Shown here one piece after another: positions 1 through 50,372 of a stretch of 50,372 nt of DNA (positions within the stretch are counted from its first letter, which is position 1; every line of letters starts with the position of its first letter). The notes beneath the pieces are model-generated. The model did not search any database and had not been told where the DNA came from. It worked only from the letters and a program-made list of their open reading frames with translations. The stretch is taken from positions 1 to 50,372 of the IMG/VR virus record IMGVR_UViG_3300027836_000015; one strand, given 5' to 3'. Both the position numbers and the translations under genes were made by a program. The DNA comes from a virus.

Positions 1-35
1 CAAGTAACGTAAGACATTTGGCTCAGGTTGAAAAT

Positions 36-63
36 CTAGAGTCTACTGAAAAGTAGGCTTTAG
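36..63. other. 12-bp hairpin with GAAA tetraloop
   Basis: Left arm CTAGAGTCTACT (36-47), loop GAAA (48-51) and right arm AGTAGGCTTTAG (52-63) pair at all 12 positions, with two G-T pairs. Outside it AGGTT (26-30) can pair with AACCT (68-72) across a small internal loop. The GNRA loop favours an RNA role. It lies just upstream of the first early promoter and of one decamer copy (98-107), so it may be a transcription end or a processing structure. No U-tract follows on the + strand, so a simple intrinsic terminator is not shown. Confidence 0.6.
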
Positions 64-107
64 GTTAACCTCAACACGCTGTAATCATTGTTAGCGTTGC
101 TATACAT

Positions 108-150
108 TTACAGAACAAATACGACAATCAAATGATAATATAAATGTAAC
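108..150 (+). promoter_or_regulatory. Phage early promoter copy 1
   Basis: TTACA (108-112), AATACGA in the spacer, then TGATAATATAAATGTAAC (133-150). The distance from TTACA to TGATAA is exactly 20 nt, as in all nine copies. It is followed by an A-rich leader and the ATG at 165. A decamer copy (98-107) touches its upstream edge. Start site and recognising polymerase are inferred, not seen. Confidence 0.8.
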
Positions 151-164
151 TAAAAACAAATACT

Positions 165-416
165 ATGACTTTACTAAATCAACAAATTACTTCAAAACAA
201 GACATTAAAGACTTCATTGACTACTTAGCAACTAATGACATGATATATCATTTTGAAGACGATGCTAAAGACATCTATAGCTTTAAATCAGGCTTTGCAG
301 AACGAGCATTCACAGATGAGCAATGTATATTACTAGATCAAAGAACTACTGAAATGCTTAAAGTTGACTCTGAATATTCTTTTGATTATGTACTTGAAAC
401 TTACTTAAACGACTAA
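165..416 (+). CDS. Hypothetical acidic early protein, 83 aa
   Basis: First gene after promoter copy 1, with an A-rich leader (AAAAACAAATACT) and no Shine-Dalgarno sequence, as is usual in Bacteroidota. The protein is acidic, with no signal peptide, membrane segment or cysteine pair. Its middle (GFAERAFTDEQ...LDQRTTEML) and end (SFDYVLETYL) look like helices of a small globular protein. I do not recognise a family with confidence. The next gene starts 6 nt after its stop, so it opens a small operon of three genes (165-839). Its early position suggests a host-takeover role, but that is inference. Confidence 0.75.
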   Translation: MTLLNQQITSKQDIKDFIDYLATNDMIYHFEDDAKDIYSFKSGFAERAFTDEQCILLDQRTTEMLKVDSEYSFDYVLETYLND

Positions 417-421
417 ATACT

Positions 422-604
422 ATGAAAGACTTAACAACTAATGTAATGAAAATTCTAGACTTATTATACGAAGCAAAAGAATTATTAGCGGATATAGACT
501 CTGCTCAAGAAGTAGAAGTACAATATGCTTATCATGCTTTAAAACTAGAAATGCAAGAACGTAATGACTTAACTGAAGAACAAAAACTATTAATTTATAA
601 CTAA
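422..604 (+). CDS. Hypothetical helical protein, 60 aa
   Basis: Second gene of the 165-839 operon, ATG six nucleotides after the preceding stop. The 60 residues are rich in Leu, Glu, Gln and Lys with almost no Gly or Pro (VMKILDLLYEAKELLADID, then LEMQERNDLTEEQKLLI). This predicts two amphipathic helices, possibly a small coiled-coil or dimeric binding protein. No catalytic motif, metal ligands or membrane span are visible. Family not recognised. Confidence 0.7.
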   Translation: MKDLTTNVMKILDLLYEAKELLADIDSAQEVEVQYAYHALKLEMQERNDLTEEQKLLIYN

Positions 605-614
605 AACAAACAAT

Positions 615-839
615 ATGAATTTAATTAAAAACACTGCAACGAATGCAGCAGAACTGTACAAACAACTAAGTAACGGTCGTATGATCTACCACAAGCGTTT
701 AGGACTTGTTCATGTGAACAAAATGGAATTACTAACTAATCCTGCAAGCACATCATTAACGTGCTATACACAAGACGGATCTGACTACGGCATGGACATC
801 GATGAAATCAAAGGATTAATCGAAGCTCGGTTGAATTAG
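615..839 (+). CDS. Hypothetical protein, 74 aa, carrying one decamer
   Basis: Third gene of the first early operon, ATG eleven nucleotides after the previous stop. The sequence is mixed alpha/beta with a short basic stretch (MIYHKRLGLVHVNK) and an acidic helix at the C-terminus (DIDEIKGLIEARL). The decamer TGCTATACAC at 762-771 is read here as Cys-Tyr-Thr, a codon phase different from several other genes carrying it. The gene is followed directly by the 16-bp hairpin at 851-897. Function unknown. Confidence 0.75.
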   Translation: MNLIKNTATNAAELYKQLSNGRMIYHKRLGLVHVNKMELLTNPASTSLTCYTQDGSDYGMDIDEIKGLIEARLN

Positions 840-850
840 TCTATCCAATA

Positions 851-897
851 GTGCGACGTTAGCCTACTATTTCTAGTTTAATAGGCTAGTGTCACAC
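851..897 (+). terminator. 16-bp hairpin followed by a T-rich tract
   Basis: Arms 851-866 and 882-897 pair at 15 of 16 positions (one C-A mismatch, two G-T). The downstream stretch 898-916 is T-rich (TTTATGTTCTTTTCTTTTT). This fits an intrinsic terminator for the 165-839 operon. Its outer 12 bases (GTGCGACGTTAG) nearly repeat the left arm of the start-codon hairpin at 8918, so a protein-binding role is an alternative. A 14-codon GTG frame (889-933) overlaps the right arm. Confidence 0.65.
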
Positions 898-973
898 TTT
901 ATGTTCTTTTCTTTTTGCTATACACTGGCCTGACCCTGAAATAAAGTCGGAAGAGTAGACTCCGCCCTACTCC

Positions 974-992
974 TGCTATACATGCTATACAC
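974..992 (+). repeat. Overlapping tandem decamers
   Basis: TGCTATACAT (974-983) and TGCTATACAC (983-992) overlap by one base, giving two units with a 9-nt period. A third copy is at 916-925. All three lie in the gene-free stretch 840-1070, just upstream of promoter copy 2. The same stretch holds a short hairpin GAGTAG...CTACTC (about 951-973). This is the densest decamer cluster and the best place to test for protein binding. Confidence 0.8.
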
Positions 993-1012
993 CGGATCAC
1001 CTCGATCAACTC

Positions 1013-1055
1013 CTACAGAACGAATACGATACTAAAATGATAATATATATGAATC
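1013..1055 (+). promoter_or_regulatory. Phage early promoter copy 2
   Basis: CTACA (1013-1017), AATACGA, then TGATAATATATATGAATC (1038-1055), with the invariant 20-nt spacing. The in-frame ATG inside the box (1049) is unlikely to be a start; the ATG at 1071 is taken for the short gene that follows. Confidence 0.78.
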
Positions 1056-1070
1056 TAAAAAGTACTAAAT

Positions 1071-1217
1071 ATGAAATTACAACTAAACAACAGCGAAGTT
1101 TCTCAATTAAAAAACCTAATCTTCGATAAAATCGATCAAGTTGGCGGAATTGATATATTATCACCTGAATTACACAACGTTTTGGTGAAATTAAGTACAA
1201 GTATCAAACCTAAATGA
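1071..1217 (+). CDS. Small hypothetical protein, 48 aa
   Basis: ATG lies 16 nt past promoter box 2 after an A-rich leader (TAAAAAGTACTAAAT). Translation gives 48 residues beginning MKLQLNNSEVSQL and ending KLSTSIKPK, then TGA. The sequence is plausibly two helices (EVSQLKNLIFDKIDQ, SPELHNVLVKLS) with no recognised family. The position directly behind a strong promoter copy and the sensible composition support it as a gene. A nested hairpin (1229-1286) closes the unit downstream. Confidence 0.65.
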   Translation: MKLQLNNSEVSQLKNLIFDKIDQVGGIDILSPELHNVLVKLSTSIKPK

Positions 1218-1228
1218 CTGATATACAG

Positions 1229-1286
1229 AGAGATTTCGGGTTGTATCTATCCACTATATTTTCGATACAAACAAAGAGCAATCTCT
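1229..1286 (+). terminator. Nested hairpin abutting promoter 3
   Basis: AGAGATT (1229-1235) pairs with AATCTCT (1280-1286), and inside it TTGTATC (1241-1247) pairs with GATACAA (1264-1270). The element ends one base before the TTACA box of promoter copy 3 (1287). It probably ends or processes the short transcript from promoter 2. No long U-tract follows, so Rho-independent termination is not certain. Confidence 0.55.
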
Positions 1287-1329
1287 TTACAACAATAATA
1301 CGATTACCTAATGATAATATAAATGTAAC
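1287..1329 (+). promoter_or_regulatory. Phage early promoter copy 3
   Basis: TTACA (1287-1291), AATACGA, then TGATAATATAAATGTAAC (1312-1329), spacing 20 nt. The -10-like box is identical to that of copy 1. It drives the gene run starting at 1354. Confidence 0.8.
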
Positions 1330-1353
1330 AATAACAAACTAATACAATTAATT

Positions 1354-1452
1354 ATGAGAAGATTTAACGATGCATTCAGAGTGGTATTTTTTAGAGTGAG
1401 AAAAGAGTTCTTAATTGGGGCTAAAAACGCTGCGTTAGCGCTAAAAAGTTAA
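1354..1452 (+). CDS. Very small basic protein, 32 aa
   Basis: ATG follows promoter copy 3 and an A-rich leader. The 32-residue product (MRRFNDAFRVVFFRVRKEF, then LIGAKNAALALKS) has about seven Arg/Lys and one Asp/Glu pair and a hydrophobic core. It could be an amphipathic, nucleic-acid- or membrane-contacting peptide. The next ATG is 7 nt after its stop. It is supported by position and spacing only; no homologue is recognised. Confidence 0.5.
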   Translation: MRRFNDAFRVVFFRVRKEFLIGAKNAALALKS

Positions 1453-1459
1453 TATAGTT

Positions 1460-1726
1460 ATGATACATACTAAAGAAGTGAGTGAACAGCTCCATAAAAT
1501 GATAAGTAAAATGACCGGTTTACAGTGGATCGATGTGTCTTATTGTAATGACGAGTGTGATTCTATAGAAAATGTAGAATTAGATAGAATGATATTTTTA
1601 CCTAACTTTACAGAGTTCACTACGTTTTCAATGATTACGGCTAGTGAGTACGGGGCGTGTAACGATACTAAAGAATATAACAACTTGATAGATTTAATTA
1701 AAGATATAGATAACTTAAAACAATAG
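1460..1726 (+). CDS. Hypothetical protein, 88 aa
   Basis: Part of the run 1354-2722 behind promoter copy 3. The N-terminus is helical (MIHTKEVSEQLHKMISKM), followed by WIDVSYCNDECDSIENVEL with Cys-x3-Cys, and an acidic C-terminal helix (NLIDLIKDIDNLKQ). The pattern of alternating strand and helix suggests a compact alpha/beta fold. No family recognised. Stop and next start are 4 nt apart, indicating translational coupling within the operon. Confidence 0.72.
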   Translation: MIHTKEVSEQLHKMISKMTGLQWIDVSYCNDECDSIENVELDRMIFLPNFTEFTTFSMITASEYGACNDTKEYNNLIDLIKDIDNLKQ

Positions 1727-1730
1727 TAAA

Positions 1731-1964
1731 ATGGTAGAAAATAGAATTAGCGCCTTATTAGGTATAAGTGAGTTTGGTTTAGATATTAATGTATTCTACA
1801 ATGTTTCGGTGTGTCAAACCGATATATCATTGCAAGGCTATATGAATAGAGATACTGTAGATATGTTGTCTAAATTCGGTGTTACTTTGACTAGTGCAAA
1901 TAACGGATTTTTATACGGCGAATTCTATGTGCAAGGTGTAAAGTTTAGAATAGTATTAACTTAA
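1731..1964 (+). CDS. Hypothetical protein, 77 aa
   Basis: Four nucleotides after the previous stop in the promoter-3 operon. The protein is mostly predicted beta (FYNVSVCQTDISLQGY, VTLTSANNGFLYGEFYVQG, VKFRIVL), which suggests a small beta-sheet domain. There are no catalytic residues, signal peptide or membrane span to point to a function. Confidence 0.7.
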   Translation: MVENRISALLGISEFGLDINVFYNVSVCQTDISLQGYMNRDTVDMLSKFGVTLTSANNGFLYGEFYVQGVKFRIVLT

Positions 1965-1976
1965 TAAATAGCGTAT

Positions 1977-2186
1977 ATGGAAAAGTTATTAAAATTAACA
2001 TTGAACACGGGTAAACCTATATTAATAGGCGTTGAAAGTATTATTAGCGTTAAAAGCGCTGTGGTAACAAGCACACAAGGTGTTAAAACAGAGTGTACCG
2101 AGGTATTCTGTAGAGGAGCGATGGCTATAACTTATTGGGTTACCGAAAGCGTAGATGAAGTATATAATCAATATAAAACAAAGTAA
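1977..2186 (+). CDS. Hypothetical protein, 69 aa
   Basis: Fourth gene of the promoter-3 run. Residues such as KLTLNTGKPILIGVESIISV and a later CTEVFCRG..ITYWVTESVDEVYN suggest a small SH3-like or LytTR-like beta-barrel ending in a short helix. The start 'TGKPILI' with 'V-ES-I' resembles small phage beta-barrel proteins of unknown function. No firm assignment is made. Confidence 0.68.
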   Translation: MEKLLKLTLNTGKPILIGVESIISVKSAVVTSTQGVKTECTEVFCRGAMAITYWVTESVDEVYNQYKTK

Positions 2187-2189
2187 AGT

Positions 2190-2303
2190 ATGAGTTTAGA
2201 AAGTAATTGCTGCGGCGCTAGCGAATGGCTAGAAGATACAGGCATATGTTCTCAGTGTTTAGAGCATGCGGATTTTGACGACGACGAAGAAGATGAAAAT
2301 TAA
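2190..2303 (+). CDS. Mini zinc-ribbon-like protein, 37 aa
   Basis: Starts 3 nt after the previous stop. The 37-residue product has NCCGAS near the N-terminus and GICSQCLEH in the middle, i.e. a Cys-Cys pair and a Cys-x2-Cys pair that could bind one zinc, and then a strongly acidic tail (DFDDDEEDEN). Short CCGA...G-x-C-x2-C proteins are frequent in phages of many hosts, function unknown. The acidic tail could mimic DNA or bind a basic partner, which is inference. Confidence 0.65.
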   Translation: MSLESNCCGASEWLEDTGICSQCLEHADFDDDEEDEN

Positions 2304-2321
2304 TAACTAATAAAGTAAATT

Positions 2322-2492
2322 ATGGCAATGTACAAAGTAACAATAATAGAGACCTTAAGTAGAGTAGTAGAGGTTGAAGCATCTGACGAACATTACGCAG
2401 AGCGAATAGTTAAAGATAGATACTGTGATGAAGAAATAGTATTAGATTACGGGGATTTTGATGAGGTTGATTTTATAGTATATAAAGATTAA
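2322..2492 (+). CDS. DpnD/PcfM-like small protein, 56 aa
   Basis: The product MAMYKVTIIETLSRVVEVEA continues with SDEHYAERIVKDRYCDEEIVLD. This matches the pattern of the DpnD/PcfM-like C-terminal domain: Y-x-V-x-I-x-E-T-L, a strand V-x-V-x-A, a helix, then Y..EIVL. Such proteins occur in phages, plasmids and next to a restriction system, role not established. Domain order is one strand pair, one helix, and a C-terminal strand (DFIVYKD). It lies in the promoter-3 operon, and the next gene starts 2 nt after its stop. Confidence 0.62.
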   Translation: MAMYKVTIIETLSRVVEVEASDEHYAERIVKDRYCDEEIVLDYGDFDEVDFIVYKD

Positions 2493-2494
2493 TT

Positions 2495-2722
2495 ATGAGA
2501 TACTATGATTTCCCAATAGAACAATATACTAACCCGTGCTTTCCTGATGTGCCATACTACAAGTGTGCTATACACGGAGAACAATACCACACGTCCGCTC
2601 TTGATCAAATTATAGCGTGGCGTAAAGAAATGGTTGATACCACTGAATACCGTGTTCAAGCTAAAATAGTTACTGACATGGCTATGGAAACATTTATGAA
2701 GGATGTAAAGATTAAAGATTAA
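2495..2722 (+). CDS. Hypothetical protein, 75 aa, carrying one decamer
   Basis: Last gene of the promoter-3 operon, immediately before the tRNA-like element. The N-terminal half has CFPDVPYYKCAIHGEQYH, with Cys and His residues that could form a small metal site. The C-terminal half is helical (TTEYRVQAKIVTDMAMETFMKDV). The decamer at 2566-2575 is read here as Ala-Ile-His. The overlapping long minus-strand frame in this region is a shadow. Function unknown. Confidence 0.72.
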   Translation: MRYYDFPIEQYTNPCFPDVPYYKCAIHGEQYHTSALDQIIAWRKEMVDTTEYRVQAKIVTDMAMETFMKDVKIKD

Positions 2723-2728
2723 ATAAGG

Positions 2729-2802
2729 GGTCAGGTAATGTAATGGTAACAGGTGGAAGCAATACGACGCCATCAATGCAGGTTCGAATCCTGTCCTGAC
2801 TA
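2729..2802 (+). tRNA. tRNA-like element with an abnormal anticodon arm
   Basis: Acceptor GGTCAGG (2729-2735) pairs with CCTGACT (2795-2801), with discriminator A2802. The D-arm is TGT-AATGGTA-ACA (2739-2751). The T-arm is GCAGG-TTCGAAT-CCTGT (2778-2794). Total length is that of a tRNA. The anticodon arm is wrong: a canonical 5-bp stem with a 7-nt loop cannot be built. The best pairing, GGTGG (2752-2756) with CCATC (2770-2774), leaves a 13-nt loop and a 3-nt variable region. The D-arm resembles glutamine-type tRNAs. No anticodon can be assigned, and CCA is not encoded. It could be a degenerate tRNA or a tRNA mimic. Confidence 0.55.
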
Positions 2803-2810
2803 CAAAGTGT

Positions 2811-2853
2811 TTACAATCTAAACACGATAGCGAATTGATAATATATATGAAAC
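2811..2853 (+). promoter_or_regulatory. Phage early promoter copy 4
   Basis: TTACA (2811-2815), AACACGAT, then TGATAATATATATGAAAC (2836-2853), spacing 20 nt. It begins 9 nt after the tRNA-like element. It shows that an ATG inside the box (2847) should not be used as a start for the next gene. Confidence 0.8.
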
Positions 2854-2867
2854 TAAAAACAACAACT

Positions 2868-3047
2868 ATGAAAAAAATTAAATTTTTAAAGTACAATCTA
2901 ATCAAAGTCAACGGCGTGCTATACACACCATACGCGGTCGGCGATCTACCGCAAAGCTTTGGATTTATATTCAACAGCGATAAAGATCAAACCGGTATCG
3001 CACAGTGGTTCAATTTCAAGGGTCTAACTTATATAATCAAACCGTAA
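2868..3047 (+). CDS. Hypothetical protein, 59 aa, carrying one decamer
   Basis: The start at 2868 (MKKIKFLKYNLIKVNG) is chosen because the longer frame from 2835 would begin inside promoter copy 4; the leader AAACTAAAAACAACAACT has the usual A-rich form. The protein is small and basic with aromatic residues (FGFIF, QWFNFKGLTYII), compatible with a beta-rich fold. The decamer (2917-2926) is read as Leu-Tyr-Thr. Stop and next start are adjacent (TAATATG). Family not recognised. Confidence 0.7.
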   Translation: MKKIKFLKYNLIKVNGVLYTPYAVGDLPQSFGFIFNSDKDQTGIAQWFNFKGLTYIIKP

Positions 3048-3048
3048 T

Positions 3049-3297
3049 ATGATAGTAATAGCGAACAACATGAAAGAGGCATGTCAATACCTCGAAGAAA
3101 AGAAAGCTCGTAACCGCGCCAATAGGATGTCATTAATCGTTGCCCATGGCGAATGCGCCAAATTTAATAGTGATGACTATAAACAAGTAAAGACCAAGAT
3201 GAAATCATCCTATGGCGCGAAGGCGTGCGTATTTAGCAAAACTAGATTGTGGAACCATAATAACCTGTCATTAACAGAAATTAAAACCAAATATTAA
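3049..3297 (+). CDS. Hypothetical basic protein, 82 aa
   Basis: ATG overlaps the leader of the previous stop (TAATATG). The N-terminus is helical and charged (MKEACQYLEEKKARNRANR), the middle a hydrophobic strand (MSLIVAHGECAKF), and the C-terminus is basic with many Lys (KQVKTKMKSSYG...). A small nucleic-acid-associated protein is possible, but no signature supports a family. Next ATG is 1 nt after the stop region (3299). Confidence 0.68.
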   Translation: MIVIANNMKEACQYLEEKKARNRANRMSLIVAHGECAKFNSDDYKQVKTKMKSSYGAKACVFSKTRLWNHNNLSLTEIKTKY

Positions 3298-3298
3298 T

Positions 3299-3589
3299 AT
3301 GAAAAGAATTATAAAAGAAGCAGATCCAGAGGTAATAGCGATCGACAATATAACTAATACTTCAATTGTTGGTATAAAGTGGGAAAGCGGCAGTAAAATT
3401 ATGATTGTTTCTACGCCAGATGGATTTTGCGGATTAAGTAACGACGTTAGGCCCAACGTTTTATCTGTTTGGCATGAAGCTACCGTACAAGGATATTTAA
3501 CAAGAGCGTTAAATCAAGGTAATAACAGAAATTCAACCGCTTATGTGTTTGATACTACAAGCGAATTGTATAAATGGATGAGTGAATAA
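3299..3589 (+). CDS. Hypothetical protein, 96 aa
   Basis: Tightly coupled to the previous gene (TAATATG). The sequence has alternating strands (VIAIDNITNTSIVGIKW, KIMIVSTPDGFCGL) followed by a helical C-terminal half (GYLTRALNQGN, TTSELYKWMSE). This is a compact alpha/beta protein without cysteine clusters or a membrane span. Function unknown. Confidence 0.72.
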   Translation: MKRIIKEADPEVIAIDNITNTSIVGIKWESGSKIMIVSTPDGFCGLSNDVRPNVLSVWHEATVQGYLTRALNQGNNRNSTAYVFDTTSELYKWMSE

Positions 3590-3602
3590 TAAAAAAAAAG
3601 AT

Positions 3603-3752
3603 ATGAAAAGATATAGAGTAAGTGTATTTAAAGAAAAGAGCGTTCATATTAGTGGTTGCCTAACCGTATATAAAAATCATTACTTAATAATAGATGATGA
3701 AGGAAAAGAAAATTATTACCCAAAAAATAAAACTGTAATTAACGAACTATAA
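3603..3752 (+). CDS. Small beta-rich hypothetical protein, 49 aa
   Basis: ATG at 3603 follows the A-rich leader AATAATAAAAAAAAAGAT. The product begins MKRYRVSVFKEKSVHISGCL and ends KNKTVINEL. It reads as three or four strands with a turn at DDEGKEN, similar to small SH3-like phage proteins. The next gene starts 3 nt after its stop. Supported by position, spacing and composition only. Confidence 0.62.
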   Translation: MKRYRVSVFKEKSVHISGCLTVYKNHYLIIDDEGKENYYPKNKTVINEL

Positions 3753-3755
3753 TAT

Positions 3756-3947
3756 ATGAAAAAATTTAACGGATTTGAAGCGTACTTAATTCTTGAAGGA
3801 TTAAAAAAAGTAGCTGTTAGTATGAAAAACGGTATTGAAGCAACTATAGATGACGGTAAAATGCCATTGATGACTACAGGTTATGTAGATATGGTTGTAA
3901 AAGAAACAATTGAAAAAGTAAATAGTTTAACATTAAAACAAAAGTAA
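3756..3947 (+). CDS. Hypothetical protein, 63 aa
   Basis: Short helical protein (FEAYLILEGLKKVAVSMKNGI, then YVDMVVKETIEKVNSLTLK), with a loop DDGKMPLMTTG between the helices. It lies in the 2868-4319 run behind promoter copy 4, 3 nt after the preceding stop. No recognised motif. Confidence 0.68.
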   Translation: MKKFNGFEAYLILEGLKKVAVSMKNGIEATIDDGKMPLMTTGYVDMVVKETIEKVNSLTLKQK

Positions 3948-3949
3948 CT

Positions 3950-4126
3950 ATGACAAAAGAACAATTAGCATTTCAAGAAGCATTAGCATTCGAAGTATGG
4001 ATGCGCGACACAGTAAAAACCGTACACTATGCGGATAACGATAAGATGGCTAAAGCCTACGATAGAGTATTTAATAATAGCTTAGAAATTAAAGTATATG
4101 AGAATATTAAAACAAAAAGAGCTTGA
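3950..4126 (+). CDS. Hypothetical helical protein, 58 aa
   Basis: ATG at 3950 lies 2 nt after the previous stop. The product MTKEQLAFQEALAFEVWMRD continues to ...NIKTKRA. It is almost wholly helical, with an aromatic patch (FEVWMRDTVKTVHY). Its last 29 nt overlap the start of the next gene in another frame, so the two are probably translationally coupled. Family unknown. Confidence 0.6.
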   Translation: MTKEQLAFQEALAFEVWMRDTVKTVHYADNDKMAKAYDRVFNNSLEIKVYENIKTKRA

Positions 4127-4319
4127 CTTAGTTAGACTAGCGGTGCTTGAAGGAATATTAGAAACACAAAATAAATTGCGTATTGACTTTAAGATTAGAG
4201 AATCTGATTTAACTCTTCATCAAACAATAAGACTTGACAGTATTACTGATTTGCTATACACCCTACTTTGCGAAGTTGTTGAAGAAAATGGGGTCTTACA
4301 GTCTGAATACGAACTATAA
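4098..4319 (+). CDS. Hypothetical protein, 73 aa, carrying one decamer
   Basis: Overlaps the end of the previous gene by 29 nt. There is no later in-frame ATG, so this start is kept. The product is helical (LDLVRLAVLEGILETQNKL and SITDLLYTLLCEVVEEN), and could form a coiled coil or helical bundle. The decamer (4252-4261) is read as Leu-Tyr-Thr. The end of the gene runs into promoter copy 5. Function unknown. Confidence 0.65.
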   Translation: MRILKQKELDLVRLAVLEGILETQNKLRIDFKIRESDLTLHQTIRLDSITDLLYTLLCEVVEENGVLQSEYEL

Positions 4320-4338
4320 TTGATAATATAAATGTAAC
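4296..4338 (+). promoter_or_regulatory. Phage early promoter copy 5
   Basis: TTACA (4296-4300), AATACGA, then TGATAATATAAATGTAAC (4321-4338), spacing 20 nt. Its upstream half overlaps the last codons of the preceding gene, showing that the boxes are kept even at the cost of coding freedom. Confidence 0.8.
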
Positions 4339-4352
4339 AAATAAAATTTAAT

Positions 4353-4637
4353 ATGATAAACTTAAAAAAAGAATTTAGCACTGTACAATTCAGAAAATTT
4401 GTAGGCAATGATGGAAAGTTATTTAGCGTAACTTTTGAAAAAAAAGATGGTAGCTTGCGTACTATGACCGCAAGATTAGGTGTAAGAAAGTATTTAACCG
4501 GCGGCGGATCAAAATTTGATGCTGAGCCACGAGGTATGGTAAGAGTATTTTCAATGGGCGATTTAGGCTATCGTACTGTAACCGCTGAAAAGATTATTAA
4601 GTTAAAAGCTTATGGTAGAGTATTGAATCTACAATGA
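4353..4637 (+). CDS. SH3-barrel protein resembling DUF2693, 94 aa
   Basis: The central FSVTFEKKDGSLRTMTARLG matches the pattern of small SH3-barrel proteins common in Bacteroidota genomes and their phages (F-x-KKDG-x-R-x-M). It is followed by GVRKYLTGGGSKFD and a second strand pair ending in YRTVTAEKIIKLKAYG. The family is predicted to fold as an SH3-like barrel; its role is not established, and nucleic-acid or protein binding is plausible. It is alone behind promoter copy 5 and followed at once by promoter copy 6, so it is a single-gene unit, which suggests a strongly regulated product. Confidence 0.65.
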   Translation: MINLKKEFSTVQFRKFVGNDGKLFSVTFEKKDGSLRTMTARLGVRKYLTGGGSKFDAEPRGMVRVFSMGDLGYRTVTAEKIIKLKAYGRVLNLQ

Positions 4638-4671
4638 TAACACGATATAAAAATGATAATATAAATGTAAC
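4629..4671 (+). promoter_or_regulatory. Phage early promoter copy 6
   Basis: CTACA (4629-4633), AACACGAT, then TGATAATATAAATGTAAC (4654-4671), spacing 20 nt. The upstream box overlaps the end of the SH3-barrel gene. The leader after the box (CAATAAAATTTAATAAA) resembles that of copy 5. Confidence 0.8.
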
Positions 4672-4688
4672 CAATAAAATTTAATAAA

Positions 4689-5096
4689 ATGGATAAAGTA
4701 AACCAATTATTTGAACAAGAAGTAGTAAAAATTGTAGAAGCTTTCCCTAGCATCTATACTAAAGACGATGTAGTATCATTACTAAACACATTACGAACCC
4801 AAGTGTTATACGAAACTGCAGATGCTTTGTCTAAAGCAAATGCCGTTAGCATAACTGAAGATCAATTCCAAGAATTCAATTCCGCTGTGCGTAGTTCTTT
4901 AGAAAACGGCATAAACAATGGATCTATACAAGTGTATGACGAAAGCTCTGCCGAGTTCAGTATTGACTATCAAAATAGAGTTGTATTAGAATGTGTAGAA
5001 ATTAATACCGATAATATTACTGAAGAATTAGATGATATTATGTTAATTGCATTTCAACAGCACTTTGGCGATTTATTAATAAATAACCCTGAATAA
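4689..5096 (+). CDS. Hypothetical acidic protein, 135 aa
   Basis: First gene behind promoter copy 6. The N-terminal half is helical (VNQLFEQEVVKIVEAFPSIYTKDDVVSLLNTL). The middle carries a polar stretch (NGINNGSIQVYDESS). The C-terminal half is acidic with strands (RVVLECVEINTDNITEELDDIMLIAF). Overall charge is strongly negative. No catalytic motif is visible. The next gene starts at the stop (TAATATG), so these early genes are co-translated. Confidence 0.75.
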   Translation: MDKVNQLFEQEVVKIVEAFPSIYTKDDVVSLLNTLRTQVLYETADALSKANAVSITEDQFQEFNSAVRSSLENGINNGSIQVYDESSAEFSIDYQNRVVLECVEINTDNITEELDDIMLIAFQQHFGDLLINNPE

Positions 5097-5097
5097 T

Positions 5098-5343
5098 ATG
5101 GCAAAAGTAAAAAATAGTAATACTCAAGTTCCGGCGTGGTTTAAGGGTGTTGTTTTTCAAAACGGTAAAACAGTAACAAACCCTTTTTCCGGCGCTGCAG
5201 TTGAATTAAATAACGTAGAATACAGTGTGTATGATTTTATCATGACCTTAAACGATCTTGGCATGTACCATAAAGATTTTGATCGAGCACGGTATTGGTT
5301 TGCTGAAGTAAATTCTCCTGCATATATGGCTTTATTAGATTAA
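5098..5343 (+). CDS. Hypothetical protein, 81 aa
   Basis: Coupled to the previous gene. The N-terminus (QVPAWFKGVVFQNGKTVTNPFSG) looks like a beta-hairpin with aromatic contacts. The C-terminus (YSVYDFIMTLNDLGMYHKDFDRARYWFAEVN) is helical with many Tyr and Phe. Homologous-looking short proteins with 'W-F.VN..AY..L' endings occur in marine phages, but I cannot name a family. Function unknown. Confidence 0.72.
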   Translation: MAKVKNSNTQVPAWFKGVVFQNGKTVTNPFSGAAVELNNVEYSVYDFIMTLNDLGMYHKDFDRARYWFAEVNSPAYMALLD

Positions 5344-5363
5344 TTAACTTTAAATATATAAAC

Positions 5364-5801
5364 ATGAATTTGAAAAAAGTATTAGACGAAATTCTTTTAG
5401 AAGGTGGCGTAAGTTACAATCTAAACACTGGCAAAGCAAATCCTACTGACGGCTATATGGTTAGTATACTAGGTTTTGAAGAGCAATTCAGTATAGACAA
5501 AGTATCTAATCAAACCATTAAAGCCTTTATGCTTAAGAACATGGATAATCTATGGGGCGAAACAAGATACTTAGGCGGCTGGCTAAATAACGATACTGTT
5601 TACTTAGACGTATCTGTCCACCTACAAGATCTTGAACGCGCTATTTATACCGGCATTATTAACAATCAGCAATGTATATATGATTGTTCCGCTAAAACAG
5701 TTATATCAGTGCCTGCTCCACAAACCGCTGGTACTGATACACAAAAATCAGAGTACGCTAAACAAGCTGCTAGACAATTAGTAAGTAACCAATTAAATTA
5801 A
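5364..5801 (+). CDS. Hypothetical protein, 145 aa
   Basis: Begins 20 nt after the previous stop with an A-rich leader (TTTAAATATATAAAC). It opens with a helix (MNLKKVLDEILLEGG), then strands around GYMVSILGFEEQFSIDK, a central region (WGETRYLGGWLNNDTVYLDVSVHLQDLERA) and a polar linker (VPAPQTAGTDTQKSEYAKQ) leading to a short helix. The pattern N-G..Y-L-D-V-S resembles small phage proteins with a two-domain layout. No assignment is possible from sequence alone. Confidence 0.73.
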   Translation: MNLKKVLDEILLEGGVSYNLNTGKANPTDGYMVSILGFEEQFSIDKVSNQTIKAFMLKNMDNLWGETRYLGGWLNNDTVYLDVSVHLQDLERAIYTGIINNQQCIYDCSAKTVISVPAPQTAGTDTQKSEYAKQAARQLVSNQLN

Positions 5802-5807
5802 TTATAT

Positions 5808-6032
5808 ATGAATGTAAATCTAATCGAGAAATTAGAGGTTGACAGTAGCGCTATTTCAGAAGTGTCTTACTATCCAAACGTAGAAAGATTGTTTGTTCTA
5901 TTTAAGAACGGCAGAGAGTACGAGTACTTTAACGTACCTAGCCATGTAATGAATGGTTTACGTGAAGCACCATCTAAAGGTAAATTCCTTAACAAATACG
6001 TTTTAGCTTTCTATCGATTCAAGAAAGCGTAG
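5808..6032 (+). CDS. KTSC domain protein, 74 aa
   Basis: Residues 9-70 match the KTSC domain pattern: VDSSAISEVSYYP, then LFVLFKNGREYEYFNVP, then LREAPSKGKFLNKYVLAFYRF. The VDSSAI start, NG-x-x-Y-x-Y-x-V-P core and APSKGKFLN motif are typical. KTSC domains are found alone or fused to nucleic-acid enzymes such as lysyl-tRNA synthetase-like proteins and phage proteins, and may bind nucleic acid; function is not proven. It is the last gene before the structured RNA region; its stop overlaps the decamer at 6033. Confidence 0.85.
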   Translation: MNVNLIEKLEVDSSAISEVSYYPNVERLFVLFKNGREYEYFNVPSHVMNGLREAPSKGKFLNKYVLAFYRFKKA

Positions 6033-6344
6033 TGCTATACACGGTTGTCTCACATGAGTGGTATAGAGGCCGTGTTATAACCATTTGAGACGAACAACGC
6101 GCCTAAGCTAGCAGGTAACAAAGCGGGCAGGCATTAACCTGGGAGCAAATGGAATCGTGGGAAACAGCACGTAATGCTGAATGAAATGTTGATTATTTCG
6201 GGGTTACGTAAACATTGTCCAATCAGTGCTGGTTGGTTGTAATCGAAACGCAAATAAAGTAGTAACCGGCTTGCGGATCAACTAAGAACTAGCGCTGGGC
6301 CAGCAACCGACGGGTTAAGGGGGTTCGAATCCCCTTCTAGTTCC
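6033..6344 (+). ncRNA. Candidate structured RNA ending in a miniature cloverleaf
   Basis: This 310-nt gene-free stretch is more GC-rich than its neighbours and dense in complementary arms. GTTG and TCTCA (6044-6052) pair with TGAGA (6086-6090) and CAAC (6095-6098). ACGTAA pairs with TTACGT around a GAAAT/ATTTC hairpin. At the 3' end GAACTAG (6286-6292) pairs with CTAGTTC (6337-6343) and encloses hairpins GCTG-GGC-CAGC, AACC-GACG-GGTT and AAGGGG-GTTCGAAT-CCCCTT. The last is a near-perfect T-arm. The closed 58-nt unit is too short for a tRNA. I find no tmRNA tag frame and no group I intron core. Not matched to a known RNA class. Confidence 0.6.
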
Positions 6345-6357
6345 TAAATTAAACATT

Positions 6358-6570
6358 ATGAGTAGAACAATTAAAAAAGCAAAAAAAGTGGTAGCCAAGT
6401 CTTGCAGAAATAACGGCGGATGCCCAGTATGTGAAGGTAATCGTTTACATAAGCATAATAAAAAGATAGAAGCAATATTAAATGCAACAAAAGAATTGCG
6501 AAATAATGTATTTAAAGATTTATTAATTTATGGAAAAGCAACTTACAGTCTAAACACGATTAAAGAATGA
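6358..6570 (+). CDS. Small basic Cys/His protein, 70 aa
   Basis: A very basic N-terminus (RTIKKAKKVVAKSCR) precedes GGCPVCEGNRLHKHNKK, giving Cys16, Cys22, Cys25, His31 and His33 as possible zinc ligands. Proteins with a C..GG-C-P-x-C-x-x-N-R pattern occur in many phages, of unknown function; nucleic-acid binding is likely by charge. The C-terminus is helical and ends within promoter copy 7. It is not an HNH nuclease, since no Asn-His catalytic pair follows. The leader just follows the structured RNA. Confidence 0.68.
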   Translation: MSRTIKKAKKVVAKSCRNNGGCPVCEGNRLHKHNKKIEAILNATKELRNNVFKDLLIYGKATYSLNTIKE

Positions 6571-6585
6571 TAATATAAATGTAAC
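6543..6585 (+). promoter_or_regulatory. Phage early promoter copy 7
   Basis: TTACA (6543-6547), AAACACGAT, then TGATAATATAAATGTAAC (6568-6585), spacing 20 nt. It overlaps the last nine codons of the preceding gene. It leads the run 6601-8814. Confidence 0.8.
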
Positions 6586-6600
6586 AAAAACAAATTACCT

Positions 6601-6852
6601 ATGAGAGCAAAACAAGTTAAAGATTATATAGAGAATACTTTAGGGCAAACTGTAAGGCACAATTGCGATGCATTGGCAAAAGCTATAACAAAATCGAGTA
6701 AACAATTTAATCAAAATGAATTTGACATGATGTCTCTATTATTAGAAAACTCGCCAATAGGCAGTTATACACACAGTTATGGCTTTCATACCGCTTATGG
6801 TAGAGAGCTAATAAATACAATGCAAGATTACTATTATATATTTAATAATTAA
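6601..6852 (+). CDS. Hypothetical protein, 83 aa
   Basis: First gene behind promoter copy 7. The sequence is helical in its first half (RAKQVKDYIENTLGQTVRHNCDALAKAI) and aromatic in its second (GSYTHSYGFHTAYGRELINTMQDYYYIF). It could be a small DNA-mimic or helper protein, but there is no evidence beyond position. No recognised motif. Confidence 0.7.
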   Translation: MRAKQVKDYIENTLGQTVRHNCDALAKAITKSSKQFNQNEFDMMSLLLENSPIGSYTHSYGFHTAYGRELINTMQDYYYIFNN

Positions 6853-6862
6853 AACACTTACT

Positions 6863-7264
6863 ATGAAAACTACATTGACAGAACAATTAAAAGCCTTTGA
6901 AAACGGCATATTTTTAGAAAGTGACGGTAAAGAATCTTCATGCTATAATTTTTATGATTGGTTTTGTTCAGACAGAGCGCTAAAAGCGAAAGCGATTAAG
7001 CTATTTAACCAAACAAAACGATTCTTAAAGGCTAATCCGCAAATTGATCCTGAAACTCACTACGTGTTTTTTAAGAACAACTGTCCCGGCATAGGCCCAT
7101 TATATGACGATTTTAGAATATGTGATATTGAAACCGGTAATGTGCAGTATAATGTTATTCACAAATGCAGCCATACCAATAGAGCTGAAGTATGGGGTAG
7201 ATCTAATGATTTTAAAGAAGCATTAAAAACAGGCAAAAACTTTTCTGAACTATTAAAACAATAA
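6863..7264 (+). CDS. Hypothetical protein, 133 aa
   Basis: A compact alpha/beta protein. The N-terminal part carries YNFYDWFCSDRALKAKAIKL; the middle KANPQIDPETHYVFFKNNCPG resembles a recurrent phage motif in which a helix is followed by V-F-F-K-N-N-C-P. The rest alternates strands and turns (FRICDIETGNVQYNVIHKC). Proteins with this 'Y.FYDWFC...K..KN' layout are found in marine phages next to the family encoded by the following gene. No function is known to me. Confidence 0.72.
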   Translation: MKTTLTEQLKAFENGIFLESDGKESSCYNFYDWFCSDRALKAKAIKLFNQTKRFLKANPQIDPETHYVFFKNNCPGIGPLYDDFRICDIETGNVQYNVIHKCSHTNRAEVWGRSNDFKEALKTGKNFSELLKQ

Positions 7265-7266
7265 CA

Positions 7267-7848
7267 GTGAAACAATTAACAAACGATCAACTAATAGAGG
7301 TAAACAATAATCTAGACAATTATTTTGCATTGGCCACTGACAGAGACATTGACAATGGTATCGCATGGTATAAGCAGGCACATTATATTTGTAAGGATCT
7401 AGCTAAGCAATACAATACTACAACAGAAGTTGTTGCAAGTATTATTAGTGCATTGTCCCCGCGAAACAGATGGCCACAAAACATCAAAGATACCGTAACG
7501 GTGTTAGGTGCTATACACGAAAATCGCTCGCCTGATGATGTTAAAGTTTGCACGTTCCATAAAAATAAGCACAAAGCGTTCTTATTAGGTAAAAAACAAG
7601 CTAAAATAACTGATGATAGCTTAAAAACGTTTAACTTTGTAAAAAACATTGCTCACTTAGACGAAAGCAACGTTACAATTGACGTGTGGCATTTGCGCGC
7701 ATGCTTTGGTAAAACAATTAAAAGTTCTCCGGGTAGACGTGCATACGATCAAATTAGATTATTAACCATAGCCAAAGCAGAAGCTAAAGGCCTAAAAGGT
7801 TTTGAGTATCAAGCAATTATATGGAATTCAGTAAAAAACAATTTTTAA
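7267..7848 (+). CDS. Phage protein, possibly HhH-GPD glycosylase-like, 193 aa
   Basis: A GTG start, 2 nt after the previous stop, is the first start in frame. The protein begins with helices (WYKQAHYICKDLAKQYN), then VVASIISALSPRNRWPQN, KTFNFVKNI, and at residues 136-144 VTIDVWHLR. This order of 'ALSP..W..N', 'NF..NI' and 'V-T-I-D-x-W-H-x-R' is typical of a phage family seen in many marine phages. The V-[TD]-x-[HD]-x-x-R element resembles the catalytic segment of helix-hairpin-helix DNA glycosylases (Asp139 would be the candidate). That link is inference; the protein is otherwise of unknown function. The decamer (7509) is read as Ala-Ile-His. Confidence 0.68.
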   Translation: MKQLTNDQLIEVNNNLDNYFALATDRDIDNGIAWYKQAHYICKDLAKQYNTTTEVVASIISALSPRNRWPQNIKDTVTVLGAIHENRSPDDVKVCTFHKNKHKAFLLGKKQAKITDDSLKTFNFVKNIAHLDESNVTIDVWHLRACFGKTIKSSPGRRAYDQIRLLTIAKAEAKGLKGFEYQAIIWNSVKNNF

Positions 7849-7849
7849 T

Positions 7850-8047
7850 ATGATAGACAGAATAAAAACAGCAGCAAGAGAAAGAATAGAATCAAGCCTA
7901 TTTGTAGCAAATTTAGACGTTAAAAACACTGATTTGTATTGGAAACTTGATCCAGATCGCCAAGCACAATTAAATGAATTAGATAAATTCAATGCAGAAG
8001 TATACAGTTATATATTAAGTTTAATAGAAAAAGATAATAAATTATGA
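7850..8047 (+). CDS. Hypothetical helical protein, 65 aa
   Basis: Starts 1 nt after the preceding stop (TAATATG) and its stop overlaps the next start (TTATGA). The protein is helical throughout (IDRIKTAARERIESSLFVANL, then RQAQLNELDKFNAEVYSYILSLIEKDNKL), consistent with a short coiled coil. No further signature. Confidence 0.68.
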   Translation: MIDRIKTAARERIESSLFVANLDVKNTDLYWKLDPDRQAQLNELDKFNAEVYSYILSLIEKDNKL

Positions 8048-8259
8048 AACAAACAAAAGATTTTTTAGATCAAATAATGGAATACGAATCTGGTGAACTA
8101 AACGACAAAGGAATAATTGAAATGTATTCTGAAATGGTAAAAACTGGTGTTGCATGGAAATTGCAAGGATCTTACGGTCGTACTGCAGAGGCATTTATTT
8201 TTAACGAAGTGTTAGACGCAGAAGGTAACATATTAATAGACTTAGACCAATATGCCTGA
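8044..8259 (+). CDS. Hypothetical protein, 71 aa
   Basis: Overlaps the stop of the previous gene by 4 nt. It starts with a helix (TKDFLDQIMEYESGELNDKGIIEMYSEMVKTG), followed by AWKLQGSYGRTAEAFIFN. The 'DQIM-Y-E-x-GE-L......F..L...G..W.LQG.YGR.A..-I' order is a recurrent phage small-protein pattern of unknown role. It is translationally coupled on both sides. Confidence 0.75.
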   Translation: MKQTKDFLDQIMEYESGELNDKGIIEMYSEMVKTGVAWKLQGSYGRTAEAFIFNEVLDAEGNILIDLDQYA

Positions 8260-8578
8260 TATTTCTATGTGCTCTAATGCACTATGCCCATCGAAAGACT
8301 ATTGCCATAGGTTTACTGCTACCCCTAGTAAGTTCATGCAATCTTATGCGGATTTTTCTCCAGAAGAAGATGAAGTAAACTGTTCTCACTTTTGGCCTAA
8401 TTCTAAAGATTCCACTAAATGTAAATTAGGAGGAGTTAAACGCGACGGAAAAATATGTAATTTAGATTATTGCACTTATCCTAAATGTGTTAAAGAAGAT
8501 TACTGTAAGTACTGCCACCAAACAGACGGTGTTCATAAAATGGGTTGTGAAACACGAAAAATAACTATTTTATTATGA
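8252..8578 (+). CDS. Cysteine-rich zinc-binding-type protein, 108 aa
   Basis: Thirteen cysteines in 108 residues, arranged as CSNALCPSKDYC near the N-terminus (a known phage Cys motif), NCSHFWP in the middle, then CKLGG...CNLDYCTYPKCVKEDYCKYC and a final C. This predicts two or three zinc-binding knuckles. The protein is likely a small structural zinc protein that binds nucleic acid or protein; there is no catalytic motif. It overlaps its neighbours at both ends (8252/8259 and 8575/8578), so it belongs to one tightly coupled run. Confidence 0.75.
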   Translation: MPDISMCSNALCPSKDYCHRFTATPSKFMQSYADFSPEEDEVNCSHFWPNSKDSTKCKLGGVKRDGKICNLDYCTYPKCVKEDYCKYCHQTDGVHKMGCETRKITILL

Positions 8579-8814
8579 AAGAATATAAAACAATAAATCA
8601 AAACAAAGTTGAAATAGAAATTGGTTATAAAGAAGAACTTTCAGCTAAACTACACAAAGGAGAAGTAGTTGATGAATCATATCCTAAAGAATTTATACAA
8701 GAAACACTTGAAGAATTTGTTGAATGGATTGATATGAATTATTTTTCATACGATAAACTTAAAAAGGACACTTTACTAAAAAGACTGTTAGATATATATA
8801 TAGAAAACAAATAA
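8575..8814 (+). CDS. Hypothetical acidic protein, 79 aa
   Basis: Overlaps the previous stop by 4 nt. The sequence is acidic and mostly helical (ETLEEFVEWIDMNYFSYDKL, LLKRLLDIYIENK), preceded by a strand pair. It is the last gene before promoter copy 8. Function unknown. Confidence 0.7.
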   Translation: MKEYKTINQNKVEIEIGYKEELSAKLHKGEVVDESYPKEFIQETLEEFVEWIDMNYFSYDKLKKDTLLKRLLDIYIENK

Positions 8815-8817
8815 GTC

Positions 8818-8860
8818 TTACAACATTAACACGATAGCCTTGTGATAATATAAACGTATA
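8818..8860 (+). promoter_or_regulatory. Phage early promoter copy 8
   Basis: TTACA (8818-8822), AACACGAT, then TGATAATATAAACGTATA (8843-8860), spacing 20 nt. The end of the box is slightly divergent. It precedes an unusually long leader (about 98 nt) that contains the start-codon hairpin at 8918-8966. Confidence 0.75.
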
Positions 8861-8917
8861 ATAACGTAGTTTGAAAAATCCGAAGGAAAAAACAATCAGC
8901 AGAGTGTTGCCTTAGAA

Positions 8918-8966
8918 GTGTGACGTTAGGTCCTTAATATAATAAAATAGCAAGCTAATGTCATAC
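8918..8966 (+). promoter_or_regulatory. Hairpin sequestering the start codon at 8958
   Basis: GTGTGACGTTAG (8918-8929) pairs at all 12 positions, two as G-T, with CTAATGTCATAC (8955-8966). The right arm contains the ATG (8958-8960) of the next gene, so folding would hide the start codon. The left arm matches 11 of 12 bases, and the right arm 10 of 12, of the hairpin at 851-897. Differences between the copies keep pairing. This fits a translational operator or a DNA operator; binding partner unknown. Confidence 0.65.
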
Positions 8967-9581
8967 AGAGAACGTAACCTAGAATATTTAAACAAAAGAC
9001 GAGTGATATACCGACGAGCGCCGATTAATGATAAACCAACCGCTGAATTTGAATGGGGTAACTTCTACGAAGACGGTACAACAGAATGTTATGAGCTATT
9101 CAGAAGCAAAGCTAAAATACCAACATATAAGGCATTGAAATGGCATTTGTATGTTATATGGTATCTTAATCAAAACATGGATCAGAATGAGTTTGAAACG
9201 ACTGCGCGGCATATATGTAACAAAGATAATGGTTTTGTAACATTCAATGTCAGTGAGCAATTATTACAGAACATGATGTACGATGTATCTTTGCAAGATC
9301 TTGAATCCCCTCCTCATAATAAATCTAGGAAGATTATATTTAAGGACAATAGCGGTTTAAGTCTTACTGAGAAGTTATCTATAGTGGGGCAAATGATTGG
9401 TAAAACTAAGAAAGTTACTGAGTCAGATATTTACGATGCCATGCTATACACAAATGATCTTGGTAAAAAAATAACTATTAAAGCCCTTGCAGAACACTTT
9501 GATTGTACAACAAGAACAATACATCGCAACATGGGTAATGAACTAAAAAAAGAAAAAGAAATCCTAAACCAAAATTTATGA
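8958..9581 (+). CDS. Putative replication or regulatory protein with C-terminal HTH, 207 aa
   Basis: The N-terminal two-thirds is unfamiliar, with a basic start (YRERNLEYLNKRRVIYRR) and helical segments. Residues near 170-195 (KITIKALAEHFDCTTRTIHR) form a helix-turn-helix of the kind found in regulators and replication initiators. The start codon lies in the 8918-8966 hairpin, so the gene may be autoregulated at translation. A second copy of that hairpin at 851-897 would then be a second target. The decamer (9442) lies in the gene. It sits before the sigma factor and recombination block. A regulator or initiator role is inferred. Confidence 0.68.
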   Translation: MSYRERNLEYLNKRRVIYRRAPINDKPTAEFEWGNFYEDGTTECYELFRSKAKIPTYKALKWHLYVIWYLNQNMDQNEFETTARHICNKDNGFVTFNVSEQLLQNMMYDVSLQDLESPPHNKSRKIIFKDNSGLSLTEKLSIVGQMIGKTKKVTESDIYDAMLYTNDLGKKITIKALAEHFDCTTRTIHRNMGNELKKEKEILNQNL

Positions 9582-9763
9582 CATTAAATGAAAAGTTTGA
9601 CCTAGCAACTGATGGCTGGATAGTAGCTGATAGATGTGAAAAAATAGCAGATGAATTTGCTATTGGATTTAACGATTGGGTAAATGTAAATGCTTACAAA
9701 TTTCCAACAGAAATAACTACAAAAGAACTATTAGAAATATATAAAAAAGAAATAAGATTATGA
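9578..9763 (+). CDS. Short paralogue A of the KELLEIYKKE family, 61 aa
   Basis: Small phage protein whose C-terminal half is FAIGFNDWVNV then EITTKELLEIYKKEIRL. The same motif ends the paralogue at 10144-10410. FAIGF-x-x-W and ELLEIYKKE endings are common in Bacteroidota phages, role unknown. It overlaps the previous stop by 4 nt and the next start by 4 nt. At DNA level its last 36 coding bases before the end of the motif match the paralogue exactly. Confidence 0.72.
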   Translation: MTLNEKFDLATDGWIVADRCEKIADEFAIGFNDWVNVNAYKFPTEITTKELLEIYKKEIRL

Positions 9764-10122
9764 TTTCATTTAAATACTCAACAAGATTAGTTATTATTCT
9801 AAAAAATATAGTCATTAAAATTCCTATAAATAGAAGAGGTTATTTACAGGGACTTAATGAAAAATATATTTGGGATAAATATAAAGATATTACATCATTA
9901 GCAGAATTGAAATGGATGTATTTAGGTATAGTATGTCAAAAAAGATATGACACAGAATTATTAACAATTCCTAATATAGTTATAAGACGTATTAAATCAA
10001 GAGTTTCTGAGTTTGATTTTAGTGACTGTGATTTACATAACTCTGCAAACTGGGGAATGGAAGGTAAAAAATATATTCTACTTGACTATGGTATTAACAA
10101 AGACATTGCAAGTTTATATTGA
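9760..10122 (+). CDS. Mini kinase-fold-like phage protein, 120 aa
   Basis: Starts within the previous stop. The C-terminus reads CDLHNSANWGMEGKKYILL then DYGIN. Asp91-x-His93...Asn97 followed by Asp109-Tyr-Gly is reminiscent of the catalytic loop and DFG element of protein-kinase-fold proteins. Similar 'D-H-x-x-NWG....lvDYG' endings are seen in phage proteins. At 120 residues it lacks a complete kinase N-lobe, since there is no clear glycine loop or invariant Lys/Glu pair. A catalytically reduced relative or an unrelated fold are both possible. Position beside the two paralogues gives no further clue. Confidence 0.55.
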   Translation: MISFKYSTRLVIILKNIVIKIPINRRGYLQGLNEKYIWDKYKDITSLAELKWMYLGIVCQKRYDTELLTIPNIVIRRIKSRVSEFDFSDCDLHNSANWGMEGKKYILLDYGINKDIASLY

Positions 10123-10143
10123 AATAATTTAAAAACAAATAAT

Positions 10144-10410
10144 ATGACAGCAGTAAAATGGTTAGAAAAAAAACTTGTTGAAAGTGGAATTAATTTTCTT
10201 TCAGAAGAAGTTGAGTTTATTGAACAAGCAAAAGAAATGGAGGAACAACAACAAGATGATTTTGCTATTGGATTTGCAGAGTGGAGTTCATTTTATAGAG
10301 AAAAAAATAGAAACCATAAACTGGATATGTTACATTCAAAAAGTAAGTATGATGAAAGTTATACTACAAAAGAACTATTAGAAATATATAAAAAAGAACA
10401 AAAACTATGA
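10144..10410 (+). CDS. Longer paralogue B of the KELLEIYKKE family, 88 aa
   Basis: Longer relative of 9578-9763. It has an extra N-terminal helix (AVKWLEKKLVESGINFLSEE) and a coiled stretch (EQAKEMEEQQQDDF), then FAIGFAEWSSFYREKN and YTTKELLEIYKKEQKL. It shares exact DNA repeats with its paralogue (10261-10275 with 9656-9670; 10363-10398 with 9716-9751). That implies recent duplication or conversion across the intervening gene. Stop overlaps the sigma factor start (ATGA). Function unknown; small helical partners of host proteins are one possibility. Confidence 0.75.
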   Translation: MTAVKWLEKKLVESGINFLSEEVEFIEQAKEMEEQQQDDFAIGFAEWSSFYREKNRNHKLDMLHSKSKYDESYTTKELLEIYKKEQKL

Positions 10411-11189
10411 AAAGTTACAATTTACCCAATTACATAAGGTACAAAGAAGACGTTAAAGAATCAAATAAAGATAGTGTATCAAACGACTTTCGTTCATATT
10501 CTAGAGATAAGCTAATTGTTAAATTCCTACCATTAGTAGAGAATATTGCTAGAAAGTTTTCCACTACTACACAAGCATGTGGCGTTTTAGATATTACAGA
10601 TCTTACACAATACGGTTCCATAGGCCTTGTTCAAGCAATTGATAAAATAGAGTGGGATACAATTAAAGACAGTGATAATCAAGAATCAACATTAAAATCA
10701 TTCCTATCTAAAAGAATTAAAGGCGCTATTAGACGAGCAATAGACATTAATAGGGGTAGTATACGTATTCCAGAGTATAAGTTAACTGAGATGCGCAAAG
10801 ATCCTGATAATACTAAAATGGTTGAAATGTTCTTTAATAGCGTATTTCAAAGTTTAGATGTAGATTTTGATAGTTCCGATACTAACTTCATGGATACAAC
10901 AACTTTTGATGCTCGGCCTGTTTTTGAGGATACTACTAAAGAGTATAACATAGATATTATGAATGCTTATTTATTAAGTTTGTTTCAAAAATATTTAACA
11001 GTCACAGAAGCCGATGTGTTAAGATTAAGCTACGGATTAGATTGTGGTAAACATTCCGCAAATGAAATAGCAGACTATCTAGGTCTTGAAGGGGCAAGCT
11101 CTTACGTTAGGATTTCAGAAATAAAAAAGCAAGCAATACAAACATTGATCAATAATGTAGATCCCTCTCAAGTCTTTGATTACCTATAA
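10407..11189 (+). CDS. Phage RNA polymerase sigma factor, sigma-70 type
   Basis: The 260-residue protein has sigma region 2 at about residues 35-115 (LPLVENIARKF, then DLTQYGSIGLVQAIDKIEWD, then RIKGAIRRAI). The DLTQ-x-G-x-x-GL-x-x-A pattern is the region 2.2 core. A C-terminal region 4 at about 195-250 holds a helix-turn-helix (YGLDCGKHSANEIADYLGLEG, then RISEIKKQAIQTLI). It would redirect host core RNA polymerase to phage promoters. The nine identical-spacing promoters, none on the minus strand, are candidate targets, though they also precede the gene itself, so host sigma might use them first. It overlaps the previous gene by 4 nt. Confidence 0.88.
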   Translation: MKSYNLPNYIRYKEDVKESNKDSVSNDFRSYSRDKLIVKFLPLVENIARKFSTTTQACGVLDITDLTQYGSIGLVQAIDKIEWDTIKDSDNQESTLKSFLSKRIKGAIRRAIDINRGSIRIPEYKLTEMRKDPDNTKMVEMFFNSVFQSLDVDFDSSDTNFMDTTTFDARPVFEDTTKEYNIDIMNAYLLSLFQKYLTVTEADVLRLSYGLDCGKHSANEIADYLGLEGASSYVRISEIKKQAIQTLINNVDPSQVFDYL

Positions 11190-11205
11190 GTTAAACTTAA
11201 AATTA

Positions 11206-11256
11206 GTCAACTAAAAAGAGCTAAATAGTTGACAAAACACGTAATTATATTAATAT
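11206..11256 (+). promoter_or_regulatory. Candidate operator and sigma-70-like promoter
   Basis: GTCAACTA (11206-11213) and TAGTTGAC (11226-11233) form a perfect 8-bp inverted repeat with a 12-nt spacer. The right arm overlaps TTGACA (11229-11234). A TAATAT box follows 16 nt later (11251-11256). This is unlike the nine phage promoters. It lies in front of the ERF-exonuclease-SSB block, and a repressor bound to the palindrome would cover the -35 box. Inference from layout. Confidence 0.5.
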
Positions 11257-11285
11257 AGAAACTAGAAACAATTAAATCAAATTAT

Positions 11286-11864
11286 ATGGCAAAAACAGAA
11301 GAAAATGTACAAGAAACTCTAGAGAGAGATTTCACGCTTACCGAAAAGTTAGCAATAATACAAACTGAGTTTAAATCTAAAAAGTCTAGATTCAATTCAT
11401 TTGGTAAATATAACTTTAGATCTGCTGAAGATATACTCGAAGCTACTAAACCGTTTTTATTACGTTTTGGCGTGTCAGTAACGGTTACAGAGCAATTAGT
11501 TGAATCAAATCAATTATTCCCTATACTAAAGTCTACAGCAACAATTTCCGATGGCGATGGTGCTATACACGCGGTAGCAATCGTTGGGATTGATCTTGAT
11601 CAAAAAGGAATGCAAATGCCACAGAAGTTTGGATCAGCATCAAGTTATGGTAAAAAGTATGCATTAGGTAATCTATTCTTAATAGATGATACTCAAGACG
11701 CGGATCATGGTAAAGCAGAGCCCGTTGCTAAAGCTCAATTAACACCAAACGACGCAGCCTTTGATAAAGCAATGCAATTTGTAGTAAACGGCGGTAAGCT
11801 TGATACAATTAAAGCTAAGTATGAATTATCTCCAGAAGCTGAAGTAATACTAGCTAAACTCTAA
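11286..11864 (+). CDS. erf: ERF-family single-strand annealing protein
   Basis: The 192-residue protein matches the ERF superfamily of phage recombinases. The N-terminus has TEFKSKKSRFNSFGKYNFRS, the usual 'K...N.FGKY.YRSAEDI' element, and the centre has KFGSASSYGKKYALGNLF then LIDDTQDAD, the 'G-S-A-x-[ST]-Y-x-x-[KR]-Y-A-L...DD' signature. ERF proteins form rings that anneal complementary single strands, used for recombination-dependent replication and genome circularisation. The decamer (11561) is read as Ala-Ile-His. Next gene starts 1 nt after the stop; exonuclease and SSB follow, forming a classic recombination module. Confidence 0.88.
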   Translation: MAKTEENVQETLERDFTLTEKLAIIQTEFKSKKSRFNSFGKYNFRSAEDILEATKPFLLRFGVSVTVTEQLVESNQLFPILKSTATISDGDGAIHAVAIVGIDLDQKGMQMPQKFGSASSYGKKYALGNLFLIDDTQDADHGKAEPVAKAQLTPNDAAFDKAMQFVVNGGKLDTIKAKYELSPEAEVILAKL

Positions 11865-11865
11865 T

Positions 11866-12600
11866 ATGACTAAAGAAGAAATAATAGAGAAGTTAAAAAA
11901 TGATGAGCATTATTATGGCGAGATGGGTAAAAACTTTTTAAGCAATTCAAATATATCTGCGTTGCTTACTAATCCAGCATTAATGAATGCTCCTCAAGAT
12001 CCTAATCCTAATTTTGTAATTGGCGGTTATTTCCACACCGCCATTCTTGAACCTGATAAGTTACATAAGTACAAAATTATTAAAGCATCCACTAGAAATA
12101 CTAATATATATAAAGAAGCATCTGGAGGTGAAATATGTCTGCTGCAACACGAAGTTGACCGAATTGAACTAATGAAAGATACGATGCTCGCTAATAATAT
12201 ATGCAAAGATCTTATACGTGGTTTTAATGTTGAATATGAAGTTCCTGGCATTGTAGAATTATTTGGTACAATGTGGAAAGGCAAAGCAGATATATTAAAT
12301 CACGACGAAGGATTGATTGTAGATCTTAAAACAACATCTAACATTGCGGACTTTGCTTATTCAGCTAAGAAATACAATTATGATAGCCAAGCATATATTT
12401 ATAAGAAGTTGTTTGGATATGATATGATTTTTATGGCAATAGATAAAGGAACACATCAGATAGGTATATTTGATTGTTCAGATAAATTTCTACAAACAGG
12501 CGAAGACAAAGTTATGCGAGCAGTTGAAGCCTACGATTTATTTTATAAAACAGAGGATTTTGATCCTCAACAATTTCTAATTACTAAAACCCTTAACTAA
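11866..12600 (+). CDS. PD-(D/E)XK exonuclease, RecE or lambda-exo type
   Basis: The 244-residue protein has a fold-typical order. It contains NPNFVIGGYFHTAILEP (the G-x-x-x-H helix near residue 57), then MWKGKADIL with Asp142, GLIVDLKTT with Asp153-x-Lys155, and YDSQAYIYKKLFG as the QxxxY helix. These are the motifs of the PDDEXK_1 family exonucleases related to RecE. It would degrade one strand from a double-strand end and hand the exposed single strand to the adjacent ERF protein. This pairing mirrors Red alpha/beta and RecE/T. It starts right after the erf stop and ends 18 nt before the SSB-like gene. Confidence 0.85.
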   Translation: MTKEEIIEKLKNDEHYYGEMGKNFLSNSNISALLTNPALMNAPQDPNPNFVIGGYFHTAILEPDKLHKYKIIKASTRNTNIYKEASGGEICLLQHEVDRIELMKDTMLANNICKDLIRGFNVEYEVPGIVELFGTMWKGKADILNHDEGLIVDLKTTSNIADFAYSAKKYNYDSQAYIYKKLFGYDMIFMAIDKGTHQIGIFDCSDKFLQTGEDKVMRAVEAYDLFYKTEDFDPQQFLITKTLN

Positions 12601-12617
12601 AACAAAAAACGAGAATT

Positions 12618-12938
12618 ATGGCAAGTATTATTAAAGCGAGTATCAATTTGAATGAAATTCCAAAGCACAAAATTATTGATGGAAAGAAAGGTAAGTATTT
12701 ACCTATCACAATAACAATCAATGATGATGTTGATCAGTTTGGGAATCAAGGACCAGTGATGGTTGAACAATCTAAAGAAGAGAGAGATGGAAAAGCAGCA
12801 AAAGTATACCTTGGAAATGTTAAAGTGGTATGGACGAACGGCACTAATGTTGATGTTGCGCCCCGAACTGATTCAGGTCAACAAGCACAAGCTCCTGCAC
12901 AACGAGCTCCGGCTCCGATCGATGATCTCCCGTTTTAA
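12618..12938 (+). CDS. SSB-like single-stranded DNA-binding protein, 106 aa
   Basis: The N-terminal 70 residues form an OB-fold-like series of strands (ASIIKASINLNEIPKHKI, KGKYLPITITINDDV, KVYLGNVKVVW). A disordered Ala/Pro/Gln-rich linker leads to the tip DDLPF. That acidic phenylalanine tip is the hallmark of SSB C-termini, which recruit host replication and repair proteins. It is shorter than bacterial SSB (about 150-180 aa). Context with ERF and exonuclease supports a recombination and replication SSB. The first palindrome copy (12934-12954) begins inside its last codons, so its 3' end is part of a regulatory or origin-like zone. Confidence 0.85.
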   Translation: MASIIKASINLNEIPKHKIIDGKKGKYLPITITINDDVDQFGNQGPVMVEQSKEERDGKAAKVYLGNVKVVWTNGTNVDVAPRTDSGQQAQAPAQRAPAPIDDLPF

Positions 12939-12986
12939 GGTTATAGCCTTAAAATAAAATTAAACTTTAAGGTTATAGCCTTAAAA
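12933..12986. repeat. Two near-perfect palindromes, 32 bp apart
   Basis: TTTAAGG-TTATAG-CCTTAAA occurs at 12934-12953 and again at 12966-12985. Each has 7-bp arms, 18 of 20 positions palindromic, and a central TATA. Twenty-one bases are shared exactly. The first copy overlaps the SSB stop codon. Spacing of 32 bp (about three helical turns) suits cooperative binding by a dimeric DNA-binding protein. As RNA each could also be a hairpin. Confidence 0.75.
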
Positions 12987-12994
12987 AATATAAA

Positions 12995-13040
12995 GCAGGA
13001 CGAACTCTAGACAGCAAAAGCAGGATTTAGTCTGGACAGC
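12995..13040 (+). repeat. Two iteron-like direct repeats
   Basis: GCAGGA-N5-TCT-N-GACAGC is present at 12995-13015 and 13020-13040, with a 25-bp period and 15 of 21 bases identical. The repeats follow the palindromes and precede an intrinsic terminator. Direct repeats next to SSB and primase-helicase genes are compatible with a replication origin. No DNA-unwinding element is clear, but the AT-rich stretch 12951-12994 lies beside them. Confidence 0.55.
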
Positions 13041-13055
13041 TTTATGTAGTTAGTT

Positions 13056-13078
13056 AAACCCCATTAATTGGGGTTTTT
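13056..13078 (+). terminator. Intrinsic terminator
   Basis: AACCCC (13057-13062) pairs with GGGGTT (13070-13075) around loop ATTAATT and runs into TTTTT (13074-13078). It is a clear Rho-independent terminator ending the recombination operon, 23 nt before promoter copy 9. Confidence 0.85.
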
Positions 13079-13100
13079 CTATCTATAATTAGTAATGATC

Positions 13101-13143
13101 TTACAATCAAAACACGATTGTATATTGATAATATATATGTAAC
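13101..13143 (+). promoter_or_regulatory. Phage early promoter copy 9
   Basis: TTACA (13101-13105), AACACGAT, then TGATAATATATATGTAAC (13126-13143), spacing 20 nt. It is the last copy and lies ahead of the replication and nucleotide operon, which has no further copy up to 21107. The ATG inside the box is not used. Confidence 0.8.
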
Positions 13144-13162
13144 AATCAAATAAACAAAAAAA

Positions 13163-13510
13163 ATGCAAGCAGAAACAAAGAAATGTGATAAATGCAAAGA
13201 AATAAAACCTATTACTAAATTTTGTAATAACAAGGTTAATAATAAAATATATCCTAGAAAATCTTGTAATACTTGTAGAGTAAATAAAATTAAAAAAACC
13301 GGATTTTATTATGTTTATTATTTGCCAAACGAGCATTATTGCGGTAGAACAAATTCTTTAGTTTTAAGGATGATAGATCATAGAAAAACAGGTAAAAATA
13401 CTGAAAACTATAAAGTATTATATACTAGCAAAGATAAAAAAGATGCTTGTTATCACGAAGCGTTATTCCAATCAACTTTAGCAATGGAAGGATTAGCTAT
13501 AACAAATTAA
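13163..13510 (+). CDS. Zinc-ribbon plus GIY-YIG nuclease-like protein, 115 aa
   Basis: The N-terminal Cys8-x2-Cys11...Cys35-x2-Cys38 knuckle (CDKC, CNTC) is the small DNA-binding ribbon seen in front of phage homing nucleases. It is followed by a GIY-YIG-like core: YVYYLP (residues 50-55) for GIY, HYCGRTN (58-64) for YIG, Arg69, His73 and a Glu99 candidate acid in YHEALF. The invariant Gly of GIY is altered, but the spacing is retained. It is probably a free-standing homing endonuclease or a phage-encoded DNA nuclease next to the primase-helicase. Start follows promoter copy 9; stop is 5 nt before the helicase ATG. Confidence 0.72.
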   Translation: MQAETKKCDKCKEIKPITKFCNNKVNNKIYPRKSCNTCRVNKIKKTGFYYVYYLPNEHYCGRTNSLVLRMIDHRKTGKNTENYKVLYTSKDKKDACYHEALFQSTLAMEGLAITN

Positions 13511-13515
13511 ATAAA

Positions 13516-15225
13516 ATGGATATAAATAATACAGAAATAAATGGTTTTCAAATAAATGAATTTAATATTTATAATTTAGAAGCAGGAAAAACAAGTGGTA
13601 TTTGTCCTTTGTGTTCAGTTGATAGAAAAAACAGCAATAAAACCGCTAAATGTGCTTCTTATGACTGGGATAAAGGATTAGGTACATGCCATAACTGCAA
13701 CAAAACATTTCAATTGCATACGTATCAACGCAAAGGAGCAAGTGAAAAAATATATACAAGACCAACATCAACATTAGTTCCTGCAACCTCAAAAGTTGTT
13801 GAATGGTTTAACAATAGAGGAATATCAGAACAGACATTAACAGACTTACAAGTTACAGAAGGGCCTGAGTTCATGCCTCAGACCGGTAAAACAGAAAACG
13901 CAATACACTTTAATTATTTCATTGGCGATCAACTTATAAACGTAAAATACAGAGATGGACACAAACACTTCAAATTATTCAAAGGAGCTGAAAAAGTATT
14001 TTATAATATTAATAGTATTGTTGGTTTTGAATATTGCGTTATTGTTGAGGGAGAAATGGACGTGCTTGCATTGCATGAAGCCGGTATCACAAACGCAATC
14101 TCAGTACCAAATGGAGCCACATTAGGCACAAACAATCTAGAATATCTGGATAACTGTATTGATTATTTTGACGACAAAACAAAGATCATTATTGCGGTTG
14201 ATTCAGATGCAGCAGGTCAAGCATTACAAACTGAGTTAGTTAGAAGATTAGGATCAGAAACATGCTACATTGCAACCTTTGATGATTGCAAAGATGCAAA
14301 CGAATATTTAATTAAGTATGGTAAAGAAGCATTATCCCAAAGAATATCAAGATCAAAGCCCGTGCCACTTGAAAACGTTACTACGTTTAGAGACATTGAA
14401 GATGAAGTTACAGACTTTGTTAGAAATGGTTTCAAACCCGGTTTCCAAATTGGCTTGTCTAATTTTGATGATATTTTTTCTACGTACACTGGCCAATTCA
14501 TTACTGTTACCGGTATACCATCTTCTGGTAAATCTGATTTTGTAGATCAAATGGTTATTGGTTATAATGAAAAGTACGGCTGGAAAACAGCATATGCATC
14601 ACCCGAGAATCATCCAACATATTTACATGCTCACAAGTTAATGCGTAAAACATGGCAAGGTATGCCCGGCGTTGAAGATATTAAAACTGAAAAGTGGAAT
14701 CAAGTTGCTGATCATGTTAATGACAACTATTTCTTTATTGACATGGAACGTTATACATTAGAATCTGTACTGCGTAAAGGCGCAGAGCTAGTTAAACGTA
14801 AAGGAATTAAATGCTTAGTTATTGATCCATTTAACAAGGTAAGATCTAACGATGCGTCCGGTGATGTTAATGTTTATACATTAGAATACTTAAGTCAAAT
14901 AGAAATCTTTGCTAAAAAATACGATGTGCTTGTAATGGTTGTTGCGCACCCTACTAAAATGTATAAAGACAGTAGCGGCAAGATTGAAGAACCTACAATG
15001 TATAATATCAAAGGGGGCGGCGAATGGTATGATGCATCTTATCACGGTTTATTAGTGCACAGAGACTATGAAAACAAAACTGTTAAGGTTAAAGTATTAA
15101 AGTGTAAGTTTCAAAACCTTGGAGAGAATGGTGCTGAATGTCATTTTGTATGGGAGCCAGCGTCAGGTTGTTTTATTCCACACTTTCCAGCAGTTAGTAA
15201 TGATTCAAAACTACCATGGGAATAA
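13516..15225 (+). CDS. T7-type primase-helicase (569 aa)
   Basis: The start at 13516 (MDINNTEINGF) is preferred because the longer frame from 13447 overlaps the GIY-YIG gene; the ATG has an A-rich leader. Domains in order: zinc ribbon Cys30-x2-Cys33...Cys58-x2-Cys61; TOPRIM domain with VIVEGEMDVL (about 176-184) and AVDSDAAG (227-234); DnaB-like helicase with Walker A GIPSSGKS (333-340), Walker B CLVIDPFN (433-440), and VVAHPTK (475-481). This is the gp4 architecture that primes and unwinds DNA at the fork. It leads the operon that continues to the ribonucleotide reductase. The DNA polymerase it should couple to is not seen in the window. Confidence 0.92.
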   Translation: MDINNTEINGFQINEFNIYNLEAGKTSGICPLCSVDRKNSNKTAKCASYDWDKGLGTCHNCNKTFQLHTYQRKGASEKIYTRPTSTLVPATSKVVEWFNNRGISEQTLTDLQVTEGPEFMPQTGKTENAIHFNYFIGDQLINVKYRDGHKHFKLFKGAEKVFYNINSIVGFEYCVIVEGEMDVLALHEAGITNAISVPNGATLGTNNLEYLDNCIDYFDDKTKIIIAVDSDAAGQALQTELVRRLGSETCYIATFDDCKDANEYLIKYGKEALSQRISRSKPVPLENVTTFRDIEDEVTDFVRNGFKPGFQIGLSNFDDIFSTYTGQFITVTGIPSSGKSDFVDQMVIGYNEKYGWKTAYASPENHPTYLHAHKLMRKTWQGMPGVEDIKTEKWNQVADHVNDNYFFIDMERYTLESVLRKGAELVKRKGIKCLVIDPFNKVRSNDASGDVNVYTLEYLSQIEIFAKKYDVLVMVVAHPTKMYKDSSGKIEEPTMYNIKGGGEWYDASYHGLLVHRDYENKTVKVKVLKCKFQNLGENGAECHFVWEPASGCFIPHFPAVSNDSKLPWE

Positions 15226-15561
15226 ATGGCAAGGCAACCTCCAATAGACATGGGTAATTATATTTATTCTGCTAAAGAACAGTTAGCTTATTTATGGTGT
15301 ATTAGAAATAATATATACATATCGCCAAAAGCTTTAAGTTCAATTGAATGGTTTATATGTATCGTTATAAACGGCAAAGAAAATATAAGTCCTGAAGCTT
15401 ATAAGAAGACAGATATATGGAAACAAATATATAAATTTTATACATATTATTATGATAAATACAATAAAGAATTAAAAGAAGAGAAAATAACCGTTGTAAA
15501 AAAAGAACCATTACTTCGGCAGCAAACAACAAATAGCGCCGATAATTTAAAACTATTTTAA
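15226..15561 (+). CDS. Hypothetical protein, 111 aa
   Basis: ATG directly follows the helicase stop (TAAATG). The N-terminus (ARQPPIDMGNYIYSAKEQLAYLWCIRNN) and the middle (SSIEWFICIVINGKENISPEAYKKTDIWKQIYKFYTYYYDKY) are aromatic and helical. A charged tail with LKEEKITVVKKEPLLRQQ follows. It may be a small helper of the replication complex by position, but no motif supports this. Confidence 0.7.
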   Translation: MARQPPIDMGNYIYSAKEQLAYLWCIRNNIYISPKALSSIEWFICIVINGKENISPEAYKKTDIWKQIYKFYTYYYDKYNKELKEEKITVVKKEPLLRQQTTNSADNLKLF

Positions 15562-15562
15562 T

Positions 15563-16330
15563 ATGACAAAGTACGAAGCACAATACAAAGAATTACTTAA
15601 CAAGTGCCTGAATTCCGATACACAAAGAGCGGATAGAACAGGTGTTGGCTGTAACTCAATATTCAATGCTAGTCTAAGTGTAAATCTCAACGATGGCTTT
15701 CCATTAATAACAGGCAGAAAAATGTTTCAAAAAACTTTTGATACAGAGTTTGAATGGTTTATAAATGGCGAAACAAACATTAAAAGATTCCAAGAAGCTG
15801 GCGTAAGGATATGGGATGCTTGGGCAGATGAGAATGGTGATCTTGGACCTGTGTATGGGCATCAAATGCGCAATTTTAATGATCAAAATATAGATCAGAT
15901 GCAAATAGTTATTAAACAATTAATTGATGATCCAGACAGCCGTAGGCACATTATAAGTTTATGGAATCCTATTCAGTTAGATCAAATGCGATTGCCTCCA
16001 TGTTATTTGTATTTTCAATTCTTTGTGGATAATAACAAACTTAATATGTTTGTACTACAAAGATCAGGCGATATGTTTTTAGGTATACCTTATGACATGG
16101 CATTATTCTCAAAAATATTGTTATATGTATCAAGCAAGGTTAATTTAAAAGCAAATAGAATAGATGTGCAGATAATTGATGCACACATTTACGCCAATCA
16201 ACGCGATGCTATACATAAATATCTCAATCAAGAAACTTTTCAGTCTCCAGACTTCGTTTACGAAAACGGAGCATTAACCTTGATAAATTATAAACACGGC
16301 CCAATAATTTCAGCAAAAGTGGCCATTTAA
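15563..16330 (+). CDS. Thymidylate-synthase-family enzyme, probably dCMP-specific
   Basis: The 255-residue protein keeps the thymidylate synthase core: WADENGDLGPVYGHQ (about 87-101), LPPCYLYFQFFV with catalytic Cys147, LQRSGDMFLGIPYD (165-178), DAHIYANQ with His208 and Tyr210, and C-terminal KVAI. Asn177 of Escherichia coli thymidylate synthase, which selects dUMP, is replaced by Asp (Asp178, GIPYDMALF). The same Asn-to-Asp change marks dCMP hydroxymethylases such as T4 gp42. The product is therefore predicted to act on dCMP and make 5-methyl- or 5-hydroxymethyl-dCMP, not dTMP. The two cannot be told apart here. The family match is firm; the substrate call is an inference. The decamer variant (16207) is in the gene. 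Confidence 0.85.
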   Translation: MTKYEAQYKELLNKCLNSDTQRADRTGVGCNSIFNASLSVNLNDGFPLITGRKMFQKTFDTEFEWFINGETNIKRFQEAGVRIWDAWADENGDLGPVYGHQMRNFNDQNIDQMQIVIKQLIDDPDSRRHIISLWNPIQLDQMRLPPCYLYFQFFVDNNKLNMFVLQRSGDMFLGIPYDMALFSKILLYVSSKVNLKANRIDVQIIDAHIYANQRDAIHKYLNQETFQSPDFVYENGALTLINYKHGPIISAKVAI

Positions 16331-16338
16331 TCTAAATT

Positions 16339-17166
16339 ATGAAAAAAAAATATTATTTATATCATATTCCGGGCAAAAAAATCGGTATGACGTGTAATAT
16401 ATATAGTAGAGTAATTCTACAACAAGGATATAAACCAGGCGAGTTTCAGGTTTTAGAATCCTCAGAAGATAAAGATTTTATAGAAACAAAAGAAAGACTA
16501 TATCAAAATCTTTTTAAATATAAAAACGACCTTAATTCTTATAATGACGCTAAAAATAGTCCTATTAATCAATTCAAATCAAAACAAAAAAGTATGTATA
16601 CCAACGTAACAGATCAAACAACAACATTTCCGGTTCCTGTAAACAAGTTAAAAGGTTATTTAATGGATAACTTAGGTCAAACTTTTGAAACAAGTTATGG
16701 CAAATATACAATGACGCCTGATTTAGTTAGAATATTAGTAGACAATATTCGAGAATCAATGTATAGAAATACCTCTTGTTATATATATAATAAGATATTG
16801 TTTGAAGCCACTACAACTACAATTCCAGAAACAAAACCTACCGCAAATAATCCTTTAACTTTTGATCCTAATAATGTATATGACTTAATTAGACAATGGG
16901 CAAATGAGCGTGGCATATATAAATCTGGCGATTCTAAAACACAATATACAAAATTATGTGAAGAGTCTGGTGAATTAGCAAGAGCAATTCTTAAAAAAGA
17001 TACACCAGAACTAATTGATGCTATTGGTGATATGGTTGTTGTGTTGACTAATCTAGCTGCATTAGAAGGATTAAAAATTGAAGAATGCGTTACATCAGCT
17101 TACGATGTAATTAAGAGCAGACATGGCCAAATGGTTAACGGAACATTTGTAAAAAACACCCTATAA
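16339..17166 (+). CDS. GIY-YIG-like N-terminus fused to MazG pyrophosphohydrolase
   Basis: Residues 1-60 (KKYYLYHIPGKKIGMTCNIY, Arg24, Glu49) look like a small GIY-YIG-type domain. A middle segment of about 100 residues, starting with a Thr-rich linker, is unassigned. Residues about 183-270 form a MazG-type all-alpha NTP pyrophosphohydrolase, with LCEESGELARAIL for the EExxE pair and ELIDAIGDMVVVL for the ExxD pair. MazG enzymes remove non-canonical dNTPs or (p)ppGpp, and phage MazG is thought to keep nucleotide pools suitable for replication. The fused small domain may add nucleic-acid binding. It lies between the TS-like gene and a second MazG-like gene. Confidence 0.8.
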   Translation: MKKKYYLYHIPGKKIGMTCNIYSRVILQQGYKPGEFQVLESSEDKDFIETKERLYQNLFKYKNDLNSYNDAKNSPINQFKSKQKSMYTNVTDQTTTFPVPVNKLKGYLMDNLGQTFETSYGKYTMTPDLVRILVDNIRESMYRNTSCYIYNKILFEATTTTIPETKPTANNPLTFDPNNVYDLIRQWANERGIYKSGDSKTQYTKLCEESGELARAILKKDTPELIDAIGDMVVVLTNLAALEGLKIEECVTSAYDVIKSRHGQMVNGTFVKNTL

Positions 17167-17167
17167 T

Positions 17168-17620
17168 ATGAAACAAGAAATTGAATTTAGAGACCCTGTT
17201 GTCCAATCTGTAGTAAATAAATTTGTAGATCGTTCTGATGTTGGCTTTGCTAAATACGGCAAAACATTACGCAATGATGATTCTGATATATTCACATGGC
17301 TTAATCATTTACAAGAAGAACTCATGGATGCTACATTATATCTTCAACGTTTAAAAGAAGAAATATCTACATTGCGCGAAGAAAAAGCATTGCTAAATGA
17401 ATTGAATGATATTGATGTTATAGATGCTTTTGAAGTACCTGCTAAAAAAAACAAAAACAAAGATTTAAAGAAGCAATCGAAGCTTGGAATTGGTCGTGGT
17501 AATCATTATTCTTTTATGATAGACAACATGGGTAATGATATTGTTGATGATTTTTTTAAGTGGAAAACCAATGGCACAGGCACAATTGACATAGGTAGAA
17601 TAAATGAGACACACTTTTGA
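17168..17620 (+). CDS. MazG-like nucleotide pyrophosphohydrolase-family protein, 150 aa
   Basis: The first half (VVNKFVDRSDVGFAKYGKTL, then WLNHLQEELMDATLYLQRL) matches the phage protein family in which a KYG-x-x-L element precedes HLQ-x-E-x-x-DA-x-YL, a reduced MazG-like acidic helix pair. The second half is a Lys-rich linker and an unassigned C-terminus (GRGNHYSFMIDNMGNDIVDD). It probably hydrolyses a nucleotide or is an inactive relative; only one clear acid pair is visible. It starts 1 nt after the previous stop and sits in the nucleotide operon. Confidence 0.72.
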   Translation: MKQEIEFRDPVVQSVVNKFVDRSDVGFAKYGKTLRNDDSDIFTWLNHLQEELMDATLYLQRLKEEISTLREEKALLNELNDIDVIDAFEVPAKKNKNKDLKKQSKLGIGRGNHYSFMIDNMGNDIVDDFFKWKTNGTGTIDIGRINETHF

Positions 17621-17625
17621 AAAAG

Positions 17626-18063
17626 ATGTCTCGCAAGAAAGGTCCGGTTGTAGCTAAGAAAATAGTCTACAACGGGATTACTTTCGCCTCAGGGCTAGAA
17701 AAATATATGTATATTGCTTTAAAGAATGCTAAAATAGATTTTAGATATGAAGGCGAAACATTTGAATTAATACCTGCTTTTAAATTTAGTAATGAATGTT
17801 ATGAGCGTCAATCAAATGGCAAAGGGGATTATATAAACAGAGGCAATAAAAAAGTTTTAAATATAAAGTATACGCCAGATTTTACTGGATGGGATTTTAT
17901 AATTGAAACAAAAGGTAGAGCCAATGATTCTTTTCCTCTGCGATATAAATTATTTAAAAAATTAATGACTGATAATAATGATACTAGAACATTATATAAA
18001 CCACAAAATCACGGCGAATGTGATATTACAATTGAATTAATCCTAAAAAACAGAAACAAATGA
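17626..18063 (+). CDS. PD-(D/E)XK endonuclease, T7 endonuclease I or DUF1064-like
   Basis: An ATG at 17626 is chosen over the upstream TTG, giving 145 residues. The N-terminus has GITFASGLEKYMYIAL, a helix with Glu25 as in the S-x-x-E element of this family. The core has YTPDFTGWDFIIETKGRA with Asp85 and Glu94-x-Lys96, the PD-(D/E)XK signature. Such proteins cleave branched DNA (Holliday junctions, Y forks) before packaging, or resolve recombination intermediates. Context with the ERF and exonuclease genes supports that role. Stop overlaps the next start (AAATGA). Confidence 0.8.
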   Translation: MSRKKGPVVAKKIVYNGITFASGLEKYMYIALKNAKIDFRYEGETFELIPAFKFSNECYERQSNGKGDYINRGNKKVLNIKYTPDFTGWDFIIETKGRANDSFPLRYKLFKKLMTDNNDTRTLYKPQNHGECDITIELILKNRNK

Positions 18064-18251
18064 CAAAAACAAAAATTACCCAAGTTAACATTCCAGAAGA
18101 ACCAGAATTTCAAGACGAAAAGTATTGGAGTATATCAATAGGATTTTATCCAGGTATATTGTTTGGTATGAGAACTTATGAGGAACCAACCTATTCAACG
18201 CACGTGCTTTATTTACCGTTTGTTGACATTGCATTAGAGATAGACAAATAA
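18060..18251 (+). CDS. Hypothetical protein, 63 aa
   Basis: Short protein of strands and turns (VNIPEEPEFQDEKYWSISIGFYPGILFGMRTYEEPTYST then HVLYLPFVDIALEIDK). It overlaps the previous gene by 4 nt. The terminal strand VLYLPFVDIAL resembles the last strand of small phage beta proteins. No family recognised. Confidence 0.68.
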   Translation: MTKTKITQVNIPEEPEFQDEKYWSISIGFYPGILFGMRTYEEPTYSTHVLYLPFVDIALEIDK

Positions 18252-18273
18252 ATTTAAACTTAAAACAAAAACT

Positions 18274-18462
18274 ATGATTAAAAAGATTTTATTATTATTG
18301 TTAGAATATACTAGCGAAAATATTGAAAGCAGCACAGGTAGAAAAGCTACTGTTAGCGGAATTTACAGAAGTGAAGATCAATATATTCCTTTATCAAAAA
18401 ATGAAAAGTTTCCTCCTTCATTAGGAAAAGCTGTAGTTTGGAAATTAGTAGTAAGCGTATAA
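18274..18462 (+). CDS. Hypothetical protein, 62 aa
   Basis: ATG follows the A-rich leader TTAAACTTAAAACAAAAACT. The product begins MIKKILLLLLEYTSENIES, a short hydrophobic start that is too brief for a full membrane span, then a polar middle and a beta ending (GKAVVWKLVVSV). Not recognised. It precedes the ribonucleotide reductase by 20 nt. Confidence 0.65.
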   Translation: MIKKILLLLLEYTSENIESSTGRKATVSGIYRSEDQYIPLSKNEKFPPSLGKAVVWKLVVSV

Positions 18463-18481
18463 ACAATATAAAAACAAAACA

Positions 18482-20344
18482 ATGGATTTAGACAAAGAGA
18501 TCTTAAGCTCTATAACTGTATACACTAAGTATGCAAAATACCTGCCGAATAAAGAAAGAAGAGAAACCTGGGGTGAATTAGTTACTAGAAATATGGAGAT
18601 GCATATTGCTAAGTTCCCAAAAATGAAAGAACCAATTGAGCAAATTTATAAAGATTTCGTGTTTACTAAAAAAGTTTTACCATCAATGCGTAGCTTGCAA
18701 TTTGGCGGTAAAGCTATCGAGCTTAATAATGCTCGCGTTTACAACTGCGCTTTTTTACCTATCGATAGTATTCATAGTTTTTCTGAGACTATGTTTCTAT
18801 TGCTTGGCGGTACCGGAGTCGGCTATTCGGTACAGAATCACCAAATTGAAAAGCTACCGGAAATTAGAAAGCCAAACTACGATCGCAAGAAAAGATATGT
18901 AGTTCAGGATAGTATTATTGGGTGGGCTGATGCAGTTAAGGTATTATTCAAATCATATACAGGCGCATTGACATCTCATATAGAGTTTGACTTTTCTGAC
19001 ATCAGGCATAAGGGAGCATTGTTAGTAACTGCCGGAGGTAAAGCCCCAGGGCCTGAGCCATTAAGATTAACCTTAGTTAAGATTGAAGCTATCCTTAGAG
19101 AAAAAGCGGATAGATCAAAGCTTACAGATATTGAGTGCCACGATATTCAGTGTCATATTGCCGATGCTGTTTTAGCCGGAGGCATCAGACGTGCTGCAAT
19201 GATTAGTTTGTTTGACCTTGATTCCGATGCAATGCTAAATTGTAAAGCTGGTAATTGGTGGGAAAACAATCCGCAAAGAGGTAGATCAAATAACTCAGTT
19301 GTTTTACTGCGTCATAAGATTGATAAGAAAACATTTGATAAAGTATGGGAACGCATTGAAGCATCTGGATCAGGAGAACCGGGTATATATTTAACTAATG
19401 ATAAAGACTGGGGAACAAATCCTTGTTGCGAGATTGCTTTAAGACCATATCAGTTTTGTAATCTTACAGAGATTAATATGGCAGACATCGAAAGTCAAGA
19501 AGAATTCAATGCAAGAGCATCAGCCGCAGCGTTCTTAGGAACATTACAAGCATCGTATTCAGACTTTCATTATCTACGTGATATATGGAGAAAAAACACA
19601 GAAAAAGACGCATTGCTTGGCGTATCAATGACGGGTATCGCCTCTAAATCTAACTTAAAATTAAACTATGAAGAAGCCGCACAAGTTGTTAAAGAAACTA
19701 ATAATGTTATTTCTGCTGCTCTTGGTATTAATAGGGCTGCTCGTACTACCGCTGTTAAACCTGCTGGAACTACTTCTTTGGTGCTCGGCACTAGCAGTGG
19801 GATTCATGCTTGGCATAACGACTATTACATCCGTAGAATGCGATTGGGCAAGAATGAAGCAATCTATTCTTATTTAGCCATAAATCATCCAGAACTGATC
19901 GAAGATGAATATTTTAATCCAACATTACAAGCAGTCGTTTCTGTGCCTCAGAAGGCTCCTAATGGAGCTATAACACGACATGAGTCTACATTAGATTTGT
20001 TAGAACGTGTTAAATTGATTTCTAAGGATTGGGTTAAGACAGGTCATGATAAAGGAAACAATACACATAATGTTTCTTGTACAGTTTCCGTTAGAGATGA
20101 CGAATGGAAAATTGTTGGTGAATGGATGTGGGCAAACAAAGAATATTACAATGGTTTGTCTGTATTACCTTATCACGGGGGAACTTATAAACAAACGCCA
20201 TTTGAGGATTGTACTAAAGAAGTATATGAAGAAATGATGTTAACCTTAAAAGATGTCGATTTATCTAAGGTAATTGAAATACAAGACAATACAAATTTTA
20301 GCGACTCGGCCGCTTGTGGTGGTGGTAATTGTGAAATAGTATGA
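18482..20344 (+). CDS. nrdJ: Class II (B12-dependent) ribonucleotide reductase
   Basis: A single 620-residue monomeric reductase without a small subunit gene beside it, as expected of the adenosylcobalamin-dependent RTPR type. Key features: VYNCAFLPI near the N-terminus with a redox Cys, FLLLGGTGVGYSVQ, NPCCEIALRPYQFCNLTEIN in the middle with the radical Cys and the Cys-Asn-Leu pair, KPAGTTSLVLGTSSGIHAWH, and C-terminal Cys612 and Cys617 (ACGGGNCEIV), the shuttle that receives electrons from thioredoxin. It reduces ribonucleotides to deoxyribonucleotides for replication. It ends exactly where the oxygenase gene starts (GTATGA). The host must supply or take up B12. Confidence 0.92.
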   Translation: MDLDKEILSSITVYTKYAKYLPNKERRETWGELVTRNMEMHIAKFPKMKEPIEQIYKDFVFTKKVLPSMRSLQFGGKAIELNNARVYNCAFLPIDSIHSFSETMFLLLGGTGVGYSVQNHQIEKLPEIRKPNYDRKKRYVVQDSIIGWADAVKVLFKSYTGALTSHIEFDFSDIRHKGALLVTAGGKAPGPEPLRLTLVKIEAILREKADRSKLTDIECHDIQCHIADAVLAGGIRRAAMISLFDLDSDAMLNCKAGNWWENNPQRGRSNNSVVLLRHKIDKKTFDKVWERIEASGSGEPGIYLTNDKDWGTNPCCEIALRPYQFCNLTEINMADIESQEEFNARASAAAFLGTLQASYSDFHYLRDIWRKNTEKDALLGVSMTGIASKSNLKLNYEEAAQVVKETNNVISAALGINRAARTTAVKPAGTTSLVLGTSSGIHAWHNDYYIRRMRLGKNEAIYSYLAINHPELIEDEYFNPTLQAVVSVPQKAPNGAITRHESTLDLLERVKLISKDWVKTGHDKGNNTHNVSCTVSVRDDEWKIVGEWMWANKEYYNGLSVLPYHGGTYKQTPFEDCTKEVYEEMMLTLKDVDLSKVIEIQDNTNFSDSAACGGGNCEIV

Positions 20345-20904
20345 TCTATATAAAAGATGATTTTTTAGACGATAATTTAATTGAATTCTTAAATACTAGT
20401 AAGGGTGAATTCCAGGAAATAAAAACTCCTGGAAAATCCTTCTGGGTTAAAAGACTTACTTTGCCAATCATGGATATTATAAAATTTGAGATTGAAGATT
20501 TGGAAGGCCATAGAATAGAACCTATATTGGGGTTTATGCGTGAAGCTAAACAAGGCCAAGATCAAGATTGGAGAATACATAATGATTCAATAATAGAGGG
20601 ACAACAACCAGATAGGGCGTGCGTATTATTTGTTTCGGAGTGTAAGCAAGATGGTTTAAACGGAACTGCTTTCTGGGAACATAAAAAGCACGGGCATAAA
20701 TTAGAGAATATTAGTGTTGAAGAACAAAATAGATTATTAAACGAAGATGCTAATGATCTTGATCTATGGGACTTAAAATCTGTTATAGGCCATAAAAAGA
20801 ATAGATTAATATCTTACCCATGTAATTACTTCCATAGTAAGTATCCCAACGAATTCACAGACAGTAGAATAGTATTTGTAATGTTTTATAAAATAAAAAA
20901 ATGA
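20341..20904 (+). CDS. 2-oxoglutarate/Fe(II) oxygenase-family protein, 187 aa
   Basis: Protein with the double-stranded beta-helix pattern. WRIHNDSIIEGQQ supplies His80-x-Asp82, the iron ligands. ACVLFVSE and GTAFWEHKKHG follow, then CNYFHSKYPN with His165 as the third ligand, and TDSRIVFVMFY with Arg176 for 2-oxoglutarate. The family hydroxylates proteins, nucleic acids or small molecules. In phages such enzymes are common and some act on modified bases. Its overlap with the ribonucleotide reductase stop by 4 nt and proximity to the dCMP-type enzyme make base modification a possibility, not a demonstrated role. Confidence 0.8.
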   Translation: MIYIKDDFLDDNLIEFLNTSKGEFQEIKTPGKSFWVKRLTLPIMDIIKFEIEDLEGHRIEPILGFMREAKQGQDQDWRIHNDSIIEGQQPDRACVLFVSECKQDGLNGTAFWEHKKHGHKLENISVEEQNRLLNEDANDLDLWDLKSVIGHKKNRLISYPCNYFHSKYPNEFTDSRIVFVMFYKIKK

Positions 20905-21107
20905 AAGAACAAACCTTAGTTGAAATGAAAAACAAAGTAGACGCCTTAGTTAGGCTTTTACAACAAGTAATGAGTGAACAACAACATTTAACAACGCTTG
21001 CCGCAGGCACATTAGAAGTAATCAAATTAATGCCTGGTTATGAAGATGCAATTAAAGCTATGACAAAGCAAGTGGAAAAAGAAGAAGCCTTGGCTCCTAA
21101 ACCCTAA
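20901..21107 (+). CDS. Small coiled-coil protein, 68 aa
   Basis: Last gene of the rightward arm, its ATG overlapping the previous stop (AAATGA). The N-terminal half (TLVEMKNKVDALVRLLQQVMSEQQHL) is a heptad-like helix. The rest (TLAAGTLEVIKLMPGYEDAIKAMTKQVEKEE) is helical and charged. A homologous type of protein with 'LLQ.V..EQ..L..L..GTLE.IK.MPGY..A...L' occurs at the end of several phage replication operons, of unknown function. No membrane span, so it is not a holin. Confidence 0.72.
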   Translation: MKEQTLVEMKNKVDALVRLLQQVMSEQQHLTTLAAGTLEVIKLMPGYEDAIKAMTKQVEKEEALAPKP

Positions 21108-21140
21108 TGGTGATTATTTAGAGTTTAATTTACTGTAATA

Positions 21141-21178
21141 AAAAAAGGGGATTCACTAATGTGGTCCCCTTCCTTTTT
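21141..21178. terminator. Bidirectional terminator between convergent arms
   Basis: A6 (21141-21146), then AAGGGGA (21145-21151) pairing with TCCCCTT (21165-21171), then a T-rich tail to 21178. The A-tract on one side and the T-tract on the other allow termination of both the rightward early transcript and the leftward late transcript. The stretch 21108-21205 contains nothing else. Confidence 0.85.
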
Positions 21179-21205
21179 ACGGAACTATAGGTATGTTGCC
21201 TATTA

Positions 21206-24200
21206 CTATTTGTTCTCGTTTAATTGTTTTAATTTTTTTAGCCTTTGTGCTTCTTTAATATATGCCTGCATTTCTTCTTTATCCTTCCTTTCGCTTTCGG
21301 CTTCTTTTTCTAATTCTTTTTTTATTTCATATTTATATAATTCTTTTGGAGACAAGCTATCAAGACTATCCCTTAGTCTTTCTGCATTTTCTTTTCTTGT
21401 TTCTTTAGCTTTTATTACACCTTCTTTTTTACGTTTTTCTTTAGCACCGGCTTTTATAAGTAAGTCTCCCTTAGTACCCTCAATACCAACTGTCCATGGC
21501 GAATAACCAAGCCCCGTGGCTAATCTTTGCACTGATGTATTTTCTGCGTTAAATGCTTGCGAAAGATTCTCTACCTTATTTACTAATCTATCCATAGGGA
21601 AATTAGCGCCAACCTCAACAAGTTTTCCGGATACAGAATACATAGGGCCTAAGTGAACCCTACCGTCTTGCATTACTCCCCATCCTCTCGCTTCTATTAA
21701 GTCTTTATCATATTTAGTTTGCTGTAATGAACTATATATTTTTCTTAATTTAGATCCAATTGGGGGAGACATATTTGCGGCCTCAAGAACAATCTTAGCG
21801 TATTCGGCTTTTTGTTTCTTTTCTTTTTCTTCTAAATATTTAATAACTGTATTTTTTAATGTAGCTATTACACCACCAACAAATCCAGTGCCCCTAAGTA
21901 TACTGTCTAATACTCCATTACCAACGTCAATAGCAGCTTCTTGTTTTGTCTTTTTCTTTTTATCTTTTTCCTCATCATCATCTTCGTAAAACATAACAGC
22001 AAACAATCCTTGTTGTAACGTAGAGAACATTATGTTTTGCACTGCTAGATAATAAACTATTTTAGATATATTAGTTTTATCATCACCTCTTCTATTTTTA
22101 AGATCCAGCGCAGCTTTCTTAACAATACGGGATTGCTGCATTGTAAAGTTTTGGAATACTAATAAAAGTCTACCAGCCCCACTTGATTGTTGTTTTGATA
22201 TGTCCTTTGGATCACCTGACTGTTGTGTTTCATCTGATACTTTTGAGAATTCTTCCCACGCTTTTGATTCTGCTTCGTCTTCTGTAAGTCCTTCTTTCAA
22301 GTAAGTATTAATTCTATTTCTGTAGAATGGAGCACCTCCCATTGCAATAGCAAAACTATCCGCTAACTGTGTTGGCGTATAACCTATTTTTAATAAATAT
22401 GATGTTACTGCAACAGCCTTATTTTTACTATTTGCTGCTGCACTTGCGATTTCAGCAGAGGCAACATCTTCTCTTAATCCGCCACGTCTTTCTTTCAGTT
22501 TATCTGAATTCCATATATGAGCAAAATCTTTCCAGTATTGAGGTTGGTTTAAAAATGCTTTACCGGCATTGAATGGATTATTATCTCTCCAGTTCAAGAA
22601 GTTAACAGCTCCTAACATTTGTAATGCAGCAGAACGGGTGTTCAAGAACATGATTGCTCCTGTTGAACCATTTACCCAACTACTCCACGCAGCAGTCTCT
22701 TTATCACCACCATAACTTCTGTTTTTACCATTGATCATTCTGTATACAGAGTCTTCCAATGCTTCCCTAACGTTTGTGCCGTAGACAGCCTCAACCTTGT
22801 TCATATTAGGGCCAACTAATCTACCATCTTCCCACTTACCAAAGATTTCTTCTGTGTTTTCAATAAACTCGCTTAAGAATTTTTTTCTACCAGAACCTTC
22901 AGTAATATTGTATAAATCTGATATAATAGTATTAGCGTCCCAAAAAGTATCTGGTGGCAACCAACCTTTTTCTTGTCTACCCATTACTATTAAACCATCT
23001 TTAAATGCAGCAAGTTCTGGATCATTGTTAACTAAATCAGATAAATACGTTATATCTCTTTGAGATAAACCAGGTATTTCTGTGCCAAACTGATTCCATA
23101 TTGCAACACGCATAGCTTGATCGTATGTAAAATCTTTGTTAGGTGTTAGCTTTTCAAGGTCTTTTTTAACATCTGGGAATGCTTTTAATAATTCTTTGTA
23201 GTTCCTTTTTATAGATTGTCTTGCGGCATCCATTAAATCAACACCGTTTATATAAGGTATTATCAATGCTTCCTCAAAAAATTGTTTTTGTGCTTCTCCT
23301 GTTGCTCCTTTACCCATAAATTTGTAAAGTAGTAATTCAAAGTCTGCCGCAGAAGGCGGTACATAAAAATCAAATTTGTTTTTGTTAGCTCCCCTTCTCC
23401 TAGCGGTTATATCAGAAAATACTTTGTAGTTCTCCATTCCTGTATTCGCTTCAATAATGTTATTGAATTCTTGAGACATGGTTCTACTAAACTTAAGCCT
23501 TGCTTGTTGTATCTTTGATTTAACATCGAGCACATTTAGAGCATCCCGTACAGCCTTGACGTTCTGTATTGCATCATCAGAAAAATAAAAATCATTGTAT
23601 CCCTCAGCTGCTTTACCAACCATCCAGTCTGCTTTTGCTTGAGCTGCGCTATTGCCTAATCCTGTTATGTTCTCTAATGGTATATCAATACCTATTGAGG
23701 ATAAGAACTCATGTATTGGCACTGCCGCATCAGCCGGGCGAGCGGTAAGTATAAAGAAATTCTCTGGCCCAAATTTACCAATCATCTTTTTCATCTTCTC
23801 AACCATTGGCCCTGGCTTACCTCCTACAACTTTGCTAAACTCAGAAAAATCAAATACTGCTCCTTCTTCCAAAAGCTTAGATCCTTCTTTAGCAAACTCT
23901 TCAGCATTAAGTTTTCCTTTGGTGCCATCATGCATTGTGTATAGCACACTACCTTTTGTTAAGCCAACGGTATCGTCAAAATCAAAAACAGATATACCTT
24001 TTGGTGTTTTAGAGTATTTTGTTGTCAAAGAGTTTGTTACGGCATCAATATTAATTCCATTTTGCGGATTATATGTTTTTGAAAATCTTACAAATCCATC
24101 TCCTAATGTTTTTACTTCCGCATTAGGGTCTAAATTTATTAAAGAATATAGCGCGGGGTTGCCCATTGTTGCAATGTTATAATATCTTGATCCTTCGGAA

Positions 24201-27200
24201 AGGTCTCCTGCTATGCCTTTTATTTGAAACCCAAGTTTGCCGATTTCTTTATCCATAGAAACCGGAATTACTGCAACATTAAAGTCTTCCATTACGTTAG
24301 CAAATTGCTTTTTTCTTTCTTGTTCAGACAAATTACCGCTAAATAATTTATATAATTGAGCCCTTGTTTTATCTACACTTTTTAAATGTTCGTAACGCAG
24401 TTCCCCAAACTCTTTTGGTCCTGAAGTTTCATCAAATATCCATTTTGCAATAGCTGCTTTTCTTAAAGGACTTTCTTGATTAGAATTTAAACTTTTCCAA
24501 AGCATTGCTTTAGCAGCGTCAGGAACTTTATTTATTGGATCATAATACCAATCTAGTATTTCATATAGAAATTCTTGATTTTCAATAGCGGTTTTTTTCT
24601 TATTTTCTAAATATTCCGCATTATTTCTATTAGCGTATAATTTTTTAGAATCATCTTCAATATATTTTTTTCTATTTCTACTAAATCCAGGTTCTAAAAC
24701 AACTTTAATGTCTTTTAAAGCAAACTTTGTCGCTGTCCAAAACGCTCCTTTACTAGAATATATTTGATCTGACGCTCTTTTCTTTTTTTCTTTTTGTGTT
24801 TTTCTGTCTATAGCTACCCTAGGGGTTTGAGGCACTAATTGATTATCTTGTATTGTAAGGCTATCGTCGCCAATTTGAGCTTGTGATGCTAAAAATGAAC
24901 CAATTTTTCTTAATCTAGCGCTTAATTCTTCATTATTATATTTTTTTCCTAAATGAGTTATAAACTTAGAGGTGATCGCTAAGGCCTGTCTAACGTCTTG
25001 TGGTTGATTAAATAGTGTTCCAATGATATTTACAACATTACCCTCTGCGTCTTTTAATTGATTATTTTTTTGATAATCTAATTTATTGCTATTTTCTTCA
25101 AGAGACGCGCTAATAAAGTTTTTTATATATTCAATGCTTTGCTTTTTTAATTTTGGAGCCAATATAGGTGTATAATAACTTTCTATGTCTTTTGCTAACT
25201 CTTTTAAATCTTCATTAAATATGGTTCCGTTATTATAAACTTTTTGCAATGCTTTAAAAATATCCTCTTCCTCTGGTATAATATTATAATTAATATTAGC
25301 TAATTCGGAAGCTAAATTAATAGAGTTATCTATTACATATTGTTTTTGTAAATCATTAAAATTATTAAATGTTTTTGAAGATTTAATATTTCCTCTATCA
25401 GAGTCTTTTTGAAATACTGCCGGAAAATTTCCCATAACTTCAACGCCTAATCTAGTTTGATTAGCTGATAATGCTTCGTAAATAGGCCCTTGACTTTCAA
25501 GATCATTATTGATAATATCAAATGCTCCTTCTTCAGACATCGCTTTAGATAATGATTCTTTTCTACCACGTATAGGGTTGCCATCAGGCCCTATTACTTG
25601 TGCTAAAAATTCTTCATTAGAAACATTATTGTTTACATTAGGCAATCTTCTAACTAATTCAGCCCCGGAAGTTCGGCCTGCTTGATCTGTTGTAGTTTTT
25701 TCTCTGTCAATTTTTTGACCGACCCAATCAGGAAAACTAACCCATTTACCATCAATTTGTTTTTGAATAGCTTGAGGTATTCCTCCCTGCCCGTCTTTAC
25801 CCATTAACCAAGTAGTTGTCATATTCTCAAGAATATACTTCTTGGTTCTTAGTAATTCTTTTCTAAGCACTCCATCTTTTTTACCCCCGAGCATTGTTTT
25901 TATATCAATATCCAATTGCTTGCCCACTTCATCTCTAATCTCAGAAATCAATGGTGTTACAGTTCTATTTAATGTAACCGGAGCATCTATTCTAGACTTT
26001 AATGTTCTAACTATTGTTATGATCTTGTTTGTGGCTGTTTTTAAGACCTCTGACGGAAAAACATTTGCTTCTAATGCGTTTCTATACTTTGGCTTTTCTT
26101 TTGCCTCTGTAACAGTTTCTTCAGCCATTATGCCTTTTTCTTCTGTAACATCTTTTTTAAACTCCCCTTCTAGTATTCTTCTTGACGATGTAATTGCTCT
26201 TAGCGGTAAATTTTTATTAATGTAAGCAGCTAATGGAACGCCCTTACTTGCATCGTAGCTTCTAATTAAATCAAATAATCCACCTGCCCCATTCTCTATC
26301 TCACTAGTTAAGTCCTCTTCGTTAAAACCAGGGGCATCTCTACGTTTTGCAACTATCTTTGCGGTTATTGGTTTAAATAATTTTATAATTTTACCAGCTC
26401 CTTTTTCGCCTTCTTCTTCGTATATTTTTTGTACTTTATCTGAAGCTACAGAACCTCTTTCATTTTTTATTATTTCTTTAACTTCGTCTTGTTCTGTTAC
26501 TACTTTTTTAACTACAGGAGCAATACCTGACTTTTCTTTTGCAATAGCGTTTTTAATTTTACCTTCTAAATTACGTACTTGTTGATCAAAATCATATGGG
26601 TCATAATCCCCTTCATTTTCTATTATATCATCAAGTTCTGCTTTAAGTTCTTTAACGGTTTTAGATAATCTTGTTTTTTCTTGATCGCCCCCTATTGTTC
26701 CGTTTGAAAAATTAATTGTGTTTGCTGATTTCTTTTTACCAAATTGAGCCTCTTTATTATAGTCTTTTACAAATTGATAAACATCAGCTCCTTGATTTTC
26801 TTTAAATTTAGGAAAGCCATTCGGTAATAAGTTATTTATAAAATTTCTAAGTGAATTTAAAGAATCTTTAGGCATTTTTACTCCGTCTGACGCAATATCA
26901 GATAAAGCATTTAAAGCCTCTTCATAATAAAATTCATTTTTTATAATATCTCCGTTTTCATCTCTAAGTCTTAAATTAACTTGCTTTAATCCACCTTTTG
27001 TTTTAACATTTGCGTTTTCTCTTTTTGCGTAACTTGAATCTATCCTTGCAGTTACTAACGCATATAAATTTGGATCAAAAGTTTCAAGATATTGTAATAA
27101 ATTTTCTCCTGCTTTATTTATGCCTTTTTGGTCAGCAAAAGCTTTTTTAACAGCTGTATGCAATACCTCGTGAGAACCAATACCTGTTCTATTGTTTTCA

Positions 27201-30200
27201 ACGGATAATGGCATATTAATTAATACCACAGGTTTTCCGTCAATAACAGCATTAGCCCCCTCTAATTCGCCGTCTTTTATAGCCTGAATAGCTTCTTTAT
27301 AGTTTTCGCTATTTTTATCAACTTCAGAACTTTCAAGTATCTTAAGCATTTGTTCTTCTACAGTTTGTCCTTTTACGGCTTCCCCCTCATCATTTATGCT
27401 ATCCGGTATGTCCTCAATTGCTATTATTTTTACGTCCACCCCTTTACTTTTTGCGAAAGCATTTGCGTTGTTGATACCGTCTTTTATAGCTTTGGTATAA
27501 TGGTTTTTAACATAGGTATTTAAAGCCCTGTCTTCTATATCTTTTTCAGAAATAGTTGTTGTACTACCAATTGTTTCTTGTTCTAATTCGGTTTTAGCTT
27601 TAAGTAGCAAATCGGTTTTAGTTGTGCTGTTTAAATTGTTAAAGGTGTTTGCAACTTGCCCAACGCTAAGTTTTTGCATGCGATAATTGTACATGCCGTA
27701 CCCTTGCGTAAGATCAAATTCAAATCTAGCTTCAATGTTTTTTTGTTTATTTTCAACAGAAGCAGCCGGGTCAGTCAGCAATGTTTCTCTTTGATTAACT
27801 AGTTCATTAAACTTACCTCTATAATAAGTTTCTAAAGTTTTTAATTGTGCCGGGTTTAAATTAGGATCTTTTGCCGCCTCTGAAAAATCTTTATTAACTT
27901 CTCTAATTTGCCTATTAATATCGCCTACTTGAGTTACTTGTTCTAATGTTAAGTCAACGCCTAATCTACCAATAATGTTACTTTCAATACTCTCGCTTTC
28001 GTCAACTAATTCATTTACTAATTTTTGGACGGCGGGGGTTTGCATAGGTAGAGGTATGCTTTGATCTAATTTATAACCTTTAATCCCTGTTAATTCGCTA
28101 ATTTGATTAGCAATATCTTGCATTCTTTTACTCTGTTTTTTAGCAGCTAATTCACTGGTAATAGCACGCTTCATAACATTATAAGTTTCAACGCCACCAA
28201 AACCAGCACCCATTAATCCCCCTTGAGTATAAGACTCTAAACCGCCCTCAAAAAAGTTTTTATTTTTTCCTAATACATGGATGTCAACAAAATTATTAGT
28301 TAAGGTGGTTCCAAGTTCGGACAATCCTTCTGTATTAAAATTTTTAACTGCGTTTTTACCAGCCCATAATAGACCTTCTTTTAATGTTTTTTCTGGCAAC
28401 ATCCTTGCTGCTTTACCAATACCTTTAAGTATCTTTAATGTACCCATCATTTCAAAACCAACCTCAGCGGTTCCAAACAACGCTTTTGCTGCAAACTTTT
28501 TATATTCTGGTAAACTTAATAATTTTTCGTCCACATCAATCTGTTGTTGCAATTGAGTCTTTACAAATCCATCAGTGGTATTATTAATTTCATAATTATT
28601 TTCGCTTAATCTTTTTTTAGCTTCTTCTGCTTCTAAAGCCATCTCGGTTGCTTTACCCCCATAACCACTAGCAAAAAATAAAGGTAGTGCGGCGGATCCT
28701 GTAAAAGCCATTCCTATTGAAGGCAATGTATTTACGGTGGAGCTCATTAGCCAGTTACCCGCGTCGTCAAGACTATTAATATCCGTTATTCCAACACTTT
28801 TTTGGTATCTTTGTTTTTGTTTGCTCAATTCACTTGCGGTGTGCATTAAGCCAAGATTATCGTCTTTAACTAATTTTTCATGAGTAACTCCTAATATAGC
28901 CGAAGAGCCGTATGCTGCTATATCGTCAAAAGCTGCGGCAACATCAACTAGCACAGACTCTGAAGCATTTTGTAGTTGATTAATTCTATTATAATTTGCT
29001 CCGAAAGCGGTAATAGCAGGAGCCAATACGGATCCCGCGTAATCTGATTCTTTTTGTAATTGTTTTTGCTTATTACCTATTTCATTTTGTTCGTCTATTA
29101 AACTTAATGACATAGCTTTTAGCTCTTTTAATTTTTCTGGGCTTGGTGTTTTTTTGTATAATTCTACTTCTTTGCCCCAGTCTGTTTCTTTTGCTTTATA
29201 TAAGCTTATATCTTGTATTAAACTTTTTGTAGCATATCGAACATCATTTACTTTTTCTTGTGTTAATATTTGTAGATTTTTTCTATCTTCGGGAGCTAAT
29301 GTGCGAGCGTAGTCAGTTGAGGCTCTATCTATAAACTTCTCTTTACGTGTTTTATCCCACGCTTCTATTCTGCTTTCTGGAAGTTCAATAATTCCATTGG
29401 GGTTTTTCTTCCATTGTTTATATAATTCATAATCATATGGATTTTTAAACGAATCTTTAGTTACTGTGGACCCACTTGTCCCCCCCATAGTCATAGACGA
29501 TGCGTAATTTGCCCCCGCATTATCTAAGCTTTTAAAGCCTTCTATTAACCCTCTAGTAGCTTGCTCCTCTTTTTCTTTTGCTGATAATAAAGGGGGTGTT
29601 ATTTTTTCCCATAAATTAGGGTATTTAGTTTTAGATGATTCTTTTATTTTTTTAGCATATGTTTTGTCCCCAAAATCAGAAACAAACTTGTTCATTCCCG
29701 CTATGTCAGATAAATCAAAATAAGTCCCGTTTTTAGTTCCCCCATATCCTTCGTTTTGTCCAATTTTTCTAAAAATTATTTGCTTTCCAAATTCTTCAGC
29801 CTCAATGCCTAATCTATTTATTTTTTTATTTAGATTATCTACGGTTTCAACGATGCTCTCTTTATTTATATCGTAATTAACATTGTTAGGATTATCAAAA
29901 CTAAGTTCGTCTAAGGCTTGCTTTGTTCTATAATCTTTTGTTTTGTCTAAATATAATTGTTGCTCTGCTGTCTTTGCTCTCTCTTTTTGTTTTGCTTTTA
30001 ACTCAGCATCTTTTTTTGCCTTGCCCTTAGCAGTAAGCCCTTCCTCTTTAAAGCTCCAAGGCTCTACATCCCCACTAATTCGCGCTCCAAAATCATTAAC
30101 TCCCGGAGTTGTTATAAGCTCGGGTTTCATGGTTGGTATTTTTTTCTTTTTAGTTTTATTGATTTCAGAAAATTTATCTTTCGCAATATTTTCAAACCCA

Positions 30201-30382
30201 AATGGTTTGTTATACATATCCTCGCCAAATGTTCCATCAAATTTAGCGGGTTGTTTTGTTTTTTTATTAGATACTTTATACCCCTTAGCTTTAATATAAG
30301 CCGCAACCTTATCTTTACCTCCGGCTGCAGCTATTAAATCATTCTCCGTATATATTTTACCGTTTAGTTCGTATTCTAACAT
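21206..30382 (-). CDS. Giant virion-associated polyvalent protein (3058 aa)
   Basis: Last and longest gene of the leftward arm. Segments in order: a Lys-rich N-terminus; a hydrophobic Gly/Ala segment (about 540-575); a zinc-metallopeptidase motif GIGSHEVLHTAVKKAF (HExxH at about 1071); a sigma-region-2-like segment EEDLTSEIENGAGGLFDLIR then SYDASKGVPLAAYI (about 1345-1390); a HAD-phosphatase-like domain (FDFDDTVGLT about 2132, FFILTARP, FYFSDDA); a conserved ending with QQSSGAGRLLLVFQNFTMQQ (about 2735); and a Lys/Glu-rich C-terminus. Large polyvalent proteins of this kind are thought to be ejected into the host with the DNA. Its place after the gp14- and gp15-like genes mirrors T7 gp16. No RNA polymerase motif is seen. 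A minus-strand decamer (23937-23946) lies in it. Confidence 0.8.
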   Translation of the reverse strand: MLEYELNGKIYTENDLIAAAGGKDKVAAYIKAKGYKVSNKKTKQPAKFDGTFGEDMYNKPFGFENIAKDKFSEINKTKKKKIPTMKPELITTPGVNDFGARISGDVEPWSFKEEGLTAKGKAKKDAELKAKQKERAKTAEQQLYLDKTKDYRTKQALDELSFDNPNNVNYDINKESIVETVDNLNKKINRLGIEAEEFGKQIIFRKIGQNEGYGGTKNGTYFDLSDIAGMNKFVSDFGDKTYAKKIKESSKTKYPNLWEKITPPLLSAKEKEEQATRGLIEGFKSLDNAGANYASSMTMGGTSGSTVTKDSFKNPYDYELYKQWKKNPNGIIELPESRIEAWDKTRKEKFIDRASTDYARTLAPEDRKNLQILTQEKVNDVRYATKSLIQDISLYKAKETDWGKEVELYKKTPSPEKLKELKAMSLSLIDEQNEIGNKQKQLQKESDYAGSVLAPAITAFGANYNRINQLQNASESVLVDVAAAFDDIAAYGSSAILGVTHEKLVKDDNLGLMHTASELSKQKQRYQKSVGITDINSLDDAGNWLMSSTVNTLPSIGMAFTGSAALPLFFASGYGGKATEMALEAEEAKKRLSENNYEINNTTDGFVKTQLQQQIDVDEKLLSLPEYKKFAAKALFGTAEVGFEMMGTLKILKGIGKAARMLPEKTLKEGLLWAGKNAVKNFNTEGLSELGTTLTNNFVDIHVLGKNKNFFEGGLESYTQGGLMGAGFGGVETYNVMKRAITSELAAKKQSKRMQDIANQISELTGIKGYKLDQSIPLPMQTPAVQKLVNELVDESESIESNIIGRLGVDLTLEQVTQVGDINRQIREVNKDFSEAAKDPNLNPAQLKTLETYYRGKFNELVNQRETLLTDPAASVENKQKNIEARFEFDLTQGYGMYNYRMQKLSVGQVANTFNNLNSTTKTDLLLKAKTELEQETIGSTTTISEKDIEDRALNTYVKNHYTKAIKDGINNANAFAKSKGVDVKIIAIEDIPDSINDEGEAVKGQTVEEQMLKILESSEVDKNSENYKEAIQAIKDGELEGANAVIDGKPVVLINMPLSVENNRTGIGSHEVLHTAVKKAFADQKGINKAGENLLQYLETFDPNLYALVTARIDSSYAKRENANVKTKGGLKQVNLRLRDENGDIIKNEFYYEEALNALSDIASDGVKMPKDSLNSLRNFINNLLPNGFPKFKENQGADVYQFVKDYNKEAQFGKKKSANTINFSNGTIGGDQEKTRLSKTVKELKAELDDIIENEGDYDPYDFDQQVRNLEGKIKNAIAKEKSGIAPVVKKVVTEQDEVKEIIKNERGSVASDKVQKIYEEEGEKGAGKIIKLFKPITAKIVAKRRDAPGFNEEDLTSEIENGAGGLFDLIRSYDASKGVPLAAYINKNLPLRAITSSRRILEGEFKKDVTEEKGIMAEETVTEAKEKPKYRNALEANVFPSEVLKTATNKIITIVRTLKSRIDAPVTLNRTVTPLISEIRDEVGKQLDIDIKTMLGGKKDGVLRKELLRTKKYILENMTTTWLMGKDGQGGIPQAIQKQIDGKWVSFPDWVGQKIDREKTTTDQAGRTSGAELVRRLPNVNNNVSNEEFLAQVIGPDGNPIRGRKESLSKAMSEEGAFDIINNDLESQGPIYEALSANQTRLGVEVMGNFPAVFQKDSDRGNIKSSKTFNNFNDLQKQYVIDNSINLASELANINYNIIPEEEDIFKALQKVYNNGTIFNEDLKELAKDIESYYTPILAPKLKKQSIEYIKNFISASLEENSNKLDYQKNNQLKDAEGNVVNIIGTLFNQPQDVRQALAITSKFITHLGKKYNNEELSARLRKIGSFLASQAQIGDDSLTIQDNQLVPQTPRVAIDRKTQKEKKKRASDQIYSSKGAFWTATKFALKDIKVVLEPGFSRNRKKYIEDDSKKLYANRNNAEYLENKKKTAIENQEFLYEILDWYYDPINKVPDAAKAMLWKSLNSNQESPLRKAAIAKWIFDETSGPKEFGELRYEHLKSVDKTRAQLYKLFSGNLSEQERKKQFANVMEDFNVAVIPVSMDKEIGKLGFQIKGIAGDLSEGSRYYNIATMGNPALYSLINLDPNAEVKTLGDGFVRFSKTYNPQNGINIDAVTNSLTTKYSKTPKGISVFDFDDTVGLTKGSVLYTMHDGTKGKLNAEEFAKEGSKLLEEGAVFDFSEFSKVVGGKPGPMVEKMKKMIGKFGPENFFILTARPADAAVPIHEFLSSIGIDIPLENITGLGNSAAQAKADWMVGKAAEGYNDFYFSDDAIQNVKAVRDALNVLDVKSKIQQARLKFSRTMSQEFNNIIEANTGMENYKVFSDITARRRGANKNKFDFYVPPSAADFELLLYKFMGKGATGEAQKQFFEEALIIPYINGVDLMDAARQSIKRNYKELLKAFPDVKKDLEKLTPNKDFTYDQAMRVAIWNQFGTEIPGLSQRDITYLSDLVNNDPELAAFKDGLIVMGRQEKGWLPPDTFWDANTIISDLYNITEGSGRKKFLSEFIENTEEIFGKWEDGRLVGPNMNKVEAVYGTNVREALEDSVYRMINGKNRSYGGDKETAAWSSWVNGSTGAIMFLNTRSAALQMLGAVNFLNWRDNNPFNAGKAFLNQPQYWKDFAHIWNSDKLKERRGGLREDVASAEIASAAANSKNKAVAVTSYLLKIGYTPTQLADSFAIAMGGAPFYRNRINTYLKEGLTEDEAESKAWEEFSKVSDETQQSGDPKDISKQQSSGAGRLLLVFQNFTMQQSRIVKKAALDLKNRRGDDKTNISKIVYYLAVQNIMFSTLQQGLFAVMFYEDDDEEKDKKKKTKQEAAIDVGNGVLDSILRGTGFVGGVIATLKNTVIKYLEEKEKKQKAEYAKIVLEAANMSPPIGSKLRKIYSSLQQTKYDKDLIEARGWGVMQDGRVHLGPMYSVSGKLVEVGANFPMDRLVNKVENLSQAFNAENTSVQRLATGLGYSPWTVGIEGTKGDLLIKAGAKEKRKKEGVIKAKETRKENAERLRDSLDSLSPKELYKYEIKKELEKEAESERKDKEEMQAYIKEAQRLKKLKQLNENK

Positions 30383-30394
30383 AAAGCTTATTTA

Positions 30395-32023
30395 TTATTC
30401 TACGGTTATTTCTAAAAATTGTTTTGCTAACTCTTTCTTATCGGTAAGGCTTATATAATCTTTGTCTTTTATCCAATTACCGCCTGATTTATTTTTAGCC
30501 ACCCATCCAACGCCGTCTATGTAAACTATACGCCTATTACCATCAGGGGAATCAATTGGAAGTTTATAGCTGCTATCATTGATTTTCTTTACAATTTCTT
30601 TTGTTTTATTCGCAATAATAGTTTCTTTTTTATCAAAATCAGTTTGTCCACCGCCTGACGTTTTGGTTGTGGCATTACTAAATATTTGATTATTTTTTTC
30701 ATCCATTATATAATATCTTTCTATCCCTTTAGCATCCTTAATTGTTTTAAGATCAGATTTCTCAATTATATTTTGTTTTTCCTTTTTTTCCATTCTTTCC
30801 ACTAAAGCGGCTACTTTTTGGTTGGTCGTTAGGTCTGCAAATGCTTTTGAAGGGTAATTAGTTCCGTAATCTAATTGAGCTAGTACACCGTCCGCAACAT
30901 TATTATTTGAAAGATAAGACGCTATTAGCCCCTGCGCTTGTGCAACCATTGTAGGCTTCATCGCTGAAATAATATTGTCCATAAAAACCTCTTGTCTTTC
31001 ATACATTACGGTGCCTTGATTTTTATTTAGCTTTGCATTGCCGGCTATCTTTTCATATGTTAATCCGCCTATAAAATTACTACTTATTTTATTATCACCT
31101 TCTTTACTATAAACCCCAGCCAATATAGGCGATTTACCGTATTCTATTTCCGGCACTTCAGAATATAAAGTCCCATCCCAGTTTTTATCTATTTCTTTTT
31201 TAAACTTAAATTCATATTTTTTTACGCCATCTTGTACAGATTCAATAATATCTTCGTTTTGTAGCCCTTTTTGAAATTCACTTTCTAAAAACGCGGGGTC
31301 TTTAACGCCGGGATTGGTGGCTTCAAAAAACTTAAAGACATCCTCTTTTGTTCCAATTTTGTTATTTATTAACAGGGTGATTTTTGAGGGGTCTCCGTTA
31401 GCATCGTACACTAGGTCCCTTGTAGTTTTTGTGGGGTCAAAGTATGCATTGCCAAGTGTGGTGGATCTATTAATAGCTTGGGTTAATAAGTTATCTCCGT
31501 TAAACCTAATACTTTTTATATTTGTGTCATTGATTTTACCGCTTTTGATTGCGTCGGCCTGAGAAAACATCCCTCCCATAGCGGTTGTTAAATTTTGCTC
31601 TCCCGTGGCTCTTTGCGATGAATATGCGGCTTTTTTGTCTAAGGCTTCTTTATCTTGCACAACAGTAGCAATGCTAAGATTGTTTTCGCCATCCACAGCT
31701 CCTGTATTTATTACAAATTTATTATATAAATCCACCCCGGAAATGTCAGCTCCCACCTTAACTAACCCGGCACCAACTTTTTCAACACGAGCTTGGTCGT
31801 CATACCTACTTTTGCTAAGAAATACTTGATTATTTAAGGTTTGTTCTTTAGCTTCCTTTGCGTTTTTTTCTTCTATCAGCCTAGCCTCCTTTTCTTCAAG
31901 GTATCGTCTATTTTGAGACGCCTCAAAGCTTTTATTAAAATTTTCGCCAAATTTATTCATTGATTCCGCCCAAATTAAGGCAGAATCGTTTTTTATTATA
32001 GTTGGATTATCGTATGCACTCAT
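30395..32023 (-). CDS. Internal virion (ejection-type) protein, 542 aa
   Basis: Second of three consecutive genes likely encoding internal virion proteins. The N-terminus is a long charged helix (NRRYLEEKEARLIEEKNAKEAKEQ) suited to a coiled coil. The centre is a globular alpha/beta region (IETVVQ-type strands and LTTAMGGMFSQADAIKSGKI). The C-terminus is beta-rich (GNRRIVYIDGVGWVAKNKSGGNW). There are no recognisable catalytic motifs. Size and position between a short Ala/Gln-rich protein and a giant polyvalent protein match the T7 gp15 slot, from which the ejection role is inferred. Starts 11 nt upstream of the next gene. Confidence 0.68.
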   Translation of the reverse strand: MSAYDNPTIIKNDSALIWAESMNKFGENFNKSFEASQNRRYLEEKEARLIEEKNAKEAKEQTLNNQVFLSKSRYDDQARVEKVGAGLVKVGADISGVDLYNKFVINTGAVDGENNLSIATVVQDKEALDKKAAYSSQRATGEQNLTTAMGGMFSQADAIKSGKINDTNIKSIRFNGDNLLTQAINRSTTLGNAYFDPTKTTRDLVYDANGDPSKITLLINNKIGTKEDVFKFFEATNPGVKDPAFLESEFQKGLQNEDIIESVQDGVKKYEFKFKKEIDKNWDGTLYSEVPEIEYGKSPILAGVYSKEGDNKISSNFIGGLTYEKIAGNAKLNKNQGTVMYERQEVFMDNIISAMKPTMVAQAQGLIASYLSNNNVADGVLAQLDYGTNYPSKAFADLTTNQKVAALVERMEKKEKQNIIEKSDLKTIKDAKGIERYYIMDEKNNQIFSNATTKTSGGGQTDFDKKETIIANKTKEIVKKINDSSYKLPIDSPDGNRRIVYIDGVGWVAKNKSGGNWIKDKDYISLTDKKELAKQFLEITVE

Positions 32024-32034
32024 GGTTTATAATT

Positions 32035-32817
32035 TTATTTTCCATCACTTGTATCGGTTTTTTTTCCATCACTTGTATCGGTTTTAACTGTTTTTTTATC
32101 AGACCTTGCTTTGCCTAAATTACCAAGACCTGTGCCAATTGCTCCAATTGCACCTCCCCACGCGGCGGCTTGCCCCATTTGAGCAGACACTTGGTTTTGT
32201 TGTGCTTGAGCATATTGCCCGGCAGCTTGACCTAAGTCAGCATTAGTTCTGTCTTCTTGTGCCCCAAACATAAATTGTTTCCCAGCGGCTTCCGCTCCTT
32301 GAACTCTTTGTCCTTCACTTATTTGAATTGATTGCAGTCTTTGTTGTTCAGCCATTTTCATTTGATTACGCTCCATTTCTCCTTGAGCACGCAGTTTTTC
32401 ATTAGCCGCCTCTTGTTGTTCAATGCTTGCTGAAATGCCTTTTTTACTTTGCAAAGCCGCTTGAGCTAATGCCGTTGCCCCCCCAGCACTTGCCCCGGTA
32501 GCCCTTAATGTATCTAATGTATTTGCTAGAGCCATATCAGCCTCCTCTGCTTGCATCTCAGCCGCCTGTGTAGCAACGCCAAGATTAGCATATGGATTAG
32601 TTATTGATCCGGATAAATCTTTAGCAAGTCCACTAAGATTTGTTGTGCTCGCGTAAGGGTTTGTTATAGGTTGCCTAGCCGCTTTAATTGCTGCCATTTC
32701 AGCCTTTGATCGTGCCGCGTCGTTACGTGCTCCTTTTTCCGCTTGACTCGCTTGGTTTGCTGCTACTGCTCCCCCTATTATTGCTACCCCCGCCCCTACT
32801 GCTGTTGCTACTGCCAT
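32035..32817 (-). CDS. Small Ala/Gln-rich internal virion protein, 260 aa
   Basis: The N-terminus is a hydrophobic Gly/Ala span (AVGAGVAIIGGAVAANQASQ), typical of gp14-like internal core proteins that insert in membranes. The rest is Ala/Gln/Glu-rich and helical (AEMQAEEADMALANTLDTLR, EQQEAANEKLRAQGEMERNQ), then a Gly/Ala stretch (QMGQAAAWGGAIGAIG). Membrane-channel formation during DNA ejection is the usual role of this class. The C-terminus ends in a repeated TDTSDGK unit encoded by a 24-bp tandem duplication. Confidence 0.72.
   Translation of the reverse strand: MAVATAVGAGVAIIGGAVAANQASQAEKGARNDAARSKAEMAAIKAARQPITNPYASTTNLSGLAKDLSGSITNPYANLGVATQAAEMQAEEADMALANTLDTLRATGASAGGATALAQAALQSKKGISASIEQQEAANEKLRAQGEMERNQMKMAEQQRLQSIQISEGQRVQGAEAAGKQFMFGAQEDRTNADLGQAAGQYAQAQQNQVSAQMGQAAAWGGAIGAIGTGLGNLGKARSDKKTVKTDTSDGKKTDTSDGK
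32038..32085 (-). repeat. 24-bp tandem duplication at a gene 3' end
   Basis: Two copies of a 24-bp unit lie at 32038-32061 and 32062-32085, containing CCATCACTTGTATCGG. They encode a repeated KTDTSDGK at the C-terminus of the internal protein. It is in frame and probably arose by slippage. It could vary in copy number between isolates. Confidence 0.8.
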
Positions 32818-32818
32818 A

Positions 32819-33226
32819 CTATATTAATTTTTTTGAAATTTCATACGATGCGTTTTCATCCACCGTATACCCTAATTTTTTATGCATATCTATTAATCCC
32901 GTGTTTCTGCCGACACTTAATATTATATTTTTACCAACACTTAAAGCTACTTGTTCTAACCCAAGTATCAACATCTCTAACGCATCTTTCCTATCTGATT
33001 CTCTATAATCTTGATTCGAAATAATCCATTCCATCCAAGCTACTTTAGAATTTGTTAAATATAAAAATCCAGCAATTACCGGCGTATCGCCCTTACAAAC
33101 TATTAATCCGCCTAATCCATCTAATGGCAATAGGTCTTTGTTCATTTCCGGCCAATTCCATTTAGTCCACCATTCTTGTAATGTTTCCCAATCTGATTCT
33201 AGTAAAGATCTTAATTTTAATTCCAT
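32819..33226 (-). CDS. GNAT acetyltransferase-family protein, 135 aa
   Basis: The protein begins KLRSLLESDWETLQEWWTKW and carries PLDGLGGLIVCKGDTPVIAG, FLYLTNSKVAWMEWIISN and NTGLIDMHKKLGYTV. Strand order and the N..LI..H.K.GY element at the end match small GNAT-fold acetyltransferases often found in phage head-tail modules. The usual acetyl-CoA loop (Q/R-x-x-G-x-G/A) is weak, with DRKDALEMLILG in that place. Substrate is unknown; virion-protein or host-protein acetylation is speculation. It starts 5 nt downstream of the tail protein stop. Confidence 0.68.
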   Translation of the reverse strand: MELKLRSLLESDWETLQEWWTKWNWPEMNKDLLPLDGLGGLIVCKGDTPVIAGFLYLTNSKVAWMEWIISNQDYRESDRKDALEMLILGLEQVALSVGKNIILSVGRNTGLIDMHKKLGYTVDENASYEISKKLI

Positions 33227-33231
33227 ATAAT

Positions 33232-34920
33232 TTAATTGTTTAAAGATATTGTAAATGTAGACGAAGCCGCAAATAGAAGCATAGACGCGCTCGAATTAGT
33301 CACAAAAGTGCCTGTAGCGTAAAACCCATTAATACCAGACATTGATTGCCCGTATACAATTGTTCCATCTGAAACAGGGGATATATTAAGTATGTTACCA
33401 AAATATTTATTCTCTTTAAACTTAAAGTTGTTTGAGAACAATTGATCCTGCAACGCTGTCAATCCTACAGGGACTACAGATTGTGTTATACGAGCTCCAA
33501 CACTTGTGTCGGTATATATTTCTGATAACTCCCATCCTGCTGATCCTTCATAGTTTATTGTTTGAAAGGTTTTAGCTAGTGATGGTTCACCATTAAATAC
33601 CAATGTAACAGTGGAAGAGTATCTAGATCCGTAAAAATTGCTTCTAGGCACATTGAAAGAATAATGTTTCCACAAATTACCATTAGCCGCTGTATAATAA
33701 TTACCTAGCAAACTAAAGCCATTGTCAGGTCTAAAAGAAAATCTACTTGTCCATCCAAGGCTATCTTCGTCAAATGCTAATGTTTCAAAAGTATTTACAA
33801 ATCCAGGATCCGAGGGACGAGAAGCGTTGAGGGTTAATGCGGGTTGCATAGAAACAACGTATTGTTTATTATGCATGTCCCAAGAACCAAGAACTTTCCC
33901 ATTGTCTCCAATTGCTCCTAAATTATCTCTAAAGTAATCTAGCATTCCTGTATTTGATATTTCTGTAATACCATCTTGTGATAGTCTTAATACAGCATTC
34001 TGTGGCCTATCTACAAAGTATTTTCTATAACCAAATGTTGCAAAGCTTTCAGGATTTGTTCCGATGCCATAGTTACCCGCATACGATTGTATTTGCCCTA
34101 TAACTTGCATGCCAGATGTTGTCAACGCTTCACCCTCTGCTGAATATACGGCACTTTTATCTATTAACGCTCTACTAACTTTATTCTCTTGGAATATAAT
34201 AAGGTTTGTATCCTCAGCATATAATTTTTGTATTGAACCTTGTGAGGGATCTACACTTTTAGTTATATCCTCTCCAACAGAAAATTGATTTGTATCATTT
34301 ATACCTGTTCTTGAATTGAATATACCTGAATAAATAAGGGCGTTTTGTCTTCGTTGTCTATTAGGATTATCGTCCACTACAAAAGCACGTACGCCTAAAT
34401 CAGTTGATACATTATTATATCCTCCACGTATTCTAGATTCTTCTATAAACCAATCTTGTTCCCCAATACCATATCTATCATCTCCAGGCACATAATTAAA
34501 ATCTATAATCCTACCAAAAGTAAGAGATGTGAATACTGGAGGATCCCCTAATGGATCAATATTAAAAGTAGGGGAGTATATAGACTTGTTTAAGTATATC
34601 TTATACTCTTCATCCGCAGTAATTGTTTCATAACCTATAATGATATATTCATATAAGTCGTCAGCATATGTATAAGAAAACTTTTGACCGGGACCTATTA
34701 GATCCATTGGGGTTGGGTATTCATCAGCAGGTTCCTTATAATATGTAAAAAAGCTTTGCCCTGCCACAAATGTAAACTTCCATGTATCCCCAAGGCTTGG
34801 GTCTGTAAAAGCGTTCCCCGCATATTCTCCTTTAGTAATATACTCCGTAGCTGATTGCACTGATTCTATCTTCTTTAGCCAATATGAATTAAAATACTTT
34901 ACTTCTATAGTTGCTGCCAT
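33232..34920 (-). CDS. Tail or stabilisation-type virion protein, 562 aa
   Basis: Beta-rich protein with repeating strands, including NLIIFQENKVSRALIDKSA, PESFATFGYRKYFVDRPQNA and VLGSWDMHNKQYVVSMQP. These are seen in the beta-propeller 'stabilisation' proteins of crAss-like and P22-like short tails. It lies directly downstream of the 1452-residue tail protein and is probably part of the tail tube, nozzle or plug. No enzyme motif. Preceded by a 54-nt gap holding a palindrome (34958-34973). Confidence 0.65.
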   Translation of the reverse strand: MAATIEVKYFNSYWLKKIESVQSATEYITKGEYAGNAFTDPSLGDTWKFTFVAGQSFFTYYKEPADEYPTPMDLIGPGQKFSYTYADDLYEYIIIGYETITADEEYKIYLNKSIYSPTFNIDPLGDPPVFTSLTFGRIIDFNYVPGDDRYGIGEQDWFIEESRIRGGYNNVSTDLGVRAFVVDDNPNRQRRQNALIYSGIFNSRTGINDTNQFSVGEDITKSVDPSQGSIQKLYAEDTNLIIFQENKVSRALIDKSAVYSAEGEALTTSGMQVIGQIQSYAGNYGIGTNPESFATFGYRKYFVDRPQNAVLRLSQDGITEISNTGMLDYFRDNLGAIGDNGKVLGSWDMHNKQYVVSMQPALTLNASRPSDPGFVNTFETLAFDEDSLGWTSRFSFRPDNGFSLLGNYYTAANGNLWKHYSFNVPRSNFYGSRYSSTVTLVFNGEPSLAKTFQTINYEGSAGWELSEIYTDTSVGARITQSVVPVGLTALQDQLFSNNFKFKENKYFGNILNISPVSDGTIVYGQSMSGINGFYATGTFVTNSSASMLLFAASSTFTISLNN

Positions 34921-34957
34921 AATTATAATTACTTGTTTTTTATTAGTATTACATTAG

Positions 34958-34973
34958 TTACGCTAAAGCGTAA
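34958..34973. other. Short palindrome between late genes
   Basis: TTACGC-TAAA-GCGTAA, a 6-bp perfect inverted repeat with a 4-nt loop, lies in the 54-nt gap between the two big tail genes. Just downstream on the minus strand is ATGTAATACTAATA, which nearly repeats a sequence beside the hairpin at 41325. Could be a processing hairpin or part of a late promoter region. Confidence 0.5.
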
Positions 34974-34974
34974 T

Positions 34975-37900
34975 CTAAGGCTCAAGTGGAGGATCCGGAT
35001 CGTAATAGGTTATTGTCGCAAGAACGCCTTCTCCAATTACAGGTTCTCCATCCACTAAGTTTTGACCGGTAACTCTTAACGTGCCTTCTCTAACCTTTGG
35101 GAATATTCCGGGAGGGACATTGGCGGTACTTGCTACATACGAGTTCGTAGCAATCCTTCCTCCTATTACAGCATCGTTGTCTGCGTTTATACCTCTCCAC
35201 CAAACATTTACAGTAGAAGTATTTTCTATCATCCAATCTTTCTCGTCTGTGCTTATATAACGAGGTTCCCCTGGATATGGAGTGCTATCTCCGTTAGGAA
35301 AATACCTACAAGTTTGACATTTGGATTCATCGTTGGGATTACCGGTGTCTGTCAATGTTAATATATATTCTTGGCTAGGTATAGATCTATTTAAACCCGG
35401 GTCAACGGTATTTATTACACTTATAGAGCCAACTATTCTAAGCGTTGTAACATAATAAGGCTGTCCTAAAAAACTTGCAATTCCAAAAATAGCCGCATTC
35501 CCTGTTGGCGGCCCAAAAACCCCTATTTCAGTAGTACTTGGGTTAAGGAATGTATTTATGGTGCTGGTGGTGGGCTGAAATGCTGTTTGTCCAAGTTGCT
35601 TATATCCATTTATTCTTAATGTTGTATTAGTGTCAGCTATCTTTTCATTCTCTCTTAGCATTCTCGCCACGTTAAATTTAAGAGCGTTTACAAAAAGCTT
35701 ATGATAAGGGTTTATATATTCCCAATCTAGCGTGCAATCTGCGCACCATACCGAACGATTCTCTACATTAAATCTTACGGCGCGAGTTGTGCTCAAACTG
35801 CCTAATTGAGGATCTACTATATTAGGTGGAGGAGTAGCCAAACCTTCAAAGTCACTAGAATCTTTTAAATTAATATTCCATTCCGAGACACCTTCCGTGG
35901 GTGTATCGTCATATAATTTAATATCTCCAGTAGAATCATATGGCGGAGAAGTCATTATAAAGCTAAAATCTTCTCCAGGGCCCGTAAGACTCCAAAATAA
36001 GTCTTTACCATTATATGCAGCAGAAGGACTGCTACATCCATTAACTCCAACGGAATCAATTATTATTGTAGACGGGGTACCATCTGTTGCGGGTTGGTTT
36101 AGTGGTACAAAATAAGTTATGTTGTCAGTTTCGGGCCTGGTTACTATTGGCTCTGCGTTAGATATTTTAAAATCAGGAGATTGAGCATTCAATTCTATAA
36201 CATAAGTATCTGCGTCTACTGTATTTGTTACTATAAACCTAAAGCTAAATGTACCTTCAAAATTTCTATTTAACCCAAAATAAGTTGTATTGTCTTTTAT
36301 CTTTATTCTCCATATACCATTGAAACCTGGTTTTTCCACTAATTCAAAATGATTAGTCACGTCTGAAGATGAACTATTTTCGCTATTATTTCTAACTTCA
36401 AAATTAACAGAATCAATAAGCTCAACAAATGTACCGCTTGCGTCTGTAAACCAGAATTCATCTGTAACCCAGCTTGAGTCCGGCGCCCCTGTTTCTAAAT
36501 CAAAAGTGTCAGCATTAAGTGGCTGATTCTCATTGTATATAAAGGTTATTGTAGAAACTCCTGTTACACCATTTGAGCCAACGATTATATCCCAATTTAA
36601 GTTTGATATATAATCAGACGTAGACGTTTCGTAAAATATGTCAAGCATTGACTTTACCGGATCTGTTTCATAAACTCCCAAAAACGGACTCATAGATCTA
36701 AAAGCATTTGGAGGTGATGGGCTAGTGGAATAATTACCTATTACGCCAACTTGATTAACGGTTGAAACCCTAGCAATTAACGGACTTGTATTTAATTGAT
36801 AAATATTAAAAGCCGCAGACCCATACGGGTTTGGGATAAGACTATTTATTAAAAAATCTAATTCATTTGACGGGGCTATTGTGCTAACAGTATCTGGTGT
36901 TTTTCCTGGGTAATATTGTCTATTTGTTGTTTCAGGCAATGGATCAGGAGCTGGTGATGTAGGCGGGTTTGGGTTTAATAACACGTTCTCTACTCGTCCC
37001 CACAATTTAACGCTGCTCCTATATTGTCTTTGATTAGGTCCAACCTCAGATAAATCACGTGGCACCTTATTTATATTGTCATTAAGCAAAGCAAAGTGGC
37101 AAGTAGATTCCTCTTCATTTTCGGGGAATGCTGTATATTCAAGTCCAGTGAATGGGCCGGTAGCTTTAAAAGATTGCCACACGGGATAGCCAGCTAGCAT
37201 TCCAGGAACATAAACATTGTAGTAATCTTGATCTGTTTGCTTTACTACAATTTTATAGGAGTACCATCCTAGTTCATTTATAGAATATGAATATTTTATG
37301 TCATGGTCGTTTACATCGTTATAAGCATATAAATCACTTATTGGTTTATCTGTAGTAACTATAATATTGTAGTCAGATATGGGATCTACATTAATAACTT
37401 TAACATAATCAGTGTATTTGCCTTTTAAAAAGTTTCCTTCTACCGGGATGTTTCGTTGCGGTATAACTGGAGGATCTGCTATTAAGTCTGGAATTGGCAA
37501 TGTAAAATCATAAACATTATCAACAATAGAGGAGGCTATTATTTCAAACCCATCAGAACTATTAGCTATTTCTCCAGAAACTGTAGCGTATAACCCGGGC
37601 GTTCCGGTAGTTTCATTTCTTACCGATGTAACCGTAGAATTAAATGTTATAGCTAAAACTTCCCCTAGCCATTCCTTAACGTTTATGGCCCATGATTCAC
37701 CCTTGTATGGTAAAAACACGGACGATGCCCCAAATATTAAGCCCTCAATTGGAGCAAATGGTGTACCATTAGATAATATTACAGATGATTGTCTTCCAAA
37801 TTTATCAGCTAAAACAACACCTACCTGGTAGGATCTATTTTGTTTTAATGTGTGATTTGGATATTCATACCAAGAGGTTCTAGGTGTATTCTTTTCAATT

Positions 37901-39333
37901 ACTTGTACATTGTAATCAAGATTTGCAGGAGGTGTACTTTGATTAATAAAGTTTCCGTATATAATTCTATTGCCTGAGCTTTCCTGTGCTAAAGCTCTTA
38001 TAGGCACCTTATCATATACTCTTATTATCTCGGCTTCTTGTAAAGTCTTTTTAGGCTTTTGTGAGTTGTATGTATATGTATATATATTTGTACTTGGCGA
38101 ATCTTGTTGTATATTAGCTACAGGTATAGTTTGCACTACTTTAACAGCAAGAGAATCCGATTCTTTATACAAAATATCCATAGAGATTATTTTATACAAA
38201 TCCTGTATTTCACTACCTATATCAGGCAATTCCATTTGTAAACGAACACCGTTAGCTTTATTTTGCATCCACTCTAAAACAGTTGAAGCATAAGCCGCGT
38301 CCTCATTGCCACTAATAAAATATCCTTTTTGCAACGGTATAAATATTGGCTGCGTAAACGGGGCCATCAATGAATACTCATTATCGTCAAACTTAAATCT
38401 ATAACTAAACCTAACAAATTTATCTGTTAGAAATGTATCATTACCATTTATGTCGTCTTCATTTGCAGAAGTTGTCATAGTGGTTCTATAGAATTTTAAT
38501 GGGGTATTGGCAGGTATTGTATGATTACCGGCTATATAAATTGGCTGCACTCCCGCTACAGTAGTGCCTTTCTTTGTAATACAAGCAAAATCGCCGGCTG
38601 TTATAGCTGGATCTAAATCTTCATTTACTAATTGATCCCCCAACACTAAAGTATTAGGCGCAGGCACTTCTATTTTTGTTTGTCCCAAATAAAATTCACT
38701 TGGGTCACCTTCCGTTGTTATACTAACCTCTTCGTATAATGTAGGTGATCTAAATGGTGCATACTTTGCAACAGATATTTGATCAACATTTGTGTAGTAA
38801 GGATTTGCCGAAGTAGCAGGGCTATTTAAAGCACTAGCAACATTTATTTTCCTTGGTTGGTTTCTATTGTCTGTCCAAAACAATAGGTTCTCTACTAGGT
38901 TTACACCTGTTATTAAGTTTGTTGTAGATAAATTCAAAAAGCTACCGCTAACTAATGTTGTATATGTTGCCGAACCTCCTCCTGCACTATATACAGTAAT
39001 CTTCATTTCTTTATCGGCTGTAGGCAGATTTATTAATGAAGGTGATGGATCTGTATATTCTGTTAAAAATTGAAATATTCTGGAGTTGTCATTGTCCACA
39101 AAGAAACCAATACATACTAGATTGGTATTTGATTCAAAAGGAGCAGTTCCATTTGATGTTGCTTGTGTTAGCAATTCATTACCAAGTATATTTTGTAATG
39201 AACCTACACTACCGTCTTCTGATTTACCAACAGATATATTTAAAGCATCTCGATATTCACTTGACTCTAACAAGCGAACATCAAGATCTTTGTTCATTTT
39301 TGCTTTAAAAAAAGTATTTTTTGATTCTGCCAT
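34975..39333 (-). CDS. Large tail protein with MNKDLD...EYRDALNI start (1452 aa)
   Basis: The N-terminus (NTFFKAKMNKDLDVRLL then ESSEYRDALNISVGKSEDGS, GSLQNILGN) is the signature start of a family of phage tail or stabilisation proteins common in Bacteroidota podoviruses. The rest is long and beta-rich, with repeated strand blocks and Pro/Thr-rich linkers (PTSPAPDPLPETTNRQYYPG), typical of tail-tube or receptor-contacting proteins. A region near 1100-1200 contains Cys-containing loops (NRSVWCADCTLDWEYI). Candidate host-recognition functions would lie in the C-terminal half, which is inference. Codon use matches its neighbours. Confidence 0.75.
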   Translation of the reverse strand: MAESKNTFFKAKMNKDLDVRLLESSEYRDALNISVGKSEDGSVGSLQNILGNELLTQATSNGTAPFESNTNLVCIGFFVDNDNSRIFQFLTEYTDPSPSLINLPTADKEMKITVYSAGGGSATYTTLVSGSFLNLSTTNLITGVNLVENLLFWTDNRNQPRKINVASALNSPATSANPYYTNVDQISVAKYAPFRSPTLYEEVSITTEGDPSEFYLGQTKIEVPAPNTLVLGDQLVNEDLDPAITAGDFACITKKGTTVAGVQPIYIAGNHTIPANTPLKFYRTTMTTSANEDDINGNDTFLTDKFVRFSYRFKFDDNEYSLMAPFTQPIFIPLQKGYFISGNEDAAYASTVLEWMQNKANGVRLQMELPDIGSEIQDLYKIISMDILYKESDSLAVKVVQTIPVANIQQDSPSTNIYTYTYNSQKPKKTLQEAEIIRVYDKVPIRALAQESSGNRIIYGNFINQSTPPANLDYNVQVIEKNTPRTSWYEYPNHTLKQNRSYQVGVVLADKFGRQSSVILSNGTPFAPIEGLIFGASSVFLPYKGESWAINVKEWLGEVLAITFNSTVTSVRNETTGTPGLYATVSGEIANSSDGFEIIASSIVDNVYDFTLPIPDLIADPPVIPQRNIPVEGNFLKGKYTDYVKVINVDPISDYNIIVTTDKPISDLYAYNDVNDHDIKYSYSINELGWYSYKIVVKQTDQDYYNVYVPGMLAGYPVWQSFKATGPFTGLEYTAFPENEEESTCHFALLNDNINKVPRDLSEVGPNQRQYRSSVKLWGRVENVLLNPNPPTSPAPDPLPETTNRQYYPGKTPDTVSTIAPSNELDFLINSLIPNPYGSAAFNIYQLNTSPLIARVSTVNQVGVIGNYSTSPSPPNAFRSMSPFLGVYETDPVKSMLDIFYETSTSDYISNLNWDIIVGSNGVTGVSTITFIYNENQPLNADTFDLETGAPDSSWVTDEFWFTDASGTFVELIDSVNFEVRNNSENSSSSDVTNHFELVEKPGFNGIWRIKIKDNTTYFGLNRNFEGTFSFRFIVTNTVDADTYVIELNAQSPDFKISNAEPIVTRPETDNITYFVPLNQPATDGTPSTIIIDSVGVNGCSSPSAAYNGKDLFWSLTGPGEDFSFIMTSPPYDSTGDIKLYDDTPTEGVSEWNINLKDSSDFEGLATPPPNIVDPQLGSLSTTRAVRFNVENRSVWCADCTLDWEYINPYHKLFVNALKFNVARMLRENEKIADTNTTLRINGYKQLGQTAFQPTTSTINTFLNPSTTEIGVFGPPTGNAAIFGIASFLGQPYYVTTLRIVGSISVINTVDPGLNRSIPSQEYILTLTDTGNPNDESKCQTCRYFPNGDSTPYPGEPRYISTDEKDWMIENTSTVNVWWRGINADNDAVIGGRIATNSYVASTANVPPGIFPKVREGTLRVTGQNLVDGEPVIGEGVLATITYYDPDPPLEP

Positions 39334-39336
39334 TTT

Positions 39337-40554
39337 TTAATGTTTAAGCCATTTAGATTTGCCTCTTAATACTTGAGTTATTTCTTCCAGTTTAATATTT
39401 GAAAGACGTATTTTAGCATTTCTTAACTTGGCTGTTTTGTCTTGTTGTAATCTTCTAACTAAATATTCTTGAGAACCAACTCTGTGAGATACAACTGCAT
39501 GTAAAATATAAGCATATAATGCGTCTTCAGCCATCTTAGGAACTCTAGAATCCAAATCATAAGCTAATCCGTCAGATATATATTCTAATACTATTAGTTT
39601 ATCTACTAAGTTACTACTAAAAGAAATTTTACCTTCTCTATCATTTATAGTGAAGTAACCATTTCTATTTGAATATTGTGGATCTAATCCGTAGCGTTGG
39701 CCAAAAAACATATTTCTTACCCAATCGCCGCCGGCTTGATTTAATATATTATCATCATCTGCAGTACCTACCCATATATTAGAATTCCATCTAGCCTCAG
39801 TTTGCGACTCACCTTCTATATTCTCGTTAAAGTTATCTTGAATAGGAAGCCCTATGGAGTCCTGTATTGGACTTTCATATGGATTAATAGTTAATGTACT
39901 GGCTGGATAAATAACTCGTTTAACGCCTCCATGATCGATCCAGGACATCTTAATATAGTTAACGTAGTCTTGTGGCATCGCAACGCTCAATCCATGAGGT
40001 ATAGTTAGCTCTTGTGATTTTATACTTTTTAATGTATCGTAACTAAATTCTTGCATTCCACGTTTAGCATGGAATATTACGTCAGTTCTTTTCACAGATC
40101 CAATTAATTTACCAGTTCCAACATACGCAACCATAAAATTATTTATTATATCATTTAAGGATATATACGAATAACTACCATAGTTTTCTTCAACAGTAAT
40201 ACCGTAAGCATCGCCGTCTCCATAATTACCGCCTGACAATGTTTTTAATTGAACTACAACATAATCACCAAATTCAGGGTTTACGGTAAATATTATAGTA
40301 TTATTCTGTACCGTATATTCATTTGTGTATTCATTAAAAGTACCGGGGGCGCCGGTGGTACTAAGGTATAGTTTAAAATTGTTTAATGCATAGTTTACTT
40401 CTAATGGATCCCAAGCGCCTGGCCCACCAAATACTAAGTCTGTGTTGAATGTAGTTGTGAACGTGTTCTCTGTTCCATCCCCAATAAAGCCTTGGGCTCC
40501 TTCGTAGTATTGTCTATTTGTTTCAGTTATTAAACCGTTATTAGGTATAGGCAT
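39337..40554 (-). CDS. Head-tail connector or ring protein, 405 aa
   Basis: The central segment IINNFMVAYVGTGKLIGSVK then VIFHAKRGMQEFSYDTLKSI and KSQELTIPHGLSVAMPQDYV, VNYIKMSWID is highly typical of a conserved structural protein of crAss-like and related Bacteroidota phages. The C-terminus EEITQVLRGKSKWLKH is the usual end of that family. The N-terminal part is a separate beta domain (FTTTFNTDLVFGG). It likely forms a ring or tail-junction layer below the portal. It ends 4 nt before the 1452-residue gene. Confidence 0.78.
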   Translation of the reverse strand: MPIPNNGLITETNRQYYEGAQGFIGDGTENTFTTTFNTDLVFGGPGAWDPLEVNYALNNFKLYLSTTGAPGTFNEYTNEYTVQNNTIIFTVNPEFGDYVVVQLKTLSGGNYGDGDAYGITVEENYGSYSYISLNDIINNFMVAYVGTGKLIGSVKRTDVIFHAKRGMQEFSYDTLKSIKSQELTIPHGLSVAMPQDYVNYIKMSWIDHGGVKRVIYPASTLTINPYESPIQDSIGLPIQDNFNENIEGESQTEARWNSNIWVGTADDDNILNQAGGDWVRNMFFGQRYGLDPQYSNRNGYFTINDREGKISFSSNLVDKLIVLEYISDGLAYDLDSRVPKMAEDALYAYILHAVVSHRVGSQEYLVRRLQQDKTAKLRNAKIRLSNIKLEEITQVLRGKSKWLKH

Positions 40555-40560
40555 GTTCTA

Positions 40561-41301
40561 TTAATTTTTTGAATTAGCTGTTTCCGCTTGTGCTTGTTGT
40601 GCTGCAATCTGAACTATTTGTGGGTCTCTTATAACTATGCCCGAATAAAGTAATATTCTAGTTATTAAGTTTGTTTGTTCTGATATATGTAAATCAAAAT
40701 CTCTAGATCCTGTATTTGTATCAGGATCATATGGCCCAGGATCATATACATATTGGTAATTAGTTCCGCTTATGGTAAAGTTCCATATTGGGTCTAAAGG
40801 TTTTCTTAAGTAAGTACATGAAATACCGCTTATTATTGTAGTTGGGTAAACGGATATTTTAAAATTTTTATACGTATAAACAGGCCAATACTTTGATGGT
40901 TTTGTTATTGGCGACAAATTGAATTCCAATAATTCATTTGGTTGAACGTATTGTACTTCTTTTTCATCATTGTATATTACCGTGCCTAATTTATAAAGTT
41001 CATTAGGGGAAGTAATTGTTGGGGTAAATTTATTAGTAATATTACTATAAGTGCAAATATCACTATCTTGAAATATTGCTATCTTTTCTTCTAAGTTTTT
41101 TATACGAGCACTGTACTCGCTATCATTATCAGGGACGCGTAATTGCTGGTTTAAATCTTCAAAGTATTCATTAAATATATCTAATTGAACCTGAGTAGCC
41201 GTCTTGTTAAACTCATCTGGAGTTAAGTAACCACGTTGTTCTTTATTTATTATTAATAGAACAGTTCTATAAACTGTATTAACATTTACCTTATCCGCCA
41301 T
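40561..41301 (-). CDS. Head-tail connector-type structural protein, 246 aa
   Basis: Opens VNVNTVYRTVLLIINKEQRG then YLTPDEFNKTATQVQLDIFN, a recurrent start of a structural protein family located between the major capsid and ring proteins in Bacteroidota phages. The rest is mixed with strands (VYTYKNFKISVYPTTI, SCTYLRKPLDP) and a Gln/Ala-rich C-terminal tail. A role as adaptor or neck protein follows from position. The upstream gap 41302-41366 carries a UUCG hairpin. Confidence 0.72.
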   Translation of the reverse strand: MADKVNVNTVYRTVLLIINKEQRGYLTPDEFNKTATQVQLDIFNEYFEDLNQQLRVPDNDSEYSARIKNLEEKIAIFQDSDICTYSNITNKFTPTITSPNELYKLGTVIYNDEKEVQYVQPNELLEFNLSPITKPSKYWPVYTYKNFKISVYPTTIISGISCTYLRKPLDPIWNFTISGTNYQYVYDPGPYDPDTNTGSRDFDLHISEQTNLITRILLYSGIVIRDPQIVQIAAQQAQAETANSKN

Positions 41302-41324
41302 ATTGTATATTTATTATAGTATTA

Positions 41325-41348
41325 AGGCGATAGCCGAAGCTACCGCCT
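41325..41348 (-). other. 10-bp hairpin with UUCG loop in the late operon
   Basis: On the minus strand AGGCGGTAGC-TTCG-GCTATCGCCT pairs at 10 positions with one G-T. The UUCG tetraloop gives it high stability. No T-run follows (TAATACTATAATAAATATAC), so it is more likely a transcript-processing, stabilising or attenuation element between two structural genes than a terminator. Confidence 0.7.
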
Positions 41349-41366
41349 ATATACTAATATTACATG

Positions 41367-42224
41367 TTATTTTAATTTTTTCTCTATAGACCTCAGTATT
41401 CCAATGCCTTCATCTGTTTTAAAGAATGCTGCCATTGCTGAATATGGGTTTTCATCAAACGGTACAGTCATTAATTTCCTGTCGTTTTCTCCCCATAAGA
41501 ATGTTCTGTTGTCTTGAGTAAGTTTTACAATGCTTGCCTCCGTTGCTCTAATGGCAATATTTCTAAGGTGCACGTTTTCATCATTTGCTAATTCTAAGAA
41601 CAATGCTGGTTTATTTCTAGCAAATAATAGCAAGTCTCTTTTAACTTCCTTAGAACTCATGCTATTAACTCTAGACCCAACCTCAACTCTTACAATTGCT
41701 TCAGCTTGATCAATATCCATTTCTCTTGCCGCATTCATTGCATCTAATTGTATGTCCATATCTTCTAGTTCATCTAATGCTTCGGCTACTGCGTCAAACT
41801 CCATGTATCTTTTATTTAAGCCCGGATGAAATATTGACAATAATTTTTGCAAATTTTGTTTTTCTTTTGGAACATTTAAAACACCATTCTCAAATATAAT
41901 GTGCCCTAATGTTGCCTGCCCTTTTTGTTCTGAAACTAAAGGTGAATTCTGATTTGTAGCATACCTTAATTCCTCTTGATTACCGGTTTTTTTATCAAAC
42001 CAAATCAATGGGTACCTTAATGTATGCCTAGCCTGTAAAGTGTAAGTCAAAGGGGAATCGCCGTCTAATATAACGTATGTTCTATCCTTAATTTCCCAAG
42101 CGTCTTTTAATTTCTTTTGAGTATCTTCTTTAATAGATTCTACTGCTTTTACTGTCTCTACTTCAACGTATACTTCAGTGTTTACTAATTCTGGTTTTGC
42201 TTTCGCAGTTTGTTTTGTTTGCAT
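41367..42224 (-). CDS. Head-module protein, 285 aa
   Basis: Between major capsid and connector genes. The protein starts with a charged N-terminus, then IKDRTYVILDGDSPLTYTLQ and ARHTLRYPLIWFDKKTG as a beta region, then a long acidic helical part (LDELEDMDIQLDAMNAAREM, VNSMSSKEVKRDLLLFARN) and VKLTQDNRTFLWGENDRKLM. The order with 'R.TY.L....TL.Y.......W.D' followed by helical repeats resembles a small conserved virion protein of crAss-like phages. Function not established. It may decorate or connect capsids. Confidence 0.65.
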   Translation of the reverse strand: MQTKQTAKAKPELVNTEVYVEVETVKAVESIKEDTQKKLKDAWEIKDRTYVILDGDSPLTYTLQARHTLRYPLIWFDKKTGNQEELRYATNQNSPLVSEQKGQATLGHIIFENGVLNVPKEKQNLQKLLSIFHPGLNKRYMEFDAVAEALDELEDMDIQLDAMNAAREMDIDQAEAIVRVEVGSRVNSMSSKEVKRDLLLFARNKPALFLELANDENVHLRNIAIRATEASIVKLTQDNRTFLWGENDRKLMTVPFDENPYSAMAAFFKTDEGIGILRSIEKKLK

Positions 42225-42254
42225 GATATAATATAATTTAATAAATTTTTAATT

Positions 42255-42297
42255 GGGTAATAATTACCCCCACAATTTCAGCGGGGGTAACATTACC
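42255..42297. promoter_or_regulatory. Competing hairpins below the capsid gene
   Basis: TTACCCCC (42264-42271) pairs perfectly with GGGGGTAA (42283-42290) around an 11-nt loop. It also pairs with GGGTAA on its other side (42255-42260, loop TAA). A fourth unit TTACC lies at 42293-42297. The element is between the capsid gene stop and the next gene, so it may attenuate transcription to give capsid protein in excess. No strong T-run is present, so read-through is expected. Confidence 0.65.
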
Positions 42298-42304
42298 AAG
42301 TTTG

Positions 42305-43750
42305 CTATACAGAAGCTGTGAACAACACGAAGTTATTAGCAGCTTGAGTAACTAAACATCTTTCAGATAAGAAGTGTACCTCCATTGCATCAAGATCAGA
42401 AGTATAAGCTCCTCCAACAGATCCAGTGATCCAATGTTTCATTCTTCTGTCGTCAGCTTGACTAGCTCTATAACGAACGTGTAAGAATGGTCTACGGATA
42501 TTAGTACCTAATTGTTGATCGTAAACTGTAGAAGTTCCAGCAGGAACAAGTAAACCATCAATAGACGTAGTAGCCATACCCCCACGAGTAGATGCGTCAT
42601 TTAAGTATTTCCAGTCAGTTTTGTAGAAATCGTAAGAACCTCTTCTGAACCCAGAGAAACCTAAGTTTAATGCCATTTGCTCAGAATTTTCAAATAATCC
42701 GTAAGCAACACCGCCAGCAGAACCAGCAGATAAAGATGCTAACATATCGTCAAAGTCAAGAGAAGTAGCTCTGTTTAAGAACAACATGTTTTCTTCAATA
42801 GCTCCTTGAGTGTCTAAGTTTTTCAAAATAGAATCAAAATCGTTCAATCCACTAGATGCCGCAAAGTTATTTACTATATTACCTCTTTCTTTAACAGCAG
42901 AGAATAAACCTTGAGTACCTTTAATTTTAAGCGTTGTTAAAGCAGCATTAGAATTTAATTCGCCCTCAATTACCGCCATTTCCAAGTAATCTTCAAAACG
43001 TAATCTTGTTTCAGATTCAGCTTTCAAATACCATAAGAATCCACTTGCGCCTTCTTCAGTTGCAACTTCAACCCATCCAATCTGCGCTGTATCAGATCCA
43101 GAGATTGCGTATTTTTCTCTAATAATAATCGGAGAATTACTGTATTGTGTGAAAGAAGGTGTTACAGAGTTAAGGGTAGCATCTGTAGTTCCTTTTTTGA
43201 ATTCAGAACCGTAAACAAAGATTTTAAGATCGCCATTTGGAACTGATGTAACTGGGAATGCAACTGTACCTGTAGTCAAATCAGATTGAGTATAAGGTTG
43301 AACAGTAATAACCGCAGGAGTTGTTGCTGCTGCAGTAGAGCCCGTAACATATACTTTAAGTTCTTTACCAGTAGAAGGACTCATTACAACTAATGTTTGT
43401 CCAACTGAAATAACATTTTGCACAAAGTTTGCGCCAGCGGTACCAGCAGCTGTAAAGGATAAAGTATTTGCTGCGGTAGCAGAAACACCTGTATATGCAA
43501 TGTGCAAACGGTTTTGCTCAGACCAAACGATTTGATCAGAAGACATAGGCATCTCAGCTCCTACCATACGTAAGAAGCCAGATAAAGTTCTATTACCATA
43601 ACGCTCTACTTCTGCTTCGTAGATTTCTGGTAAATATTGTTGCGCGAAGTTATTGTCATCACCGTTAGTGAAGTTTAAGTAATTTGTGTCAAGCGCTTGT
43701 TGTTTTTGAGACGGTTTAATTGAACCGAATTGAGGCGTTACATTTGCCAT
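42305..43750 (-). CDS. Major capsid protein, HK97-fold type (481 aa)
   Basis: The N-terminus (FAQQYLPEIYEAEVERYGNR then TLSGFLRMVGAEMPMSSDQI) and centre (ESETRLRFEDYLEMAVIEGE), then SSGLNDFDSILKNLDTQGA and ...LGFSGFRRGSYDFYKTDWKY, match the capsid proteins of crAss-like and related phages. An Ala/Thr-rich insert around residues 75-150 is probably an insertion domain. The ending contains LHVRYRASQADDRRMKHWI. Size and position after the scaffold gene support the call. It ends 80 nt before the next gene, with the competing-hairpin element between, which suggests high expression. Confidence 0.82.
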   Translation of the reverse strand: MANVTPQFGSIKPSQKQQALDTNYLNFTNGDDNNFAQQYLPEIYEAEVERYGNRTLSGFLRMVGAEMPMSSDQIVWSEQNRLHIAYTGVSATAANTLSFTAAGTAGANFVQNVISVGQTLVVMSPSTGKELKVYVTGSTAAATTPAVITVQPYTQSDLTTGTVAFPVTSVPNGDLKIFVYGSEFKKGTTDATLNSVTPSFTQYSNSPIIIREKYAISGSDTAQIGWVEVATEEGASGFLWYLKAESETRLRFEDYLEMAVIEGELNSNAALTTLKIKGTQGLFSAVKERGNIVNNFAASSGLNDFDSILKNLDTQGAIEENMLFLNRATSLDFDDMLASLSAGSAGGVAYGLFENSEQMALNLGFSGFRRGSYDFYKTDWKYLNDASTRGGMATTSIDGLLVPAGTSTVYDQQLGTNIRRPFLHVRYRASQADDRRMKHWITGSVGGAYTSDLDAMEVHFLSERCLVTQAANNFVLFTASV

Positions 43751-43763
43751 AGGGTTTTAATTT

Positions 43764-44933
43764 TTAATTGTTAAATTTTCTTGTTTGGATACTCAGTTTT
43801 GAGGAATCCTGGCTGCTAATAGATTTAACTCTAAGTCCATTTATAAATGGTTCTCCTGATTGTCGAGGAGCGTCTGTACTCGGGTTTTTTGAACTAGCAA
43901 CAACTTGTTTTACAGCATCCGCTTTTCCTTGCTCATAAAAATGTGAAGCAATTTTATCGGCGTTTATAGCTGAGTACAAAGCCTTGTGATAACCCGCAGC
44001 GTCTGTTACATTACCTTCTTTATCTAGAAACTTTCCGATAAAGGTTTGTATATCTGCTTGATTTTCTGCAACTTGAGACGGATTTTGAACATTATATCTA
44101 AACTTCTTTTCAGGTAAATTGAATTCAAAACCTTTGAATTCGTCGTTGAAAAATTTAGATGTTTGTTTTTTAAACGTCTCGTGTTGTTGAGCTACTTTGT
44201 TTTGCTCGGTATTATATCTGTTGAAAAAGTCAACAGCCTTTTGTTGATCTGCATTTACACTAGGTCTTGACTTAATGTCTGCATAATATTTTTGTTTTGT
44301 GTCTTCTAAAAATTTCTTTGCTTTTGAGATTTCTTCTTTGAAAGCTAGTTTCTTTAATTTGATTTCTCTTTCATCGTCAATATCTTCATCAAAGAAAAAC
44401 TTATCCTCTAATAAAAATTCAATCTCCTCAGCGTCTAAATGACTCTTTGTACTTTTGTAATATTCTTTTAGCAACGCTACATTACTTATACTAGAATAAT
44501 CGGCATTTAATCGAACATAATCTTCAACTGTTCCCCCTGTTTCTTCCATAAAAGCAACAAGCTTTTCAATATTTTCCGGTAATTGTTTACCTTGTTCGTG
44601 TTTTATTAAAGCCTTTGTAAGCTCTTCTTTAGCTTCGCTAGTCTCTTTTTTTATTTCTTGTTCAAAGATTTCTTCAATAACATTTTCAGCGGTCCCTTCG
44701 TTTCCTGTTTCCACTTCTTGCAATCCCACTTCGGGCTGTTTGCTGCGTAACACGCTTTCATCTGTTGCTTGTTCTTGAATGGCATCTTCTCCCTCTTTAG
44801 AAATTACTACTTTGATTGGTTCTTCTTTTGGTTTATCCAAATCAACCTTTGTAACTTCAGTTGGTTTGTTTAATTTTTTTACAGAAGGTTTCTTCATTTT
44901 AAATTCCCCTTCCTGTTTTACTTCTTGTGACAT
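43764..44933 (-). CDS. Scaffold-like protein, 389 aa
   Basis: Charged, almost cysteine-free protein of helical and disordered character. The N-terminal third is Lys/Glu-rich and of low complexity (EEPIKVVISKEGEDAIQE, EEIFEQEIKKETSEAKEE). The middle is acidic helical (YKSTKSHLDAEEIEFLLED), and the end (SGEPFINGLRVKSIS...) is short and basic, as in scaffolds that contact the shell. No protease motif. Its location between portal and major capsid protein is the classical scaffold slot. Confidence 0.75.
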   Translation of the reverse strand: MSQEVKQEGEFKMKKPSVKKLNKPTEVTKVDLDKPKEEPIKVVISKEGEDAIQEQATDESVLRSKQPEVGLQEVETGNEGTAENVIEEIFEQEIKKETSEAKEELTKALIKHEQGKQLPENIEKLVAFMEETGGTVEDYVRLNADYSSISNVALLKEYYKSTKSHLDAEEIEFLLEDKFFFDEDIDDEREIKLKKLAFKEEISKAKKFLEDTKQKYYADIKSRPSVNADQQKAVDFFNRYNTEQNKVAQQHETFKKQTSKFFNDEFKGFEFNLPEKKFRYNVQNPSQVAENQADIQTFIGKFLDKEGNVTDAAGYHKALYSAINADKIASHFYEQGKADAVKQVVASSKNPSTDAPRQSGEPFINGLRVKSISSQDSSKLSIQTRKFNN

Positions 44934-44966
44934 AATATGATAATATAAAATTGGTTAATATTTTGG

Positions 44967-47372
44967 TTACATTGATAGCATACCGCCTAGATCGTCCATT
45001 AAATTAGACGCGTTTGCTTGAAAGTCTTTTGGTAAAGAATCATTCTTACGCTGATCTATTAATTCTGATTGCTGTGATGCTTGTATCTTAGTTCTTTCGT
45101 CTTTTCTATCTTCTAGTTGATTGAACTTATTTGTTTCAGCCTGTGTCTTTAATTGAGCTAATTGCATATTGTAATTAAACTCTTCCGCGAGTAGTTGTTT
45201 TTTAATCTCGCCTTCAGCTTGCAATCTTTGCATTTCAAATTGAGATTTAGCTTGCTCTATTTGTATTTGAGTTTGAGCTAAAGCCTGCTGTTTTTGAACC
45301 TCAAACATTGCTGCTTTCTCTGCATTCTGTGAATTAGCGTCTGCTTGCGCTTGTATGTTTGCTAATTGTTGTTGTTGTGCCTCTTGCTGCTTCTTCTTTC
45401 TTTTAAGCTTCAACAATTGATTAGCTAATTTGATATTTTTAATCTGGCGAATATCAATAACATCGTCTAGATCTACTCCTCCATTTTGTAATGATACTTG
45501 TATATTCTGTTCTAGTTGTTGTTTTTCTTCTTCGTCTGGCTCAACCTCTAAATAAATACCAAAATCGTATAGGTTTAAATTTTCGATCTCCTTTAATGTT
45601 TGTACATTATAAGTTGATATACTATTCTTTAGTGAGTTATTTGTTAATGGGTTGTTTAAGCAATCAGGTATTCTAAGCGATATGTTTTCGCAAGTGCTAA
45701 CTGTTAAACTTAAACTAGCGTCCTTTATATGTCGCGTAGCTACATTAGATGCATTAGCTGCTATCTTTTGTAACCCAACCAAAGCGTTTGAATCTGGTTT
45801 ACTTCCGTCAACGGCTTCATTAAGCCCCGTAACATCTCTAATCATTTGCAGGTAATACTGATACGTTTGTATTAAACTTTGTATCTTACCTTGCCCGCTT
45901 GATGTAGTAAGTTCTTGAATCGGAACCTTGCCTCTATTTATATCTCCTTCTTGCGTTAAAGATCTACCAACAATACTACCGGTTTGGAAGTACATGTTTA
46001 ATGCCTCTGCTGGATTATAATTAGTTCCGTTACCTAAATCAACTTCCATTAATCCATCAACATCTAAATAAACTCCATCAGGGACAACTCTTGATAATAC
46101 TTGCTGTAACTTAAGGTGTGTTAATTGAATCATATCAGCAAATGAAATACACTTAGATACAATAGAATCTATTTTACCTTTGTACATTCTAGGAGCTACA
46201 ATATTGTAATTCATTTTAACCCTAGTGGTATCAGCATATGGGCGAGACATATTTTTTGATAACTCCCATTGCAACATTTCATTTGTACCTATAATTTTTG
46301 CTCCAGTATATAATACCTCTATGGTTCTAAATACTTTTTCAAAATTTTCATTTGCTGGAGGATTAAAAGCGTCAGTTTTTTGAATAACTTTCTCTAATCC
46401 GTTTTCGCCTTGTTTTATTTTAAAAACCTGATTCATGTATGTTTTATACTCAAAGTATAATACTTGAACAGTGTTCTCATCATAATTTCCCCAGCCTTGA
46501 ATATACTGTCTATTGCCAGGCATATTTTGAATTCTCAATAATTCTTCTTCTGAAATATTAGGAAATTGTTTCTTTAATTCTGATATAGTAACGGCTTTAA
46601 CTTCACCTACATAATATATATCATTAAAATGAGGATCTTCCGTATATGAATAAATCATATAAGATGGATCAACGTAGTCTACTACGATCCCTTCAGATAC
46701 ATTAAACGATGTTTTTACAGCCGCAATACCAATTGTAGTTAAATCGTAGTTAAGTCTTTTTCTAGTAAGGTCATATTTATTACCTTTTAATACAGTATTA
46801 ATAGCTTCCTCTTCCGCAATTTCAATAGATTGCTTGTAGGATAATTGCATATGCAACTCTAACTCTTCCTGCGATTCCGGCAATTCAGATGGGGGTACAT
46901 TTGACTTAGATATATTTGTACCGGTCTTTTCTAGCACGCTATTGATCAATGGTTGGTTAACCATATCGTATTGTAAAGAGGAGGCATAGTCAGTTCTTTT
47001 CTTAAGGGACTCTGGATCTTGAGCAGTAGCTCTTACATCATATGTCTTTTGAGAAATGCCATTGGCAACTATATCTACAAATTTTGATAATATAGGCACC
47101 GGCGTCCAGTCTAAGTTTAAATAAGATAAATCACCGTTGATTGATAATTCATCTTTATACTTTTGTATAGGTTGTTCACCTCTAGCGTATAACCTAAGCC
47201 TATTAAAATTATTCCAATGTGTTAAATACCTATTGCCGCTTGTTCTGCCTTGATTAAACCACTCTTGCTCTATAGCTCTAGAAACCTGCAATCCGTATTC
47301 TTCAGAAGCTTTGGTTGCATCATCAACAACTTGACTAGGGAAAGCGCTATTTGTATTTGTGTATATATTCAT
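44967..47372 (-). CDS. Portal protein, 801 aa
   Basis: The N-terminus contains WNNFNRLRLYARGEQPIQKY and LNLDWTPVPILSKFVDIVAN, typical of crAss-like portals. The middle has GIAAVKTSFNVSEGIVVDYV and a stem-like region. The C-terminal 150 residues form a Gln/Ala-rich coiled coil (KKKQQEAQQQQLANIQAQAD...) that builds the barrel of such portals. It forms the dodecameric ring through which TerL pumps DNA. Next to terL on the same strand and ending in LDDLGGMLSM. The length is in the range for this group. Confidence 0.85.
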   Translation of the reverse strand: MNIYTNTNSAFPSQVVDDATKASEEYGLQVSRAIEQEWFNQGRTSGNRYLTHWNNFNRLRLYARGEQPIQKYKDELSINGDLSYLNLDWTPVPILSKFVDIVANGISQKTYDVRATAQDPESLKKRTDYASSLQYDMVNQPLINSVLEKTGTNISKSNVPPSELPESQEELELHMQLSYKQSIEIAEEEAINTVLKGNKYDLTRKRLNYDLTTIGIAAVKTSFNVSEGIVVDYVDPSYMIYSYTEDPHFNDIYYVGEVKAVTISELKKQFPNISEEELLRIQNMPGNRQYIQGWGNYDENTVQVLYFEYKTYMNQVFKIKQGENGLEKVIQKTDAFNPPANENFEKVFRTIEVLYTGAKIIGTNEMLQWELSKNMSRPYADTTRVKMNYNIVAPRMYKGKIDSIVSKCISFADMIQLTHLKLQQVLSRVVPDGVYLDVDGLMEVDLGNGTNYNPAEALNMYFQTGSIVGRSLTQEGDINRGKVPIQELTTSSGQGKIQSLIQTYQYYLQMIRDVTGLNEAVDGSKPDSNALVGLQKIAANASNVATRHIKDASLSLTVSTCENISLRIPDCLNNPLTNNSLKNSISTYNVQTLKEIENLNLYDFGIYLEVEPDEEEKQQLEQNIQVSLQNGGVDLDDVIDIRQIKNIKLANQLLKLKRKKKQQEAQQQQLANIQAQADANSQNAEKAAMFEVQKQQALAQTQIQIEQAKSQFEMQRLQAEGEIKKQLLAEEFNYNMQLAQLKTQAETNKFNQLEDRKDERTKIQASQQSELIDQRKNDSLPKDFQANASNLMDDLGGMLSM

Positions 47373-49595
47373 TTATTTAATAATTTTTGAGGTCGTGCCT
47401 TTATTATCATATCTTTTTAGACCTAATGAAGTTGGTATGACTTCTTTTCTATAAGTTGGCAAGTATTTGTTTTTATTACAAGCCATTATAGCTAAGCCAG
47501 AACTAATTGAAGCATCATGCTTTGTTCTATCATTTATATTAAACCTTGCCCAGTCCTCCAAAGTGTTTTGAAAATACATTATACCACATCCTTCTTCATT
47601 CCATCCAACGTGGTCCTCTATATAGCTTTCTATGGCTGCTGCGTGCGCTTGTTTAATATCTTCACTTGAGTTTGGCATACCACCAATTTCTCTCTCTGTG
47701 ACGGATAATTTATTAAACACCTTATCGGGTCTATTCATAGAGTAGCCTCTGTACCCTCTTCTTTTAAAATAATATAATAGTCTTGGTTTATTATTCTCTG
47801 CTAATATAGGCATGCCATAAAATATACAAGCCATAAGCACATCTTCAAAAAATATCTCAGCAGTCTGAGGTCTAGATATATATTCTAAAAAGAAAGCATT
47901 TGATGGAGCGTCGTCCATTGAAAACTTAGTCAATCCGTGTAATGCTCCTTTAGATCCTTTACCATCTGTTGTACCTGAAATATCATATGGGTCACAACCA
48001 AAAGCCCCAATGTGCTCATTGCCAGGATATTTCATCCCGTTCTTTTGAATAACACTGTTCTGTAAATTATATGGCGGTATCCACGATACCAAGAATCTAC
48101 CGTCTTTATTTGGATAGAATATTACTTTACTATCCTGTATTCCGCCTTCCCATTGAAAATTACCTCTAGTTAATATATTAGTATTCCTTAGATCGTCGTT
48201 ATAATCAATTTGCTCGTATATCTTTGTAAGATTAAACAATGACTGTTTTGTTTCATCTCTAAATGCGTGTTGTTCTGTTCTTGGAAATTGTCTGTAGTAT
48301 TCGTTTAATCCATCAGAATCTGACTTCAAACCGTCTACTTCGTTTTGCCAATGTTCAATTACCCCATATTCTATTTCGTTTCCGTCAACTCCTTTAATGG
48401 TTGTTTTTGGAGTATCGAAGACAGGTATACCATAAGTATCAATGAATCCCTCGTACGACCATTCCATAGGTATGAACAAACTATATAATCCTGAACTAGT
48501 CTGTCCATTGCGGTTTCTTTTTGAGACATCAGAGTCATAATAAAGTTTTTTATAATTAGATCCTCCTTTATCTAGTGCGTTTGAGGTAGACCCCATCATA
48601 CACTTACCAATAATTCTACTACCCAATCTTAAACAAGTTTTAGTAACTCGCCAGTTATTTAATATATTATCTGGTTTTAACCATTTAGCGGATTCGTCAT
48701 GCGCTAATAGCTTTAATTTTTCACCATCATAACTATTGTCTCCAGTGTTTTTCCAATCTATAGTTGTGTCAAGTCCTGTAATTTCTTCAGACATTTCACT
48801 ATTATCTAATTTTCTTCTTGTAAACTTAGAAGCAGGAACTCTATATGCAAGTTCTGTCTTTGGTCTATCCATACCATCTTGTATGGGTTTAAAGAAGAAA
48901 GGATAGTTTAATGATATAGGTACAACTTTATCTGTAAACATTGTTTTAGCATCAGCCCCTGATTTAGATAGTATTCCAAATCTTGAATCACTTGACATAG
49001 TTGCTAAGTTAACTAATTCAGCTGACGACATAAATGAGAACCCGGAACGTCTATTCTTTAAATAGCACATGCCGTAGCATCGACTATCGGCTTTACATGC
49101 TTCCCAAAACAAAAAGAACAATCTATTAGACTCTCTAAAATCTGGTGCCCCTATATCAATCTTGCTCCATTGCAAGTACATATAGTGTGTGCCAGTTATA
49201 TATGTGGGTGTTCCATTGTTATAAAAAGAGAAACCTTCGTCCCTGTACTTGAATTCGGCATCAATATAATCATACCATCGTTCTTTGAATGTGTCTGGAT
49301 ATTTGTTCCAGTCAAATACGTTTTTTATTTTTTCAAGTTCTTTCGGGACTTCTAACTGCTGCCAGTATTGTTCCTCCTTCTTATCTTTTCTTTTGTATGT
49401 ATTCTCTATTAATGGTAATGCTATTTTTAAATTCTGGATTTCATATATTTCACCAATCTTTCCAGTCTTACTAATAACAACCATATCATGGTCTTTATTA
49501 TACCCATATTTCCAGTTATTGTATCGATTTGTTTTCTTTATAACATTCGATTTTACGTGGTCAGGTAATATTCTATATAGTGCTTGCTCGTACAT
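47373..49595 (-). CDS. terL: Terminase large subunit, 740 aa
   Basis: The ATPase domain begins at about 130. Residues about 178-190 (YLKNRRSGFSFM) are the Walker-A-like element of this TerL group, which has KNRRSGFS instead of a GKT loop. LLAHDESAKW (about 296-305) provides Walker B with catalytic Asp-Glu. A C-terminal RNase H-like nuclease domain begins at GAFGCDPYDISG (about 540), with the first Asp of the metal site, and continues with FFLEYISRPQTAEIFFEDVL. It cuts and packages DNA with the portal. Start overlaps the upstream gene stop by one base (TAATG). Confidence 0.88.
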   Translation of the reverse strand: MYEQALYRILPDHVKSNVIKKTNRYNNWKYGYNKDHDMVVISKTGKIGEIYEIQNLKIALPLIENTYKRKDKKEEQYWQQLEVPKELEKIKNVFDWNKYPDTFKERWYDYIDAEFKYRDEGFSFYNNGTPTYITGTHYMYLQWSKIDIGAPDFRESNRLFFLFWEACKADSRCYGMCYLKNRRSGFSFMSSAELVNLATMSSDSRFGILSKSGADAKTMFTDKVVPISLNYPFFFKPIQDGMDRPKTELAYRVPASKFTRRKLDNSEMSEEITGLDTTIDWKNTGDNSYDGEKLKLLAHDESAKWLKPDNILNNWRVTKTCLRLGSRIIGKCMMGSTSNALDKGGSNYKKLYYDSDVSKRNRNGQTSSGLYSLFIPMEWSYEGFIDTYGIPVFDTPKTTIKGVDGNEIEYGVIEHWQNEVDGLKSDSDGLNEYYRQFPRTEQHAFRDETKQSLFNLTKIYEQIDYNDDLRNTNILTRGNFQWEGGIQDSKVIFYPNKDGRFLVSWIPPYNLQNSVIQKNGMKYPGNEHIGAFGCDPYDISGTTDGKGSKGALHGLTKFSMDDAPSNAFFLEYISRPQTAEIFFEDVLMACIFYGMPILAENNKPRLLYYFKRRGYRGYSMNRPDKVFNKLSVTEREIGGMPNSSEDIKQAHAAAIESYIEDHVGWNEEGCGIMYFQNTLEDWARFNINDRTKHDASISSGLAIMACNKNKYLPTYRKEVIPTSLGLKRYDNKGTTSKIIK

Positions 49596-49870
49596 TATTT
49601 GGATCTCCCTTCTGCAAAACCTTTAAATATTACTTGGGTTGGTCCTTTTTCTTCATCTTCGAGCATTTTTTCTTCAAGCTCTATTCTATTAAGTATTTCA
49701 AAGGCGTCAAAGATCGCAAGTTTTTTAGTTGCTGCGGCATTCTTTAATTTGTCTGCGCTTAGATCGTCATCTCCATTATCTAAAATAGCTTCTTCAGCAA
49801 CCTTAATTAATTCAAGAACCGCTTTGAACCCACTTTGGATTATACTCTTCTTCGTTTCCTTTATGTCCAT
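49595..49870 (-). CDS. Small-terminase-like protein, 91 aa
   Basis: Acidic helical protein (KKSIIQSGFKAVLELIKVAE, then DDDLSADKLKNAAATKKLAI, FDAFEILNRIELEEKMLED). The 'AIxDAxEILxRIExE' pattern marks a recurrent small protein directly ahead of terL in Bacteroidota phages. Position and helical nature suggest the DNA-recognising small subunit, but no helix-turn-helix is clear, so the name stays tentative. It shares 59 nt with the co-chaperonin gene end and overlaps terL by one base. Confidence 0.68.
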   Translation of the reverse strand: MDIKETKKSIIQSGFKAVLELIKVAEEAILDNGDDDLSADKLKNAAATKKLAIFDAFEILNRIELEEKMLEDEEKGPTQVIFKGFAEGRSK

Positions 49871-50372
49871 ATTTAATTACAATATCATTAGATTTCATAC
49901 AATATAATCTTTGTCCATCAATGACAAAATCATATTCTCCATAAGGAGCATATCCAACAAGGTCTCCCTCGTCTATTTTGAGCGCTTTTAAAGAGTCATT
50001 TCCGTATTTTAATATACCAATAAGCCTTTGCTCTTTATCGATCTTTAAATAGTCTTTATTCTCAATAGGCTTAATAAAACATCTGTCACCAAATGTTTGC
50101 CATTTACCTGTATTTTTATACAAATAAATTTGGTCAAGAGCACAAAAATATAAATCATCTTTAAAATAAGATCTACTATTCTTTTTTACTCCTCTTATAT
50201 CATAAAACACCCTAAAAACATTATGGTGAATTACAACTATATCCCCAACTTTTATATCAGTTGAATAAGCTAATGGTATATTAACTACTTCGGCAAAGTT
50301 ATTTACAGCTTTAAAACTTTCAATCTTGGTGTTTATTATTAATTCTTTATCACCAACTTTTACTTTATTATT
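49812..50372 (-). CDS. GroES-like co-chaperonin, cut by the window edge (at least 186 aa)
   Basis: The frame reads without a stop from the right edge to the TGA-type end at 49812, so the N-terminus lies outside the window. It shows two beta-barrel-type halves. KVGDKELIINTKIESFKAVN then IKVGDIVVIHHNVFRVFYDI form the first, and FGDRCFIKPIE, RLIGILKYGNDSLKALKI and DEGDLVGYAPYGEYDFVIDG the second. K-V-GD-x-V/L and GD-x-V-x-Y-x-x-Y patterns resemble GroES-like co-chaperonin domains. Phage co-chaperonins help the host chaperonin fold capsid protein. It is the first late gene seen. Confidence 0.72.
   Translation of the reverse strand, partial: NNKVKVGDKELIINTKIESFKAVNNFAEVVNIPLAYSTDIKVGDIVVIHHNVFRVFYDIRGVKKNSRSYFKDDLYFCALDQIYLYKNTGKWQTFGDRCFIKPIENKDYLKIDKEQRLIGILKYGNDSLKALKIDEGDLVGYAPYGEYDFVIDGQRLYCMKSNDIVIKYGHKGNEEEYNPKWVQSGS

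Follow-up and report, generated by a model that had tools for sequence, protein, structure and literature searches.

The window, by which we mean the whole 50,372-nt stretch of DNA analysed here, represents part of a podophage genome; phages related to it infect Flavobacteriia. It carries nine copies of a conserved early promoter (TTACARnnTnAAYACGA-N7-TGATAATATAnATG), a sigma-70-like factor gene that is core to the family and, scattered across genes and the gaps between them, fourteen copies of an asymmetric decamer, TGCTATACAY, hereafter referred to as the word. Thirteen of these lie on the + strand and one on the - strand, in the two forms TGCTATACAC and TGCTATACAT, the latter ending in T (Table 1); nine stand within genes, and those starting at 98, 916, 974, 983 and 6033 are intergenic. 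The first-pass annotation had placed every copy correctly, and had also recognized that the single minus-strand copy is sense to its own gene. That copy lies approximately 2.7 kb from the 3' end of the 3058-aa late gene, an end at which the two arms converge.

Table 1. Copies of the word and of the conserved promoter in the window, and the phage sigma factor gene.
Feature	Position	Strand	Context
Word TGCTATACAT	98..107	+	Abuts TTACA box of first early promoter; operator context
Word TGCTATACAC	762..771	+	Inside ORF 615-839, sense, codons C-Y-T
Word TGCTATACAC	916..925	+	Intergenic, 5' of promoter at 1039
Tandem word pair, TGCTATACAT (974) and TGCTATACAC (983)	974..992	+	46-65 bp upstream of GATAATAT at 1039
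Word TGCTATACAC	2566..2575	+	Inside ORF 2495-2722, sense, A-I-H
Word TGCTATACAC	2917..2926	+	Inside ORF 2835-3047, sense, V-L-Y-T
Word TGCTATACAC	4252..4261	+	Inside ORF 4098-4319, sense, L-L-Y-T; 61 bp upstream of GATAATAT at 4322
Word TGCTATACAC	6033..6042	+	Intergenic, immediately 3' of ORF 5808-6032 stop codon
Word TGCTATACAC	7509..7518	+	Inside ORF 7267-7848 (DUF7178 family), sense
Word TGCTATACAC	9442..9451	+	Inside core 207-aa HTH-containing gene 8958-9581, sense, M-L-Y-T
Word TGCTATACAC	11561..11570	+	Inside ERF recombinase gene 11286-11864, sense
Word TGCTATACAT	16207..16216	+	Inside thymidylate synthase gene 15563-16330, sense
Word TGCTATACAC	23937..23946	-	Inside 3058-aa late gene, sense, V-L-Y-T
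Early promoter	108..150	+	Conserved motif; GATAATAT at 134
Early promoter	1013..1055	+	Conserved motif; GATAATAT at 1039
Early promoter	1287..1329	+	Conserved motif; GATAATAT at 1313; without word
Early promoter	2811..2853	+	Conserved motif; GATAATAT at 2837
Promoter	4296..4338	+	Conserved motif; GATAATAT at 4322
Promoter	4629..4671	+	Conserved motif; GATAATAT at 4655
Promoter	6543..6585	+	Conserved motif; GATAATAT at 6569
Promoter	8818..8860	+	Conserved motif; GATAATAT at 8844
Promoter	13101..13143	+	Conserved motif; GATAATAT at 13127
Sigma-70-like factor gene	10407..11189	+	Pfam Sigma70_r2; PHROG sigma factor

Neither chance nor codon composition accounts for the word. Dinucleotide shuffles give an expectation of 0.29 copies for the whole window (maximum 2 in 100 shuffles) against the fourteen present, in keeping with the earlier estimate of far less than one, and allowing a single mismatch adds just four sites, none of them within the cluster. 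The first-pass annotation had staked its proposal on a count above that of a codon-matched model, and this is what we find: nine sense copies lie within genes as compared to a mean of 0.73 (maximum 4) in 1000 synonymous-codon shuffles, which preserve every protein and the codon usage, and the window holds no antisense in-gene copy. All three codon phases are used, as had been claimed, with one copy in phase 0 and four each in phases 1 and 2. Among related phages, the word DNA is identical in 266 of 458 (58%) orthologous cases in which the amino acids are kept, as compared to 12-31% for control windows. The codon-shuffle count and this retention together support the contention that selection operates at the nucleotide level; the accompanying concern, that relatives might lose the sites freely while keeping the amino acids, is borne out insofar as sites do turn over, but not with respect to the DNA that is retained.

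Conservation in relatives, on which the annotation had likewise placed weight, is observed: the word occurs in dozens of related phages at about 7-20 copies. The relatives in IMG/VR number at least 482 stretches. No cultured word-bearing phage was found; matches in genome collections, where prophage forms were sought, were almost all MAG contigs, and a literature search for the word returned unrelated matches only. About ten closely related lineages are without the word. These are nested within the tree, which holds at least three gains or losses, and it is the whole set of sites that is gained or lost between lineages. Candidate substitute words in the word-less genomes resemble repeats in the coding sequence of late structural genes (G036, G043, G044 and G050) or are self-palindromes or local simple repeats (G040 and G045), and MW202828 is the sole word-less relative with a real, different element.

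The orientation of the word, counted over non-redundant copies relative to the early strand, depends upon where a copy lies. Same and opposite orientations stand at 56:2 for early-body words (p 1e-14), 34:7 for other leader words, 14:6 for late-arm words (which in several relatives, G035, G037 and G063, are oriented as the early arm) and 23:27 for promoter-associated words. The earlier claim that orientation tracks transcription thus holds outside promoters; orientation is free at promoters and is not free inside transcription units. In the early-arm body, the words are over-regularly spaced at one per 1-2 kb, with a coefficient of variation of 0.46 versus 0.77 in simulation (nine divergent genomes, P 2e-4), and no motif extension or conserved flank beyond the 10 bp was found in 190 non-redundant sites.

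At early promoters the word, which may face either way and is often doubled, stands just 5' of the TTACA box, mostly 26-31 bp upstream of GATAATAT and with a second mode at about 41-47 bp. Canonical words here are divided between 21 in the same and 22 in the opposite orientation, and orthologous promoters can carry oppositely oriented words (G019, G022 and G023 versus G025); the variant TGCTATACGY is found in the opposite orientation at a ratio of 21:1. This association with promoters was absent from the first-pass annotation, which listed roles without a mechanism.

The reading we favour, and put forward as a tentative one, is that TGCTATACAY is the site of one putative DNA-binding protein, and that it serves both as a promoter operator and as a polar elongation block within operons. 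A single sequence-specific protein would bind the asymmetric word during phage infection. At early promoters it would abut or cover the -35-like TTACA stretch in the upstream portion of the promoter, an operator mode that would tolerate either orientation and in which the protein may often be bound as a tandem pair, while isolated words within units, nearly all of them aligned with transcription, would stop or slow the elongating RNA polymerase. Acting jointly, the two types of site would turn off early transcription at the initiation step and the elongation step alike, and words may also stop run-through where the two arms converge. Protein binding, repression or blocking instead of activation, and the use of one protein in both contexts are what we infer here. 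The logic of an operator combined with an elongation block has precedent in the orientation behaviour of dCas9, which blocks elongation in one orientation only and represses promoters in either, and of yeast Rap1p, whose roadblock is also orientation-dependent (PMC10310618); unlike the word, these roadblocks are eukaryotic or engineered, and are not arrayed as a lattice across a single genome. The bias of promoter-borne TGCTATACGY is not what a simple orientation-free operator would predict, and the geometry of the word is also compatible with a role in activation or loading.

Such a positive factor, acting at the DNA level as an activator beside early promoters and, in genes, by providing a place where an elongation or antitermination complex is loaded or kept from pausing, we consider unlikely. 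With its centre approximately 33 bp 5' of the -10-like element, the word is close to where class II activators usually bind, its regular spacing would suit repeated reloading, and the present data are compatible with either sign of effect. However, most of the nine conserved promoters in the window have no immediately adjacent word, and relatives lacking the word keep the same early promoters, from which it follows that the word is not required for promoter retention; furthermore, no NusG-like factor was found in 30 genomes.

Of the roles that the first-pass annotation listed, a transcription-linked signal fits best, while a primase or initiator site and an RNA site are both disfavoured, since the word precedes conserved early promoters by a fixed distance and in either orientation. 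An RNA-level element, by which sense copies would be read in the mRNA as processing, stability or antitermination signals, agrees with the almost strictly sense orientation of the in-gene copies, their use of all codon phases and their even spacing, and is nonetheless improbable: of the copies associated with promoters, roughly half are antisense and precede the transcription start at a fixed distance, such that they cannot act in that transcript, and the flanking sequence is not conserved. Antitermination sites of the nut/boxA type, which act in the transcript, would without exception be sense and lie beyond the start, a pattern that the antisense promoter copies break; the failure to find a NusG-like factor in the 30 genomes counts against this type as well. 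Equally improbable, in our estimation, is a signal for replication or recombination (a primosome, initiator or phage Chi-like site) that points along with a fork moving out of the divergent early region. The orientation of the words, including that of the late-arm copies sharing the early-arm direction, would fit a fork starting in the leader, and the core TATACAC resembles the DnaA box TTATNCACA, itself an asymmetric 9-mer whose core, TAT-N-CAC, is similar. In E. coli, DnaA is known to block transcription at asnC. Yet the first bases of the DnaA box and of the word differ (T versus TGC), orientations interleave in the leader and are reversed from one orthologous promoter to another, with no single switch at an origin, and phage DnaA_C proteins (PF08299) occur in just 5 of 50 phage genomes, which also rules out a phage DnaA-like protein as the general binder of the word.

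Two further explanations can be dealt with briefly. That the word is itself a promoter, an extended -10-like TGnTATA, is suggested by its reading as TG-C-TATAC but is highly improbable, as the non-redundant sites share neither a second element nor a conserved spacing, contrary to what a stand-alone sigma-type promoter with two elements at fixed spacing would display, and the promoter element that is present is another, far longer one. Least credible of all is a host Chi or other host-genome signal borrowed by the phage, the Chi-like site being among the roles listed earlier: the word is an oriented, over-represented short word at Chi-like density (about one per 5 kb in the phage) but stands at promoters, occurs at about one copy per Mb in 60 Flavobacteriaceae genomes, equal to a reversed-pattern control, which refutes this explanation for the genomes sampled, and its copies in Bacteroidota MAGs cluster on few contigs, including a phage contig (G074:C28).

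With regard to the binder required by operator and elongation block, a phylogenetic profile of 27 word-bearing and 10 word-less genomes revealed no phage gene family tracking the word, core DNA-binding candidates have no residue separating the two sets, and the folds of two candidates gave no significant PDB match.

The closest known systems are the operators and oriented elongation-blocking sites (stoperators) of cluster A mycobacteriophages such as L5 and Bxb1, recognized by Gp71-type repressors (PMC6550527, PMC9283540). Like the word, these are short asymmetric sites repeated genome-wide, with some copies in early promoters and the rest aligned with transcription (PMC6550527, PMC9283540), and by position some copies of the word would be operators in early promoters as well. 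The word differs in its length (10 bp versus 13-14 bp), its copy number (about 7-20 versus 20-30), its location mostly within coding sequence instead of short intergenic gaps, the free orientation of its promoter copies and its host group, the Bacteroidota. Stoperator phages are temperate, with integrase or parABS, and their repressor, a phage-encoded monomer with HTH and stoperator domains, stops elongation in a single orientation when bound; here, neither an HTH_3 match nor a tyrosine or serine recombinase was found in 30 genomes, and the lysogeny role of the known stoperators is therefore missing.

In cluster A mycobacteriophages, lattices of elongation-blocking sites have already been described, and there their task is the maintenance of lysogeny. 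It is conceivable, and we suggest this more guardedly than the reading of the site itself, that integrase-free Bacteroidota podophages possess a two-level transcription control lattice of separate origin from mycobacteriophage stoperators, in which a single phage or host factor would block early initiation in either orientation and elongation at polar in-gene sites, and whose function would lie in lytic timing and not in lysogeny. A conserved promoter set is now available for this phage family, in which transcription is otherwise unmapped. If the proposal is true, halting RNA polymerase inside genes would be a broader means of timing phage genes, and such a lattice, matching the mycobacteriophage geometry but borne by flavobacterial phages that are common and apparently integrase-free, would allow the reason for the one-way action of these blocks to be tested in a natural setting.

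All 14 positions at which the first-pass annotation had placed the decamer TGCTATACAY (the word) hold it, with 0.29 expected in the window, and its claim that selection acts on the nucleotide sequence stood up to codon shuffling with the proteins kept (9 sense in-gene copies versus 0.73 expected, maximum 4 over 1000 shuffles). In 27 relatives pooled, the same shuffle gave 177 sense in-gene copies versus 20 expected and 41 antisense versus 2.75; ten relatives lacking the word gave 2 copies versus 0.9. Related phages share the word: whole-sequence scans found it in 39 of 40 relatives and, in a second set where the variant TGCTATACGY was counted too, in 20 of 30, with the reversed control near zero. 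In many relatives it ranks first or nearly first among over-represented strand-specific 9-mers. Across 190 non-redundant sites, information drops sharply at both edges of TGCTATACAC; such sets, here and below, were chosen by flank similarity, and phylogenetic dependence is lowered but still present. Among ortholog pairs 50-90% identical, the DNA of the word was identical in 266 of 458 cases with the amino acids kept, versus 12%, 15% and 31% for same-gene control windows whose codon degeneracy was high, middle and low, respectively. The word is conserved as DNA, and its sites also turn over, the amino acids at the site differing in most ortholog pairs.

The window derives from an IMG/VR virus record (50,372 bases) whose terminase best matches that of the uncultured podophage MW202828 (64%), Flavobacterium elemo phages and Cellulophaga phages being next closest (<60%). 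Hundreds of relatives exist in IMG/VR (at least 482 stretches), the full-length ones mostly 60-68 kb. The two arms meet near 21.1 kb, with early and replication genes on the + strand (sigma factor, ERF, PDDEXK nuclease, primase/helicase, thymidylate synthase, MazG and ribonucleotide reductase) and late structural genes on the - strand; a conserved leader gene is truncated by the left edge, and a 3058-aa gene ends the late arm. The window ends before the region in which, in most relatives' late arms, phage GroEL and GroES genes adjoin a small candidate DNA-binding protein. MW202828, the closest GenBank relative, is without the word; its palindrome GTGTCGTTAACGACAC, which lies chiefly in gaps, some 30 bp ahead of early gene starts, is a different element. 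The 129,537-base G038 contig (stretches L170-L176) contains two complete but different sets of the family's genes, the sigma factor and portal genes each being present twice; it may be a chimera, or two phages joined together. A portal gene of the family within CP070801 (L210), the supposed archaeal chromosome of an Aenigmatarchaeota MAG, is probably an assembly or binning error.

Coordinates of promoter copies and associated features
Feature	Sequence	Position
Promoter GATAATAT, nine copies	window	134, 1039, 1313, 2837, 4322, 4655, 6569, 8844, 13127
Palindrome GTGTCGTTAACGACAC, 14 sites	MW202828 20001-60850 (L189), early arm	23747 to 35156
GroEL/GroES and adjoining small candidate DNA-binding protein	relative genome G001 (example)	12413-14217

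Gaps between early genes contain a long conserved promoter, TTACARnnTnAAYACGA-N7-TGATAATATAnATGnAA, which in one clade takes the form ACGGACTTA-N18-GATAATATAnATGAA. This highly conserved early promoter family, in which GATAATAT is constant and the upstream box (TTACA..ACACGA or ACGGACTTA) differs by clade, might be read by a sigma-70-like factor encoded by the phage. The word lies directly upstream, its edge mostly 26-31 bp from GATAATAT with a second mode at about 41-47 bp, and the end of the window copy at 98 abuts the start of TTACA. Canonical words at the promoters of relatives run along the promoter direction in 21 cases and against it in 22, and the variant TGCTATACGY runs against it by 21 to 1; in an orthologous promoter series the word is largely reversed in the genomes G019, G022 and G023 and forward in G025. 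Double words 11-13 bp apart are common at these promoters, and in five stretches (L273, L283, L285, L297, L307) the leader words are tandem pairs at this spacing, about one helical turn, and in-gene copies are single. In the leaders of G019, G022, G023 and G025, a family of small proteins with an FVIRKS..G motif is also amplified, each genome having 2-4 copies, and most of these copies have a word-bearing promoter of their own. Promoter-plus-word composites in IMG/VR occur almost entirely in family relatives, although the search patterns themselves contained the family's own promoter. Word copies that sit upstream of the start site, at a constant distance and in both orientations, cannot be explained by an RNA signal.

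Relative to the early strand, non-redundant copies are oriented 23:27 when promoter-associated, 34:7 in the leader away from promoters, 56:2 in the early body (p 1e-14) and 14:6 in the late arm; in G035, G037 and G063, late-arm words are mostly in the early-arm orientation. ORF calls were mechanical, and some 'antisense' copies in the promoter-distance survey reflect a wrong ORF choice (e.g. 2566). A replication signal would give one strand switch at an origin; instead, orientations interleave and flip at promoters. Words in the body are spaced more evenly than random placement would allow: in nine divergent genomes the CV of the spacing is 0.46 versus 0.77 (sd 0.085) for random placement (P 2e-4), with one spacing below 500 bp versus 10.5 expected, and a larger, non-independent genome set gave the same over-regularity. 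Several contigs are fragments, and sigma-gene-relative coordinates presume circular joining. Every promoter-to-promoter interval over 900 bp in the window has at least one word.

Cluster A mycobacteriophage repressors are known to use both operators and oriented elongation-blocking sites (PMC6550527, PMC9283540). Membership of that stoperator family was rejected, as no integrase/resolvase and no HTH_3 repressor was found in 30 genomes and the sites here, unlike stoperators, are mostly within genes. A general phage DnaA box was also rejected (a DnaA domain-IV protein occurs in five of 50 phage genomes, the relatives G035, G037, G058, G063 and G065). Host Chi, an option raised in the first-pass annotation, is refuted for the host genomes sampled, as the word occurs about once per Mb in 60 Flavobacteriaceae genomes, the same as the reversed control.

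On the terminase tree, lineages lacking the word are nested within those that carry it, with at least three changes; the whole word set has therefore been acquired or lost as a unit, a pattern pointing to a single factor acting in trans. No phage gene family tracking word presence was found among 27 word-bearing and 10 wordless genomes, and no residue separates these sets in the core candidates, a 207-aa HTH protein and a 149-aa late-arm candidate DNA-binding protein. Structure models of the 207-aa protein (pLDDT 86.6) and of the FVIRKS..G leader protein (pLDDT 84.9) returned no significant PDB match. This factor could be one of the core phage proteins, a host protein, or the product of a phage gene that is small or evolves fast. 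Promoter block in either orientation together with a polar elongation block is documented for dCas9, and for Rap1p the elongation block depends on orientation (PMC10310618). We infer that the effect of the word is one of blocking. A single DNA-binding protein would account for both the promoter and the body contexts: its occupancy at the promoter would block initiation in either orientation of the word, and the block to elongation by the bound protein would be polar.
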